From Bacteroidota bacterium (lineage in GTDB: Bacteria > Bacteroidota > Bacteroidia > Chitinophagales > Saprospiraceae): a stretch of DNA of 60,044 nucleotides. Positions 1 through 60,044 of the stretch are shown here, piece by piece. The notes below the pieces were generated by a model that worked only from the letters and a program-made list of their open reading frames with translations, made no database searches and had not been told where the DNA came from. The DNA lies in assembly GCA_029567325.1 (NCBI GenBank), contig JAKQLF010000267.1, positions 1-60,044 of the forward strand. Reading direction: 5' to 3'. How positions within the stretch are numbered: position 1 is the stretch's first letter; every line of letters begins with the position of its first letter. Made by a program: the position numbers and the translations under genes.

Positions 1-1400
1 GACTGATTGAATATGTTAGATCATAAATTAATTTGGAGCTCACAGATTCCGCGGATTCACACGGAAATTCCAATGATTTTGGTTGTTGTTTTTATGATGG
101 ACAATCGCAAAGATCGAATGTGTTGCATATTCGATCTTTAATCTTGATTGATTTCTGCGACTGATTGAATATGTTAGATCATAAATTAATTTGGAGCTCA
201 CAGATTCCGCGGATTCACACTGAAATTCCAATGATTTTGGTTGTTGTTTTTATGATGGACAATCGCAAAGATCGAATGTGTTGCATATTCGATCTTTATT
301 TCGTGTTGGCTGCTGCGATTGATTGAATATGTTAAATCATAAATCAATGGTGAGCTCACGGATTCCACAGTGTTTGAGGACTATTTATGGACTCCAATTG
401 CAAAGATCGAATGTGTTAAATCTTCGATCTTCATCTCGTATTCGGTTCTTTGATTGATTGAATATGTTATATCATCAATCAATTGAGAGCTCATGGAATC
501 CACTAATTTACCCGGAAATTCCACAGATTTTGAGAGTTAATCGATGACAAGGAATTACAAAGATCGAATATGTTAAATCTTCGATCTTTATCTTGTATTC
601 GGTTCTTTGATTGATTGAATATGTTAAATCATCAGTCAATTGATAGCTCACAGATTCCACAGATTTGCACAGAAATTCCACTGATGTTGAAAGTTATTTA
701 TGGGTAGGCAAATGCAAAGCTCGAATGTGTTGCATATTCGATCTTTAAATCTGCGTTGGAATGTGCGATTGATTGAAAATGTTAAACCATCAGTCAATTG
801 ATTGCTCACAGATTCCACAGATTTGCACAGAAATTCCACAGATTTTGGATGTAATAATAGGATGGTAAATGCAAAGATCGAATGTGTTGCATATTCGATC
901 TTCAAAATTGAGTTGGGTTTTGCGCCTGTTCGAATATGTTAATGCTTAAATTAATTGAGCTCACAGATTCCACAGATTTGCACAGAAATTCCACTGATGT
1001 TGAAAGTTATTTATGGGTAGGTAAATGCAAAGATCGAATGTGTTGCATATTCGATCTTCAAAATTGAGTTGGGTTTTGCGCCTGTTCGAATATGTCAATG
1101 CTTAAATTAATTGAGCTCACAGATTCCACAGATTTGCACAGAAATTCCACAGATTTTGGATGTAATAATAGGATGGTAAATGCAAAGATCGAATGTGTTG
1201 CATATTCGATCTTTATGTCGCGTTGGCTTCTGAGATTAATCGAATACGTTATATCATCAATCAATTGAAGGCATACAGATTCCACGGATTTACACAGAAA
1301 TTCCACAGATGTCGAATGTTATTTATGGGTAGTAAATGCAAAGATCGAATGTGTTGCATATTCGATTGTCAAATTGAGTTGGCGATTGCGCCTGTTTGAA
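1..1400. repeat. Tandem satellite array, nine ~157-bp units with a hairpin in each
   Basis: Units begin near 1, 159, 317, 452, 609, 767, 924, 1080 and 1233, with a truncated tenth near 1390, recognised by the start GATTGATTGAATATG or a variant. Most periods are 153-158 bp; the third unit is about 135 bp. Each unit carries GAGCTCACAGATTCC, then short CACAGATTC / CACAGATTT / CACAGAAATTCC iterations, then a dyad: AAGATCGAATGTG, loop TTG, CATATTCGATCTT (13 pairs including one G-T). Units 3 and 4 keep only the outer nine pairs. The period is not a multiple of three and no frame stays open, so I read it as non-coding. It starts at the window edge and may extend upstream. Confidence 0.9.
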
Positions 1401-1448
1401 ATAAAACAATTATCTGATAAATTTTAATGAATCAAATCTCCAAAAACT

Positions 1449-1484
1449 AAACGAGCCAGATAACAACTGTTACCTGGCTCGTTT
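1449..1484 (-). terminator. Intrinsic terminator of the first susC-susD operon
   Basis: A 16-nt arm at 1449-1464 (core AACGAGCCAG) pairs with 1469-1484 around a 4-nt loop, with one A-C mismatch. On the minus strand the stem is followed by a T-rich tract. It lies 39 bp past the susD stop, so it fits a terminator that isolates the operon from the satellite array. Confidence 0.8.
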
Positions 1485-1523
1485 TCAAAAGAACTTTCTT
1501 ATATTAAAACATCAACATTTCTA

Positions 1524-3338
1524 TTAATAACCAGTATTCTGTGGGAAAGCTGGACCATCAACAACCCTGTCAATTTGTGATTGAGGTATTGGTCTCAATG
1601 CGTGGAAATCTTTGATGAAAGTTGTGGCTTCAGGATTCCATAATTGCACTCTTCTTACCAAGGATTTTGTTCTTACTAAGTCATGCCATCTTTGGAATTC
1701 ACCAAAGAATTCTCTTGTTCTTTCATCTAAGATAAAGTCAAGAGTAACATCACCAGCAGTAATCTCCATTGCAGTTGCAGCGGCAGCGTTTTGCTCAGCT
1801 GTATTGGTTTTTCTAAACGCAGATCTTCTTCTGATCACATTGAGCAATTCTGCGGCTTTAGCATTATCGCCCGCTTTGAAGTATGCCTCTGCTCCAATCA
1901 TATATACATCAGCAAATCTGTAAATTACCAATGGTCTTCCAGATGGGTCATTGAAATTTGCACCTCTGCTCGTATCCATAAATTTTGTCAATGCGGGGAA
2001 AATACTATTTGTCCAAGAACTTGGAGGTACAACGATACCTTTGAATGGCTTGTCACCGATGAATTGAGGAGCACCTGGAACCTCAAAGTCTGTAATCCAA
2101 ACAGCTGTATCTATTCCACTTCTTAATGTAAAATCTACACCTCTTTTATTACCACCTGATGACGCTGCATTGGTTGTGTTTTTATTGGCTATGTAAACGT
2201 GGTAAAATGAATTATCATATCTTGAGTCTACTTCTCTATTTACAAATGCTTGATCTAAGAAATAATCTTTTCCTGAATTTGGACCAGTTGTCCATACATG
2301 ACTGTTAGGTCTCATACGAATGTATGGTCTACCATAATAAGAATCTCTAATCATAGAGTTAGGTCCGCCATTTACAAATTCGCCTTTTGCATTGATACTT
2401 GGATTTAAGCCCACAGCTGGGTAATTCCAGTTAGTAAACCAAGGAACTAAGTTTTGAGCAGCACCACCACTTGCTCCGCCGCCTACGTTGTAGTAACCAA
2501 ATTTTGCATCTTTTGAGTGGTCACTAACAAACATATTTTCTTTACCATAATCATTCGCAGGATTGAATACATCTGCATAATCAGCCCATAAATCAAGGCC
2601 GTAGTCTGCCTTTTTTGCAATGATGTCTGCACAAATAGATGCTGCCTGAGCAAAATCAGATTGAGTATTGTTTAACCAACCTCTGGTAAGGTAAGCTTTG
2701 GCCAAAAGGTATTGTGCCACAGGTTTTGTGGCAGCTCTTCCAAGAAATGGTGCAGTTGGTTGATTTGGCAAGTCAGCAGCTGCCTCAGTCAAATCTTTGA
2801 TGATCAATTCATAAACTTGGGCAACAGGCTGTCTAGATGCAGCTTGTGAAGGGACAGTTATGAATTCCGTGTGTAAAGGCACATCTCCAAAAGTTTGTAC
2901 CAAATAAAAGTACCAAAACCCTCTCAAAAACTTGGCTTGTGCAAGGTATTGTTTTCTGGTTGCGTCTGGTAAATCAATTGTTTGACCAAATTGAAGTACA
3001 CCATTGAGCGTATTGATATCCTGAAAAGCTATATTCCAAGCAGAACCAAAGTTGTTTCCATTGAGACCATTGTAATCATGTGTTGGACCACTTCCACTTG
3101 CGCCTTTGAGAATTTCATCTGTTCCTGCCATCATTTCTATGGTGAATCCTTCTGTTCCCCACTGCGATCTGATGTCATTATACACACCAGAGATTCCTCC
3201 AAGCACACCCGCTGGACTATTGAACAAAGATGGTACAATTTGTGATTGTGGATTTTCTTCCAAAATGTCGCTACAGCCTGCTCCGCCTATAACAAGGGCA
3301 GTGCACAGTATGATATTTTTTATGTTTATTATTTTCAT
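1524..3338 (-). CDS. SusD/RagB-family outer-membrane lipoprotein
   Basis: A 604-residue surface glycan- or nutrient-binding lipoprotein that caps a SusC transporter. The N-terminus is a lipoprotein signal ending at Cys22 (GGAGC), followed by the typical SDILEENP start of mature SusD proteins. The body has the SusD-like arrangement: TPR-like helices (AKFLRGFWYFYLVQTFGDVP, a RagB/SusD hallmark), and near the C-terminus LDFILDERTREFFGEFQRWHDLVR followed by LRPIPQSQID and a terminal QNTGY. It is 12 bp downstream of the susC-like gene, so the two are co-transcribed. No glycoside hydrolase lies beside this pair within the window, so the substrate cannot be read from context. Confidence 0.95.
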   Translation of the reverse strand: MKIINIKNIILCTALVIGGAGCSDILEENPQSQIVPSLFNSPAGVLGGISGVYNDIRSQWGTEGFTIEMMAGTDEILKGASGSGPTHDYNGLNGNNFGSAWNIAFQDINTLNGVLQFGQTIDLPDATRKQYLAQAKFLRGFWYFYLVQTFGDVPLHTEFITVPSQAASRQPVAQVYELIIKDLTEAAADLPNQPTAPFLGRAATKPVAQYLLAKAYLTRGWLNNTQSDFAQAASICADIIAKKADYGLDLWADYADVFNPANDYGKENMFVSDHSKDAKFGYYNVGGGASGGAAQNLVPWFTNWNYPAVGLNPSINAKGEFVNGGPNSMIRDSYYGRPYIRMRPNSHVWTTGPNSGKDYFLDQAFVNREVDSRYDNSFYHVYIANKNTTNAASSGGNKRGVDFTLRSGIDTAVWITDFEVPGAPQFIGDKPFKGIVVPPSSWTNSIFPALTKFMDTSRGANFNDPSGRPLVIYRFADVYMIGAEAYFKAGDNAKAAELLNVIRRRSAFRKTNTAEQNAAAATAMEITAGDVTLDFILDERTREFFGEFQRWHDLVRTKSLVRRVQLWNPEATTFIKDFHALRPIPQSQIDRVVDGPAFPQNTGY

Positions 3339-3350
3339 TTTTTACAATTT

Positions 3351-6300
3351 TTAAAACTTAAGATTTAAACCAAATGTAAACTGTCTCACTGGTGGGTTGT
3401 TCAAATTCACCGCAATCTGACGGTTTGGTGTTCCACCTTGTGATCCTTGAGGACCAAGTGTGCTGTCTGCATATCCGTTTCCTTCTGGATCTACAGCATA
3501 TCCATCACTTACTAATGGAGAATAGATAATAAATGGATTAACTACGTTTAAATAAACTCTGGCTGAACTTCCACCTACTTTCTTAAGTAATTCATTTTCG
3601 AATGTATAACCTAAATTGATACTTCTACACTTGATGAATGAACCATCATAGTAACCTAAAGTTGAACCAAAAAACTGAACCGCATTACCTGCATCTGGTG
3701 CTGGGAATTCGTTAGTTGGGTTTTCTTCTGTCCAGTAATCAACTTTGATTTGATTCACACGACTTTGGTTGAAGAATGCAAAACCACCAGAACCTGTAGA
3801 GTTACCTGTAAGGTATGGTACTATTACCTTCATTCCCATACGAGCATAAGTTACGATGGATGCATCAAAATTTTTGAAGCTAAATCTACTGGTCAAACCA
3901 CCTTCCCATTTAGGTTGGAAGTTGCCCAATATCTGACGGTCCGCTCCATCGATTTTGTTATCTGCGTTTAAATCTTCAACTCTAATTTGTCCCGGGAATT
4001 GAACAGGTGAAGTTTGTTTTTTGATGATTTCTGCATCAGCTGTTTGCCAGTTACCCAATCTTTTGTAATCGTAAATAACAGTCAATGGTTGGCCAACAAA
4101 CCAGCCTGCGCCGATGTTGCTCTGCTCAGTTGGAGTTGTCAATTGGGTAATCTTTTCTCTGTTGAAAAAATAAGTCAAGTCCAATCCCCAATTAAATCCT
4201 TTGCTGTTTCTGAAAATATCATAACTCAAAGTAGCTTCCAAACCTCTACCTTCAGTTCTACCAAGGTTTTTCAAAGCTGATCCTGCTCCGTTACTCGCTG
4301 GAAGTGGAACAGAAAGTAGGATATCCTTTGTTTTTTGTTGGTAAACATCTACAGAACCGGTCAATCTTTGATTTGCAAATCCAAAATCAATACCTATATC
4401 TGCTTGTGAAGTTGATTGCCAACCTAAATCTGTTGCAGGTAATGAAGTAACTGTATAACCAAGTTGTTGACCTGCCACAGCTGGTCCAAAGTTGTAAAAA
4501 CCTGAGGAAAGTGCTCCCAAAGTTGCATATGCACCTACGTTTCTGTTTCCAGAGATTCCCCAACCACCTCTAAGTTTCAAATTGGAAATGAATTTTATAT
4601 TTTTCATGAATGGCTCATCTATCAAATGCCATCCTAAACCAATTGCCGGGTAGTTGAAATATTGATTTCCTTTTGACAAGGTGGACGAACCGTCTCTTCT
4701 CATGGTCAATGTCAATAAATAACGGCTGTTATAGCTATAGTTTATACGACCCATGTATGAAACCAAACCTAACTCAGAAAATGAGTTACCAAAATTTGGG
4801 TTTGCAGTGGGCTGTCCTGATGCAAGTGAAAAGTTTGATGTTTTGATGTAATCTGCAGGAACTCCTTTTACATTAAAATTACTACCCAAAGAGTGGTTTT
4901 TAGTAATTTCATAAAGACCAGTCAAACCAATTTTGTGTTTTTCTGCAAATGTCTTATCGTAGTATAACAAATGTTGTAAGTTAACGTCCCAAAATTCTGT
5001 GTTGCGAATATTTGCGTCTGAAGAAGCCTGGACTGTTGCTGAATTCACATATGTAAGTGGACCTGAATATCCATTGTAGTGTGATTGGCTGAAGTTCAAA
5101 CCTGCATTGAATCTATATTTTAGACCTTCCGCAATTTCAACTTCACCATATAAACTGTTGAATGTTCTGATGGCTCTGTTGTTTGATAACAATGAACTTT
5201 CTTTGGTAGACAACGTGAGCGGGCTTATTTGTGCGGCATCCAAAGATCCATCAGCTGGAAATAAGTTTACTGTTCCATCTGCATTATATGGAGAAGCTAG
5301 TGGAGTTAGTCTTACTAAACCTCCTGGTACTCCACCACCACCTACATCATTTTGAGAAGTAAGCGTGTTGATGGAATTAAGTCCAATTCTCACTCTACTG
5401 CCCAATTTTTGATCGATGGTTGCTCTGATAGTATATCTTGAGAAATCTTGGTTAGGTATAATACCTGTTTCTTTAAAGTAACCAGCTCCCAATGAATATT
5501 GAGTGTTTTCTACACCACCTTGTAAGCCAAGTTGGTGATTGGTTTGAAATCCCTGCTGGAAAATCAAATTTTGCCAATCAGTAGAAACGCCAGCTGCAAG
5601 AGCTGCTTTTTCTTGCTCTGTGAGCAAATAAGATGAAGTTCCAGGTGATGATCTATTGTATTTTGCGGCATCTTCTTTAAATTGTGCAAATTCCTGACCG
5701 TTCATCACATTGTATTGGCCCATCAAATTAGTGGTTCCATGATAGCCATCATAACTCAATATTGGCTTACCTACTTTACCTCTTTTTGTGGTGATCAAGA
5801 TGACTCCACCTGCACCTCTAGAACCATAAATAGCTGTAGCAGATGCATCTTTCAAAATTTCCATACTTGCGATGTCATCCGGGTTGATGTCGTTGAGTCC
5901 ACCAAAAGGAATACCGTCCACAACAACCAATGGACCATCTAGCCCATCACTACCTCCTGCACTGGTTGTAAGAGTTCTGTTACCTCTGATCCTGATTTGA
6001 CCTTGTGCTCCTGGAGTTGATCCATTACTTACAATCGTAACACCCGCAGCTCTACCTTTCAATTGATTGAGGATGTTTGTAGAAGGTACTTCTTTTAGCG
6101 TTTCTTCGCTCAAAGAAACCACTGCACCAGTTACATCTCTTTTCTTTTGAGAGCCATAACCGATTACGACCACTTCAGAAAGTCTTTCTACATCTTCTGC
6201 CAATGTAATGGTAATATCTGACTGCGTTCCAACCAGTACTTCTTGTGTAAGAAACCCTACATAAGAAAACACCAATGTGGCATCTGTTTGATTTGCAGGT

Positions 6301-6542
6301 ACTTGTATATCATACTTTCCATCAACATCGGTGATTGTACCAACATTTGAGTTTTTAAGAAATACGTTTACACCAATAAGAGGTGCATTCTCACTGTCTA
6401 CTACAGTTCCTGTAATTTTTTGACCAAAAGCGAAAACTGATATGAGCATTAAGGCTAGCAATGCCATAAATTTTCTACCTATTCCTGGGTGGCGTGAACT
6501 ACCCCGGTCCTGGAAAATTTCAATTTTTGATTTTACATTCAT
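3351..6542 (-). CDS. SusC/RagA-family TonB-dependent transporter
   Basis: A 1063-residue outer-membrane TonB-linked transporter, normal length for SusC. Residues 1-40 are a long signal peptide ending AFG-Q. Residues 42 to about 115 form the carboxypeptidase-regulatory-like beta-sandwich (GTVVDSENAPLIGVNVFLK). SEVVVIGYGSQKKRDVTGAV at about 122 is the SusC signature leading into the plug, which holds LKDASATAIYGSRGAGGVI. The rest is a 22-strand-type barrel ending in FTFGLNLKF with a terminal aromatic. It is the first gene of the pair. The upstream region has four LacI-type operator cores, so expression is probably substrate-controlled. Confidence 0.96.
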   Translation of the reverse strand: MNVKSKIEIFQDRGSSRHPGIGRKFMALLALMLISVFAFGQKITGTVVDSENAPLIGVNVFLKNSNVGTITDVDGKYDIQVPANQTDATLVFSYVGFLTQEVLVGTQSDITITLAEDVERLSEVVVIGYGSQKKRDVTGAVVSLSEETLKEVPSTNILNQLKGRAAGVTIVSNGSTPGAQGQIRIRGNRTLTTSAGGSDGLDGPLVVVDGIPFGGLNDINPDDIASMEILKDASATAIYGSRGAGGVILITTKRGKVGKPILSYDGYHGTTNLMGQYNVMNGQEFAQFKEDAAKYNRSSPGTSSYLLTEQEKAALAAGVSTDWQNLIFQQGFQTNHQLGLQGGVENTQYSLGAGYFKETGIIPNQDFSRYTIRATIDQKLGSRVRIGLNSINTLTSQNDVGGGGVPGGLVRLTPLASPYNADGTVNLFPADGSLDAAQISPLTLSTKESSLLSNNRAIRTFNSLYGEVEIAEGLKYRFNAGLNFSQSHYNGYSGPLTYVNSATVQASSDANIRNTEFWDVNLQHLLYYDKTFAEKHKIGLTGLYEITKNHSLGSNFNVKGVPADYIKTSNFSLASGQPTANPNFGNSFSELGLVSYMGRINYSYNSRYLLTLTMRRDGSSTLSKGNQYFNYPAIGLGWHLIDEPFMKNIKFISNLKLRGGWGISGNRNVGAYATLGALSSGFYNFGPAVAGQQLGYTVTSLPATDLGWQSTSQADIGIDFGFANQRLTGSVDVYQQKTKDILLSVPLPASNGAGSALKNLGRTEGRGLEATLSYDIFRNSKGFNWGLDLTYFFNREKITQLTTPTEQSNIGAGWFVGQPLTVIYDYKRLGNWQTADAEIIKKQTSPVQFPGQIRVEDLNADNKIDGADRQILGNFQPKWEGGLTSRFSFKNFDASIVTYARMGMKVIVPYLTGNSTGSGGFAFFNQSRVNQIKVDYWTEENPTNEFPAPDAGNAVQFFGSTLGYYDGSFIKCRSINLGYTFENELLKKVGGSSARVYLNVVNPFIIYSPLVSDGYAVDPEGNGYADSTLGPQGSQGGTPNRQIAVNLNNPPVRQFTFGLNLKF

Positions 6543-6766
6543 GAAAATTTTGATTTGAATTTGTGAATTAATAATATGCTTATTTATGATGATTTACTTT
6601 TTAGATAAATGTGCTTAATTATTTTTTGCAATGTTTGCTTTATACTTCCTCTTATATTAATTTGTGTTTGGTGGCTCATTCATGAATCCCAAGGATTTTG
6701 GTCTTTTGGTAAAATCCGCTAGGTCTAAATGAGATTTATCATTGTCTGAAAATTTAAAAGTTGCGT

Positions 6767-7159
6767 AATCGATTTCGTAAGTATTAAAAGAAAATTTAGC
6801 TAGGGTGGTTGTACCTAGAAAAAAGAAATCTCTAAAGCGGGGTTTGCTTTTTAGAAAAGGCGATCCATTCAGAACGCTTAGTTGAAATCGATTGACTGTT
6901 GGTTTAAGTAACATGGCTCTTTGTAACTTCTGATCTATGACTTTGTCGTAAATTGTCAGTCCTGTTTTATTTTGAAAACGATTTGTTTTGTTAATGTTAA
7001 TATTTATTTAACGCACAATCGATTGCAAATGTAGGTGTGAAATTAAAAAAAAACTAAATTTTGGCAATAAAAAAAAGAAATATTGTCAATTAGTGTGAAA
7101 ACTACACTAAAAAATATGCTTTCGTTTTTATGTTTCTTTAACATTTATAACAATCGATT
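6767..7159. promoter_or_regulatory. Cluster of four LacI-type operator cores (AATCGATT)
   Basis: Perfect copies of AATCGATT occur at 6767-6774, 6886-6893, 7017-7024 and 7152-7159, spaced 119, 131 and 135 bp. The copy at 7016-7025 is the full palindrome CAATCGATTG. The core fits AANCGNTT, the usual shape of LacI-family operators. The 8-mer also occurs by chance elsewhere (for example inside a gene near 53553), but four copies in 400 bp of non-coding DNA is far above expectation for this base composition. No LacI gene is in the window. Confidence 0.55.
7026..7054 (-). promoter_or_regulatory. Putative Bacteroidota promoter for susC
   Basis: On the minus strand TACATTTG (7033-7026) matches the -7 element TAnnTTTG. 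A weak TTTAG-like -33 element lies about 20 nt upstream. The AATCGATT core at 7017-7024 begins directly after the -7 element, so a bound repressor would cover the start site. The -7 match is good; the -33 match is poor. Confidence 0.35.
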
Positions 7160-7283
7160 TCTGAAATGAAAGATTTGGCCCAAATTCAGCATACCACAGC
7201 AGTTTTTTTCATTTGCTATTAAAAGAAAATCAAGCTTTATTGATTTCAGTCAAGTGTTTATCTCTAAATATTGATTTATCATT

Positions 7284-7652
7284 GTGAAAAATATAACAAT
7301 GATTGTTTCGGTTATACCAAAATTACCTTTTGTTAATAAAGCGGATACTATCTTTTTTTATGTGAATCAACTGGAATTTGAGCTAAAATCTGATTATGGC
7401 GATTACCTTATTATGGAGAAAGATGGGGTAGAAGTCCATTTTTTTTCTTTTCCTAGCCTGATACCTGAAAAATCTGATTTTATGGTTTACGTCAGAATAG
7501 ACACCAATATTGAATCATTATTTGAGCAATATAAATCAAAACATCCGGCTCTTAAATGGATACTTGATCTGGAAACAAAACCATGGGGACAAAAGGAGTT
7601 TTCTTTGAGTGACCCAAGTGGCACCTGCCTGACTTTTGGGCAAAGCGTTTAG
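7284..7652 (+). CDS. VOC-superfamily (glyoxalase / bleomycin-resistance-like) protein
   Basis: A protein of about 120 residues with the vicinal-oxygen-chelate fold order. The motif SVIPKLPFVNKADTIFFYVN begins the first beta-alpha-beta unit, EVHFFSFP closes the first half, and the second half ends with a strand before DPSGTCLTF. Members of this fold include metal-dependent lyases and isomerases, and ligand-binding resistance proteins that sequester bleomycin. The reaction here cannot be assigned. The GTG at 7284 gives 122 residues; the ATG at 7299 gives 117 and starts MIVSVIPKLP, which fits the family start better. Neither has a clear ribosome-binding site, which is normal for this phylum. Confidence 0.75.
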   Translation: MKNITMIVSVIPKLPFVNKADTIFFYVNQLEFELKSDYGDYLIMEKDGVEVHFFSFPSLIPEKSDFMVYVRIDTNIESLFEQYKSKHPALKWILDLETKPWGQKEFSLSDPSGTCLTFGQSV

Positions 7653-7754
7653 CTTGCAAATTAATACTTTGCATTTGTGTCAAGGCTTTCTGAACAAACA
7701 GGTACAACTAGCCTTTGGAATAAGAACACCTTCATTATTCTAAAATTGACATAA

Positions 7755-8096
7755 ATGGATACGAAAAATAAAGTCACCAAAAAAAAGCTTCAGAATCCTA
7801 TCGTGCAAAAGTTTCCAGGTTATCCCCAATATCCCGAAGATGAAGATATTTTTGTAAAGGCAAAGGAATTGACATCCATCAATCCTGAAGATCTTACAAA
7901 AATAAAATCTCCCAATGAGCTACCAGATACAAAAAATGAAAAAGACTTTAAGGACATCGTAACTGGAGATGATTTGGATATCCCGGGTGCTCAGCTAGAT
8001 GATCAACAAGAAATCATTGGCAGTGAGGATGAAGAAAATAATTATTACAGCATTGGCGGAGACCTTCATGATGACCTTGAAGAAAATAAAGATTGA
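7755..8096 (+). CDS. Small acidic hypothetical protein
   Basis: A 113-residue soluble protein with no signal peptide. The first 12 residues are lysine-rich, then the chain is strongly acidic. It contains YPQYPEDEDIF near residue 22, GDDLDIPGAQLDDQQEIIGS near 75, and EDEENNYYSIGGDLHDDLEE at the C-terminus. I recall similar short acidic proteins with a DxPGxxLDDxxExIGSEDEENNYYS-type tail from other Bacteroidota, so it is probably real, but I know no function. It probably lacks a stable fold, judging from composition. It is convergent with the iron-sulfur gene downstream, with a hairpin between them. Confidence 0.75.
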   Translation: MDTKNKVTKKKLQNPIVQKFPGYPQYPEDEDIFVKAKELTSINPEDLTKIKSPNELPDTKNEKDFKDIVTGDDLDIPGAQLDDQQEIIGSEDEENNYYSIGGDLHDDLEENKD

Positions 8097-8098
8097 TC

Positions 8099-8124
8099 AA
8101 AAGATTACCTGATTCGTAACTTTT
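8099..8124. terminator. Probable bidirectional terminator between convergent genes
   Basis: AAAAG-(A)-TTAC at 8099-8108 pairs with GTAA-CTTTT at 8116-8124 around a 7-nt loop, with one bulged A. The A and T runs inside the stem give a U tract in both directions. It fills the 30-bp gap between two convergent stops. Confidence 0.5.
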
Positions 8125-8126
8125 AA

Positions 8127-9506
8127 TTATTCAAAGTCACCAAACATTGCCCTGGTTTCTTTTGCCCTTTTGTCAATATCATTTCCTGCATTTTCCAACC
8201 TCAAAACTCCTCGTGGACAAACTGCAGAACAAATTCCACAGCCTACACATGAGGATCTTACTATATCCTGTCCTCTTTGGGCATATGCTTTTACATCAAT
8301 GCCCATTTCACAATAGGTAGAACAATTACCGCAACTGATACATTGGCCCCCATTTGTTGTAATTCTGAATTTTGACTTTGTTTTTTGCAATAAGCCTAAA
8401 TATGCTGCCATTGGGCAACCAAATCTACACCAAACCCTGCTGCCCATCAAAGGATAAAATCCTACTCCGATCACTCCGGAAAAAGCAGATCCGATTAAAA
8501 AGCCATATAAATTGCTCACAGCTCCACTATTTAAAAATAGGAAATTTGCTTGCCCTGTAAATCTAGTGTATAATACGAGAGCAGTCATCAGAAATACAAA
8601 AACCAAGATGCTATGGATCATCCATCGCTCAATTTTCCAAGCCTTGAGAGATTTATCTGACAGCTGCCTAAAAGGATCCCCCGCAGTTTCTGCCAAGCCG
8701 CCACAACCACAAACCCATGAACAATACCACCTCTTTCCATAAAAATAAGTAAGTATGGGAGTCAGTACTAAGAAAGAAAGAATTCCCCAGAACAAAACAA
8801 AAATTCCAAAATTACCTGATGCCAATAACTCATCAATATGCCAATCAAAGAAAAAGTAATAATTGAGTGGCCATATATTTTTAAAATCGTTGAATGGTAA
8901 GCTAAAACTTTCCAAAACTGAAGGAAGTAAAAATGCAATGATGGTCTGAAAAAACATGATAGAAATCGTCCTTAATACTTGATATTTATTGTAGCGGTAT
9001 TTCCAGATAAATTTCAAACCAAGAAAGAATATGATAAATGTATACAGAGCACCATAGACAAACCATTGTGAAGCATCATGTCCAGTAATCATTTGGCTGA
9101 GCGGATCAAACAACCTGATTAAGCCAGTATTGCCAGTTTCTTTATTTCCCAGCCCCAAATATTGAGGAAACCAGTACAAAATGATATAAAAACCAGTAAG
9201 TATGATACCCAACATCCATGCAACAGAGCCTCGTGAAGTGAGGCTTTTAAACCAAATTCCATTGTTCTTTACCCCGGGTATTTTATTTTGGTATTGATCA
9301 TACCCATACCATGCAGTTCCAACCGCACCGAGCAATAATGAAGGCCACAACCAAAGACTTGGGGCTTCAGTGAGTCCTCCAAACCAATAAATGAGTTGCA
9401 TCAACCCACCCAAACTCAGCAAGGCCAGACTCAGTTTTTGTACTGTGCTCAAACTTTCTGTTTGGTGATGAGACGCTACAGAAATTGATTTATAGTTTGT
9501 TGACAT
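8127..9506 (-). CDS. Membrane-bound 4Fe-4S polyferredoxin-type protein (NapH/NosR/CcoG-like)
   Basis: A 459-residue electron-transfer membrane protein. About eight hydrophobic segments can be seen (near 24-42, 51-66, 94-112, 149-166, 180-196, 233-254, 297-314, 332-350). Membrane-edge cysteine motifs are YCSWVCGCGG (C262, C266, C268) and WCRFGCP (C360, C364), as in NosR/NapH-type proteins. The C-terminal part holds two classical ferredoxin motifs CX2CX2CX3CX: C389/C392/C395/C399 and C420/C423/C426/C430. Such proteins pass electrons between quinol or flavoproteins and a partner. The FAD oxidoreductase 5 bp upstream in the same direction is the obvious partner. The terminal acceptor is not visible here. 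Confidence 0.85.
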   Translation of the reverse strand: MSTNYKSISVASHHQTESLSTVQKLSLALLSLGGLMQLIYWFGGLTEAPSLWLWPSLLLGAVGTAWYGYDQYQNKIPGVKNNGIWFKSLTSRGSVAWMLGIILTGFYIILYWFPQYLGLGNKETGNTGLIRLFDPLSQMITGHDASQWFVYGALYTFIIFFLGLKFIWKYRYNKYQVLRTISIMFFQTIIAFLLPSVLESFSLPFNDFKNIWPLNYYFFFDWHIDELLASGNFGIFVLFWGILSFLVLTPILTYFYGKRWYCSWVCGCGGLAETAGDPFRQLSDKSLKAWKIERWMIHSILVFVFLMTALVLYTRFTGQANFLFLNSGAVSNLYGFLIGSAFSGVIGVGFYPLMGSRVWCRFGCPMAAYLGLLQKTKSKFRITTNGGQCISCGNCSTYCEMGIDVKAYAQRGQDIVRSSCVGCGICSAVCPRGVLRLENAGNDIDKRAKETRAMFGDFE

Positions 9507-9511
9507 GGCTT

Positions 9512-10855
9512 TTATATTTTTGAAAGTAATCTGTTTACTAATGATAAGTTTCGCTTTCCTTGGTGTTTTATTTGTTCACCACACTCTTTATTATATGCAG
9601 CTACAATTTGTTCTTCATATTCATCATAAAATTCAGGGTCGAAGTTGGCCAAGGCAAGGTTTTGCATGACATCATTGATCGTTGTGCCATTTTTTATCCA
9701 ATGATGGCAGACTTCCTGTCTAAATCTTATGCCCATCAAATTAAAACCAATGACCTGTTTGGAATCTTTTTTGAAATCTATCCGGATTGATTTTTCTAAT
9801 TCAGGGTGTTGCCAATAGAAGGTTTGAGTTATTTCTTGTCTTGTTGCTATGATTTCACCATAAACTTGGTATTCTATGTCAAAAAATTTCGCAGAATTAA
9901 ACCAAAGTCCGGGGTCATAGGCCGTTGGTTTTCCACAGATCGTCTGTGCTACAGATTGGCCCATCATCCTGCCAGTATACCACACAGCTTCAATGGCTTT
10001 TCTACCAGGTTTTGGCATTCTTATTTCAGCACAGTCACCAATGGCATATACATCAGGAATGTTGGTACTGAGATATTCATCGACGAGTATACCTCTGTTG
10101 ATTTCAATTCCGGACTCTTTTAAAAATGTTATGTTTGGACTTACTCCAACCGTAAGACCTACAAAATTACATTTGATATGCTCACCAGCTTTAGTGATTA
10201 CTCCAGCAACTGATCCATTACCATCATCGATGATCTCTGCAATTTCTGATTCCAATCGAAGGTCAATACCGTGTTTTAAAATATGCTCAGAGACCATGTG
10301 GGCTTCGTCTGCAGGAAGTACCATGTCCCAAAATTTCTTTTCCCTCACTAGAAAAGTAACTGGAATATTTCTAGAGTGGAACATTTCTGCCATTTCTACT
10401 CCAATAAGTCCTCCTCCAACAATGACGGCATGGTCAACGCCCATTTGTGTTGCTTGCTCCATACTTTCTAAATCCAGAAGTGTATACAAACCTTGTACAC
10501 CTTTCAGATCTTGACCTGGCCAACCAAATTTATTCGGCTTAGAACCTGTGGCAATAATGAGCTTGTCATAGGGCAAAGAGCTGCCATCATCAAAAATCAC
10601 AGATTTAGAAGTATAATCTATTTTTGAAACCCACTTTTTCAATAAGGTGATTCTATTTTTCTGCCAAAAAAAGTCTTCATATAACTTTGTTCCATTAAAC
10701 TGTACATGCCCCATATATATATACATCAATGCTGTGCGGGAAAACGGGTATTCGCTTTCACCAGAAACCATGAAAATTTCATGATCGCCCAGCTTTCTGA
10801 TGTATCGAGCAGCATTTGAACCCGCAATACCATTTCCTATGATGATGACTTTCAT
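9512..10855 (-). CDS. NAD(P)/FAD-dependent oxidoreductase
   Basis: A 447-residue pyridine-nucleotide-disulfide-oxidoreductase-type flavoprotein without a signal peptide. The FAD Rossmann motif GNGIAGSNAA is at 7-16. IATGSKPNKFGWPG near 101-114 is the usual ATG motif. The second, NAD(P)H-binding Rossmann motif GGGLIGVEMAE is at 147-157. AIGDCAE at 271-277 contacts the FAD ribityl chain. No redox-active CxxxxC disulfide is seen next to the first Rossmann motif, so it is not a dithiol reductase; it resembles ferredoxin or nitrite/rubredoxin reductases. It is first in a two-gene operon with the Fe-S membrane protein, which suggests NAD(P)H-to-Fe-S electron transfer at the membrane (inference). 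Confidence 0.88.
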   Translation of the reverse strand: MKVIIIGNGIAGSNAARYIRKLGDHEIFMVSGESEYPFSRTALMYIYMGHVQFNGTKLYEDFFWQKNRITLLKKWVSKIDYTSKSVIFDDGSSLPYDKLIIATGSKPNKFGWPGQDLKGVQGLYTLLDLESMEQATQMGVDHAVIVGGGLIGVEMAEMFHSRNIPVTFLVREKKFWDMVLPADEAHMVSEHILKHGIDLRLESEIAEIIDDGNGSVAGVITKAGEHIKCNFVGLTVGVSPNITFLKESGIEINRGILVDEYLSTNIPDVYAIGDCAEIRMPKPGRKAIEAVWYTGRMMGQSVAQTICGKPTAYDPGLWFNSAKFFDIEYQVYGEIIATRQEITQTFYWQHPELEKSIRIDFKKDSKQVIGFNLMGIRFRQEVCHHWIKNGTTINDVMQNLALANFDPEFYDEYEEQIVAAYNKECGEQIKHQGKRNLSLVNRLLSKI

Positions 10856-11424
10856 TATTTATGCTTTTTAATGTGGTAGTTTTTAATATTAAAACTAAGA
10901 TATCTAATGACAAAGAAATATTGGCTTTTTCAATTGTGTATTGACAACTTGTTCGCAATACCTCGCAAGGGTGAATAAGAACGAAAAAGTATGCTCATAT
11001 AGTCAAAAGTTTGATTACCATGCTTAAAGGCAATATTTTAAATATCATCTTCATTATGTGCAATAAATGTAGGAAGAGGAGGTCATACATTTTTTAAAAT
11101 TGAATTTATTGTCGCAATTAAGTCTTCAAAATGACAAAAAATGAATGTTTATGGTCTGTTAAGTGGCTAAAGAGACCGCATCTACCTCATTTTATCTCGA
11201 TTTTAAGGTTATTCCTAAGGAAGAACTTGTATAATTTATATTTAAATGCCTTGATTTTGCATCAATAAATAGAGTGAATTCATGATTATTTTATCAAAAA
11301 AACAAGTTTATTGTTAAAAAATATGCATTTTTCAAAACATCAACAATAATTCATGTTAAGATTAAATTGACAAAATGTAATTTTTTTTATAATTCTGATA
11401 ACGAATATCTAATTGATTGTGAAC

Positions 11425-11441
11425 TAATTGCGAAGCAATTA
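11425..11441. repeat. Short perfect inverted repeat upstream of susC
   Basis: TAATTGC-GAA-GCAATTA, a 7-bp stem with a 3-nt loop, about 80 bp upstream of the proposed -33 element. It could be a regulator site or a chance palindrome in AT-rich DNA. Confidence 0.35.
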
Positions 11442-11519
11442 AGCTAGGAATAATAATGTTTGAAGCCTGTGAATAACAATTTTAATTTTTTTCTGGGTTG
11501 ATTTTTACCACTATTAAAA

Positions 11520-11551
11520 TTGGAAAATCAGAATATTTTCGAATACTTTTG
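11520..11551 (+). promoter_or_regulatory. Putative promoter of the second susC operon
   Basis: TTG at 11520-11522, a 21-nt spacer, then TACTTTTG at 11544-11551, which matches the Bacteroidota -7 element TAnnTTTG. It would start transcription about 150 nt before the susC ATG. Confidence 0.45.
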
Positions 11552-11704
11552 CGACAACTGTAGGCCGCAGAAATGGCATTTGATGCGTTAGCTTATTTTA
11601 AGGATTTTTTAAGGGTCGCATATTTTTTAGGGGTTGGATAAAGGTAACTTTATATATATTCAAAGAACTTTTTTTTATTAAACAATTTAAATCGTTAAAG
11701 TAGC

Positions 11705-14700
11705 ATGAAACAAACGAAACCAATCAGTTTGCTTTTTCTGGCAAAGAGATGGCTATTCTCGGTTGTACTCATCACATTGATGAGTGCTTCTGCAATTGCT
11801 CAAGTATCTGTATCGGGTACCATTTTAGATGAAAATGGTGTTGGACTTCCCGGTGTTACGATTCTTGAAGCAGGAACTTCAAATGGAACCATCACAGACA
11901 TTGATGGAACTTATTCACTAAGTGTTGCGGCAAATTCTACGATTCAAGTATCTTTTACTGGATACAAGACTCAAGAAATTGCAGTAGGACAAGGTGGAAC
12001 TTTCAATCTTAATCTCGAGGTAGATGCCGAGGTTTTAGATGAGGTAGTCGTTACAGGTTACCAAATTCAAAGAAAAAGAGACATTTCTGGTTCTGTCGCT
12101 GTAATCAAAGCAGAAGACATCCAGACTATTGTTGCTTCTTCATTTGCGCAAAAATTACAAGGTAGAGCTGCAGGTGTGACTATGTCAACTTCTGGTCAAG
12201 CCGGTGATGCTGCAAACATCAGAATCAGGGGTATTTCTTCATTTGGAAATAACGACCCTCTTTACATCATTGATGGGGTACAAATTGTAGACAAAGGTAA
12301 CCTTAACTTGAACCCAAATGACATCGAGTCTATGCAGGTTCTTAAAGATCCTTCTACAGCTTCTATCTATGGTTCAAGAGCTTCAAATGGTGTTATCGTT
12401 ATCACCACTAAGCAAGGAAAAGCAGGTAAGCCAAAATTGACTTATTCTGGTTCTATTTCTGGAGCAACTGATACTAAAGGTTGGGGAGACATTTTGATTA
12501 CTGATGCCAATGAATTTTTGGACATGAGCAAGCAATTTTTCACTAATGGTGGACAAGCGCTTCCTTCATACATCCAAAATGATAAATTGACTACATTTAT
12601 TTTCCCTGCAACTAACGGTGATCCAGGAACTTATGACAGGTTTAATAACCCAATCATGAGAACTTCTGCTGGTACTGACTTCTGGGATGAGATGACAAGA
12701 ACTGGTTTGGTTAATGACCATACTTTATCTATTTCAGGTGGTACTGACAAATCAACTTATGCAATTAGTGCTGGTTTGTTAAATCAAGAAGGTTACATCA
12801 ACTATCAAAAATTTGATAGATACACTGTAAGAGCTAACTCAAGCTACAAAATCACTGACTGGTTGAAAGTTGGTGAAAACGTAAACTTTGCTCGTACAAA
12901 CAGAGTAAACGGTGTACAGCAGTCTGAGCAAGGTGCTGCATCACAGATTTACAAAACAATTCCTATCATTCCAGTTTATGACGAAGGAACTTCTGTTGAC
13001 GCTGATGGAAACAGAAACTCATTTGGTGGTTCTAAAACTGCGAATACAGGTAACTCTTCTAACCCTGTTGCAATGTTATACAGAGGTAAAGACAACAACA
13101 ACTTTACAAATAACATCTTGGGTAACGTTTATGCTGAAATCACTCCTATTACAGGTCTTACTTTCAGAACTTCATACAACGTAAACTTGAGTAACTATAA
13201 TGGAGTTAACTTCTCTTTCAGAACTCCTGAAAACCAAGAAAACCAAGGTGCTCAAAACTTTAGTGAGTACTTCGGAACTTCTTATGGTACTATCTTCTCA
13301 AACACAATCAACTATACTAAAACACTTTCTGAAAGACACAACATCGGTGTTTTGGTTGGTTATGAGTCACAAGATTCTAAAACTAGAAACCTTAACGGTT
13401 CATTAAATAATTACTTCTCAATAGATCCAAATATCTGGTACCTAAATGCAGCTTTTGGTCAAGCAGATACTAGGCAAGTTGGTTCTAATGGTAACCAAAG
13501 TAGATTACTTTCTATGTTTGGTAAAGTTGATTACTCTTTGGATGACAAATACTTCTTGTCAGCAACTGTAAGAAGAGACGGATCTTCAAAATTCTCACCT
13601 GCAAACAGATATGCAGTATTCCCTGCGGTTTCTGCTGCTTGGAGAATCAGCGGTGAAGACTTCATGAAAGACGGAATGTTTGATGATTTGAAATTGAGAT
13701 TGAGCTGGGGTAAAACTGGTAATCAAGCAATTCCAGATTACAACTTCGTTGACAGATGGGGTGGTTCTATCGGTTCTGCATTTTATGCAATTGATGGATC
13801 AAACAACTCAGCAACAACTGGTTATCACTTGACAGCGATTGGTACTGACGCTCTTAACTCACCTACTAAGTGGGAGGAAGGAGAAACTGCAAACATCGGT
13901 ATTGATGCAACTTTATTGGATAACAAACTTGGTGTTGTTGTGGATGTGTATAGAAGAAAAACAAATGACCTTCTTTACAACTCTGCACTTCCTGGAACAG
14001 TAGGTTTCGTAACGGTTCCATTTAGAAACGTTGCATCTATGCAGAACACAGGTTTTGATTTTCAAATTACTTGGAGAGACAATATCTCTAAAGACTTGTC
14101 TTACAACATTGACTTTAACTTAGGTAGATACGTAAACGAAATCTTAAAAGTTGATGATGCAGTTGACTTCTTCTATCCAAACGGACAACAAGGTGTTATT
14201 GATAACCGTTTGTCAACAAACATCAATATCAACAAAGTAGGATTCCCTATCTCTTCATTCAGAGGTTTCGTAGTAGATGGTACATTCCAAACTCAAGCAG
14301 ACTTGGATGCAATTGAGCAAAATCCAGGTGAAGTTATCGGAGGTTTGAGATTCAAAGACTTAAATGGCGATAAAGTGATCAATGACTCTGATTATGATAT
14401 CATTGGTAACCCTCACCCAGACTTTTTTGGTGGTTTGAACTTAGGAGTATCTTTCAAGAAATTTGATGTGAATGCATTCTTAGTTGGATCATATGGAAAT
14501 GACATTTTCAACTACACAAGAGTATTTACTCACTTCAGACAGTTCTTTGCGAATGTTGACAGAAACTACTATTTGGAGAACGGTACTAACGGTACTCCAA
14601 AGTTGAATGCAGCTGATACAGGATCTAGATTTGCAAGTTCTTACTATGTTGAAGATGGTTCTTATTTGAGATTAGGTCAATTACAAGTTGGTTACACCAT

Positions 14701-14917
14701 TCCTTTTGCAGCTAGCAAGGTTGGGTTGAGCAAATTGAAAGTTTATGCTCAAGGTCAAAACCTTCTTACAATTACAGGCTACAGTGGATTGGATCCAGCA
14801 TTGTCAAATGCAAACGTTGGACCAGGAAACAACCTTAACGATATTTGGACAGGTTATGACATAGGTCAATTACCTTCTTCAAAAATCTTTACTTTCGGTG
14901 TTGTAGCTGATTTTTAA
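11705..14917 (+). CDS. SusC/RagA-family TonB-dependent transporter
   Basis: A 1070-residue outer-membrane transporter. The signal peptide ends near residue 32 (SASAIA-Q). The carboxypeptidase-regulatory-like domain runs from VSVSGTILDENGVGLPGVTI to about 105. The signature DEVVVTGYQIQRKRDISGSV starts at 112. The plug contains LKDPSTASIYGSRASNGVIV, and the barrel ends in a terminal aromatic (FTFGVVADF). It heads a locus with SusD, two FG-GAP lipoproteins and a GH1 enzyme, so its cargo is probably a beta-linked oligosaccharide (inference). Codons such as AAC, TTC and GGT look more frequent here than in the FG-GAP genes behind it, which would fit strong expression. Confidence 0.96.
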   Translation: MKQTKPISLLFLAKRWLFSVVLITLMSASAIAQVSVSGTILDENGVGLPGVTILEAGTSNGTITDIDGTYSLSVAANSTIQVSFTGYKTQEIAVGQGGTFNLNLEVDAEVLDEVVVTGYQIQRKRDISGSVAVIKAEDIQTIVASSFAQKLQGRAAGVTMSTSGQAGDAANIRIRGISSFGNNDPLYIIDGVQIVDKGNLNLNPNDIESMQVLKDPSTASIYGSRASNGVIVITTKQGKAGKPKLTYSGSISGATDTKGWGDILITDANEFLDMSKQFFTNGGQALPSYIQNDKLTTFIFPATNGDPGTYDRFNNPIMRTSAGTDFWDEMTRTGLVNDHTLSISGGTDKSTYAISAGLLNQEGYINYQKFDRYTVRANSSYKITDWLKVGENVNFARTNRVNGVQQSEQGAASQIYKTIPIIPVYDEGTSVDADGNRNSFGGSKTANTGNSSNPVAMLYRGKDNNNFTNNILGNVYAEITPITGLTFRTSYNVNLSNYNGVNFSFRTPENQENQGAQNFSEYFGTSYGTIFSNTINYTKTLSERHNIGVLVGYESQDSKTRNLNGSLNNYFSIDPNIWYLNAAFGQADTRQVGSNGNQSRLLSMFGKVDYSLDDKYFLSATVRRDGSSKFSPANRYAVFPAVSAAWRISGEDFMKDGMFDDLKLRLSWGKTGNQAIPDYNFVDRWGGSIGSAFYAIDGSNNSATTGYHLTAIGTDALNSPTKWEEGETANIGIDATLLDNKLGVVVDVYRRKTNDLLYNSALPGTVGFVTVPFRNVASMQNTGFDFQITWRDNISKDLSYNIDFNLGRYVNEILKVDDAVDFFYPNGQQGVIDNRLSTNININKVGFPISSFRGFVVDGTFQTQADLDAIEQNPGEVIGGLRFKDLNGDKVINDSDYDIIGNPHPDFFGGLNLGVSFKKFDVNAFLVGSYGNDIFNYTRVFTHFRQFFANVDRNYYLENGTNGTPKLNAADTGSRFASSYYVEDGSYLRLGQLQVGYTIPFAASKVGLSKLKVYAQGQNLLTITGYSGLDPALSNANVGPGNNLNDIWTGYDIGQLPSSKIFTFGVVADF

Positions 14918-14937
14918 TCAAATAAATAAAAAGTAAA

Positions 14938-16650
14938 ATGAAGAATATATTTAAATTTTTATTTGCATTTGGTGTATCAGGTTTGATGTTCTCTTCTTGT
15001 GGAGACAGTTACCTAGAAACACCTGTACAAGGTGCAGTTTCATCAGACGTTTTGGCTGCTGATGAAAATGGTGTGAATGCATCGTTGATTTCAGTTTATA
15101 AAATGTTGAATGGTTATAATGGACAAGGTAACCCATGGGGTGCTGCTCCTTCAAATTATACATTCAACTATGCATCTGATGATGCACACAAAGGATCTGA
15201 GCTTTCTGATGGAGCTAACTTTCACCAGAATGGTTTATACAAATGGGATCCAGGTTTATCTCAATATCAGGAAAAATTCATCGCCATTTATGAAGGTGTA
15301 AGGAGATCAAACAATACCATTCAACTAGCAAACAGGTATAAGGAAGCTGGTGGATCTGCAACTTTTGTTGACAGAATTACTGGTGAAGCTTTATTCCTTA
15401 GAGCTTGGTACCACTTTGATGGCTACAAAATATTTGTAAACATCCCTTACTACAACGAAGAAGATGCTGATTTCAGGAAGAAAAATGATGTTCCTGTTTT
15501 GCCTTTGATCATTGCAGATTTGGAAAAAGCAGTTACGCTTTTACCTGAGGTAAGATCTCAAGTTGGTAGATCTGATAAAGCAGTTGCTAGAGCTTTACTT
15601 GGAAAAGCTAAGTTATTTGCAAAAGATTATGCTGGAGCAAAAGCTGCATTCGATGCTGTGGTTGCAACAAACAGATTTGAGTTAGCTCCTTGTTATTTGG
15701 ATAACTTCAATATTGCTACTCAAAACAACAAAGAATCATTATTTGCTCACCAAGCGTCAGTAAACGATGGTGATGGTAACGGTTCAAATACCAACTACTT
15801 GGAAAGACTTGGAGCTCCTCACAACGATTCACACACTGGATGTTGCGGATTCAACCAACCTACACAAGATTTGGTAAACGCTTTCCAAGTGGATGCAAAT
15901 GGTTTGCCAGTTGCAAATTGGAATGCTAATAGATTAACTGTAAATGCAACAACTCCAGTTGATCCAAGATTGGACTTTACTGCAGGTCGTACTGGTGTTC
16001 CTTACCTTGATTGGGGTCTTCACAAAGATTCTTGGATCAGAGGTAGCGGATGGGCTGGAATGTACAGCACTAGAAAAAATATGAAACTTACTAGTGATGC
16101 AGCTGGTCCAGGTTGGACAACTAATCAATTACACGCTAAAAACGTAGAATTCATCAGATACGCTGACGTATTGTTGATGCTTGCAGAGTGTGAAGTTGAA
16201 ATAGGAAGTCTTGAAAGAGCTAGAGAATTAGTGAACATTATCAGAGATAGAGCAGATAACTGTGCTCAAGGTCCTGTTGGTGGTCCACTTGTTTTGACTG
16301 ACATCAAAGATGCAAGAATCACTTGGGCTAATTACGAAGTTAAACCTTACACTGCGGCTTGGACTGATAAAGCTGCTGCAAGAGAAGCTGTAAGAAGAGA
16401 AAGAAGATTGGAGCTTGCGTTTGAAGGTCACAGATTATTCGATCTAAGAAGATGGGGTATTCTTGAACCAACAATCAATGCTTACAGAGCTTATGAGACC
16501 AAAATTACCAACATGGTAAATGGAGTTGAAGTAAGAATTGCTGAGCTTGATGGTGCAGATGCACCTTCTGCTAAGCACTATGCTTTCCCACTTCCATCAG
16601 TGCAGATTGACCTTGCTGGAGGAAACTTAACACAAAATACTGGATTCTAA
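14938..16650 (+). CDS. SusD/RagB-family outer-membrane lipoprotein
   Basis: A 570-residue lipoprotein partner of the SusC 20 bp upstream. The lipobox ends at Cys21 (MFSSC), followed by GDSYLETPVQGAVSSD, typical of the mature start. Family marks are the helix GEALFLRAWYHFDGYKIFVNIP, the segment VEFIRYADVLLMLAECEVE, then REAVRRERRLELAFEGHRLFDLRRWG, and a C-terminal YAFPLPSVQIDLAGG ending QNTGF. It binds substrate on the cell surface and hands it to SusC. A good terminator follows, so downstream genes may depend on readthrough or their own promoter. Confidence 0.95.
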   Translation: MKNIFKFLFAFGVSGLMFSSCGDSYLETPVQGAVSSDVLAADENGVNASLISVYKMLNGYNGQGNPWGAAPSNYTFNYASDDAHKGSELSDGANFHQNGLYKWDPGLSQYQEKFIAIYEGVRRSNNTIQLANRYKEAGGSATFVDRITGEALFLRAWYHFDGYKIFVNIPYYNEEDADFRKKNDVPVLPLIIADLEKAVTLLPEVRSQVGRSDKAVARALLGKAKLFAKDYAGAKAAFDAVVATNRFELAPCYLDNFNIATQNNKESLFAHQASVNDGDGNGSNTNYLERLGAPHNDSHTGCCGFNQPTQDLVNAFQVDANGLPVANWNANRLTVNATTPVDPRLDFTAGRTGVPYLDWGLHKDSWIRGSGWAGMYSTRKNMKLTSDAAGPGWTTNQLHAKNVEFIRYADVLLMLAECEVEIGSLERARELVNIIRDRADNCAQGPVGGPLVLTDIKDARITWANYEVKPYTAAWTDKAAAREAVRRERRLELAFEGHRLFDLRRWGILEPTINAYRAYETKITNMVNGVEVRIAELDGADAPSAKHYAFPLPSVQIDLAGGNLTQNTGF

Positions 16651-16674
16651 TCTTAGAAATCCTGTTTAATATCT

Positions 16675-16714
16675 AAAAGAGAGGGCTGTATTTATATGGC
16701 CCTCTTTTGTTTTT
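16675..16714 (+). terminator. Intrinsic terminator behind susD
   Basis: AGAGGGC at 16679-16685 and GCCCTCT at 16699-16705 form the stem, extended by weaker pairs, and are followed by TTTGTTTTTT. The next 190 bp up to the following gene start show no further feature I can support. Confidence 0.8.
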
Positions 16715-16903
16715 TATAAAGTACAGTGATTCAATTATTTAAGATTATCCAAATTTTAAACGCGATCCAATTATATTTAACGACGTTTTGGGGTTGTTGT
16801 AATTAAATCTTGATTGATATTGATGAGAATCAGCAAAATAATCTTATAAAATCACAGCAACTTTAAGCTTAAAAATTTAGTTTAGCAGCCAATAATTACA
16901 CGC

Positions 16904-19900
16904 ATGTTTCATAAATATACCAAATACATTCATCTTGTCTTTATAACATTATTATTGACAACGAATGCTTGCAAAAAGGGAACTGAAACAAGTTCTGCAG
17001 GAACATCTTTTACAGAGAAAACAAGTAAAGAAACTGGTATTAATTTCTTCAATAAGGTAGAAGACAGACCAGATTTCAATATTCTTACCTATCGAAACTT
17101 TTATAACGGAGGTGGAGTTGCTATAGGCGACATCAATAATGATGGGCTAGATGATGTCTATTTTGCATCCAATTTAGAAGCAAATAAACTCTATTTGAAT
17201 AAGGGGCAATTGAAATTTGAAGATATAACCGACAAAGCTGGAGTTGCTGGGCAAGGATTTTGGTCCACAGGAGTTTCTATGGTAGATATCAATGCAGATG
17301 GGTTTCTAGACATTTATGTTTGTTATTCCGGTGAAATTGAAGGAGGGAAACGTACAAATGAACTCTATATCAACAATGGTGACCTTACATTTTCAGAGAA
17401 ATCTGAGGAATATGGTCTTGCCGATGATGGTTTTACAACACATGCTTCTTTTTTTGATTATGATCGCGACGGTGACTTGGATTGTTTCATCCTTAACAAT
17501 AGCTACACAGATCCACAACGCATCCAAGTGGTTTCTAGAGACAGATTTAATTATGGAGCTCCGGGTGGCGACAGATTATATCGCAATGATGGCGGCAAAT
17601 TTGTTGATGTGACTAAGGAGAGCGGTATTTTTTCTGGCGAAATAGATTTTGGTCTGGGCGTATCCACAGGTGATGTCAATAATGATGGTTATCTGGATAT
17701 TTACATATCCAATGACTTTTGGGAGCGCGATTATCTCTACATCAATCAGAAAGATGGCACTTTTAAAGAAGAATTGACCGATCGTTTTGGCTATATCTCA
17801 GCCAATAGCATGGGAGCAGACATTGCAGACATTAATAATGATGGATATCTAGATATATTTTCCACTGACATGTTGCCTGCGTCCAATAAACGACTTAAAT
17901 CAGCCATCAATTTGGAAGAGTATTTTCTGGAAGACATGAAGATGAAAAGCACCTACTTTTTCCAATTTGTACAAAATGGCTTGCAACTCAATAATGGTGA
18001 CGGAACATTTAAAGAAATTGCAAGATATGCCGGCGTTGATGCCACAGATTGGAGTTGGGGTAGTCTTATTGCTGATTTCAACAATGATGGAAACAAAGAT
18101 ATATTTGTAAGTAATGGCATTTACCACGACATTACTGACCTGGATTTTATTGACTTTTTAGCGGATGAAAGCTTTGTAAAAAATGTCGTCAAAGAAAGTG
18201 GTAAAACTGATTTTACGCCTTTTGCTGAGAAATTGCCCTTGAATAAACAAGTCAATTATTTATTCATCAATGATGGAAATCTTAAGTTTAAAAATAAAGC
18301 GGTAGAAATGGGGATTAAAACTCCCTCTTTCAGTAATGGTTCAGCCTATGGAGATCTTGACAATGACGGAGATCTTGACCTTGTTGTCAACAATGTCAAT
18401 AGTGAGGCCATGATCTATGAGAACAATTCCAGTGGGAATTATTTAAAAATAAAATTAAAAGGAGATAATAACAATACAGGAGCGATTGGTACCAGACTGC
18501 ATTTGTATACCTCAAAAGGTACACAGATCTTGGAACAATTGCCATTCAGAGGTTTTCAATCCTCTTGCAGTTACGATTTAATCTTTGGTTTGGCTGATGG
18601 AGTCCAAGTTGACTCAATGAAGATAGACTGGTATGACGGCAAAACCTCAATGATGGATAAATCAGGGCTCAAAATGAAGGAGACAAATACCATAAAATAT
18701 GGGGATATACCTTTTGTAGAACCAATAATTGCCTCACCAAGCCAACAGCTCTTTAAAGAAGTAAGCTCGGAATTATTTGAAAATCCTTTTGTCCATTCAG
18801 AAAACCTTTACAATGATTTTGATCACGAAAGATTGATGCCCCACATGCTCTCTAATATGGGACCCAAAATTTTGAAAGGTGACCTCAACGAAGATCATGA
18901 AGATGACATCATACTCTTGGGTGCAAAGGGTCAAAAAACTAGTGTTTACATTCATAAAAATGGAAAATTTGAATTGAAAGATCAGCCAGCTTTCGAACTG
19001 GACAAAATAAGTGATAAAGTCGCCGGAGCATTGTTTGACATTGATCAAGACAACGACTTGGACCTCATCATTGCGCTAGGTGGTAATGAATATCAAGGAG
19101 GAGAAATTTCTTTTACGTCGAGATTTTATCTCAATGATGGCAAAGGCAATTTTGTACCTGACATGCTCGGACCATACGTTGCAGGCAATATTGGCTGTGT
19201 TGTACCTTGTGATTTTGACAATGATCATGATTATGATTTATTTATAGGTGCTAGATCCATCCCTGGAGTTTATGGTTCCACTCCAAGGAGTTGGTTATTG
19301 CGCAATGATGGCGAAAGTTGGACTGATTTGACTGACCAGACCATTGGCACTTTGGGAATGGTGTCTGACGCCACTTGGGTAGATCTCAATGGGGATAAAT
19401 GGAAGGACTTGGTGGTAGTTGGTGAATGGATGCCCATCACTTATATGCTCAATGAGAATGGTAAAAAGCTGGGAATCAAAAAAAGCTTATCCAATTCGGA
19501 AGGTTGGTGGAACGTGATCAAACAAGAGGATTTGGATGGTGATGGCGATATTGATTTTGTGGTTGGTAACTGGGGAGAAAATTTCAGACTCAAAGCCAGT
19601 GTCGAACAACCGTTGAAACTCTACGTCAATGACTTTGATAAGAACGGAAAAATTGAATCTATTCTCGAATGGTATGGCCCGGAAGATTCAAAGCCATATC
19701 CATTTGCTTCAAAAAAGGACTTGATGGCTCAATTACCGTATCTCAAAAAGAAAAACTTGTTGTATAGCGAATATGCTACCAAACAAGTGGCTGACCTCAT
19801 AGACAAGGATCTGATTGATAAGTCAGAACAACATATTTGTAAAACTTTTTCAAGTGGCATCATTTGGAACGATAATAAAGTTTTGAATTTTGTCCCACTC

Positions 19901-20209
19901 CCCGTGGAAGCTCAATTATCTGCAGTATTTGCAATAGACATCAGAGATTATGATGGAGATGGAATCAAAGATATATTCCTTGGTGGGAATTTTTATCGCC
20001 TTAAACCAGAAGTTGGAAGAATTGACGGATTCAACGGAGGTTATTTCAAAGGTGGAAAAGACAAAAATTTTACATTTATCTCTGCTGTAAATAGTGGCTT
20101 GAAAATACAAGGCGAAGTGAGAGATGTTAAGTTTTTTGACGGCAAATTGTTTGTCGCTCGAAACAATAATTCTACGCTCGTATTTGAACCCACACCATTC
20201 ATTAAATAG
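16904..20209 (+). CDS. FG-GAP/VCBS repeat lipoprotein with ASPIC/UnbV domain (CRTAC1-like)
   Basis: An 1101-residue exported protein with a probable lipobox at Cys23 (TTNAC), then KKGTE. The body is built of beta-propeller FG-GAP/VCBS repeats with calcium-loop motifs of the type DxNxDGxxDxY, for example GDINNDGLDDVYFAS near 79, VDINADGFLDIYV near 127 and GDLDNDGDLDLVVNN near 484. NYLKIKLKGDNNNTGAIGTR near 512 begins an ASPIC/UnbV-type domain. A second block of repeats follows. Such proteins often sit beside SusC/SusD pairs, but their exact role is not known; calcium-dependent surface binding of glycan or protein is the usual guess. It is paralogous to the next gene, 19 bp away. Confidence 0.88.
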   Translation: MFHKYTKYIHLVFITLLLTTNACKKGTETSSAGTSFTEKTSKETGINFFNKVEDRPDFNILTYRNFYNGGGVAIGDINNDGLDDVYFASNLEANKLYLNKGQLKFEDITDKAGVAGQGFWSTGVSMVDINADGFLDIYVCYSGEIEGGKRTNELYINNGDLTFSEKSEEYGLADDGFTTHASFFDYDRDGDLDCFILNNSYTDPQRIQVVSRDRFNYGAPGGDRLYRNDGGKFVDVTKESGIFSGEIDFGLGVSTGDVNNDGYLDIYISNDFWERDYLYINQKDGTFKEELTDRFGYISANSMGADIADINNDGYLDIFSTDMLPASNKRLKSAINLEEYFLEDMKMKSTYFFQFVQNGLQLNNGDGTFKEIARYAGVDATDWSWGSLIADFNNDGNKDIFVSNGIYHDITDLDFIDFLADESFVKNVVKESGKTDFTPFAEKLPLNKQVNYLFINDGNLKFKNKAVEMGIKTPSFSNGSAYGDLDNDGDLDLVVNNVNSEAMIYENNSSGNYLKIKLKGDNNNTGAIGTRLHLYTSKGTQILEQLPFRGFQSSCSYDLIFGLADGVQVDSMKIDWYDGKTSMMDKSGLKMKETNTIKYGDIPFVEPIIASPSQQLFKEVSSELFENPFVHSENLYNDFDHERLMPHMLSNMGPKILKGDLNEDHEDDIILLGAKGQKTSVYIHKNGKFELKDQPAFELDKISDKVAGALFDIDQDNDLDLIIALGGNEYQGGEISFTSRFYLNDGKGNFVPDMLGPYVAGNIGCVVPCDFDNDHDYDLFIGARSIPGVYGSTPRSWLLRNDGESWTDLTDQTIGTLGMVSDATWVDLNGDKWKDLVVVGEWMPITYMLNENGKKLGIKKSLSNSEGWWNVIKQEDLDGDGDIDFVVGNWGENFRLKASVEQPLKLYVNDFDKNGKIESILEWYGPEDSKPYPFASKKDLMAQLPYLKKKNLLYSEYATKQVADLIDKDLIDKSEQHICKTFSSGIIWNDNKVLNFVPLPVEAQLSAVFAIDIRDYDGDGIKDIFLGGNFYRLKPEVGRIDGFNGGYFKGGKDKNFTFISAVNSGLKIQGEVRDVKFFDGKLFVARNNNSTLVFEPTPFIK

Positions 20210-20228
20210 TTTTTAATAGATTTATAAA

Positions 20229-23200
20229 ATGAAATTTTTTATAAAAACCTTTTGCTTCTTCACGGTCATAATATTGTTTTCCTGCACCAAAAAGGGAAAA
20301 GATGGGGCTAGCTTATTTAGTTTGTTGGATGCAAAACAATCTGGTATTGATTTTAAAAATACCATCACTGAATCTGATTCGATGAACATCATTGACTATG
20401 AATACATCTACAACGGAGGTGGAGTTGCACTTGCAGATTTTGACAATGATGGTTTGGAAGATGTGGTCTTTACTGGAAATATGGTTGAAAGCAAAATTTA
20501 CAAAAACAAATCTAAACTTCAATTTGAGGATATTACGCAAGCCAGTGGATTTAGTACCAAAGGAAGATGGTGCACAGGAATAGCTGTTGCGGATGTAAAT
20601 CAGGACGGTAAGAAGGACATTTATGTGACCGCATCTACTCACAAAAATCCGGAAGATCGCAAAAATATGTTGTTCATCAACCAAACTGAAAATGGTAAAA
20701 TCAGCTTCAAAGAATCTGCATCTGAATATGGAATTGCCGACACCAGTTATACAACAAATGCCACCTTTTTTGATTATGACAATGACGGAGATTTAGACCT
20801 ATTCATCATCAATAACAAAATGGATAAAAATGATTTTGCGCGATATACCAATAAAGAAGTATTAAATTCACCTAAAGTAGATAAGTTATTTCAAAATAAC
20901 TGGGATAGCCTCAAGGGACATCCTTTCTTTACAGATGTTTCTCAAAGTGCTGGAATTGTTGAGGCAGGGTATAGTTTAGGTTTTAATGTTTTTGACATCA
21001 ATAAAGATGGATACAAAGACATTTACATCACCAATGACTTTTTATCCAATGATGTGCTTTATATCAACAATAAAAATGGCACCTTTTCAAATAAAATCAA
21101 CGAGTATTTCAATCACACAAGTTTTTCTGCAATGGGAATTGACGTTGCAGATTTCAACAACGATGCACTCCAAGATATGTTGACCGTAGACATGCTTCCT
21201 GAAGATAATTACAGGAAAAAAACCATGATGGGTTCCAACAATTACACCAATTACATCAATAACAATTCTTTCAACTATACTTTTCAATTTGTCCGAAATG
21301 TTTTGCAATACAACAATGGCGTAAGTCCAGAAAGAGGCCATCCTTTATTTGGAGACATTGCCATGCTTTCAGGAATTGAGGCTACTGACTGGTCATGGGC
21401 TCCCTTATTGGCTGACTTTGATGGCGATGGTTTTAGAGACATCATCATCACCAATGGTTTTCCAAAGGATATAACTGACAAAGATTTTATGGACTACCAA
21501 TCTGAGTACACTGCCTATTATGACAAAAAGGAAATTCTTTCCAAAATTCCCATCGTTAAATTAAAAAACTACGCCTATCGCAATACGGGCGATCTCAAAT
21601 TTGAAAATGTCACAGAAGATTGGGGAATAGAACTTCCTTCTTTTTCAAATGGTGCAGCGTATGGAGACTTGGATAATGATGGTGACCTCGATTATATTGT
21701 CAACAACATCGATGATGTAGCCCACGTGTATGAAAATAACCTCTCAAAACAAACCAAAAACAACTACCTCAAAATCGATCTCAAAGGATTGAAACCAAAC
21801 TTGGAGGCAACTGGAACCATCATCAATTATTCAACCCAGAATATTGCCAGTACTTATGAACACACTACCTCCAGAGGTTATTTATCCGTGGTTTCTTCCA
21901 CTGTTTACATAGGATTGGGTAAGGATTCCTTGGTGAATTTAGAAATTATTTGGCCTGACCACCAAGTAACAAAACTTCAAAACGTAACTGCAAATCAAAC
22001 CTTGGTTCTTGACCGCAGTAAGGTGGAAGTGGCACCTTACGATTTTGCTAAAAAGGAAATGTCTCCAATATTTACACAAAACCTTACCATACCTCAAGAT
22101 ACTTTTTCAGAGCAGGATTATATAGACTTCAATTCAGACCCGTTATTGCTCAAAAAGTTGTCAAATTTAGGTCCTGGTGTTGCGGTCGGTGATATAAACA
22201 AAGATGGAAACGACGATTTCTACATTACAGGATCTAGAGATAGAAAAGGCATGTTGTATTTGAGTTCTGGTACCGGTTATAAAAAATCAGCAACTATGCC
22301 AGTTGATGTTGCAAAAGAAGAATTAGCGCCACTTTTTGTTGACATAGACGGAGACGCGGACTTGGATTTATACATTGGTTGTGGCTCAAATGAATACAAT
22401 AACAACGATCCAAAACTCAAAGACGTTTTATTAATCAATAACAACGGTATTTTTCAGGACGCTTCAGATAAATTACCTGTTCCGAATATGCAAACAGCTT
22501 GTGTAAAAGCATGCGATTATGATGGAGATGGGGATATGGATTTATTTATTGGTGGTAAAGCCATTACGTATAAGTTCCCAATGGCCGAGGAGTCTTTCCT
22601 TTTGATCAATGAAAGTACACCGGGCAATATCAAATTTACAAAGGACAATAAACCATTTGAAGCATCTAAAATGATGATTTCTGATGCCTTATGGTCAGAT
22701 TATGACAATGATGGATCGGTTGATCTGATTACAGTTGGAGATTTTGGTGGCATTTCATTTTATAAAAACACCAATGGTAAACTGGTCTATACACCCAATA
22801 AAGAACTAAGTGATTTGAAAGGGTGGTGGAACAGCATCAATGGAGCCGATTTTGACAATGATGGCGACATAGACTATGTGGTTGGAAATTATGGAGAGAA
22901 TTCAATTTTGAAGGCAAGTACGGATAGACCTATAAGAGTGTACAGCAAAGACTTCGATGAAAATGGATCTTACGATTTTATTCCAACAACCTTTTTCAAA
23001 GATCAAAAAGGCGTTTATCAAGAAGTTCCATATCACGTAAAAGGAGATCTCGTTAAAGAGCTAAATGGCTTGAGGAAAAAGTTTATTTATTACAGCAGTT
23101 TGGCAAAAGCTCCAATTGACAGCATTGTTACCAAGGAATTTAGAAACAATGCATACGTAGTTGAGGCGAATTATCTACTATCAGTTGTTTTGATCAATAT

Positions 23201-23759
23201 GGGCAATGGTAAATTTGAAATTAAACCATTACCAACAGCAGCACAGTTTTCATCTGTTTTAGGATCTCAAATCCAAGATTTTGACGATGATGGGCAGCTG
23301 GATGTATTATTGGTTGGCAATAACTATGGCACGGAATTGACAATTGGAAAATTGGACGCTTCATTTGGCACTTTATTAAAAGGCAATGGTAAGGGTAATT
23401 TTTCTGTGGTGCCGATGGACCAGTCAGGGTTGGATTTAAAATGTGAACCACGAAGTTTAGCTGCCATTCAAAAGGGCAATAAATTATCTTACCTCATGAC
23501 CAACTATGATGGACCAATCAAAGGTTTTAATGCATTGAGTCAGCATCCTATTTTAAAAGTAACTGATAATGATTTAAAAATTCAATTCAAAGACGCAAGC
23601 AATAAAATATTATCAACCATAGAATTATACAACGGAAATGGTTATTTGAGTCAATCTTCCAAATACATTTCCTATCCAAAACAAGCTACTTCGGCGGATA
23701 TTTGGAATTCGAAAAAAGAAAAGAGAACAATCACACTGGACGCAAAAAATCCATTGTAA
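20229..23759 (+). CDS. FG-GAP/VCBS repeat lipoprotein with ASPIC/UnbV domain, second paralogue
   Basis: An 1176-residue lipoprotein (lipobox ILFSC, Cys19) with the same architecture as its neighbour. The shared start is YNGGGVALADFDNDGLEDVVF. Repeated DxDxDGxxD loops follow (ATFFDYDNDGDLDLFIINNK near 178; GDLDNDGDLDYIVNN near 479). An ASPIC/UnbV-type stretch begins NNYLKIDLKG, and there is a second repeat block with KACDYDGDGDMDLFIGG and WWNSINGADFDNDGDIDYVV. It probably works with the first copy on the cell surface. The pair suggests an old tandem duplication. It lies 48 bp before the GH1 gene and is likely co-transcribed with it. Confidence 0.88.
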   Translation: MKFFIKTFCFFTVIILFSCTKKGKDGASLFSLLDAKQSGIDFKNTITESDSMNIIDYEYIYNGGGVALADFDNDGLEDVVFTGNMVESKIYKNKSKLQFEDITQASGFSTKGRWCTGIAVADVNQDGKKDIYVTASTHKNPEDRKNMLFINQTENGKISFKESASEYGIADTSYTTNATFFDYDNDGDLDLFIINNKMDKNDFARYTNKEVLNSPKVDKLFQNNWDSLKGHPFFTDVSQSAGIVEAGYSLGFNVFDINKDGYKDIYITNDFLSNDVLYINNKNGTFSNKINEYFNHTSFSAMGIDVADFNNDALQDMLTVDMLPEDNYRKKTMMGSNNYTNYINNNSFNYTFQFVRNVLQYNNGVSPERGHPLFGDIAMLSGIEATDWSWAPLLADFDGDGFRDIIITNGFPKDITDKDFMDYQSEYTAYYDKKEILSKIPIVKLKNYAYRNTGDLKFENVTEDWGIELPSFSNGAAYGDLDNDGDLDYIVNNIDDVAHVYENNLSKQTKNNYLKIDLKGLKPNLEATGTIINYSTQNIASTYEHTTSRGYLSVVSSTVYIGLGKDSLVNLEIIWPDHQVTKLQNVTANQTLVLDRSKVEVAPYDFAKKEMSPIFTQNLTIPQDTFSEQDYIDFNSDPLLLKKLSNLGPGVAVGDINKDGNDDFYITGSRDRKGMLYLSSGTGYKKSATMPVDVAKEELAPLFVDIDGDADLDLYIGCGSNEYNNNDPKLKDVLLINNNGIFQDASDKLPVPNMQTACVKACDYDGDGDMDLFIGGKAITYKFPMAEESFLLINESTPGNIKFTKDNKPFEASKMMISDALWSDYDNDGSVDLITVGDFGGISFYKNTNGKLVYTPNKELSDLKGWWNSINGADFDNDGDIDYVVGNYGENSILKASTDRPIRVYSKDFDENGSYDFIPTTFFKDQKGVYQEVPYHVKGDLVKELNGLRKKFIYYSSLAKAPIDSIVTKEFRNNAYVVEANYLLSVVLINMGNGKFEIKPLPTAAQFSSVLGSQIQDFDDDGQLDVLLVGNNYGTELTIGKLDASFGTLLKGNGKGNFSVVPMDQSGLDLKCEPRSLAAIQKGNKLSYLMTNYDGPIKGFNALSQHPILKVTDNDLKIQFKDASNKILSTIELYNGNGYLSQSSKYISYPKQATSADIWNSKKEKRTITLDAKNPL

Positions 23760-23807
23760 TCTCTTTCTAGACCTGCTAAAATAAATCAGTCCAACAAGAA
23801 AAACAGT

Positions 23808-25187
23808 ATGAGTAAATTTGGAGAAAACTTTATTTGGGGTGTAGCTACGAGTGCTTACCAAATAGAAGGTGCATTTGATGAAGACGGAAAAGGCTTATCA
23901 ATTTGGGATACTTTTTCAAATAAACCTGGCAATGTAATGAATGATGAAAATGGTAACGTCGCTTGTGACCATTACCATATGAGCAGTTCAGATGTAAAAA
24001 TGATTGCTGATTTAGGCGTCAAGGCTTATCGATTTTCCATTGCTTGGACTAGAATTTTGCCTCAAGGTTATGGTGAAGTCAATCAAAAAGGCATCGATTT
24101 TTACAATGAACTGATAGATGATTTATTGGCTAATGGCATTACCCCTTGGGTGACACTTTATCACTGGGACTTACCGCAAACACTTCAGGATGAGCATGAT
24201 GGCTGGTTGGGTAGAGAAATCGTTGATCATTTTAAAAACTTTGCGGACATCTGTTTTGCAGCCTTTGGTGATAGAGTCAAACATTGGATTACGCTCAATG
24301 AGCCATGGGTTGTTGCAATTTTAGGCTACGGCCAGGCAGTATTTCCACCTGCCATAACTTCCAACAGTGCTCCTTACCTCGCAGGCCATCATCTCCTCTT
24401 AGCACACGCAGAAGCAGTGCAAATATATCGTCATAAATATCAGCAAACACAAGGTGGTGTGATTGGTATTACCAACAATTGCGATTGGCGAGAGCCCATT
24501 GATGATCATCCAGATAACATAGCAGCGGCCGAGCGAGCTTTGGAGTTTTTTCTCGGGTGGTTTGCGGACCCCGTGTACAAAGGCAACTATCCTCAAAGCA
24601 TGATCGATAGAGTGGGAGATAGACTGCCCATTTTCACCGTTGAAGAACAGGAAATGCTCAAGGGTTCCTCAGATTTTTTTGGACTCAATCATTACACAAC
24701 TATGATGGTCAAAAACGATGACCACAGCGCAGATGTCGCACAATCTGTTTATGGCAATGGTGGAATTTCTGAGGATCAAGACGTGATTTTATCTGTCGAT
24801 CCAGCATGGGGCCAAACGTCAATGGGCTGGAGCATTGTGCCATGGGGATGCAGAAAGTTATTGGTTTGGATTGCCAATCGCTACGGGAATCCAGATATTT
24901 ACATTACAGAAAATGGCTGCAGTTTTGACGCAGAAGTGGTCGATGGAGCATCAGCTGATCCAGGTCGAGTAGAATTTTTGCACGGATATTTGAAAGAATG
25001 CGCCAATGCCATCGCTCAAGGGGCCAAACTCAAAGGATACTTTGCATGGTCATTCATGGATAATTTTGAATGGGCCTTGGGTTATTCCAAAAGATTTGGC
25101 TTAGTACACGTGGATTTTGAGACATTGGTACGCACGCCAAAAACTTCCTATTTTTGGTACAGGGAATACATACAAGCAAATCAATAG
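23808..25187 (+). CDS. Glycoside hydrolase family 1 beta-glucosidase
   Basis: A 459-residue enzyme, normal length for GH1, with no signal peptide, so it acts in the cytoplasm. The N-terminal signature FIWGVATSAYQIEGAFDEDG starts at residue 8. The acid/base glutamate is E165 in TLNEPWV and the nucleophile is E368 in YITENG. WSFMDNFEWALGYSKRFGLV near 421 is the conserved aglycone/glycone-site region. Family enzymes cleave beta-glucosides, beta-galactosides or similar short oligosaccharides with retention. As last gene of this locus it probably splits disaccharides such as cellobiose after import; an inner-membrane sugar transporter is not in the window. The exact sugar is inference. Confidence 0.95.
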   Translation: MSKFGENFIWGVATSAYQIEGAFDEDGKGLSIWDTFSNKPGNVMNDENGNVACDHYHMSSSDVKMIADLGVKAYRFSIAWTRILPQGYGEVNQKGIDFYNELIDDLLANGITPWVTLYHWDLPQTLQDEHDGWLGREIVDHFKNFADICFAAFGDRVKHWITLNEPWVVAILGYGQAVFPPAITSNSAPYLAGHHLLLAHAEAVQIYRHKYQQTQGGVIGITNNCDWREPIDDHPDNIAAAERALEFFLGWFADPVYKGNYPQSMIDRVGDRLPIFTVEEQEMLKGSSDFFGLNHYTTMMVKNDDHSADVAQSVYGNGGISEDQDVILSVDPAWGQTSMGWSIVPWGCRKLLVWIANRYGNPDIYITENGCSFDAEVVDGASADPGRVEFLHGYLKECANAIAQGAKLKGYFAWSFMDNFEWALGYSKRFGLVHVDFETLVRTPKTSYFWYREYIQANQ

Positions 25188-25239
25188 ATGGCTTTTGATT
25201 TGATGAAAAAGGAAAGCATTTCATAACTTAATTTCAAGT

Positions 25240-25285
25240 ACCCCAGAGGGGTTAAATATTCATAACCATGGATGAAGTCCATGGT
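25240..25285. repeat. REP-like double-hairpin element, copy 1
   Basis: ACCCC-AGA-GGGGT (25240-25252) is followed by TAAATATTCATA and then ACCATGGA-TGAAG-TCCATGGT (25265-25285). The block GGTTAAATAT-nn-ATAAC-n-ATGGATG is shared with 31890-31914. It sits in the 250-bp gap between the GH1 gene and a small secreted-protein gene, which holds nothing else I can support. Confidence 0.6.
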
Positions 25286-25437
25286 AAAAATGAAAAGGGA
25301 TTATGATTTTGGCGGGATTTTTGGCCAAAGTTCCAAAAATCATGACAAAATCTTAACGACCAAATTAAGAGGACGTGAAATAATCCAAAATATTCGTATT
25401 ATTGATTTTTGAATCGAAAAGTTAAAATAAAAAGATA

Positions 25438-25779
25438 ATGAAAAAATTATTATTCGCTGCAGCACTGCTATTTGCATTTACCATCACAGGTTTCTCTCAA
25501 GACATTTCAGGAAAATGGAAAGGAACCGCAGAAAGTCCACAAGGTACATTTGAACTAGAATTTATGTTTAAGAAGGATGGCACCGCATTGACTGGTACTG
25601 TTACTTCTTCTTTTGGTGAGATTGAATTGACCAATGGTAAAATTGATGATAAAGAAATCTCTTTCGATGTAGCAATCCAAGATTTTGTTATTCACAATGT
25701 TTGTGAATTCATCTCTGAAGATTTGTTGAAAGTGAAGTCTGACATGTCTGAATTGACAGTTGGACGTGTGAAAGAATAG
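25438..25779 (+). CDS. Small secreted protein, lipocalin-like beta fold suspected
   Basis: A 113-residue protein with a clear signal peptide (MKKLLFAAALLFAFTITGFS-Q). The mature part starts DISGKWKGTAESPQGTFELE and continues as alternating strands with GTALTGTVTSSFGEIELTNG and KIDDKEISFDVAIQ. This G-x-W start with small beta hairpins is common in short exported Bacteroidota proteins, often found near glycan genes or fused to hydrolases. I infer an extracytoplasmic beta-barrel-like binding protein and cannot name a ligand. A terminator follows. Confidence 0.8.
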   Translation: MKKLLFAAALLFAFTITGFSQDISGKWKGTAESPQGTFELEFMFKKDGTALTGTVTSSFGEIELTNGKIDDKEISFDVAIQDFVIHNVCEFISEDLLKVKSDMSELTVGRVKE

Positions 25780-25824
25780 ATATATTCTTGTGAGAATGCC
25801 TTAGGGGTGTTTTCTGATAAATTT

Positions 25825-25871
25825 AAACGCCATAAGTAGATCATCTGTGATTTTATTTATGGTGTTTTTTT
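25825..25871 (+). terminator. Intrinsic terminator after the small secreted protein
   Basis: AAACGCCATAA at 25825-25835 pairs with TTATGGTGTTT (one G-T pair) about 20 nt later and runs into a T tract. The remaining ~240 bp to the next gene is AT-rich, with no gene and only a weak promoter-like TATCTTTA near 26000. Confidence 0.7.
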
Positions 25872-26108
25872 ATTTAATACACTCTGATTGGTCATTTAAA
25901 GAAATCATTTTTGTGGTAAACTCATGAAATAACAGAATTTTGTTCAAATTGTACCTGATTAAAATTAATATTTACATACAACTAAATAATAATTTAATAT
26001 CTTTACCTTGAAATTTTAAATTTAACCTTATTAAAAATGACCACATAATTTACTTTGGATCACACCAAGCAAATTAATCCAATCTTTTTTAATGTCAATC
26101 CAATTACA

Positions 26109-26813
26109 ATGAAAAAACAACTTACCACTTTTTGCCTATTATTAATGGTACAATTTTCTTTTGCACAATCAGATTTTCTAGAGGAAGCAACTCGATTTAC
26201 TGACAACAAAGATGCGTTCATCACCCTTACAGATGGAACAGAATTGATTGGTCGTATCGAAGACGTAGATCGTAAAAAAGGAATGATCAACTTTGTAGAA
26301 ATCAAAGCAAATGGTAAAAAAGTGAAATTGAAGCCAGAGGAAATCAAATCTGCATTTTTGCCACCCACAGGATTGAGTAAATTTACAAATGCTTATGGTG
26401 TAGTTGGTGATGTCAATAAAATGTCCAAAGACGCATCAGCCAATAAGTCTCTTGTAAAGGACGGATACTTTTACTTTGAAACTACCGATGTAGTTGTTAA
26501 GAAAAAGAAATATACGGTTCTCCTTCAATTGTTAAACCCTGCATCTGCCTCCAAAATCAAAGTTTTCAATGACCCTCTTGCAAAAGAATCAATGTCTTTT
26601 GGCATTGGCCCTGTCACCCTTGCTGGCGGTGATGCTAAATCTTATTTAGTAAAGGTTGGAGAAGAAGTGGCTTTCAAATTAGAAAAGAAAAATTACGAAG
26701 AAGAAATGATCCATCTTTTCAAAGACTGTGATAAGATCAAAGAATTGTATCCCGAAATGAAGTGGACAGAATTAAACAAACACGTTTTTACTTACGATAC
26801 ACTTTGTCCGTAA
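26109..26813 (+). CDS. Exported hypothetical protein
   Basis: I chose the ATG at 26109 because it begins a proper signal peptide (MKKQLTTFCLLLMVQFSFA-Q); an upstream TTG at 26055 would add 18 residues with no export signal. The protein has 234 residues. After the signal comes an Sm-like stretch: DAFITLTDGTELIGRIEDVD, then MINFVEIKANGKKVKLKPEE. Short proteins describing their own metal- or lipid-induced surface changes in this phylum often show this pattern, but I cannot assign a role. The C-terminal part has a single CD-K and ends DTLCP, giving two cysteines that could pair. Its stop lies 1 bp from the convergent porT stop. Confidence 0.75.
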   Translation: MKKQLTTFCLLLMVQFSFAQSDFLEEATRFTDNKDAFITLTDGTELIGRIEDVDRKKGMINFVEIKANGKKVKLKPEEIKSAFLPPTGLSKFTNAYGVVGDVNKMSKDASANKSLVKDGYFYFETTDVVVKKKKYTVLLQLLNPASASKIKVFNDPLAKESMSFGIGPVTLAGGDAKSYLVKVGEEVAFKLEKKNYEEEMIHLFKDCDKIKELYPEMKWTELNKHVFTYDTLCP

Positions 26814-26814
26814 T

Positions 26815-27519
26815 CTACCCTTCAAAATTAAACGATATGGTCACAATAGACGAATTGATCTTATCCAAAACAATACTTTCTGGTAGATTTCTATTGTAAA
26901 TCAAGGAGTTGCCTAGTCCGCGAGAGATTTTGATTTCCGGGCTGAAAATAAAGAATGGATAATACAATTGTACACCAATGCCTGCTTCCCATTGGAAATC
27001 ATGAGGTGACAACTTGATGAGATTTTCACTTCGACGAGATTTACTATTGCTCGCTACATCGTAACCGTACTTCACGCCCGCCATAACAAAGGCGCGTTTG
27101 TCTTTGTAAGGAGCTGATTTAAACCGGATGTTAAAAGGAGTTTCAAAATAGACAGATTCTATTTCCTTTTTGGCACTATTGTTATAAATCAATGAGCGAT
27201 ACATAAAAGCAAATCCCGGATTAAATCTGAAGTCAAAATATTCACCCATCTTGAGATTGCTGATCAAATGAATGTTGAATCCACCCTGAGGTGCACTCTC
27301 CACGATTTGCAATTGCTCGTTGGTAATCAAGGCATTGGACTGGATGACGCGAAATTTGGAGAAATTTGCCCCAAAAGACATTCCAAAATAGTAACGTTTA
27401 CTCTGGAAATCCAGATAATTGACATTGTCACGTGCACTGAACTGGCCCTGCATCGTCATGGTAAAACAAAACAAGGAAACTACGGTAAAAACTATTTTGT
27501 AGCCAAATAAACGGTGCAT
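26815..27519 (-). CDS. porT: PorT-family outer-membrane beta-barrel, T9SS component
   Basis: A 234-residue outer-membrane protein. The signal peptide ends near residue 26 (MTMQG-Q). The mature chain has amphipathic strands and aromatic girdles (KRYYFGMSFGANFSKFRV, FDFRFNPGFAFMYRSLIY, AFVMAGVKYGYDV, WEAGIGVQLYYPFFIFSPEIKIS) and ends SIVTISFNFEG. PorT (SprT) is a barrel needed for type IX secretion in Porphyromonas and Flavobacterium. The position directly after ubiE, overlapping it by 28 bp, matches the gene order I know from other Bacteroidota and is strong support. It would help export T9SS substrates such as the CTD protein encoded at 48840-51224. Confidence 0.85.
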   Translation of the reverse strand: MHRLFGYKIVFTVVSLFCFTMTMQGQFSARDNVNYLDFQSKRYYFGMSFGANFSKFRVIQSNALITNEQLQIVESAPQGGFNIHLISNLKMGEYFDFRFNPGFAFMYRSLIYNNSAKKEIESVYFETPFNIRFKSAPYKDKRAFVMAGVKYGYDVASNSKSRRSENLIKLSPHDFQWEAGIGVQLYYPFFIFSPEIKISRGLGNSLIYNRNLPESIVLDKINSSIVTISFNFEG

Positions 27520-28223
27520 ATGCCGAAAGTCAAAGGTTTGTATGATGAATGTTTAAAGCCAACTTCTTCCAAAATTTTGGTAAAATTTTCAAAATCAGGA
27601 AATTGTTGTACTGATTCGTAGAGGTACTTGTATGCTCTTGGATCTTTTGATGTAAGTTTTCCTATAACGGGAAGAACATATTTAAAGTATATATTAAACA
27701 TGTTTTTTATGGGAAACACCCGCGGCCTGGAAAATTCCAAGACCATAATCCTACCTCCTGGCCTCACCACCCGATGCATCTCAGACAAACCTTTCTTCAA
27801 ATTTCCAAAATTGCGCACCCCAAACGAAGACATGGCCAAGTCAAACCGCCCATCTTCGTATCGCATGGCCTCACTATCACCAGCTTCCAAAGTGACCCGA
27901 TCAGTCAGAGCCAACTTTTCCAACTTCTGATCACCAATGGCCAACATCTTCACAGCAATGTCCATACCAATGACCTTACTCTGCGGTAAAGCTTTGGCCA
28001 CAGCAATAGCCAAATCACCAGTACCTGTCGCCACATCCAACACTTCCTTTACATCTGGACTAGAAACCAAAGCAATGGCTTTTTTCCGCCACAACACATC
28101 AATGCGTAAGGTCAATAGACGATTGAGAAAGTCATAATAAGGGGCAATTCTGTCAAACATAGAGGTCACCTGAGCTTTTTTCTCTCCCTCTGCATCGTAC
28201 GGTTTGATGATATCGTGATTCAT
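27492..28223 (-). CDS. ubiE: Demethylmenaquinone / ubiquinone methyltransferase UbiE (MenG)
   Basis: A 243-residue SAM-dependent methyltransferase for the last step of menaquinone synthesis. I start it at 28223 (MNHDIIKPYD); an in-frame ATG at 28250 would add nine residues that are not typical. The UbiE signature MFDRIAPYYDFLNRLLTLRID is at 22-42, SAM motif I is VLDVATGTGDLA at 61-72, and RVVRPGGRIMVLEFSRP is the UbiE motif II region. The C-terminal SSYKPLTFGICTVYLATK is typical. In this phylum menaquinone is the respiratory quinone, so the product is MK. It is upstream of and overlaps porT. Confidence 0.95.
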   Translation of the reverse strand: MNHDIIKPYDAEGEKKAQVTSMFDRIAPYYDFLNRLLTLRIDVLWRKKAIALVSSPDVKEVLDVATGTGDLAIAVAKALPQSKVIGMDIAVKMLAIGDQKLEKLALTDRVTLEAGDSEAMRYEDGRFDLAMSSFGVRNFGNLKKGLSEMHRVVRPGGRIMVLEFSRPRVFPIKNMFNIYFKYVLPVIGKLTSKDPRAYKYLYESVQQFPDFENFTKILEEVGFKHSSYKPLTFGICTVYLATK

Positions 28224-28330
28224 GGCGCAAATATATGCGAACTCCAACAATTTGTTGCGCTAGAACTTGCATTTCAATCGGTGGTTCGTATTTTTCGGAG
28301 ATTCTTAGGGTTCAAAAAGATATTTGGTGT

Positions 28331-28540
28331 CAGCGGTCAGTTTTCAGTTATCAGTTTTTTTTGCCGCGAGCCACGAGCCGCGAGCTTCAAAAAAATAAAT
28401 TTTGACTAATTAAAAGAGCGGTCCACAGTTTCGCAATTCAGCAATTTCGCAGTTCAGCAGTTTAGAATTTTTGCAATTCCGCAGTTTCGCAGTTCAGCAG
28501 TTCCGCAATTCCGCATTTTTGCATTTTTGCAATTCCTCAG
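28331..28540. repeat. Composite intergenic repeat, copy A
   Basis: Order: TCAG-rich block with CAGTTATCAG (28345-28354), a T run, CGAGCCACGAGC, a short spacer, then a degenerate array of 8-9-nt units of the type GCAATTTCG / GCAGTTCA. Copy B at 28868-29093 repeats the same order. Confidence 0.75.
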
Positions 28541-28545
28541 CATAG

Positions 28546-28564
28546 CCCCGAGTCCAACTCGGGG
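28546..28564. repeat. Perfect hairpin between the composite repeats
   Basis: CCCCGAG-TCCAA-CTCGGGG, a 7-bp GC-rich stem in an AT-rich region. It may be part of a REP-like element; no T run follows, so it is not a standard terminator. Confidence 0.6.
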
Positions 28565-28745
28565 AAATCAAAAATCAGTCTTCCAACCCTTAATGGGCCT
28601 GAATGGGGTTGAATTGGCCACAATGTTTATTCAAAAACATAATCCAATTATCAATGGTCTGAATTTCATTTAATAATCAGCATTGAGTGATCATTTTTTT
28701 TAATTTGAAATGTGACAGTCTAGCTCCTCCAGGCTTGAAATAGAT

Positions 28746-28810
28746 CGTACCTACGGCACGAGTTTTTTTTCCATTTTTTGGTTGTACCATTAGGTAGTCC
28801 CTAGCGGGAC
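28746..28810. repeat. REP/MITE-like palindromic element
   Basis: The imperfect palindrome CGTACCTACGGCACG (28746-28760) and the perfect one GTCCC-TAGC-GGGAC (28797-28810) are separated by a T-rich spacer. I recall TAGTCCCTAGCGGGAC-like words as dispersed elements in Bacteroidota, which suggests a mobile or REP-like origin (recollection, not checked). Confidence 0.5.
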
Positions 28811-28867
28811 ATTAAGTTGTTGCGATTTGCTGAGGGATGGGATCTCAAAGTCTTTCGTGAATTCGTG

Positions 28868-29093
28868 GCAATCAGCTCTCAGTTATCAGCCTTCAGTTTT
28901 TTTACTGCGATCTTCGAGCCACGAGCTTTGTTTATTTGTTTATGCATTTAAAGCCAACTATTCATCAATTTCGCATTTCATCAATTTCGCAATTCAACAA
29001 TTTCGCAGTTCCGCAGTTCCGCAGTTTCGCAATTCAGCAGTTTCGCAATTCAGCAATTTCGCAGTTTTGCAATTTCGCAATTTTTGTCGCGAG
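28868..29093. repeat. Composite intergenic repeat, copy B
   Basis: The same order as copy A: CAGTTATCAG (28880-28889), a T run, CGAGCCACGAGC, then a longer GCAATTTCG / GCAGTTCCG array (about 28970-29085). The two copies differ in array length and spacer. Confidence 0.75.
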
Positions 29094-29254
29094 CTTATTA
29101 ACATTTGAAAAATATTTTCCCTTTTTTTATTTCAATATAATTTAAAAACAGTTAAAAGTTAAAATTAATCATTTAACAAAAATAAGTCATATACACTTTG
29201 AATACCATAGTAGATTTGAGATAAATTACCATGTGATTTACAAAAAAACAAATC

Positions 29255-30622
29255 ATGAAAAGAAGAGAATTTTTACAAAAGGGGACTTTGGTGGGTTCTA
29301 CATTGCTTTTAAACACAAAGAGTTTGGCAAACCCTTTTATGGGAAAGCCAAAATCAGTTATTATAATTGGAGCTGGTTTTTCGGGACTAGCTGCGGCCAA
29401 GAAATTGAAGGAAGCAGGAGTTTCTGTGACCATATTGGAATCTAGAAATAGAATTGGAGGCAGAGTTTTCTCCCATAAACCAGAGATGGGAAATGGACAA
29501 GTAATAGAATTTGGTGCCGAATGGGTTGGAAACTCTCATGAAAGAATCATACAACTTTGCAAAGATTTCGGATTAGAACTGCAAAACAACCAGTTTGAAA
29601 CGGACCTTTTATTAAACGAATCCCATTTTAAACAGGGGCAATGGTCATTTAGCCCAGAAATGGAAGCATTCTGGAAAGAGAAGACAGCATTATGGGAGAA
29701 AATCTCTAAAGCTCAAAAGCAAAAACTAGATAGAATGGATTGGTGGAGATTTTTATCCATGAAAGGGTTTTCCGATCGTGATATACAATTAAGGGAACTG
29801 ATTGATTCGACAGATTTTGGCGAGAGTATAAGACATACCTCAGCCTATGCAGCCTATGCAGAATATGCAGAGAGCAGCGAAAAAAATGAAATGGATCTCA
29901 AAATAAAAGGAGGCAATGCAACTTTAGCTGGTAAATTGGCTGAAGTTATTGGACAAGATAATATTTTATTAAATCATACGGTTTTATCAATAAATCAAGT
30001 TGCTAAAAATGAAGTAACAGTCAATTGTGAAAATGGCAAAACATTCTCAGCTGAAAAATTGATTTGTACTGTTCCCACTTTTTCACTGCTTAAAATTAAT
30101 TGGAATCCTGTATTACCCCAAATTACCCTGGATGCCTTACATGAATTGCAATATGCCAGGATTGGCAAGTTTCCAATAGTCTTTTCGCAGCGCTTTTGGG
30201 AACGTGAAGATTTTGACATGGTTACAGATACTCCAGCTCATTATTTTTATAATGGCACTAAAAATCAAGCAGGTACCAACGGCGTGCTTATGTGTTATGC
30301 TATCGGTGAGAAGGCAGATACACTTGCTTCTGTTAGCAAAAAACAAAGAAGTGAAATAATCTTGAATGCATTAAAGCCAGCATTTGGTGATGTGAAAAAG
30401 TATGTAAAAGAAGAACTCATGTATTATTGGGGCCAGGATAAATATTCTGCCGGTGCTTACGCTTTTTATGGTAAAGATAAATGGTTTGATGTAATGCCTA
30501 CACTCAAAAAACCTTTTAAGAATGTCCATTTTGCTGGAGAACATTTAGCTGATTGGCAGGGCTTTATGGAAGGAGCTATCAACAGTGGTGAAGATGCAGC
30601 ACAGGAAATAAGTGGCTATTGA
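29255..30622 (+). CDS. Flavin amine-oxidase-family protein with Tat-type signal
   Basis: A 455-residue FAD protein. The N-terminus MKRREFLQKGTLVGSTLLL has a twin-arginine motif (RREFLQ), so it is probably exported folded with FAD. The dinucleotide-binding motif VIIIGAGFSGLAAAKKLKEAG starts at 35, and ESRNRIGGRV (about 60) is the GG-doublet typical of amine oxidases. The C-terminal FAD motif HFAGEHLADWQGFMEGAINSG is near 424. Family members oxidise amines, amino acids or polyamines, or desaturate carotenoids and phytoene; the sequence gives no firm substrate. It stands alone between the repeat region and a convergent esterase gene. Confidence 0.88.
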   Translation: MKRREFLQKGTLVGSTLLLNTKSLANPFMGKPKSVIIIGAGFSGLAAAKKLKEAGVSVTILESRNRIGGRVFSHKPEMGNGQVIEFGAEWVGNSHERIIQLCKDFGLELQNNQFETDLLLNESHFKQGQWSFSPEMEAFWKEKTALWEKISKAQKQKLDRMDWWRFLSMKGFSDRDIQLRELIDSTDFGESIRHTSAYAAYAEYAESSEKNEMDLKIKGGNATLAGKLAEVIGQDNILLNHTVLSINQVAKNEVTVNCENGKTFSAEKLICTVPTFSLLKINWNPVLPQITLDALHELQYARIGKFPIVFSQRFWEREDFDMVTDTPAHYFYNGTKNQAGTNGVLMCYAIGEKADTLASVSKKQRSEIILNALKPAFGDVKKYVKEELMYYWGQDKYSAGAYAFYGKDKWFDVMPTLKKPFKNVHFAGEHLADWQGFMEGAINSGEDAAQEISGY

Positions 30623-30807
30623 CATTCCAATTTTATGACTAGAAATTTAAATTATTTGACAGTAGTATGTTTGCAATCCACAAAACGAAGAAACGCTTCC
30701 AAATTCGTAATAAAGTGCAAATTTACTTAGTTTATTTTTGATATGAATATTTTGCGATCGCCTTCACTCCTACAGGCCCAATGAATATTTGTCGCTTAAG
30801 TCAAATT

Positions 30808-31752
30808 TCAAGATTTTGAATATTGCTTAAACCAATCCCAATGAACCTGCGCACCATTAAACGGAAAATTCACACCATTGGGATAAATATGGTCCATATT
30901 TTTGATCAATAAAATAAAGAAATTATTTTTTGAAGAAGGGATAGGTTCAAAATTTGCAATGACTGCTCTTGTCGTATCTCCAGTGATTGTAAAATTTTTC
31001 TTGTATCCGAATCCATTGGCATGATTATCAATCACTTGTTTGAAAAAACTGGTATTTAGCAAGTCATCAAAATTAGATAAATGAATGGGGTTTTGGAAAA
31101 ACAAAGGATCGGAGTTGCCTATTTGTAAACCGATGGGAATCTGTTGCGTTGCTTTTGTGTTGATCACAGCAGTTGCCGTGCCACTGGCTTCAATGGCTGC
31201 AGCGAATAAATCACTGGCTTCCAGTCCCGCTTTCAAAGCCATTTGACCACCACTCGAAAATCCCACAATGTAAATTCTTTTTGGGTTTATCTTGAGCGAT
31301 GCGCTTACCTCCAGTACTATTTGTCTCAAAAATTTTACATCATCTTTACGGTCATTTTCATTACAATAATCAACATCACCCGGGGAACTGTGCCACTTGG
31401 TATTCGTTTTTTGTTTACCATCTTCAACATAACAATAGGCCAATGAGGATGGAAATATCGTAATCACATTTTCTTTTTCGCCCAGCTCTTTCCATCCAGA
31501 AATCTGGTAAAACTTCTCTCCATCTCCCGTTGTTCCATGCAACATGAAAACTACAGGACTTGCAGTTTTTTCATCATAAGTTGCGGGTACTTGGACAATA
31601 TATTTTCGCTCCAAACCATCAACCTGTGTGGTAACTGCATTTTTGCCTATTTGTAACTTTTCAGGGTCAGGATCTGTGGGTGATTCTTTTTGGCATGCAA
31701 GAAAAGTGATCGCCATCAAACAGCATATTAAAGTATGGTATTTGTTTCGCAT
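30808..31752 (-). CDS. Lipoprotein esterase of the alpha/beta-hydrolase (PHB-depolymerase/LpqC-like) type
   Basis: A 314-residue lipoprotein with its lipobox at Cys20 (TFLAC). HGTTGDGEKF at 72-81 is the oxyanion-hole region. The nucleophile elbow is GFSSGG with S166; GNSDPLF near 223 may supply the acid and the C-terminal MDHIYPNG the histidine. Family members are feruloyl/acetyl-xylan esterases or PHB depolymerases, acting outside the inner membrane. A role in removing ester groups from plant or algal glycans would fit the glycan genes nearby (inference). It has no operon partner. Confidence 0.82.
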   Translation of the reverse strand: MRNKYHTLICCLMAITFLACQKESPTDPDPEKLQIGKNAVTTQVDGLERKYIVQVPATYDEKTASPVVFMLHGTTGDGEKFYQISGWKELGEKENVITIFPSSLAYCYVEDGKQKTNTKWHSSPGDVDYCNENDRKDDVKFLRQIVLEVSASLKINPKRIYIVGFSSGGQMALKAGLEASDLFAAAIEASGTATAVINTKATQQIPIGLQIGNSDPLFFQNPIHLSNFDDLLNTSFFKQVIDNHANGFGYKKNFTITGDTTRAVIANFEPIPSSKNNFFILLIKNMDHIYPNGVNFPFNGAQVHWDWFKQYSKS

Positions 31753-31887
31753 AGTATTGGTAAACCTTTAGATATCAAGCAAATCAAAGATAATAATAGC
31801 GATTTATGACAACTATTTTCTTATAAAATTTCACAACAAAGTCATAGAAAAAGGTGCACTTCATGACTTCGTTTTAATTATTCCACA

Positions 31888-31935
31888 ATGGTTAAATATG
31901 AATAACTATGGATGCAGACTTTTTATGAAAAGTCT
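31888..31935. repeat. REP-like element, copy 2
   Basis: ATGGTTAAATATGAATAAC followed by TATGGATGC aligns with the element at 25240-25285. The terminal hairpin has a different sequence (AGACTTTT-TATG-AAAAGTCT, 31916-31935, 8-bp perfect stem) but the same position. It lies in the 342-bp gap between the esterase and the first IPTM gene, which otherwise holds only the promoter below. Confidence 0.5.
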
Positions 31936-32037
31936 CATCAAGAAACTTAGATAGTCGTTTAATTTAATTTCAGAGGGTGATTTTGGTATAAATATTGATA
32001 TAACAACTAGAAAATCAGTAAAATATGGAACTTTTCT

Positions 32038-32068
32038 TTTGGTGAAAAGAGAAAATGACCTATTTTTG
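32038..32068 (+). promoter_or_regulatory. Promoter of the first IPTM-CTERM gene
   Basis: TTTG at 32038-32041, a 19-nt spacer, then TATTTTTG at 32061-32068: a full match to the Bacteroidota consensus. The ATG follows 26 bp later, so the leader is short. Confidence 0.65.
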
Positions 32069-32094
32069 CCTCATAACTTACAAATTCCAATGAC

Positions 32095-32664
32095 ATGAAA
32101 TCTATTCAAAAACAAGTTTTTTTTACATTTTTATTTATTTTCAGCAGTTTCATAGCTGTTTTTGCCGGAGAAACCGCACCTACGTTGATGCATTCACCAG
32201 CTAATCCAGTTGCAGGTCAGACGGTGACTTTTACTGTTTCTGAAACAAACGTGAGTTCTTGCGAAATTGTGAAAGTAGCTCCCGATTTAGAAAACAATCC
32301 ATCATTGTTACTTGATCTTACATTAACTGCAGGATTTTATACCACAACCTATGTTTATCCAAGTCCAGGTACCTACCAAATTGGTTATGATGTGGAGCCC
32401 AATCCAGCCTGTATTTCAATAAATAGAAAAACAAAAAAAACCAACAGAGCGCTAGAATTCTTTAGCTTTGGTCCAGTAGGTGGCCCATTCGCTCCTGCCA
32501 CAGACAATGGTAATTTTATATCTGCACCACTTGTCATTGGCGCACCAGCCCCAATACCAACTATGGGAGAGTGGGGCATCATCATTCTCGGCCTGCTCAG
32601 TACCATTTTTGGTGTAGTCATGATGAATCAGAAGTACTTCAGATTAAGCAGAATTAAATCATAA
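32095..32664 (+). CDS. IPTM-CTERM (IPTL-type) sorted exported protein, copy 1
   Basis: A 189-residue protein with a signal peptide (about 1-24, ending VFA-G). The core has SPANPVAGQTVTFTV, VSSCEIV, APDLENNPSLLLDLTL, TTYVYPSPGTYQIGYDV and GPVGGPF...TDNGNFISAPLVIG, which reads as a single beta-sandwich (PKD/Ig-like pattern). The C-terminus is a sorting signal: IPTMGEWG at 154-161, a hydrophobic span IIILGLLSTIFGVVMM, then a basic tail RLSRIKS. This is the layout of the IPTL-CTERM signal, with M for L. In other bacteria such tails are processed by exosortase-family enzymes (XrtH type). It is the first of three tandem paralogues, each apparently with its own promoter. Confidence 0.85.
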   Translation: MKSIQKQVFFTFLFIFSSFIAVFAGETAPTLMHSPANPVAGQTVTFTVSETNVSSCEIVKVAPDLENNPSLLLDLTLTAGFYTTTYVYPSPGTYQIGYDVEPNPACISINRKTKKTNRALEFFSFGPVGGPFAPATDNGNFISAPLVIGAPAPIPTMGEWGIIILGLLSTIFGVVMMNQKYFRLSRIKS

Positions 32665-32669
32665 AACAC

Positions 32670-32735
32670 TTGAATTTGAGTGTTAAAAATATGGATGCCA
32701 TCAACACAAACTTGATGGCATTTTTTATTTATTGA
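32670..32735 (+). pseudogene. Relic of the 5' end of the membrane-protein gene
   Basis: Read from the TTG at 32670, the 21 codons give LNLSVKNMDAINTNLMAFFI-Y and then a stop. They match the first residues of the membrane protein at 34287 (ERSVKNIDAINIALMAFSF) at about 13 of 20 positions. The fragment lies 5 bp behind the first IPTM gene, just as the complete gene lies 6 bp behind the third. The same DNA also forms the terminator hairpin listed next, so conservation as an RNA structure is the alternative. Confidence 0.5.
32695..32730 (+). terminator. Terminator after IPTM copy 1
   Basis: ATGCCATCAA (32695-32704) pairs with TTGATGGCAT (32712-32721) around a 7-nt loop and runs into TTTTTT. A smaller hairpin AACACTT/GAGTGTT lies just upstream (about 32665-32684). 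Both hairpins recur at 34281-34340. Confidence 0.75.
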
Positions 32736-32934
32736 TTGCCAAAAAATCTTACCAGATAATTTAAAATCAATCAACACTGAGCCGATGATGGCCTCCAGTC
32801 TTGATTAAAAGTGCAAAATTTGGTGCGTATTTGACCGAATACTAAATAGATTACCGGATTAAGAACCAGATCATTTCGAAAAAGTGAAAAATATTATATA
32901 TTTACGTGAGTATAATCAACAAAATACCAACAAG

Positions 32935-33519
32935 ATGAGGGCAAAGTTCAACCAACTTTTATATGTCTTACTATTTACGACATCTTTCAGTTCTTCAGCT
33001 TGGGCTGGAATAGTGCAATTTGGTGATCGTGTTGCACATTCACCCGCAAACCCTGTTGCAGGGCAAACAGTTACTTTTTTAGTTCCAGTAGCGGATGTAA
33101 GTTCATGTGAAACCGTAAGTATTGCTCCGGACTTAGAGAATAATCCAGGTGTTTTGCTTGGCCTTACATTAGCCGCAGGATATTATACAACCACTTATGT
33201 TTATCCTAGTCCTGGAACTTATCAAGTAGGTTATGACGTAAACTTGGAAGGATGTCTTACAAATAGAAATCAACCCAAAAATAGCAGAGCATTAGAACCA
33301 TTTGTATTTGGACCCTTTGATCGGGGACCATTTGTAGCATCCACAGACAACGGTAATTTTATTTCATCACCATTGGTCATTGGTGCACCTATATTTATAC
33401 CAACCATGGGCCAATGGGGCATCATCATTCTCGGTCTGCTCAGCACCATTTTCGGTGTAGTGATGATGAATGAGCAATACTTCAAATTAGCCAAAATTAA
33501 AAGCCAAAGCAACGGGTAG
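32935..33519 (+). CDS. IPTM-CTERM sorted exported protein, copy 2
   Basis: The ATG at 32935 starts a proper signal peptide (MRAKFNQLLYVLLFTTSFSSSAWA-G) and gives 194 residues; a GTG at 32884 would add 17 residues in front of it. The core repeats the family blocks SPANPVAGQTVTF, VSSCETV, APDLENNPGVLLGLTL, TTYVYPSPGTYQVGYDV, TDNGNFISSPLVIG. The sorting signal is IPTMGQWG plus IIILGLLSTIFGVVMM and a basic tail (KLAKIKSQSNG) slightly longer than in the other copies. The nucleotide sequence of the signal is almost identical to copies 1 and 3, whereas the middle of the protein differs more. The upstream gap holds a weaker promoter match. Confidence 0.85.
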   Translation: MRAKFNQLLYVLLFTTSFSSSAWAGIVQFGDRVAHSPANPVAGQTVTFLVPVADVSSCETVSIAPDLENNPGVLLGLTLAAGYYTTTYVYPSPGTYQVGYDVNLEGCLTNRNQPKNSRALEPFVFGPFDRGPFVASTDNGNFISSPLVIGAPIFIPTMGQWGIIILGLLSTIFGVVMMNEQYFKLAKIKSQSNG

Positions 33520-33653
33520 TTTAATTCGTGGAAGATTCTCAAAAAATAAAAATTGTCTTAACTAATAGTTATTCGAATTTTCATTCAATATTAAATTTGA
33601 TTCAAAAGTTGATCTAATCACAAGTAAATCAGGAAATTCTCACAAAGTCTTAA

Positions 33654-33682
33654 TTGATTTATCATTAAAAAATCTACTTTTG
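33654..33682 (+). promoter_or_regulatory. Promoter of the third IPTM-CTERM gene
   Basis: TTG at 33654-33656, an 18-nt spacer, and TACTTTTG at 33675-33682, 28 bp before the ATG. The arrangement parallels that of copy 1 (including an ACAAATTCC-type word before the ATG), so the control region was duplicated with the gene. Confidence 0.5.
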
Positions 33683-33710
33683 CATCAGTTAACACACAAA
33701 TTCCGATGAT

Positions 33711-34280
33711 ATGAATTCAACATTCAAACAAATTATTTTCATCACACTTTTTACCCTTTCCTCAAGTATATCAGCTTGGGCAGGTTTTGTGGTGGTAAAT
33801 CCTACATTAACACACTCACCGTCCAATCCTGTCGCAGGGCAAACCGTCACATTTTCAGTGTCGGATTCAGATGTGAGTTCATGCGAAAGCGTTAGGGTTG
33901 CACCTGATTTAGAGAATAATCCTGGCTTATTGCTCCCCATGACTTTTGCAGCAGGTTTTTATACAGCCACTCACACTTATCCTGCTCCTGGCACGTACCA
34001 AGTTGGATACGATGTTTTGTTCGACGCCTGTCCTTCATTCAGAGATCAGCCAAAAAATAATAGAGCTTTAGAAACCTTTGATTTTGGCCCAGTCGGTGGA
34101 CCTTTTGTCACAGCGACAGACAATGGCAACTTCATTTCAGCTCCATTAGTCATCGCTGCACCAGCACCCATACCAACCATGGGGCAGTGGGGCATCATCA
34201 TACTCGGTCTGCTCAGCACCATTTTCGGCGTTGTGATGATGAATGAAAAATACTTCAGATTAGCCAAAATTAAATCATAA
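33711..34280 (+). CDS. IPTM-CTERM sorted exported protein, copy 3
   Basis: A 189-residue protein with a signal peptide (ending ISAWA-G). It has the family core LTHSPSNPVAGQTVTFSV, VSSCESVRVAPDLENNPGLL, PAPGTYQVGYDV and GPVGGPF, then the sorting signal IPTMGQWG, the hydrophobic span and the tail RLAKIKS. Two cysteines (VSSCE and DACPS) are kept in all copies and could form a disulfide. It is followed after 6 bp by the polytopic membrane-protein gene, so the two are probably co-transcribed. I cannot say whether the protein is anchored, released or attached to glycolipid. Confidence 0.85.
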   Translation: MNSTFKQIIFITLFTLSSSISAWAGFVVVNPTLTHSPSNPVAGQTVTFSVSDSDVSSCESVRVAPDLENNPGLLLPMTFAAGFYTATHTYPAPGTYQVGYDVLFDACPSFRDQPKNNRALETFDFGPVGGPFVTATDNGNFISAPLVIAAPAPIPTMGQWGIIILGLLSTIFGVVMMNEKYFRLAKIKS

Positions 34281-34286
34281 GCACAC

Positions 34287-35285
34287 TTGGAACGAAGTGT
34301 CAAAAATATAGATGCCATCAACATAGCGCTGATGGCATTTTCATTTCTGGTAGCCAGGACTTTCCCTTTTGAGCTATTTTTATTCAGTTACATCGTTTTG
34401 GGTCCTTTGCATTACATGACCGAAATCGCTTGGCTCAAAGAACGAGACTTCTTCATTTCCTCCAAATCCTGGATAAGGATTTTTATCATCGTTTCCATGC
34501 TTGGCGTGGCTTACACGCTCGCTGTTGAGTTTTTGGGCGAAAACCAAAACCTACAGACCGTTTTCGCGTCCGCTTATCCCTTGTTACTCCTTGGAGCGTT
34601 TACGGTCGCCGCCCTCACCATTCAAGATAAGTTGCCACTTTGGTCATCTTTACTCATCATCGGCTTGGCCCTCGTTTTGATTTTCCTTGCTAGACTAGAA
34701 TACCTGGTTTTTTTGTTGTGTTTACTCATCCCTACACTCATTCACACCACGATTTTCACGGGCAATTTTATACTAGAAGGCGCACTCAAAAAGAAAAGCA
34801 ATTGGGGCATGATTTCTTTTTTCTTTTTCATCTTGTGTAATGTGGCCTTTTTCCTCTTGCCGACCAATCCCAAACCACTCGTCAATCCCTTTGTGCAAAA
34901 TTTATTCTTAGAAAGCAATTTTTACAACATCAACCTCAATCTCAATTACCTTTTCTATGGCACAGATGGCTCTACTTTTGTCCTGGACTCCGCCTTGGGC
35001 ATCCGCATACAAGGATTCATAGCTTTTGCCTACACCTACCACTACCTCAATTGGTTCTCTAAAACCAACGTCATCAAATGGCACCAAATACCCAAACGTT
35101 GGTTGTTTACGTCTATTTTCATCTGGCTGGCCTCCATCACCATCCACCTCATCGACATCCGACTGGGCATCACATTGATCACCGTGCTCAGTGTTTTACA
35201 CGTGTATACGGAGTTTCCGCTCAACCACCGCTCTTTTGTGAATGTGGGGTCGATGTTATGGGCTAGGGTCAGTGGGAAGGCCTAA
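34287..35285 (+). CDS. Polytopic membrane protein of an uncharacterised Bacteroidota family
   Basis: Up to 332 residues with roughly eight or nine hydrophobic segments. The TTG at 34287 is the first in-frame start; the ATG at 34332 gives 317 residues (MAFSFLVARTFPFELFLFSY). Conserved-looking polar sites in or near the membrane are LGPLHYMTEIAWL (about 42), LIHTTIF, YTYHYLNWFSKTNVIKWHQ (about 250), and HVYTEFPLNHRSF near the C-terminus, all histidine-bearing. The pattern recalls a Bacteroidota family sometimes labelled carotene-oxygenase-like, but I do not trust that name. The exosortase catalytic Cys-Arg-His pattern is not seen. It lies 6 bp behind the third IPTM gene, and its 5' end is also found as a relic behind the first, so a functional link is likely (inference). 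Confidence 0.75.
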   Translation: MERSVKNIDAINIALMAFSFLVARTFPFELFLFSYIVLGPLHYMTEIAWLKERDFFISSKSWIRIFIIVSMLGVAYTLAVEFLGENQNLQTVFASAYPLLLLGAFTVAALTIQDKLPLWSSLLIIGLALVLIFLARLEYLVFLLCLLIPTLIHTTIFTGNFILEGALKKKSNWGMISFFFFILCNVAFFLLPTNPKPLVNPFVQNLFLESNFYNINLNLNYLFYGTDGSTFVLDSALGIRIQGFIAFAYTYHYLNWFSKTNVIKWHQIPKRWLFTSIFIWLASITIHLIDIRLGITLITVLSVLHVYTEFPLNHRSFVNVGSMLWARVSGKA

Positions 35286-35309
35286 GGCTAAGCCATTTTG
35301 TTCGATAAC

Positions 35310-35356
35310 TTTCATGACACATGAAAATTTTTTACACTATGTTTATAAGTGTAAAA
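35310..35356 (+). terminator. Two consecutive hairpins, terminator of the IPTM/membrane-protein unit
   Basis: TTTCATG-ACA-CATGAAA (35310-35326) is followed by a T run. TTTTACACT (35330-35338) then pairs with AGTGTAAAA (35348-35356). Both stems are perfect. The remaining ~200 bp to the next gene shows no gene. Confidence 0.7.
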
Positions 35357-35564
35357 TAAAATTTTACATATGCTGAAATAAAAAATATGTACTATTTTGA
35401 AAATTATTAAAATGTTTTCCCAAAAATACATTAAGTTTATAGCTATACAAATCAATGTGATGGACAAAAGGCCCAAAACGACCAGATTTGTTTGCCCCTT
35501 TTTGCTGATAAGTTTTGCTGAAAAGGCCCTTATATTTTTTTGAAAAATTTGTATCAATCCTTAA

Positions 35565-38500
35565 ATGTTGAAGTCTATGAAAAATTACTTCCTTTTGTTT
35601 GTTATGGTGTTCTGTTTTGTGCTCAAGTTGAATGGACAAGTGTATGTAAAACACGACGCAACGGGTGCCAATAATGGGACTAGCTGGGTCAATGCATATA
35701 CGGATTTGCAGATGGCGATAGATAGCACATCAGGGCAGGACATATGGGTGGCAGCTGGGACATATTATCCACAATCAGATACAAGTGGCAATTATTTCCC
35801 TCTAAATTTCAGGGAAAAGTCATTTCACCCAAGGTTGGCCGGAGGAGGTAATCTAAAATTATATGGTGGATTTATAGGAAATGAGTCACTACTTACACAA
35901 AGAAACCCCAACACAAATATCACAATACTGTCTGGTGATTTAGGGGTTGTAAATTCCAATGCAGACAATGCGTACCATATCATAACTATTCATAATAATA
36001 GTGGTATTTCAAAAATAATAGATGGATTTGAAATCTCAAAAGGGAACGCTGACGGTCTTGGGATAAATCAGGATAGAGGTGGAGCCATTTACATGACTAA
36101 TACTAATGTAAAGATAAACAGTTGTAAAATTCATGATAACAACTCAAACAATAAAGGTGGAGCTATTTATTTGGAATATAGTTTTGTATATATAAATTCG
36201 GCAAAGTGTTACAATAATCAATCAGATAATGGCGGTGCAATCTGCAGTTCTTATTCGTCAACAAATTCTACCTTATCAGAGTTTTATAACAATCAAGCAA
36301 ACATAAAAGGTGGTGCCATTTTTATGGAAAATGATCTAATTATCAACCTAGACATTTATAGTTCTATTATTGTTCAAAATTCATTTGATGGAAATCTGGC
36401 TTTAAATAGCGGTGGGGCTATATTTATCAAAGATAAAAATGCAAGTACTCACTGGAATAGTAATGTTTTTAAAAATAATTTATGTGAACAAGGTTCATTT
36501 TTTACCATAATAAATTCTCAGTTATTCAATTTTTATTTAAATACTGTCGTAGATAATGGTTTGATAAGCAGTGTAGCATTTTACGCGCAAAATAGTAGTG
36601 GTAATATTGGTCGTAGTATATTTTGGAATAAAGGAAACAATGAATTTGAATTAATCGGATCACCAAATTTAAAAGTAGATAATTCTCTTCTAAAAGGGAA
36701 CATCGTGCCTGAAACCAATGGTACAAAATTATTAAAAAATATTGACCCCAAATTTGTAAACTATCCATCTGACTTACATTTAAAGATTACGTCGCCAGCC
36801 ATTAACGTTGGTGGGACCTTTTTCACTGTCTTTTTATCCAATGATTTTGATAATACTATTAGAAAAAAAGGCAATTTTTTCGATTTGGGTGCCTATGAAT
36901 TTGATCCTATAAATTGTCCCAATACAACTCGGGTATACATTGATAAAAATGCTACAGGCTCCGACAATGGTACGAATTGGGCAGGAGCTTTCAATGACAT
37001 AGATGAAGGTTTTTATCAGACAAATGCTTGCCCAAATATTACTGAAGTTTGGATGGCGGCTGGTATATATATACCTGAATCCACCTTTTCAAGAGACTAC
37101 AACATTCGGGTAGAAAAATCTCTGAGTGTTTTTGGAGGATTTCAAGGCTTTGAAACCACTCTAAATGATAGGGTCTTAAGCCCAATGTACGAAACCATCA
37201 TCTCAGGTGATGTCGGAGTGCTAAGTGATTCCTCAGACAATATCAAACAGCTCTTCTTACTGGATGAAATCAATATGAAAGTATTGATGGATGGACTAAG
37301 TTTTGAGGATGCTATGAATACTGATTTATTCGGTGGTGCTGTAAGCATGATTCGTGGAAAAATAACTCTAAGGAACTGTGTTTTTAGAAGAAATCAAGCA
37401 TTATATGGAGGTGCGCTGTATTTAGGCAGTATTGGCAGATCTGCAATTTTTAACAGTAATTTCAATAACAATAACGCGCTTCAATATGGGGGAGGCATAT
37501 TGAGCTATTGTGATTCCCTGGATATTTTGGAATCCCATTTTAAATCAAATTTTTCCGGTAGTCTAGGTGGAGCAATGTTTATTGGAGGAACAGCACTTCT
37601 ACTGGACAGCATTTATCTGGATAACAATTTTGCCGAATCAAGTGGCGGTGGAATTTATTCTCACAATGGTAAAGGCACGTTTACCAGAATAAACAGCAAA
37701 GGCAACAAATCATCATTTGGCGGCAGCATTTATTTGGCTTCTGCTACGCTGGCTATCAATGCTTCTACCTTTTGTGAGGACTCTTCCCTGATAGGTGGGG
37801 CCATGTATTTTTTTTCAAGTAATGTAAATCTTGACAATATAAAAGCCAGTAGAAATAAAGCATTTAATGGAACTGTTTTGGCAACCATAAATGCATCAGC
37901 AGTTTTAAATAATTGTTTTTTCAATGAAAACATGGGTCAAGACTCCAGTTCAGCTGGAACCTTAATAGATCTTTCACATTCAAGTTTACATGGGAATAAT
38001 TTAGAAGTTTTTGACAACTTGCACCTCACAGCCATTTCAACGAATGCTTCAAAATTTACTCTCAGCAACTCAAATATGTACCACAATCAGCAATTGGGTA
38101 CATTTGGACATAAATTGTTCAACCTACTTAATACTGTCCTTAGATTTGAAAATGTTTTCATCACAGACAATCATTTCAACACTAATTTTTATGTTTCCGG
38201 ATATTCATCAACGGATACCTTTACATTAGTAAACACCCATGTTTTGAGAAATGAAGGGACTATTTTGGATATAACAGGAGTAGAAGATTTCAAAGTGGTA
38301 AATAGTGTCATAGCCAATAACATAGCTCCGACTTTTACAACGCTGGCTACATTTACGCTAGGAACCAAAGGGTCAATACTAAACTCGGTGATCACTGGAA
38401 ATCAAGACCCTATTGCAAATGATTTGATGCAAATATATGACAGCGAATTGAGCATTGGTAATTGCATCATTACTGATAATTCTAATTCAGGTATATTAAA

Positions 38501-38942
38501 TAGTAATTCTACCGTCAATGCCTACAACAGCATCATCACCAACGGTACTTCACTAGGACCAAATATCCTGGATGTTGACCCAATGTTTGTAGACCCCGCT
38601 TCCGACAATTTCAATCTACAAATGGGATCTCCTGCCATCAATACCGGTTCACCTTTGAATGCACCCGCAACAGATATACTGGGGAACCCTCGCCCACAAG
38701 GTGGATTTTATGACATGGGCATCTATGAGTATGCCATTCCTACCAACTTTGTATTTAATGGGACCCTGGATAACGATTGGCATAAAGGTGGAAACTGGGA
38801 TACAGGATTTCCGCCGCCAAATGTTTTCAATGGTAATATTATATTCAATGCTTCCGCTACCAAAATAGATGGCTTGGGATTTGACATTAATAATCCAGGT
38901 ACTTTGACCTTGGGGAATGGAGTAATAGTGGAAATAAAATAA
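35565..38942 (+). CDS. Secreted right-handed beta-helix protein (Pmp-like repeats)
   Basis: A 1125-residue exported protein; the ATG at 35577 directly begins the signal peptide (MKNYFLLFVMVFCFVLKLNG-Q), four codons after the first ATG. The body is a parallel beta-helix with GGAIY/GGAMF/GGGIY turns and NNS/N-rich ladders, as in polymorphic outer-membrane (Pmp) proteins and pectate-lyase-like folds. It is built of two halves that start alike: VYVKHDATGANNGTSWVNAY (about 26) and VYIDKNATGSDNGTNWAGAF (about 463). Each half ends with LGAYEFDP- or MGIYEYAI-type closures. The chain stops at GNGVIVEIK. I see no T9SS sorting domain at the C-terminus, which is unusual for this protein class. Confidence 0.85.
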   Translation: MLKSMKNYFLLFVMVFCFVLKLNGQVYVKHDATGANNGTSWVNAYTDLQMAIDSTSGQDIWVAAGTYYPQSDTSGNYFPLNFREKSFHPRLAGGGNLKLYGGFIGNESLLTQRNPNTNITILSGDLGVVNSNADNAYHIITIHNNSGISKIIDGFEISKGNADGLGINQDRGGAIYMTNTNVKINSCKIHDNNSNNKGGAIYLEYSFVYINSAKCYNNQSDNGGAICSSYSSTNSTLSEFYNNQANIKGGAIFMENDLIINLDIYSSIIVQNSFDGNLALNSGGAIFIKDKNASTHWNSNVFKNNLCEQGSFFTIINSQLFNFYLNTVVDNGLISSVAFYAQNSSGNIGRSIFWNKGNNEFELIGSPNLKVDNSLLKGNIVPETNGTKLLKNIDPKFVNYPSDLHLKITSPAINVGGTFFTVFLSNDFDNTIRKKGNFFDLGAYEFDPINCPNTTRVYIDKNATGSDNGTNWAGAFNDIDEGFYQTNACPNITEVWMAAGIYIPESTFSRDYNIRVEKSLSVFGGFQGFETTLNDRVLSPMYETIISGDVGVLSDSSDNIKQLFLLDEINMKVLMDGLSFEDAMNTDLFGGAVSMIRGKITLRNCVFRRNQALYGGALYLGSIGRSAIFNSNFNNNNALQYGGGILSYCDSLDILESHFKSNFSGSLGGAMFIGGTALLLDSIYLDNNFAESSGGGIYSHNGKGTFTRINSKGNKSSFGGSIYLASATLAINASTFCEDSSLIGGAMYFFSSNVNLDNIKASRNKAFNGTVLATINASAVLNNCFFNENMGQDSSSAGTLIDLSHSSLHGNNLEVFDNLHLTAISTNASKFTLSNSNMYHNQQLGTFGHKLFNLLNTVLRFENVFITDNHFNTNFYVSGYSSTDTFTLVNTHVLRNEGTILDITGVEDFKVVNSVIANNIAPTFTTLATFTLGTKGSILNSVITGNQDPIANDLMQIYDSELSIGNCIITDNSNSGILNSNSTVNAYNSIITNGTSLGPNILDVDPMFVDPASDNFNLQMGSPAINTGSPLNAPATDILGNPRPQGGFYDMGIYEYAIPTNFVFNGTLDNDWHKGGNWDTGFPPPNVFNGNIIFNASATKIDGLGFDINNPGTLTLGNGVIVEIK

Positions 38943-39354
38943 CCACTGCTATTTGATGATCCACAGCAATTGCATCAGGCCAGAATTGCCTTTGCGCATC
39001 CAAGCTCCAGGGACTTTGGTCATTGATGAAAACGTAAGTTTTTTGGCGAAGAAAATGTAAGATTTAAGGCAGTTTGTAGACTTGTTTTATTCAAATAAGC
39101 AGGCTTAAATTTATTGTTCGTTAAGTGTTGCTATTAAAAGTAATAAACTATTAACGGAATATAAATACTTTAATAGTTAATGAAGAGATATTAAATCATA
39201 TGAAATAGCTAAATGGCGTATTTTGATAATATTCAATACCTTTAAATATTAATAAAAAAAATATTTATAATTTATAGGCGCATAACTTGTTTTTATTGTT
39301 TTATCTATTTAATTTTAGAAATAATTAACAAGTTCTTAACCAACTCTTTGAAAC
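38943..39354. other. 412-bp intergenic region before the giant-protein operon
   Basis: The first ~90 bp are less AT-rich than the rest, and reverse frames there read through short protein-like stretches (for example VPGAWMRKGNSGLMQLLW ending in a stop), perhaps a gene relic. The rest is very AT-rich and must contain the operon promoter; I find no strong TAnnTTTG match. No gene is supported. Confidence 0.45.
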
Positions 39355-42300
39355 GTGAAATACCCTTTTGTAATAGTCATATTATCCCTTTTTACTTCTG
39401 TGAACCTCAAAGCACAGGCTTCTATCAACCCCAGTGATGCTGTACCGATTTGTGGTCACGGATTTTATGAAATTGGATTACCTAAAACAAATTTCACAGA
39501 TATTGCTGATTTCAATTGTTTTCCTCAAGACGCAATTTTTGATCATTACGAAGTCATATTGATACAAGGCATCACCAAGGGAGGAACCATCAACATCAAC
39601 TTTATGCCCGCCGGGGAAGAAGATGTAGACTTTATAGCCTACAAGTTAGATGGAAGGAATCTTACACCTTTGCGTTGCATGGCGTCTGGAAAAACCTTTG
39701 GAAATGAAACTGCTACCTGTTTGGGAATGACAGGACTTTCTGAAGGTTCAGAGGACTTAGTGGAATTTGAAGGTTGCGATGGAGGAAATGACAATTTTGT
39801 CAAAAATCTGGATGCCGAGATTGGCGATAAATTTATCATCTTAGTAACTAACTATAAAAGTGGCAATTCCGTGCCAATGGAGATGTATGGTACAGCAGAA
39901 TTTGACATGCCAAACATCATCCTTGAGGACAGTCTAGAATTTTGCAAAGACTTTAATTTTACAATCAAATTACCAGCAAATAATAAATTCGCCTATAATT
40001 GGGAAGTTTCTCAGAATCCAGTTGATCAGTTTTCGCCCTTAAATTCCTCCTTTGGAAATAGGTTTGTCCTACCCACAAACCAAATAGGTGAAAAATATTA
40101 TAGGGTTAAGGTGAGTTTGATTGGCTCTAGTTGTAAAGAATCTACTTCTAATGTATCAGTGGTTAAAACGATTGATTGTCCGCAATGTAATGATGGGATT
40201 AAAAATGGCTCAGAAACTGACATTGATTGTGGTGGTAAGGAGTGTCCAAGTTGCACTGGTTGTGAACTGATTACCAATTTGGTGCTCAATGATACCATTG
40301 TCAATTGTGAAGGTGAGTGGACAGACACTGTGCAATTATTGGCTAATTATTGCAATGTTATTTATGAAGGAAACTTTTCGATGGAAATAAAAGGGGACGA
40401 TTGTCTGAGCGAAATTATAAAAACATGGACTTTTGAATTGCCAGACAGTATTGCAGCTGTACGCCAGGTAATTACCGTTGATAAAAAACCAGTAATTAAT
40501 AATATTAACTTAGCCGCAAACTTTCAGGTACAATGTGATTATTACATTCCATCACCTCCTGTGCTATCTTATATAAATAAATGTAGCAAGGACACTATCT
40601 ATCCGGTCTTTTCTGAAAACCTCAGAACGGGAGATAATCTTCCACCAAGATTGCTCAGAAAGTGGGTTTTCCCAACGCCTTGTGGAGATAGTCTTGTCAT
40701 TAATCAAAGTATTTTGATCTTCTATAATCAAGGTATTAAAATTCCCGCCATTCCCGGAAATATTTTACTGACTTGTGAAGATGAAACACCCTCTGCACCT
40801 AATTTGTCTGTTCAGGTTGATTGCAACACGAGCATTGCACCAAAATTTACGGAAGTATTGAGTGGAAATGGTTGTACGGAAATCATAACTCGTACGTATA
40901 CTTTTTCTTTGCCCAATGCACAAGATACCAGTTTAGCTTACACAATTACCAAGATAGACACAGTTGCTCCAATTCCAGAACTGATACCTACTAATTTGAA
41001 ATTCCTATGTTTAACTGATACCACAGATAGACCTATTATTTTAGCTAAAGACAACTGTACTCCAGGATCAATAAATCCGATTTATTCATTTAATAACAAT
41101 GGAGGATTGGGTACGGAAGAAAGCCCCTTGATTTTCAAAAGAAATTGGATTTTTAAAGATCTATGTGGTAATTCAAGTGAAGTTAGCCAAGAAATTACCG
41201 TACAGAATTCTGCTGAAATATTACTTCCTGAGGTGCCAAAAGATACGTTGGTAAGTTGTCTGTCTGAAATTCCAGATACTGCCAATTTGATTGCAGCTGC
41301 TGGATGCGGTGTCTCAATAAATGGTCAATTTTCAGAGCAGAGAATTGGCAATGCATGCGACATGACCATCATTAGGACTTGGAATTTTTCATACCTCGAC
41401 CTAAACCCAAAAACTTTAATTCAAACCATCAAAGTTCTGAATCAATTTAAACCGCAGTATGTAGTTCCGAATGATTCAACTATTGCCTGTGGAACAGATT
41501 TAAATCCTGATCTTCTTGGATACCCAAGTAATATTATAGTTGGTTGTGGTATAGGAAGAGATGTTTTTTACAAAGATGTTTTTGCAGAAAAGAGTGATTG
41601 CCCAGGAAGTGGACTGATCACCAGGTCATGGCATATTAAAGATCAATGTGGTAATGAATCAATTCAAAAGCAATTTATAACCACTCTTGATACTTCAGCT
41701 CCACAATTAATCGAACCTGTTGAAAATGTTTCTATTGCTTGTAGGGCCGATGTTCCTACGGCACCTGAACTGTTTGCTATCGATTTGTGCACAGGGGAAA
41801 AAATAAAAGGTTTATTTTCTCAAACGGATAATGGTGGTGAAGCCATCCCAAGTAATCATCTAGTAATTTCCAGAAATTGGTATTTTATAGACAAGTGTGG
41901 AAATGATCAAACAACCAGACAAACGATAACTGTCACTGGTTCGACAGACGTAACTTATCCAGAAGCTCCATCTGCATACACAGTGGCTTGTTTGGATGAG
42001 GTAGGCGCCATGGAAGACTTGGTTGCGACAAATGGTTGTGAAAATAGGGCTGAGGGTCTGAAAAACGAATTAAGAACGGGAGATTCTTGCCAAATGCAAA
42101 TTATGAGAACCTGGACATTTAGTTTTCCAGATATTCCAACAAAAACCATTTCGCAAACCATTACAATCTCAAATAAAAAAACGCCAGATTTTAAGGTACC
42201 AGATAATTTGACTATTTCTTGCGATGAAAACAGAACTTTGGAAGTTTTAGGCGAAGTTGGTGAAATTACTACCTATTGTAATATTGGTACAGAAAGCAGT

Positions 42301-45300
42301 TTTATTGATGGGCCAATCAATGAAATTTGTAAAGGAACTGGATCTTGGAATAGGATTTGGAAAGTTACAGATGTTTGTGGAAATACTGCTGTTAAAACAC
42401 AGATCATATCGATCGAGGATAAAATAGCACCAATTCCTCCGTCACCAGAAGAAGATTTGGTTTTCAATTGCAGATCTGAAATCACGAATCCTTTAGACCT
42501 AATTGCAGTGGACAATTGCTTTGAAGGTGAAATCCATGGCATGCTCACGACGATTAATAATGAAGGTTTGGGTACAATCACAAATCCATTTATTTTAAAT
42601 AGAAAATGGACATTCACTGACAATTGTGGCAACGTTTCAGAAACATTTCAAAAAGTAACAGTTTCTGACGACTCTGAAATTCAATTGCCATCACCACCCC
42701 AAAATTTTACTATCCACTGTCTTGATGAATTAGGCAAGGAAGAAACACTCATTGCATCAGATTATTGCAATGATTCCATTATTGGAATTTTTAATGAAGA
42801 AAGGATTGGTGATTTATGCAATATGACCATTATCAGAACCTGGACCTTCTCTGATTTTGACAAGGAAGTAAAAACAATAAGACAAGAAATTGCTCTAATA
42901 AATAATATTGAACCAGATTTTTTAGCTCCTGAGAATGTTGAACTTATTTGTGGAGTATATGAAAGCAATGGAATTTATGGAGAACCAACTATGATAGATG
43001 TTAATTGCAACAATAGTTTTCAAATAACCTACCAAGATGGACAATTAAATAAAATATGCGGAAATGCGGGCACAGTCATTAGGGAATGGAAAGTTTTAGA
43101 CCAATGTGCAAATGAAACTTCCAAAAGTCAAACAATTAACATAATTGATGTTAGTCCACCCATCCCTCAAAATATTCCCGAAGACCAAATTTTATCTTGT
43201 TTATCTGAATTGGAATTGCCAGTACTTCAAAATGCAATTGATGAATGCTCAGGTGAATTGATCGCAGCATCTCCACAATTTTCTGATAATGCGGGTTTAG
43301 GAATTGCAAGCAATCCTCTTATAAGAACCATAAATTGGTCTTTTACAGATGCCTGCGGAAATACAGCTATTGCAGAACAGATTATAACTGTTGCTGGAAC
43401 AACTGAAAATATTTACGATGTAGCGCCTGCACAGGTAACCGTTCAATGTGTGGGAGATATTCCACCTCCAGATGTACTCAATGGAAGGAATGCCTGCGGT
43501 ACACAAGCAAAAGTTATCTTTAATGAGTTAGAAACTGGAGACAACTGTTTCAAAATTATCACACGATCATGGACTTTCAAATTGCCTGATCAAATAGATC
43601 ATGTTGAAACACAGGTCATTACATTAAAAAATGAATTTATTCCTCAATTTGATCTTCCAGCAAATGTTTCTATTGCTTGTGAAAGTTATGACGGTAATAT
43701 TGAATTTGGAACAATGACCAATATTTCAACTGGATGTAATGCCAGTTATACTATTTCGTTTTCAGACAGCGGAGATTTTAATGCAAGCTGTAAGGATGGA
43801 ATTGAAATTCAAAGAGCTTGGACCCTAACGGATAACTGTGGAAATACGAACATGGATTTTCAAATAATTTCTTTGACTGACAACCAAGCTCCTGAGGCCC
43901 CAGATGCCGAGGCTAATTTAACTTTTAATTGTTTTGATGAAATATCCAATCCTATAGATTTGTTTGCTATTGATAATTGTGCCAATAATCCAATCCAAGG
44001 TATTTTATCAACTTCTGATGACGCAAATTATGGAACAGTTTTCAGCCCTAGAAACATATTGCGGACATGGACCTTTACAGATGCCTGTGGTATTGCTTCA
44101 ACAGCAAATCAATTAATTACAATTTCTGACAATTCAGAAATTAATCTACCTGCAAGCCCTGATGATTATACCATTAAGTGTATTGAAGACTTGTTAGGTG
44201 CTGAAACATTGTTTGCGACAGATGCTTGTAGTGATAGCATTATGGGTGATTTAGTAGTCAATGAAGTAGGTGATGATTGCAATAAAGTTATTACCAGAAC
44301 ATGGACCTTTACTAATTTGGATAAATCACCAAAAACAATTGTCCAAACGGTTACTTTGGACAATAATGAATTGCCAACATTTATTGTTCCTGAGGGATTG
44401 TCTTTGCAATGCGGTGAATATGACGAAAATACGGAATATGGAGTGCCGCGAAATGTGGAAGTTAATTGCAACAATACCTACGATATAACCTATCTGGATG
44501 TTGTGACTAATTTTGGTTGTGGTGGCACAAAAACCATATCTAGACGGTGGAAGGTGCTAGATAATTGTAGCAATGAAATGGAGCAGGAACAATTGATAGA
44601 AATAATCGATACACAGGCACCGATACCACAAAACATACCCAATGACATAACTTTTGAATGTATGTCTGATTTGACCGATTATGAAAATCAAATGGCTATT
44701 GATGATTGTACGGGAGATCAAATCATCAGTATTCCAAATATTTCACAAAATGATGGGAATGGAAACTTGGGGAATCCATTTATTCAAACGCGAACCTGGA
44801 TTTTTACAGATTCTTGTGGCAATAGTAGTGAGGCTGTCCAAACAGCGTCTGTAATTGGTACATCCGAAAATTATTATGAACCGGCTCCGAGTGACGTATT
44901 GGTATCCTGTGATTCACTTGTTGAACAAGAAGTCACACTTGTTGGGAATAATATTTGTGACGTCAATGCAACAGTTACCTTTAATGAAATTGAATCAGGA
45001 AATGATTGTGATAAGACAATAACCAGAACCTGGGATTTTGATTTACCAAATCAGACTACTCACAGAGAAATTCAAAATATAAGAATATTAAAAAATGTAC
45101 CCCCAAGCATTCAAGCTCCAGAGCCACAAACAATTGATTGTGATATATATAACTCTGCTGAGCAATATGGTGCTGATCCTATTGTTAATACATATTGCGA
45201 CTTATCATATACATTGAGCTTTAGTGATGTAGGCAATTTGAATGTTGCTTGTCTGGATGGTGTTGCAATAACAAGAACTTGGATTGCAACAGATGCTTGT

Positions 45301-48300
45301 GGTAATACAGCAACAAGTGAACAAATTCTTACATTAAAAGATGAAACAGGACCTTTGATCTCTTCGGTTGGTCCAGATGTGATTGGAAAATGTGAAAATG
45401 ATGTTCCCGATGTCAAGTTTAGTCAAATTGTCTTTACTGATAATTGTAGAAGTTCATTTTATGAATTTGATTATAGAGACTTAAAAACCAATTTAAGCCC
45501 ATATTCTACATGTGAGGACCATTTCTTATTGGAAAGAAAATATTTTGTATTTGATGCCTGTGGAAATTCTTCAAATATGATACAGAACATTTTGATCGAA
45601 GACACCGAGTATCCTGAATTTGCAGAATTTCCAGATAACGTTACCGTTTCATGTGATATACCACAAAGTACGGGTGCAGAAATTTTAGTAACGGACAATT
45701 GTCCTACATTTTCGTACGGAGGATATTCAGTGAGTGACCGATACATCACTAATACAACTTGCCTAATAGAGATAGAACGATTTTATGAAACAGCTGATAA
45801 TTGCGGAAATAGGTTGTCTCGAGTACAACTAATAACAGTAAAAGATGAAACAGGACCTTCATTTTCTGGTAGTTTATTGGATGACTCTTTTAAGTGTATT
45901 GGTGATATTCCTAGCCCGACAGAATTAGGAATTGTTGTTGAGGATGAATGTGATGAAATGGTCAATTTTACAGTAAATGAAACTTCAGAATCCTATATTT
46001 GTGATGATAAATTAACTGTAAAAAGAACATATACTTCAACAGATCAATGCAATAACACAACCACTGTTGACCAATACTTTTATATTGACAATGATATAAA
46101 ACCATCAATTATTTCAATTTTTCCAGATACATATGTTGAATTCGGAAATCCAGTTCCAGAACTAACCGAAAGTGACATAGAAGCAGCCTACGGTTGTGCA
46201 ACTCAAAACGGTTTTCCTGATCCAAAATTGGGATTAACTTTCTTTATCGATCAGGATAGCATTCCAGGAAGGTGCGATAACAATTACACAATAGAAAGGA
46301 ATATAAGTGTTACGGATGCATGTGGAAATAATTCTGAAGTTATCTACCAAATATTGGTAGATGATACCGAAGCACCTTATATTTCTAGAAGTCCAGGTGA
46401 TGTCTTAGCGGAGTGTAGTGATGACCCAAGCATTATTTATGATTTCAATCAATATACAGTTACGGATGTTGCATCTGTTTCTCACAGTTATGTAGAGCAT
46501 GTTAATTACAACAATTGTATTAATGATTTCCAGAAAACATTTACAACTACTTTTTCTGATGGTTGCAATGAAGTGACTGATGCATATAATGTAACAGTTT
46601 ATAATCCATTTCCGCCTACTATTTCTGAAATGGAAGATTTAAATTATGATTGTAAGGATTTAGTACCAATAGATAATTCTGGTGAAGTAATTGCCCAGGC
46701 ATATTGTAATACTGGTTCAGTCAATATTTACAAAAGTGGTTCAGATAATTTCTTGTATAATATATGTGAGAATAACTTTAGCTTTATCAGAACCTTTATA
46801 GCCACAGATGATTGTAACTTGTCATCTACAGTACAACAAACAATAACTGTAAATGATGATGAATCGCCAATTGCTGCGACTCCACCACCAAATCAAACAA
46901 TTTATGGTTGTGGTGATGATTATCTTGTAAATGGATTAATTCCAGATATCAATGGATATTCAGATAATTGTGGAGACGTCACCGTTACGAAATCAAAAGT
47001 TTTGAGAAGCGGTATTGGATGTGCCAGTGACCCAATGATCATAGAAAATATTTGGGAGTTTACTGATGCTTGTGGAAATACTTCTTCAGTAAGTCAAGAA
47101 TTGAGGTTTATCGACAATGTGGCTCCCGATTTCAATATTCCAGGTAACCTTACTGTATCATGTGAACATAATATGCCCGTAGAGATTATACCTTCCGCCA
47201 CAGATAATTGTTCTATTCAAAATACATCTTTTGATGAAATCAATTTGGGTGGAATTGGCAATGCTGCAAGTCCAAAAGTATTTGAAAGAATCTACACCGC
47301 AAGTGATGGTTGCAATGTCACAACAAAAAGTCAATTGATTTCAGTAATAGATGCTAATCCACCTACAATAACAAGTAACTTACCGAGTGATATTTTGCAA
47401 GAGTGTAAAACATTGCCACCTGTGCCCACTGTGACAGCTTTTGATTCTGAATCTTGTGCCCAAATTACAACAACATTTAGAGAGTTAACAAATGGAAGAA
47501 CTGGGTGTCAGGGAGACATATTAGTTGTCAACAGAATCTGGACATTTGAAGACTATGTTGGAAATAGAACAGTAGTAACCCAAACTATAAATATTGATGA
47601 TCATGAAGCACCCACTCTTATTTTCAACATTACTCCTGAACAAGATGTTCTAGTCAATAGCCCTGATTCAATACCTCGTGCAGATATTATCAGAGCAAAT
47701 TCCATTGATAATTGTGATGGCAATATATCAGTAACACTCACGCAAACAGATAATCATAAAATTGGGTGTGCATCTGACCCCAGATATATCTACAGAACTT
47801 GGACGGCTACTGACATTTGCGGTAATTTGGGCATTCATGATCAATTGGTTACTCTGATCGATGATCTGCCACCCACATTTACGGTACCACAGGATCAGGA
47901 TTTGGATTGTGATCTTGGAATCCCTCCCGTGGTTCCACTCAATCTTTTAAATGCCGTTGATAGTGCAGGTATAGCTGGTTATTCTTATAGTGATCAGTAT
48001 ATTTCTGGCAATGGTTCTAATGCACAAGATCCACTAATAAAACATCGAACTTATACAGTCACGGATAATTGCGGGAATCAAGCAGATCAAGTGCAAGAAT
48101 TGAGATACGTTGATTATAATCCGGGTACAATTTCTGGTGGTGATGGTAAATTTTGCCCTGGTTCATCAGTAACGTTATTTGCAAATGGAGGCAGCAACTA
48201 TTATTGGAGTAATGGAAGTTCCCAGACCTCAACCAATTTCCAAGCTCCCAGTAATGTTTCCTTAAATATAGTAAATCAATATGGATGTACAACTACAGCA

Positions 48301-48843
48301 ACAAAACAAGTCGAAGCTTATAATACCACAGTAGGTATTAATTATTCTGCAGGAAATACATGTGTAAGTAATATAATTGCTCAGCCACTTATGGAAGATG
48401 CAGCAAGTTTTAGTTGGTTTATGAATAATTCTCTTGTTTCTACTGATAGTTATCTCGATTTGACTCCGTATATAGGTACAAGTGGGGGCTATGTTGATGT
48501 TATAAATTCAGCCGGTTGCGGAAATAGTATAAATGTAAGTGCTCCAATAACAAATTTATGTTGTATTCCCCCAGATGTATGTATAAATAATGATGATAAT
48601 TACGATTATATTTTTCTAACTTCTTCAGATAATTGCATTGAATCAATTCAAAAAGAAAGTAGCAATAAATTTAAAAGAAGCGCAGCAAGTTCAGGATATA
48701 ATATTTATATAAATGGAATTTTTGAAACTACGTCTTTGGGATTTGATATAAGTAGATTCAGAAAAGGAGAAGTTTTAAATCTTGAAATATGTTGGGCCCA
48801 TGCACCAAGTTGTTGTACATCTATACAATTGATCAAATTATGA
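39355..48843 (+). CDS. Giant cysteine-rich HYR-like repeat surface protein
   Basis: A 3162-residue exported protein with GTG start and signal peptide (MKYPFVIVILSLFTSVNLKA-Q). Residues ~22-185 form an N-terminal domain (ASINPSDAVPICGHGFYEIG) common to large Bacteroidota surface proteins. CNDGIKNGSETDIDCGGKEC at about 278 is a metal-loop-like motif. From about 460 to 2000 comes a three-domain HYR-like supermodule with a period of 243-244 residues. Its members are A (AxDNC ... RxWTFTDxCGN), B (VxCLDE ... GDxC ... RTWTFS) and C (VxCN ... IxRxWxVxDxCGN). After that the domains are single and less regular to about 2920, followed by an Ig/PKD-like part (FCPGSSVTLFANGGSNYYWS) and a CC-rich C-terminus. 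No T9SS sorting domain is seen. It heads a six-gene operon. It is probably a long, disulfide-stabilised extracellular fibre or adhesin (inference). Confidence 0.85.
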   Translation: MKYPFVIVILSLFTSVNLKAQASINPSDAVPICGHGFYEIGLPKTNFTDIADFNCFPQDAIFDHYEVILIQGITKGGTININFMPAGEEDVDFIAYKLDGRNLTPLRCMASGKTFGNETATCLGMTGLSEGSEDLVEFEGCDGGNDNFVKNLDAEIGDKFIILVTNYKSGNSVPMEMYGTAEFDMPNIILEDSLEFCKDFNFTIKLPANNKFAYNWEVSQNPVDQFSPLNSSFGNRFVLPTNQIGEKYYRVKVSLIGSSCKESTSNVSVVKTIDCPQCNDGIKNGSETDIDCGGKECPSCTGCELITNLVLNDTIVNCEGEWTDTVQLLANYCNVIYEGNFSMEIKGDDCLSEIIKTWTFELPDSIAAVRQVITVDKKPVINNINLAANFQVQCDYYIPSPPVLSYINKCSKDTIYPVFSENLRTGDNLPPRLLRKWVFPTPCGDSLVINQSILIFYNQGIKIPAIPGNILLTCEDETPSAPNLSVQVDCNTSIAPKFTEVLSGNGCTEIITRTYTFSLPNAQDTSLAYTITKIDTVAPIPELIPTNLKFLCLTDTTDRPIILAKDNCTPGSINPIYSFNNNGGLGTEESPLIFKRNWIFKDLCGNSSEVSQEITVQNSAEILLPEVPKDTLVSCLSEIPDTANLIAAAGCGVSINGQFSEQRIGNACDMTIIRTWNFSYLDLNPKTLIQTIKVLNQFKPQYVVPNDSTIACGTDLNPDLLGYPSNIIVGCGIGRDVFYKDVFAEKSDCPGSGLITRSWHIKDQCGNESIQKQFITTLDTSAPQLIEPVENVSIACRADVPTAPELFAIDLCTGEKIKGLFSQTDNGGEAIPSNHLVISRNWYFIDKCGNDQTTRQTITVTGSTDVTYPEAPSAYTVACLDEVGAMEDLVATNGCENRAEGLKNELRTGDSCQMQIMRTWTFSFPDIPTKTISQTITISNKKTPDFKVPDNLTISCDENRTLEVLGEVGEITTYCNIGTESSFIDGPINEICKGTGSWNRIWKVTDVCGNTAVKTQIISIEDKIAPIPPSPEEDLVFNCRSEITNPLDLIAVDNCFEGEIHGMLTTINNEGLGTITNPFILNRKWTFTDNCGNVSETFQKVTVSDDSEIQLPSPPQNFTIHCLDELGKEETLIASDYCNDSIIGIFNEERIGDLCNMTIIRTWTFSDFDKEVKTIRQEIALINNIEPDFLAPENVELICGVYESNGIYGEPTMIDVNCNNSFQITYQDGQLNKICGNAGTVIREWKVLDQCANETSKSQTINIIDVSPPIPQNIPEDQILSCLSELELPVLQNAIDECSGELIAASPQFSDNAGLGIASNPLIRTINWSFTDACGNTAIAEQIITVAGTTENIYDVAPAQVTVQCVGDIPPPDVLNGRNACGTQAKVIFNELETGDNCFKIITRSWTFKLPDQIDHVETQVITLKNEFIPQFDLPANVSIACESYDGNIEFGTMTNISTGCNASYTISFSDSGDFNASCKDGIEIQRAWTLTDNCGNTNMDFQIISLTDNQAPEAPDAEANLTFNCFDEISNPIDLFAIDNCANNPIQGILSTSDDANYGTVFSPRNILRTWTFTDACGIASTANQLITISDNSEINLPASPDDYTIKCIEDLLGAETLFATDACSDSIMGDLVVNEVGDDCNKVITRTWTFTNLDKSPKTIVQTVTLDNNELPTFIVPEGLSLQCGEYDENTEYGVPRNVEVNCNNTYDITYLDVVTNFGCGGTKTISRRWKVLDNCSNEMEQEQLIEIIDTQAPIPQNIPNDITFECMSDLTDYENQMAIDDCTGDQIISIPNISQNDGNGNLGNPFIQTRTWIFTDSCGNSSEAVQTASVIGTSENYYEPAPSDVLVSCDSLVEQEVTLVGNNICDVNATVTFNEIESGNDCDKTITRTWDFDLPNQTTHREIQNIRILKNVPPSIQAPEPQTIDCDIYNSAEQYGADPIVNTYCDLSYTLSFSDVGNLNVACLDGVAITRTWIATDACGNTATSEQILTLKDETGPLISSVGPDVIGKCENDVPDVKFSQIVFTDNCRSSFYEFDYRDLKTNLSPYSTCEDHFLLERKYFVFDACGNSSNMIQNILIEDTEYPEFAEFPDNVTVSCDIPQSTGAEILVTDNCPTFSYGGYSVSDRYITNTTCLIEIERFYETADNCGNRLSRVQLITVKDETGPSFSGSLLDDSFKCIGDIPSPTELGIVVEDECDEMVNFTVNETSESYICDDKLTVKRTYTSTDQCNNTTTVDQYFYIDNDIKPSIISIFPDTYVEFGNPVPELTESDIEAAYGCATQNGFPDPKLGLTFFIDQDSIPGRCDNNYTIERNISVTDACGNNSEVIYQILVDDTEAPYISRSPGDVLAECSDDPSIIYDFNQYTVTDVASVSHSYVEHVNYNNCINDFQKTFTTTFSDGCNEVTDAYNVTVYNPFPPTISEMEDLNYDCKDLVPIDNSGEVIAQAYCNTGSVNIYKSGSDNFLYNICENNFSFIRTFIATDDCNLSSTVQQTITVNDDESPIAATPPPNQTIYGCGDDYLVNGLIPDINGYSDNCGDVTVTKSKVLRSGIGCASDPMIIENIWEFTDACGNTSSVSQELRFIDNVAPDFNIPGNLTVSCEHNMPVEIIPSATDNCSIQNTSFDEINLGGIGNAASPKVFERIYTASDGCNVTTKSQLISVIDANPPTITSNLPSDILQECKTLPPVPTVTAFDSESCAQITTTFRELTNGRTGCQGDILVVNRIWTFEDYVGNRTVVTQTINIDDHEAPTLIFNITPEQDVLVNSPDSIPRADIIRANSIDNCDGNISVTLTQTDNHKIGCASDPRYIYRTWTATDICGNLGIHDQLVTLIDDLPPTFTVPQDQDLDCDLGIPPVVPLNLLNAVDSAGIAGYSYSDQYISGNGSNAQDPLIKHRTYTVTDNCGNQADQVQELRYVDYNPGTISGGDGKFCPGSSVTLFANGGSNYYWSNGSSQTSTNFQAPSNVSLNIVNQYGCTTTATKQVEAYNTTVGINYSAGNTCVSNIIAQPLMEDAASFSWFMNNSLVSTDSYLDLTPYIGTSGGYVDVINSAGCGNSINVSAPITNLCCIPPDVCINNDDNYDYIFLTSSDNCIESIQKESSNKFKRSAASSGYNIYINGIFETTSLGFDISRFRKGEVLNLEICWAHAPSCCTSIQLIKL

Positions 48844-51224
48844 AAAATAATAGGCATACTTATAATTTAATAATTGTATTTATTACACTAGTAATCGGTT
48901 CCCTGAACGCTTCCCCATGGCCAAAATGCCCATCCCTCTCCTCAGACCCAATCTTCATTGTTGCTGAGGACTCTTTGACTATTTTCTTGCCTGGCTGGAA
49001 TGCTGTCACAGATTTTGAATACACTGCTTATGGCAATTCTGGTATCTTAAGACGAACCAGACAACAAGGAAATTTATTGCAATTCTCCAATGAGGACGCA
49101 TTAATTGGTGTCATGCAACAAATTGAGTTCAAGCGATTGTGTGATGGTGTAGTTTCACGGAGGTCTACCACTCCTGTAAAAGCAAATCCAGAAATTAGGA
49201 AGGTCGGTGGATACGTTAAAAAATATGGTACTTGTACCTATGTAAAATCTTTGTTGGGAGGTAAGGGCTTCCAACTTTCTGAATGGCACGGAAATGACAG
49301 AAGTCCAGCATTAATTCATGAAAGTCCTATGTTGAGGGCACAATTTACAGCCAGCTTTTATACAAATATTGGGGAATTGTACATTTCATCAAAAGAAGAA
49401 CCCAATGTATTATATGTATTAGAAGAAAACGCCCTTGCGCTCGAAGGATTTCCCGATTTTGAAGACGCCAATAATTTATTGTCTGTGAAATCCATTTCAA
49501 AAAAAGATCCAACTTGTGATAAAGAATCAGGTGTAGTTTCATTAGAATTTGATCCGAAAGTCAAACAACAATTGTACTTCAGCATTAACAACGGAGGCCA
49601 ATGGTACCCAGAACCAATTTTTTCAAATTTAGCACCAGGAAGATATCGCATTTTAGTAAGAGCAGGGCTAGAATCTTGTGTGTATGCAATTTCAGATACT
49701 TTTAATATTGGTGACAAAGATGTTATGGACGTATCAAAAATATCGGTCGAAAAGGAAACCAGTTGCGGATCTTTAGGAAGTATTAGTATATCAATTAACA
49801 GACCTGAAACAAAGACCTTTATTCTCAATGAAACAATTGTTTCCAACACTCCATTTTTTGAAAATTTAACTACTGGTGTTTATGATTTGAAAATAGTATT
49901 TACTGAAGGTGGCAATTGTAGCGCTTTCCAACAATCTGTTGAAGTTGGTTATGAAAGCATTTTGAGTGACAATGACATAACTGTCAAAGACGCCACCAAT
50001 TGCAATGGTTCTGATGGAGAAATACAGATAAGTTCTAAAGGAAATCTAGAATTTTCAATTGATCATGGGGAAACATGGAAAGCAACACCAACTTTCAAAG
50101 GCCTTAAAGCTGGCGCTTACTTGTTGAGAATCAGAACAAAAGACAAACTTTGTAATCAATCAACTGAAGTAAATGTAAATGCAAGAAGCATAAGACAATC
50201 GGATGGGATTAAAATTTCTGGGACAAATCCAATTTGTTTTGGTGCCAATGATGGAGTGTTGATTCTGACAGAAGATGCTAAAACCCCTGTGTCCCATTAC
50301 ATCTGGCACGAAATATTTCATCCAGATCGTAATTGGTCAACAGTTTTGCCTATTTTAAACAATGTTACCGCTGGAAAATATGAAGTAAAGATTTTTACAT
50401 CACCAGTTTGTTATGAAACAAGAACTATAACACTCAAAAATCCAACAAAAGTTTCTATCAACAATCCACTTGATGTCGAAATTGCATACATCTGTCAAGG
50501 TTCTCAAATTTTGGCTGAAATGAATGCAAACAAAGACCTCGTCTTTGAATGGTACAATAACAATAAATACATAACCACTGGAAATAATGCCTATCTCGGC
50601 CTCAACGGAAAATATTCGGTTGTTGGCATCAATAACGTAGGTTGTAAAGACACCACAGGTTTCGAAATTCGATACAACAATGAAGTTTTTAAACCTGATT
50701 TTCTTTTACCCAGTGTTGGCTTAGTCAATGATACAATCATAGGAGTAGATGTAACATTGGTAAGCCCCGACAGCATCACTTGGATTTTCCCCAATGAAGC
50801 GGATATTCTTTCTTCCAATTTTGGACAACTGGTCATGAGTTTTGCAAGTTTAGGTAATTTTTCCGTCACCATGGAGGCTTATAAAGATGGATGTAAAAGT
50901 GTCATCGAAAAAGGAATTAAGATCACAGATGATCCATCTTTGGTTGATAAAGATGAGCAAAGGTCAAGCAAGGCTTTCAGAAGTTTTAAGGTTTATCCCA
51001 ATCCCAATGACGGTCAATTCACCATTGACTATGAATTGAATGAAGCCTTCGAAACCAGAATTTTAATTTTTGATCACCTTGGAAACAATATTTTTTCAAA
51101 AAGTATTCCCAATACGATAGGTCATAAAGAAGAGATAGCCCTACAATCGGTGCCTCCTGGAATTTACATTGTTTTGGTCAATACCAGCAGTGAAGTGCAA
51201 ACTGCAAGTGTCATCATCCAATAA
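48840..51224 (+). CDS. SprB-repeat-like surface protein with type IX secretion sorting domain
   Basis: I start it at 48840, the ATG overlapping the preceding stop (ATGA), which opens a signal peptide (MKNNRHTYNLIIVFITLVIGSLNA-S) and gives 794 residues; the in-frame start at 48789 only adds a tail inside the upstream gene. About residues 200-510 contain four SprB-like repeats: C-x-G-x-G-x-I, FSIDHG-type middle, LKAGAY or LAPGRY turn, then a closing cysteine. An Ig/PKD-like pair follows (FEWYNNNKYITTG; ITWIFPNEADIL). The last ~85 residues are a T9SS type A domain: FKVYPNPNDGQFTIDYEL ... PPGIYIVLV. It is thus exported by the Por machinery and attached to or released from the surface. Confidence 0.88.
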   Translation: MKNNRHTYNLIIVFITLVIGSLNASPWPKCPSLSSDPIFIVAEDSLTIFLPGWNAVTDFEYTAYGNSGILRRTRQQGNLLQFSNEDALIGVMQQIEFKRLCDGVVSRRSTTPVKANPEIRKVGGYVKKYGTCTYVKSLLGGKGFQLSEWHGNDRSPALIHESPMLRAQFTASFYTNIGELYISSKEEPNVLYVLEENALALEGFPDFEDANNLLSVKSISKKDPTCDKESGVVSLEFDPKVKQQLYFSINNGGQWYPEPIFSNLAPGRYRILVRAGLESCVYAISDTFNIGDKDVMDVSKISVEKETSCGSLGSISISINRPETKTFILNETIVSNTPFFENLTTGVYDLKIVFTEGGNCSAFQQSVEVGYESILSDNDITVKDATNCNGSDGEIQISSKGNLEFSIDHGETWKATPTFKGLKAGAYLLRIRTKDKLCNQSTEVNVNARSIRQSDGIKISGTNPICFGANDGVLILTEDAKTPVSHYIWHEIFHPDRNWSTVLPILNNVTAGKYEVKIFTSPVCYETRTITLKNPTKVSINNPLDVEIAYICQGSQILAEMNANKDLVFEWYNNNKYITTGNNAYLGLNGKYSVVGINNVGCKDTTGFEIRYNNEVFKPDFLLPSVGLVNDTIIGVDVTLVSPDSITWIFPNEADILSSNFGQLVMSFASLGNFSVTMEAYKDGCKSVIEKGIKITDDPSLVDKDEQRSSKAFRSFKVYPNPNDGQFTIDYELNEAFETRILIFDHLGNNIFSKSIPNTIGHKEEIALQSVPPGIYIVLVNTSSEVQTASVIIQ

Positions 51225-51235
51225 AGTATAGGCAG

Positions 51236-52981
51236 ATGAAGACAACCACAAAATTTGGCTTAAGACTTTTTGCAATACTAATCTGTTTTTGTTTAAACCC
51301 AGACTTCGCCATTACTCAAGACATTAGCGAACAAGCCAAACAACTCAACGAACGTTTAAATAAAGATCCTTTTAAAATTGGAGGTGGCATTCAATTAGGT
51401 GCAGCAGGAGTCCTCAGTAATTTGGATGTTGCTAGAGCAATTCCTTTTTCTGCACGAGGTCATGCTTCACTGAATTTGGACTTTATGGGAGTGAAAGCTC
51501 CATTTTCACTCACCTACAGTACAGGTGGAAAAGCTTTCAATTATTCCTTGCCGTCCTATGCATTTGCTGGAATAAGCCCCAGTTACAAATGGGTAAAACT
51601 ACATCTCGGTGATCGTTCTATGGGGCTTGGAAGATATGTCTATAGTGGACAATCATTCCGAGGAGCTGGTATCGAACTTTCACCCAACAACTGGAAAGTA
51701 GCTTCTTTTTACGGACGCATCAGGCGTACAACAGCACAAAATATCAACAGTTTTCAACGAATTGACCCATTATACAAACGAATGGGATACGGACTCGCCG
51801 CAGGTTTTGACAACAAAGTAGATAAGTTAATGGTGTCTGTGTTACATGGAATGGATGATTTAAATTCTTTGCCTGTAGTGGACAGCACTTTACTTTTCAA
51901 TCCCGCCAGCAATACCGTTTGGAGTGTACAAGGAAATAAAAAACTCACTGACAAATTGAGTGTTGGTCTCGAGTGGGCAAAAAGTGCATTCACAGAAAAT
52001 AGCAAAGATGCACTAGCAAGATCTGCTTCCTTTTTTGAATCTATGGGTGGTCTGGAAAAAATAAACCAATCAACTCGATGGGGTACTGCTTTCAATGCAT
52101 TTGTAAAACTAAATATCGCCAAAACCAATCTGGAGGTTAATTATGAAAAAGTATCTCCCGGATTTAAAACCATGGGCGCTTTATACTTCCGAAATGATTA
52201 TGAAAACATCAATGCTGGTCTGAAATTTCCAGCCCTGAGTAAAAAACTACTCACCAATTTGAAAATCGGAGTGGAGCGCAATAATCTCAAAAACACCAAT
52301 GCCAATGAATACAGTCGATTTGTATTCAACCTCAATTCGCAATATCGACTCAATTCGAAAACAGATTTTGGCCTCAATGCTTCTACCTTCAACAATACCA
52401 TCGTACAAAGTACACCACTTTCGATATCCAATCCGCTGGAAGTCAATCAATTGTTGTCGACCAATGCCAATTATGGTGCTTATGCCAATTACCAAATTCA
52501 ACAAAATGAACAATATGTGTCTGTGGTTTCTGTGCAATTGGGTCGGAGCTCAGGTTATACGGTCATCAACGATGAAATACAAAATGACAAGGTGAGCTCC
52601 AATAGTATTTTCGTAAACTACAACAAGCAAAACATCAAAAACAATGCACAACAAGGTTTGCAAATTTCATACATCCAAAATGGCATGATGCAAAGCACTT
52701 TTAACACTGTCTCATTAGCTGCAAATCTTGCGCGACCATTCCTCAATAAAAAATCTACCTTCAACATCACTTTAGGAGGCGGACTCAATATGCAGAAAGA
52801 AAATGGCCTTTCAAAAAATGTTCCTTACACACAAAGTTCAGTGGGTTTTAATTTTCAAATAGATCAAAAAACCGCATTGAGTTTCAACAATATGTTGTAC
52901 AAAAACTTTGGCGATAAAGCCATCCCGATGGGTGATTTGACAGAACTCAGGAGCTTCCTTTCCTTTAATTTTAGAATTTAA
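51236..52981 (+). CDS. Outer-membrane beta-barrel protein of the TANFOR-associated cluster
   Basis: A 581-residue exported protein; the signal peptide ends near residue 28 (DFAITQ). The mature start DISEQAKQLNERLNKDPFKIGGGIQLG leads into a chain of amphipathic strands. The first third holds NLDFMGVKAPFSLTYSTGG, ISPSYKWVKLHLGDRSMGLG, YSGQSFRGAGIELSPNNWK and YKRMGYGLAAGFD, and the chain ends LRSFLSFNFRI with a barrel-type aromatic end. I recall this first-third pattern (P-F-x-x-S-Y, PSYKW...HLG, GxxFxGxGxEL) from unnamed barrels of other Bacteroidota found beside FN3/TANFOR genes. It is probably the outer-membrane anchor or pore of the operon. It starts 11 bp after the CTD gene. Confidence 0.75.
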   Translation: MKTTTKFGLRLFAILICFCLNPDFAITQDISEQAKQLNERLNKDPFKIGGGIQLGAAGVLSNLDVARAIPFSARGHASLNLDFMGVKAPFSLTYSTGGKAFNYSLPSYAFAGISPSYKWVKLHLGDRSMGLGRYVYSGQSFRGAGIELSPNNWKVASFYGRIRRTTAQNINSFQRIDPLYKRMGYGLAAGFDNKVDKLMVSVLHGMDDLNSLPVVDSTLLFNPASNTVWSVQGNKKLTDKLSVGLEWAKSAFTENSKDALARSASFFESMGGLEKINQSTRWGTAFNAFVKLNIAKTNLEVNYEKVSPGFKTMGALYFRNDYENINAGLKFPALSKKLLTNLKIGVERNNLKNTNANEYSRFVFNLNSQYRLNSKTDFGLNASTFNNTIVQSTPLSISNPLEVNQLLSTNANYGAYANYQIQQNEQYVSVVSVQLGRSSGYTVINDEIQNDKVSSNSIFVNYNKQNIKNNAQQGLQISYIQNGMMQSTFNTVSLAANLARPFLNKKSTFNITLGGGLNMQKENGLSKNVPYTQSSVGFNFQIDQKTALSFNNMLYKNFGDKAIPMGDLTELRSFLSFNFRI

Positions 52982-52986
52982 TCCCT

Positions 52987-55900
52987 ATGAAAAACATACC
53001 GCGATTCATCATTTTCTTTTTAGCGTTTACCATTTCTGTAAGGGCCTCTGATATAAATCCTGCCGATAGTTTACACTTACAACAAACAATTACTGCTGCG
53101 GCCTCAGATTTTTCTGCTTTAGAATTTTCCCAATTGGAAAATTACATCAACGATTACATCAAGGATAATGTAGATCTGAAAAGTTTACCATTGCCTGTTG
53201 AAGGAAATGATCAATTATTTGCAGAGGGAAAGGCCAAAGAAGTTGCTTACGAAGGAAATCCGCAAGTGCAAAAAGTTAATAAACTCTATGATCAAATCAT
53301 CGTCCAGGGAAAATTATTGGAGAAGTTGTCGGGAGAACTTCCAATTGAATTACCGGTGGGTATAAATTTGGGCGGGAAAGCAAGTGGTGGTTCTTCATCC
53401 ACCAAAATGGTTTTGATCATCAATCGCGTGAAATTTTTACCCAGTTATGCAAGTCTGGAAGCTTACTTCGGAGTGGAACTCAAAGATGGACGTAAGTTAT
53501 TTTTTGGAACTGATGATTTGCGCTACAATTCAGCAGGTTTTGTAGGTGTGAATCGATTGGTACTTTTTGAAAGTTTCCCCATGTTTCAAAAATCAAAACA
53601 CATCTTGTTGACGCTCAACTCAGGAAAAGGCCAGAGTGGGAGGGGGAGTTATGTGGAATTTGACTGTGAAGGTTTTAGAGCAGTGCGGATTGATGCAACT
53701 TTAGAGCTTTCTCGGGATTGGGTAATTCCTTGTTCTATTGATGGCACAGCGATGGCGAGTGGTCGAGTCATGGCTAATTTTGCAATTGATGTTGCTGACT
53801 TGGATGATTTTGTTTTGGATATTTCATTGCCATTTTTTACTCCGACCAAAGCAAAAGAAAAAGTAGTCTTCAATCTTGAACATGCAGTTTTTGATCACAG
53901 CGACACCAGAAATGCAGCGGGTTTTACCCCAAGACGTGGTTATACACCATCATCAGGTTCAGGTGGTGGAGCGAATGAAATCCCTTCGTCAGAACCAAGT
54001 GCAAATAGTCAGCTAAATGAACGCGCCATTGTTGAATCTGATCAAAACGGAGAATCAGGATCGGAGGAAGAAGACCAAGATACTGAAGGTTTAGAAAACC
54101 TTTGGCGAGGCATATTCATCAAAGAATTAAAAATTATTTTACCAAAAGCTTTCAAAAGAAATGAAGGAGAGCGAATAAGTGCTGCTGCTAATGATTTGTA
54201 TATTGATAATGGTGGAGTTACTGGTAATTTTTCAATGGGAAATCTCATCGCTTATGAAAGTGGCAAAATGCAGAAATGGAAATTTTCTGTTGATAAACTA
54301 AGTTTTGCACTTTATTGCAACATACCCATCAGTTTTAGTTTTGACGGCAGAATTGCCATGCCCATTACATCAGACAGCACGCCATTAAAATATGCTGGAA
54401 AAGGAAACCTGGAGTTGAATGTCTATAATTTTACGGTTTCACCGACGGCAGCTCTTGAATTTCCACTTTGGCGTACAACCAGCGTTTCCTTAAATCCTGC
54501 ATCCTATCTCAAAGTTCAGGCTGCAAATGATCAGTTCAATGGTGAAGCGGTATTGCATGGTTATATGGGAGTCAACGCAGGAAAAGCAAATGAGAAAGAC
54601 ACCGCTACAGCAAAATTGACCTCAGATAAAGTAACATTTGCGGGCATTACCATCCTTACCGTTGCGCCGTACCTTGGATTGGCAGATGGTGGGTTTATTC
54701 GCTTTGATGAAGGAAATAAAGACGGCAATAATGCTTTGGGAGTTAATTCTGCAACACTGTCTAAAAAAGCCGACGAACCCAATAAAATATATCTGGGTTT
54801 GGATTTGGAACTTTCATTTACTGAAGCTGATGATGGAGGGAGTAAAGTCTCTGGATCTTTTGCTATTGTGGCGAGAATGGAAGAGCAAAATGGTTTACAG
54901 CGCTGGGTTTATGACGGTGTGAAGATTTCTGCCATCTGTGTCACCATGGATTTTGGCAATGCTGGTCGCATCAGTGGATGCCTGGAACGTTATTCAGGTG
55001 ATGCCGAGTACGGTGATGGTTATGCCGGAAATCTAGACGGTGGATTTATGAAGGATGGCGGGTCTTATAAATTGGTGGTACAGGCGGGTTTCAAAGCGGG
55101 GACTAAAACAGAAGGTGACGCAAAAATAAAATATTGGTTTTTCAGCGGATACTTAGGACTCAAATCGGTTTCTATTCCAATCATACCCGGAGTTTTGAAT
55201 GTCAATGGTTTTGGCGGGGGTATGTATTATCATATGCGCATGGAAGATGAAACAAAATTGACAGATTTAATGGCCCAACCGGCAGATACACCACCCACTT
55301 TCAAATATGTGGTTGATAAGAGCACAACCTTTGGATTCAAAGCAAGTTTGGGATTAGCTGGTTCTAATGAAATTTTTGTTGCCAATGTGACCTTACAAAT
55401 GGAATTTAGTGGTAAAGCATTGCAAAAGGTGTTCATTGCTGGTAAAGGGAAATTTATCAGCAGAGGCAATGAATCCAATCAAGCAGCATCAATTCGAGCA
55501 GACGTTTTATTGAAGTTTAATTTTGAAAAGGGTTTTACAATGCATGGTGCTTTTGCGGTGACCATCGATGTTAAAAATGTTTTGAATGGTTCTGGTCAGG
55601 TTGATATTTTATCAAACCATGGTACTTGGCATTTATACATTGGTGGGTACAGTGATAATTCTATCAAAACGTCTGAAGGCTTTATGCGGCCTGTTTCAGC
55701 AAATATCACTTTTTCTTCGGGCATCAGTGTTTCTGCAAATATGTATTTCCTTACGGGGAATGATATTCCAGGTCCTCCACCACTCAATGCACAAGCTGCT
55801 GCATATTTTGGTGTAAGCCAAACACAAACTCGGAAAAATGAAGGTCAAATAGTTTCTGGAACTGGTTTTGCCTTTGGAGCGTCAGCTTTCTTCAATACGT

Positions 55901-56253
55901 CTGCGGTAAAGGAAGAATGTAAATACGTAAACTTCACAGTTTCTGCTGGTTTTGACTTCAGTTTATTGAAATATGGTGATGCCGCAAGGTGTAGTAATAC
56001 TCCAAGCAATACTGCGATGGGCATCAATAGTTGGCGTGCGACCGGCAATCTTTATGCTTATTGCCTCTTTGGAGGTAAATGGAAAATTTTATGGCGATGT
56101 AAAAATTTACCAAGTTTTAATGCTGGTCTATTGTTAATGGCCGATGTCCCGAATCCTGGGTATTTTTTGGCGAGGGTCAAATTTTCTATCCTTGGAATCA
56201 AAGTAGATGTAAAAGGACAAGTGGGTACTGAATGTGGAAACATCATCAACTAA
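52987..56253 (+). CDS. Large exported protein of unknown function
   Basis: A 1088-residue protein with a signal peptide (MKNIPRFIIFFLAFTISVRA-S). The N-terminal part has an amphipathic helix region (about 40-90), then a beta-rich part starting KMVLIINRVKFLPSYASLEAYFGVELKDGRKLFFG near 142. An acidic, serine-rich linker (about 310-370) precedes KELKIILPKAFKR, and long beta-rich sections follow with many glycines (FGGGMYYHMRME; YGDGYAGNLDGGFMKDGGSY). Cysteines cluster near the end (EECKYV, AARCSN, YCLFGGKW, RCKNLPS, VGTECG). I do not recognise a named domain. The alternating-strand pattern and final length fit a periplasmic or surface beta-solenoid. It is 5 bp behind the barrel gene and 6 bp before the FN3 gene, so it belongs to the same unit. 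Confidence 0.75.
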   Translation: MKNIPRFIIFFLAFTISVRASDINPADSLHLQQTITAAASDFSALEFSQLENYINDYIKDNVDLKSLPLPVEGNDQLFAEGKAKEVAYEGNPQVQKVNKLYDQIIVQGKLLEKLSGELPIELPVGINLGGKASGGSSSTKMVLIINRVKFLPSYASLEAYFGVELKDGRKLFFGTDDLRYNSAGFVGVNRLVLFESFPMFQKSKHILLTLNSGKGQSGRGSYVEFDCEGFRAVRIDATLELSRDWVIPCSIDGTAMASGRVMANFAIDVADLDDFVLDISLPFFTPTKAKEKVVFNLEHAVFDHSDTRNAAGFTPRRGYTPSSGSGGGANEIPSSEPSANSQLNERAIVESDQNGESGSEEEDQDTEGLENLWRGIFIKELKIILPKAFKRNEGERISAAANDLYIDNGGVTGNFSMGNLIAYESGKMQKWKFSVDKLSFALYCNIPISFSFDGRIAMPITSDSTPLKYAGKGNLELNVYNFTVSPTAALEFPLWRTTSVSLNPASYLKVQAANDQFNGEAVLHGYMGVNAGKANEKDTATAKLTSDKVTFAGITILTVAPYLGLADGGFIRFDEGNKDGNNALGVNSATLSKKADEPNKIYLGLDLELSFTEADDGGSKVSGSFAIVARMEEQNGLQRWVYDGVKISAICVTMDFGNAGRISGCLERYSGDAEYGDGYAGNLDGGFMKDGGSYKLVVQAGFKAGTKTEGDAKIKYWFFSGYLGLKSVSIPIIPGVLNVNGFGGGMYYHMRMEDETKLTDLMAQPADTPPTFKYVVDKSTTFGFKASLGLAGSNEIFVANVTLQMEFSGKALQKVFIAGKGKFISRGNESNQAASIRADVLLKFNFEKGFTMHGAFAVTIDVKNVLNGSGQVDILSNHGTWHLYIGGYSDNSIKTSEGFMRPVSANITFSSGISVSANMYFLTGNDIPGPPPLNAQAAAYFGVSQTQTRKNEGQIVSGTGFAFGASAFFNTSAVKEECKYVNFTVSAGFDFSLLKYGDAARCSNTPSNTAMGINSWRATGNLYAYCLFGGKWKILWRCKNLPSFNAGLLLMADVPNPGYFLARVKFSILGIKVDVKGQVGTECGNIIN

Positions 56254-56259
56254 AGAGCA

Positions 56260-58338
56260 ATGAAAACGGTAAAATTATTCAAGAAAGGTTGTTTTCTCAA
56301 TGAGAGATGTGAAACTTTAAGAACTCTTCTTTTTGTTTTAATAGTTTTGGTTTTTATGCAATTAGGCTACAGCCAAAAGCCAATCATTCATCATAAAATT
56401 CAGAGTGATTCTTTGTTGATTAGATTCGACCCGGGCTCAGCGAATGTGTGGTTGCCCACGATTAATAATGGTCTTCGGTTTGTGGTTAAGCAGGGGACTA
56501 ATGTGCTTTTAGATGAAGTGAAAACTCCTGTTGATAATTCCTATATTTCATTACACGAAAGTGAAACCGAGTCAGACTTTTTAATGGTAGCGGGTTTAAT
56601 CAGGATTGAAGCAGTACCAAAGCCAATTTTAGAATCCACTTTCCCCGTGGCAGAATACACTCAAGTTGAAAGGGACATTGCACGTTTTGATATTTTGCAA
56701 TATACTTTAAATAAGAATTATGACCTGACCCAGTTTGCTGGTTTAGGAACCATTTTCAAAGGATTTGATCAAAACAAAATTTATACCATTGAAGTCTATT
56801 TACCAGGATCAACGCAACCAATTATTACCAAATCGATAGATAGAACCAACATGGTTCAAGCTTCAAGTCCACCAATGAAAGTAGATTGGCAAAACAAAGC
56901 AGCTAACATTTCTTGGGAAACAAAAACTTCAAAACCTACTTTTTATGGATATATTTTAACGGAACAAATAGGTATTAGTAGTGAGTTGTCTTTATCTGAA
57001 GAACCATTTGTAAACTTACTCGATACTGCTGTAAATGAAAACTTGCATTCGCTTGCTATTTTTCAAGAATTAATCAGTAATGATACTACTTATACTTTTT
57101 CATTGTATGGTTTGGATTATTTTGGTGGAAAGTCGCCAAAGCCATTTGTTGTGAAAGGGCAGGGTAGGGAAGGCATTGGCCTTTCACCACTGATTACAAA
57201 ATATGAAACCTTGACAACCAATGAGGTCGATCTGGAATGGATGGTCTTACCGAAATTTGAAAAATATATAACTTCTTGGAGGATTTATAGTTCCGAAAAC
57301 TATGCTGGTCCATACAATTTACTGACCTCAGATTTGCCTAAATCAACCAGATCTGCTAAAGAAAAAATAAAAAACAGTTCTAATTTCTTTAGAGTGGTTG
57401 CCTTAGATGACCAGGGACAAGAGGTACCATCTTTACCACAATTGGTCATGTCTTTTGATACCATTCCGCCAGCTCCACCCACCAATCTCAAATCAGAAAT
57501 TTTTGATTCGAATATGGTGAGCATCACTTGGGATAGAAATAGGGAAAAGGATTTGTATGGTTACAAGGTTTTCTATACAATTGACACTTTAAGTGAGTGG
57601 TTTTTAGCCCATGACACCTTTCTCACTGCTCCAATTTTTATTGATTCTCTTGCTTTGTCCTCTGGTTATAATGAGATTTATTTCAAAGTACTTGCCTCAG
57701 ATCAGAGGAATAATTTATCTGATTTTTCTGCAATGTTGACTGTAAAAATGCCAGACATTTTGAGGCCATTTCCACCTATTTTTTCCAATCACATTCCAGA
57801 TGCAGGAAAAGTCACTTTGTATTGGATTCCGAGCCCCAGTGAAGATGTGGTCAAAATTGATTTGCTCAGATCTCCCGATTTAAAGGCAGGAAATTGGTCT
57901 TTAGTAAAATCCTTTACTCCTCAGACATTTGGTACATCTTATGTGGATTCGAACTTGGTGTCAGAAATTACCTATGCTTATACTTTGATAGCCTATGATG
58001 AAGTGAATTTAAAGTCAGAACCGAGTCCTCCCTTAGCCATCAATGTTTTACCTAAACAATACAATTTAGATCCCAATGATTTTAAATTGGAGCTGTCTGG
58101 CCAAAAAGTGAAAATAGTTCCCCAGTTTGCTGACCCCAATATTTACCAAATATGGGTTTACAAAAAGGTTGATAAGCGACCACCGAGCTTGCATCAAATC
58201 CTTGATCCTTCCAGAAATCAGACTTTTGCAGAAGATGATTTACCTTCTGAAAATGAAAAGGTTTTTTACTTTTTGCAAGTAATTTTTGAAGACGGAAGTC
58301 AAACAGATTATAGTAAGAGAAAATCTATCAGTAAATGA
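56260..58338 (+). CDS. Exported fibronectin type III repeat protein
   Basis: A 692-residue protein. The N-terminus carries an unusually long n-region before the hydrophobic segment (TLLFVLIVLVFMQLGYS-Q, about 23-40). The mature part begins with a short domain IHHKIQSDSLLIRFDPGSANVW, then FN3-like domains. These can be recognised from the strand pairs VDLEWMVLPKFEKYITSWRIYSS (about 326), PPAPPTNLKSEIFDSNMVSITWD (about 405) with LYGYKVFYTID, and PFPPIFSNHIPDAGKVTLYWIPSPSEDVVKIDLLRS (about 504). It ends without a sorting domain or membrane anchor. FN3 modules mediate protein or glycan contacts; here it is probably a periplasmic or surface partner of the TANFOR protein, whose ATG overlaps its stop. 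Confidence 0.82.
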   Translation: MKTVKLFKKGCFLNERCETLRTLLFVLIVLVFMQLGYSQKPIIHHKIQSDSLLIRFDPGSANVWLPTINNGLRFVVKQGTNVLLDEVKTPVDNSYISLHESETESDFLMVAGLIRIEAVPKPILESTFPVAEYTQVERDIARFDILQYTLNKNYDLTQFAGLGTIFKGFDQNKIYTIEVYLPGSTQPIITKSIDRTNMVQASSPPMKVDWQNKAANISWETKTSKPTFYGYILTEQIGISSELSLSEEPFVNLLDTAVNENLHSLAIFQELISNDTTYTFSLYGLDYFGGKSPKPFVVKGQGREGIGLSPLITKYETLTTNEVDLEWMVLPKFEKYITSWRIYSSENYAGPYNLLTSDLPKSTRSAKEKIKNSSNFFRVVALDDQGQEVPSLPQLVMSFDTIPPAPPTNLKSEIFDSNMVSITWDRNREKDLYGYKVFYTIDTLSEWFLAHDTFLTAPIFIDSLALSSGYNEIYFKVLASDQRNNLSDFSAMLTVKMPDILRPFPPIFSNHIPDAGKVTLYWIPSPSEDVVKIDLLRSPDLKAGNWSLVKSFTPQTFGTSYVDSNLVSEITYAYTLIAYDEVNLKSEPSPPLAINVLPKQYNLDPNDFKLELSGQKVKIVPQFADPNIYQIWVYKKVDKRPPSLHQILDPSRNQTFAEDDLPSENEKVFYFLQVIFEDGSQTDYSKRKSISK

Positions 58339-60044
58339 TGGGAATGGCTAGGATCATATTATTGATGCTGATAGGAATGTTTATTTCTGGTCAAAACTTG
58401 ATCGCCCAAGCCCTCTACCCCGTCACCGCCATCCTAGACGTTCAAGGACCTTACAGCCCAGTTTTCAGCACTTTTTCTGATCCCACCAACCAAGCTTTCA
58501 GGCCTAACAAAATGGCTTTGCGTCTGCGCCTCAATGACCTCAACGAAGCCAGTTTGGCCGTTCGGCTCAAATGGGAGATTTCCGGGCCGGGCATCGAATT
58601 CCAAACCAACGATGACTTTTTGGGTGGCATTGCAAACCTCATTTCTGGTCAATACATTACGCTCGATAATGCTGCACTGACTCCCTATTTTGACCTCTTT
58701 GGCAGCAGCGGCATCAGTGATGAATTTGTGACAGGCACCGGTGGTTATTTACCTGAGGGCAGTTATAGCTTTTGCGTCACTGCATTCGAACTAACCAAAG
58801 GTCAACAAGTCAGCAATACGACATGCCGCGAAATTTACATCGAAGAATACGAGCCTCCTTTTCTCAACAATCCATCGGGGCCAATTACACCAACTTTTCC
58901 TCAAAACCTGCAGATTTCCTGGACTCCCAGACACTTCGGCGTTTTCCCAGTCATCTATAATGTGAAAATTTGGGAAACTCTTGAGGGCCTGACTCCTGAT
59001 CAGGTCGTTTCTTCTCAAATGCCCTATATCACATTGGATGTCAATCAGGTGACCCAAACCTTTCTCAATTCCCAAAATGGTATGCTTACGCCAGGTAGAT
59101 CTTATTTAGCTCAAGTTCAAATTCGAGATGGAGTGAACGGACCATTTGGTATGCCATCTGTCATTTTCAAAAACAATGGCAACAGCGAAGTTTTGGCCTT
59201 TACTTATGGAGAAGATGATCCAGAAGGAGTTTGCACCGCCCCTTTGGATTTCAAGTCTGAGTTGGATGACCAACAAAACGTCGTACTTTTTTGGCAAGAA
59301 TCAGACCCGACTTTGGCTCCTACAGTTGGTCGAATCACTCAGGTCGCCTATCAGATCAAGTATCGGGAAGTTGGTGCTACAGAATGGCAGATCAAGGAAA
59401 CAAGTGTCCGGACTCTGCTCATGACAGGCCTCCGCCAAGGTGAAACCTACGAAATCGAATTGTACAAAGTTTGTATCAATGGGCTTACACCGGGAGGCGC
59501 TCTCAAAGTATTGGTCCCCAAAAGAAATAAGGCCAGAACACTGCCTGACTGTGGTGAAGAAATGGATATTTCGGGAATGAGCGAAGTGCCCCTTGAAAGA
59601 TTGGCGGTCAATGACACGATTTTTGCTTCGGGAACAGAGGTCATCGTGCAAGAAGTAGCTGGTTCGGGAGGTGTTTTCACGGGTAAAGGTTTTATCAGAT
59701 TACCTCTGCTTAGTACCATCAAAATAGCTGTAGAATTTGATGCCATCTCCGTCAACGAAGACTTCGAACTTACCGCCGGAGAAATCAGAACGGTCTACAA
59801 TCCTCTGGCCGGCAATGTCGCCAACATCAACTTTGGCAGCGACAATCTCACAGATTTTCCTACTCTTGAATATCAGGACAGTTTCAAAATCATTTCACTG
59901 ACAGCCGATGGCACCTTGATTTATCTGGATGGTAGAGAGGTTTTGGTCAATGGTGCTTATATAAAAGGCAAAGGACTCAATCAATTTGTCTTCAGCGGCG
60001 AACGATTTGAAGTTTTTGAAGAATATGAAAAATTTGATTCTTTG
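58335..60044 (+). CDS. TANFOR-domain exported protein (partial, runs off the window)
   Basis: The ATG at 58335 overlaps the upstream TGA by four bases, and the frame stays open for 570 codons to the window end. The signal peptide ends near residue 25 (QNLIA-Q). ALYPVTAILDVQGPYSPVFS, then LRLRLNDLNEASLAVRLKWEISG, GGIANLISGQYITLDNAALTPYF, LPEGSYSFCVTAFELTKGQQ, and the proline stretch EPPFLNNPSG match the TANFOR (Tannerella-type) domain pattern. FN3-like domains follow (about 185-310 and 320-410: YQIKYREVGATEWQIKETSV, LRQGETYEIELYKVC), then a beta-rich part with GTEVIVQEVAGSGGVFTGKG. TANFOR proteins are long secreted Bacteroidota proteins of unknown role. The C-terminus is not visible. Confidence 0.82.
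   Translation, partial: MMGMARIILLMLIGMFISGQNLIAQALYPVTAILDVQGPYSPVFSTFSDPTNQAFRPNKMALRLRLNDLNEASLAVRLKWEISGPGIEFQTNDDFLGGIANLISGQYITLDNAALTPYFDLFGSSGISDEFVTGTGGYLPEGSYSFCVTAFELTKGQQVSNTTCREIYIEEYEPPFLNNPSGPITPTFPQNLQISWTPRHFGVFPVIYNVKIWETLEGLTPDQVVSSQMPYITLDVNQVTQTFLNSQNGMLTPGRSYLAQVQIRDGVNGPFGMPSVIFKNNGNSEVLAFTYGEDDPEGVCTAPLDFKSELDDQQNVVLFWQESDPTLAPTVGRITQVAYQIKYREVGATEWQIKETSVRTLLMTGLRQGETYEIELYKVCINGLTPGGALKVLVPKRNKARTLPDCGEEMDISGMSEVPLERLAVNDTIFASGTEVIVQEVAGSGGVFTGKGFIRLPLLSTIKIAVEFDAISVNEDFELTAGEIRTVYNPLAGNVANINFGSDNLTDFPTLEYQDSFKIISLTADGTLIYLDGREVLVNGAYIKGKGLNQFVFSGERFEVFEEYEKFDSL

Follow-up and report, generated by a model that had tools for sequence, protein, structure and literature searches.

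A predicted surface module of barrel, D1088 and FN3 proteins accompanies TANFOR proteins in Bacteroidota

Organization of the six-gene operon

The window, i.e., the whole stretch of 60,044 nt that was analysed, is an entire contig from a MAG with an estimated contamination of 4.93%. Six same-strand open reading frames lie in 39355-60044 (+), each at the position given by an earlier sequence-only reading, and they are joined either by ATGA overlaps (at 48840 and 58335) or by gaps of 11, 5 and 6 bp, which bears out the tightly packed operon that this reading had proposed. All six products, to which it had assigned signal peptides, have N-termini that look Sec-type when the translations are judged by eye.

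The segment 39242..39364 (+), which reaches just past the operon's first start codon (at 39355), is a probable control region. It is 73% identical over 126 columns to positions 18160-18284 of contig C178 of the same genome (G000), its sole other match in that genome, and the C178 copy precedes an orphan TANFOR gene. Terminator-like sites in 38900-58800 occur at chance level (14 vs. 13.6 expected), as do sigma-70-like promoters, and a Bacteroidota promoter motif was found 9 times vs. 4.9 expected, with 0 occurrences within 38943-39354.

The first gene (39355..48843, +) has a GTG start and encodes a 3162-aa HYR repeat surface protein with an apparent signal peptide, in which Pfam matched HYR_4C (PF23237) in 14 stretches (E 4e-86). 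The ATGA at its end opens the gene of a T9SS type A cargo protein (48840..51224, +), which is 794 aa long if read from the ATG at 48840, whereas the frame at its longest would begin at 48789, and carries a sorting domain (Por_Secre_tail PF18962, 4.3e-13 in Pfam; TIGR04183, 2.4e-11 in NCBIfam). As had been claimed, it is the only one of the six products with a recognised T9SS domain, and Pfam and NCBIfam revealed no C-terminal sorting domain in the HYR, barrel, D1088 or FN3 proteins. Its description as SprB-like was not confirmed by Pfam, with the SprB repeat family absent from its matches. SprA, the sole T9SS component searched, was found in the window's genome, in two pieces.

Predicted barrel, D1088 and FN3 proteins

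The third gene (51236..52981, +) encodes a 581-aa protein predicted to be an outer-membrane beta-barrel. Its AlphaFold model (pLDDT 87.0, pTM 0.78) indeed shows a large barrel, and large outer-membrane barrels, ushers first, rank top in Foldseek, in support of the barrel assignment made earlier. The family is without a Pfam or NCBIfam model, and PorP/SprF is not among its matches in these collections.

The adjoining gene (52987..56253, +) encodes a 1088-aa all-beta exoprotein, here called D1088, for which Pfam returned no family at E 0.1. Its AlphaFold model is all-beta and of moderate quality (pLDDT 75.2, pTM 0.47). Foldseek matches to LptD, SlpA or ApoB in the PDB (query TM 0.09-0.22) were too weak for naming its fold, as were those among viral models, and its strand amphipathicity did not discriminate between a membrane and a soluble beta protein. 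Neither D1088 nor the barrel family has sequence relatives in the PDB at E<=1, and kinship between the two was undetectable (hhalign probability 0.4).

Next, a 692-aa protein (56260..58338, +) had been read as an FN3 protein. Its fn3 match is weak (E 0.035, below the cut-off); the protein belongs to a specific, conserved family of FN3 type.

The TANFOR protein and its lost end

The sixth gene (58335..60044, +) encodes the N-terminal 570 aa of a protein with an fn3 match (1.5e-7, Pfam) and is open at the contig end. It aligns with a family of TANFOR domains: TIGR02542 missed the window's own row at E<=1 and matched 8/13 rows of the family alignment (best 5.7e-8), and two relatives scored 23.9 and 33 bits, under the 67-bit cut-off. 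Since the window is an entire contig, this last gene is truncated by the assembly. It terminates in a 141-bp run that is identical to the end of a second copy on C178, and a search for its continuation gave only this second, equally truncated copy; the C-terminal part of the protein is thus absent from the assembly.

Conservation of the module

That barrel, FN3 and TANFOR neighbours form a conserved module, as the sequence-only reading had proposed, is strongly supported by their recurrent co-occurrence. Among 296 Bacteroidota genomes, all 33 with D1088 encode both the barrel and the FN3 families, with the barrel <=25 kb away in 32/33 and FN3 <=25 kb away in 33/33 (counted with the two pieces of G278 merged and without the short C-terminal fragments from G072, G112 and G307). 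The genome-level probabilities for this co-occurrence take no account of relatedness among the genomes. Profile scans found D1088 in at least 33, the barrel in at least 83 and the FN3 family in at least 75 of the 296 genomes, at thresholds of E 1e-10 for the first two and 1e-20 for FN3; these counts are lower bounds because only 1-4 candidates were scored per genome, and a D1088 copy on contig C145 of the window's genome was missed by the scan and seen in the locus comparison. The window's own genome is contained in both the 296-genome set and the 60 relatives.

At the level of loci, TANFOR is also present in 52 of the 62 that hold barrel and FN3 (a count that excludes L093-L095, duplicates of L033, L076 and L077, and keeps the duplicate pairs L038/L113, L044/L117 and L091/L145), and lies between the two in 41. 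The order barrel-D1088-FN3-TANFOR of Portibacter lacus is identical to that of the window, and barrel and D1088 genes adjoin TANFOR genes in 16/29 Flavobacterium loci (10-kb flanks). The barrel of L053 was missed by ORF calling.

Domain fusions further tie these families together. D1088 lies behind TANFOR in a single protein in 34/79 cases (79 distinct D1088 proteins out of 85), TANFOR is fused to the barrel in two genomes (L070 and L075), and small stand-alone TANFOR proteins adjoin the barrel as well. TANFOR and D1088 are separate genes in the window, Portibacter and Flavobacterium; for 25/50 separate-gene D1088 proteins (same duplicate pairs kept), the stretch that was fetched showed no TANFOR gene, in part owing to its shortness. 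In the D1088 tree, in which duplicates were left out and kept as in the 62-locus count, the window falls in a 6-row clade (support 100) of separate-gene forms, which is sister to Flavobacteriaceae (support 98).

Barrel, D1088 and FN3 thus accompany TANFOR proteins across Bacteroidota, and the new element is that TANFOR loci share a backbone (the predicted barrel, D1088 and the FN3 protein) without Pfam or NCBIfam models. A gathering of unrelated surface genes by chance or selfish clustering, with no joint function, appears highly improbable, being contradicted for barrel, D1088, FN3 and TANFOR by their co-location in diverse families and by the fusions. For the HYR gene it is possible: the exact order of HYR and 794-aa genes was seen only in the window and in G005, where a 1774-aa relative of the HYR protein occupies the equivalent position and the 794-aa protein has a relative.

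Variable TANFOR ends and immunity genes in relatives

The module, which had been described as being without known function, does have a known connection, as TANFOR proteins are polymorphic toxins with variable toxin ends (PMC7073777). According to the same paper, genes for T9SS cargo are over-represented around TANFOR genes, and a T9SS occurs in >95% of the genomes that have TANFOR; T9SS cargo and Fn3 neighbours are found in the window as well, and SprA in its genome. Flavobacterium hydatis DSM 2063 (L146), from which the BaCT toxin tested in that paper comes, carries a TANFOR-module locus.

Across 11 Flavobacterium loci (same duplicate pairs kept), median identity amounts to 86% in the TANFOR N-terminus and 22% in the last 120 aa, which are unrelated, with D1088 (84%) and the barrel (74%) staying constant. 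Pfam detected a toxin domain in 4/11 scanned C-termini of Flavobacterium TANFOR proteins, and no family over cut-off in the other 7/11. The TANFOR protein of P. lacus ends in an AHH nuclease (PF14412, 2.4e-11), a domain shared by L127, L136 and L144, and that of L147 has Endonuclea_NS_2; in L077, L140, L142, L150 and L151 no toxin domain was found by Pfam. The gene following TANFOR in P. lacus weakly resembles Imm11, below cut-off, and Imm11 was matched over cut-off downstream in L127 and L144, with neither Imm11 nor another immunity family in the remaining 5 downstream genes scanned.

Many relatives of the module are nevertheless without a recognisable toxin. P. marinus, with the gene order of the window, gave no Pfam toxin or immunity match, the C-terminal 668 aa of the TANFOR giant of L057 are without a Pfam match, and no toxin families were found in the 1169-aa and 345-aa proteins adjoining the TANFOR gene of G018. 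In 68/71 cases (same duplicate pairs kept), the sequence that follows D1088 belongs to a single conserved family. The ends of D1088 proteins were on this ground rejected as polymorphic toxins, and the fused TANFOR-D1088 proteins look unarmed.

The locus might encode a toxin-free adhesin or matrix assembly that builds an adhesive coat, with toxins added in some lineages and not in this one. This would suit its HYR, FN3 and Ig-like repeats, the non-variable D1088 extension, the many Saprospiraceae loci with no recognisable toxin and the TANFOR giants of ~4000 aa without a known toxin domain (e.g., L057). However, toxin-bearing Flavobacteriaceae form the sister group of the D1088 clade to which the window belongs, this clade includes P. 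lacus with its AHH nuclease, and the window shows the separate-TANFOR layout. We consider a toxin-free coat somewhat unlikely, and the window's TANFOR protein is, by prediction, probably toxin-armed.

Proposed function and route of export

We lean towards a surface module of polymorphic-toxin type that presents a TANFOR protein with a predicted, exchangeable C-terminal warhead. In such a module, Sec would carry the products across the inner membrane, and the barrel would either anchor a TANFOR/D1088 complex in the outer membrane or pass it outside. D1088 and FN3 would form the exposed body of this complex and the TANFOR domain would dock it, with the warhead borne at the end of the TANFOR protein, while adhesion would come from the HYR protein and the 794-aa cargo of the T9SS. 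The six-gene set may, as the sequence-only reading had suggested, make up a fibre or secretion apparatus.

A different route would have the T9SS export the TANFOR protein, perhaps also D1088 and FN3, leaving the barrel as a surface anchor only. T9SS export of TANFOR toxins is a hypothesis of Jana et al. 2020, untested there (passages of PMC7073777), and draws on the cargo-rich neighbourhoods and T9SS-bearing genomes cited above. A T9SS cargo gene lies immediately 5′ of the barrel in both the window and G005, PorP-like proteins have been proposed to anchor type B cargo (abstract of PMC9143113), and SprA is encoded in the window's genome. Against this route, a recognised sorting domain occurs only in the 794-aa protein among the six, the barrel has no PorP/SprF match, and in two genomes it forms one protein with TANFOR. 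We retain T9SS export as a tentative possibility. Unlikely, in our estimate, is the broader proposal that barrel, D1088 and FN3 are an outer-membrane export or display machine dedicated to TANFOR giants across Bacteroidota and separate from the T9SS, with TANFOR as docking domain and toxins as one cargo class.

The favoured toxin-presenting module points to undescribed companions of TANFOR toxins that may serve in their export or display. The fusions tie the barrel and two companion families to TANFOR and so name specific genes for a genetic test in Flavobacterium, and the module would offer a possible role for the giant exported proteins of many genera of Bacteroidota.

Comparison with known systems

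Chaperone-usher barrels (PapC, FimD) resemble the window's barrel in being large outer-membrane barrels and gave the best Foldseek ranks, but with a TM of only about 0.35-0.44 and 10% identity; since Pfam and NCBIfam found no usher, chaperone or pilin families in the six window proteins, the likeness is one of fold only. Two-partner secretion of the CdiB-CdiA kind combines a barrel and a giant exoprotein having an exchangeable C-terminal toxin with an immunity protein. The comparison is one of working principle, as the module shares the barrel and giant exoprotein and adds D1088 and FN3 components, and POTRA, TPS and haemagglutinin-activity families were absent from the six proteins in Pfam and NCBIfam. 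In the T9SS gliding adhesin pair SprB/SprF, a cargo gene adjoins an outer-membrane barrel gene, as it does in the window, where the cargo carries a type A instead of a type B sorting domain and where no SprB repeats or PorP/SprF barrel were matched in the six proteins (Pfam/NCBIfam at E<=0.1).

Closest are the TANFOR polymorphic toxins themselves as described in passages of PMC7073777, with which the window and its relatives share a putative N-terminal TANFOR domain, an apparent signal peptide, and Fn3/PKD and T9SS-cargo neighbours, and whose variable C-terminal toxins and immunity genes are matched here in relatives. The words 'barrel' and 'porin' are absent from the text of that paper, and neither D1088 nor the barrel is described in its passages. 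The present loci differ in that many members are apparently toxin-free, in the frequent fusion of TANFOR to D1088 and its two fusions to the barrel, and in the conserved backbone that they share.

The operon and its neighbourhood

The window constitutes an entire contig (60,044 bp) of a 5.8-Mb MAG, and the nearest named relative for its module is a contig labelled Saprospiraceae (L093). As the sequence-only reading had described, six plus-strand ORFs run from 39355 to the contig end, joined by two ATGA overlaps and by gaps of 11, 5, and 6 bp, and among the six products a T9SS sorting domain (Pfam and NCBIfam) is indeed confined to the 794-aa protein. In the 3162-aa protein, 14 HYR_4C stretches were scored, while searches of Pfam and NCBIfam at E 0.1 returned nothing for the 1088-aa protein (whose family is referred to here as D1088). 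The region upstream of the operon (35565–38942) encodes a 1125-aa polymorphic-outer-membrane-repeat/choice-of-anchor Q protein, which the compared genome G005 keeps in the same position (41% identity). Further upstream, 11705–25187 encodes a SusC-like TonB receptor, SusD, FG-GAP/ASPIC proteins (called from one scanned protein, with a 1176-aa neighbour resembling the same relative by blastp), and a GH1 glycosidase.

A module conserved across Bacteroidota

Relatives of D1088 were found in 20 of 60 genomes (counting the window's own), and profiles from the fetched loci gave a recurrent order, i.e., a barrel of ca. 575 aa (the family of the window's 581-aa protein), a D1088 protein with an N-terminal TANFOR domain, and an FN3 protein of ca. 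700 aa, sometimes followed by an SprB-like protein. Among 296 evenly drawn Bacteroidota genomes, 83 had the barrel, 75 the FN3 family, and 33 D1088. All 33 D1088 genomes also carried both partners, the barrel lying within 25 kb in 32 and the FN3 gene in 33; in the single exception, G153, the D1088 gene sits at the edge of its contig. Of the 83 genomes with a barrel, 53 had it at most 25 kb from an FN3 gene. TANFOR was also present in 52 of 62 fetched loci with barrel and FN3, and lay between the two in 41 of these 52. At loci with a weak D1088 or none, the neighbours of barrel and FN3 are TANFOR proteins of ca. 1350–4150 aa (L054–L057, L059–L061, L082–L085, L089, L090, and L092); those that come from other families, lie between the two genes, and resemble D1088 slightly at most measure ca. 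3900–4150 aa (L054–L057, L082–L084, L089, and L090).

Moreover, of 79 distinct D1088 proteins, 34 combine TANFOR and D1088 in one chain, and in two loci the barrel itself bears an N-terminal TANFOR domain (a 903-aa ORF at L070:5009–7720 and a 947-aa ORF at L075:1509–4352). Small TANFOR proteins also sit next to the barrel (L046 and L087). These fusions and small neighbours suggest that TANFOR serves the module for docking or assembly rather than being specific to toxins. Further barrel matches in the 296-genome scan fall in 800–950 aa frames, and may be TANFOR fusions alike.

Variable toxin ends in related loci

TANFOR proteins are known polymorphic toxins (PMC7073777). In the Flavobacterium-type loci fetched via the barrel (L126–L154), D1088 followed the barrel in 29 of 29 and a 447-aa gene preceded it in 28 of 29, the product in F. 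hydatis DSM 2063 (L146) being a PKD protein that begins like a lipoprotein. In 16 of these 29, the 10-kb flank held an upstream TANFOR gene, followed by small variable genes. Among 11 complete TANFOR proteins from these loci, residues 31–280 shared a median identity of 86% (range 76–98), with only 22% (12–33) over the last 120 residues; identity across the same 11 loci was 84% for D1088 and 74% for the barrel. A Pfam scan of 11 Flavobacterium TANFOR proteins revealed a C-terminal nuclease family in four, i.e., AHH (L127, L136, and L144) or Endonuclea_NS_2 (L147).

For F. hydatis DSM 2063, a TANFOR-BaCT DNase and its immunity protein have been tested (PMC7073777), and the ExK motif of the L146 protein aligns at about residue 1719 vs. 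the E1724 given there, which would fit, short of proof, with both being the same protein. In F. johnsoniae CI04, a HELGH motif was seen by eye in a partial gene upstream of variable cassettes (L130:1–2898), and this gene end is perhaps a metallopeptidase toxin end.

In a quick D1088 tree (82 rows, midpoint root), the window grouped with G005, two Portibacter loci, G018, and one MAG (support 100), as sister to Flavobacteriaceae (support 98), and D1088 is a short separate gene in every member of this group. Portibacter lacus and P. marinus share the window's gene order (barrel-D1088-FN3-TANFOR), and the 2198-aa P. lacus TANFOR protein (L156:1767–8363) carries a C-terminal AHH domain (2.4e-11), followed by a gene with a weak, below-cut-off Imm11 match (7.8e-4). 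For the 1915-aa P. marinus TANFOR protein, as for the genes downstream of it, Pfam returned no match. Given the common tree group and the AHH end in the same gene order in P. lacus, a toxin end is predicted for the window's TANFOR gene.

Nevertheless, 68 of 71 extensions behind D1088 belong to one conserved family, so that fused TANFOR-D1088 proteins do not qualify as polymorphic toxins of the usual kind. For several Saprospiraceae loci, the stretch fetched contained D1088 but no TANFOR (L037, L038, L040, L042, L043, L109, and L111). The preferred reading of the module is a surface apparatus, armed only in certain lineages.

A second TANFOR copy and further modules

Contig C178 of the same genome holds another TANFOR copy (88% DNA identity over 1.6 kb; 90% protein identity) that breaks off where the window's does, and the last 141 bp of both contigs are exactly alike, from which it follows that the window's last gene was cut by the assembly; the common end is probably due to the assembler working with a word size of 141. 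The C178 gene is an orphan (from 18268, within L164 16207–20000), as the first 20,000 of the contig's 20,025 bases encode neither barrel nor D1088 nor FN3. Two adjoining minus-strand genes may be an AbiE-type pair.

The segment at 39242–39364, preceding and entering the operon's first gene, has a single other copy in the genome (73%), directly upstream of this orphan, suggesting that both may be under shared control. No copy was found upstream of the G005 HYR gene (L033), nor in the fetched stretches (L047, L048, and L078) of C145 and C330, which carry two more modules of this genome.

Predicted structure and proposed mechanism

The barrel was modelled confidently (pLDDT 87.0, pTM 0.78), and 26 strands of 8 or more residues were predicted in it; judging from the strand list, about 24 of these may form one barrel. 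Foldseek placed ushers among the first matches (TM 0.35–0.49, rmsd >8), with many other large barrels listed. The D1088 model is antiparallel all-beta, for which Foldseek gave no confident fold match.

We propose that the products would be exported via Sec, with the barrel as a putative anchor or conduit in the outer membrane, an exposed body made up of D1088 and FN3, and the T9SS-sorted and HYR proteins acting as adhesive partners. TANFOR would then dock a protein whose end is exchangeable, and presumably a warhead in the window as well. This proposal draws on the observed co-location, the fusions, the variable toxin ends in relatives, and the predicted barrel fold.

No paper was found on the barrel or D1088 at TANFOR loci, within a text search limited by both families being nameless and within the part of PMC7073777 available. 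Their presence at these loci appears undescribed, while TANFOR toxins themselves are already known and PMC11796102 lists the TANFOR domain as a trafficking marker.
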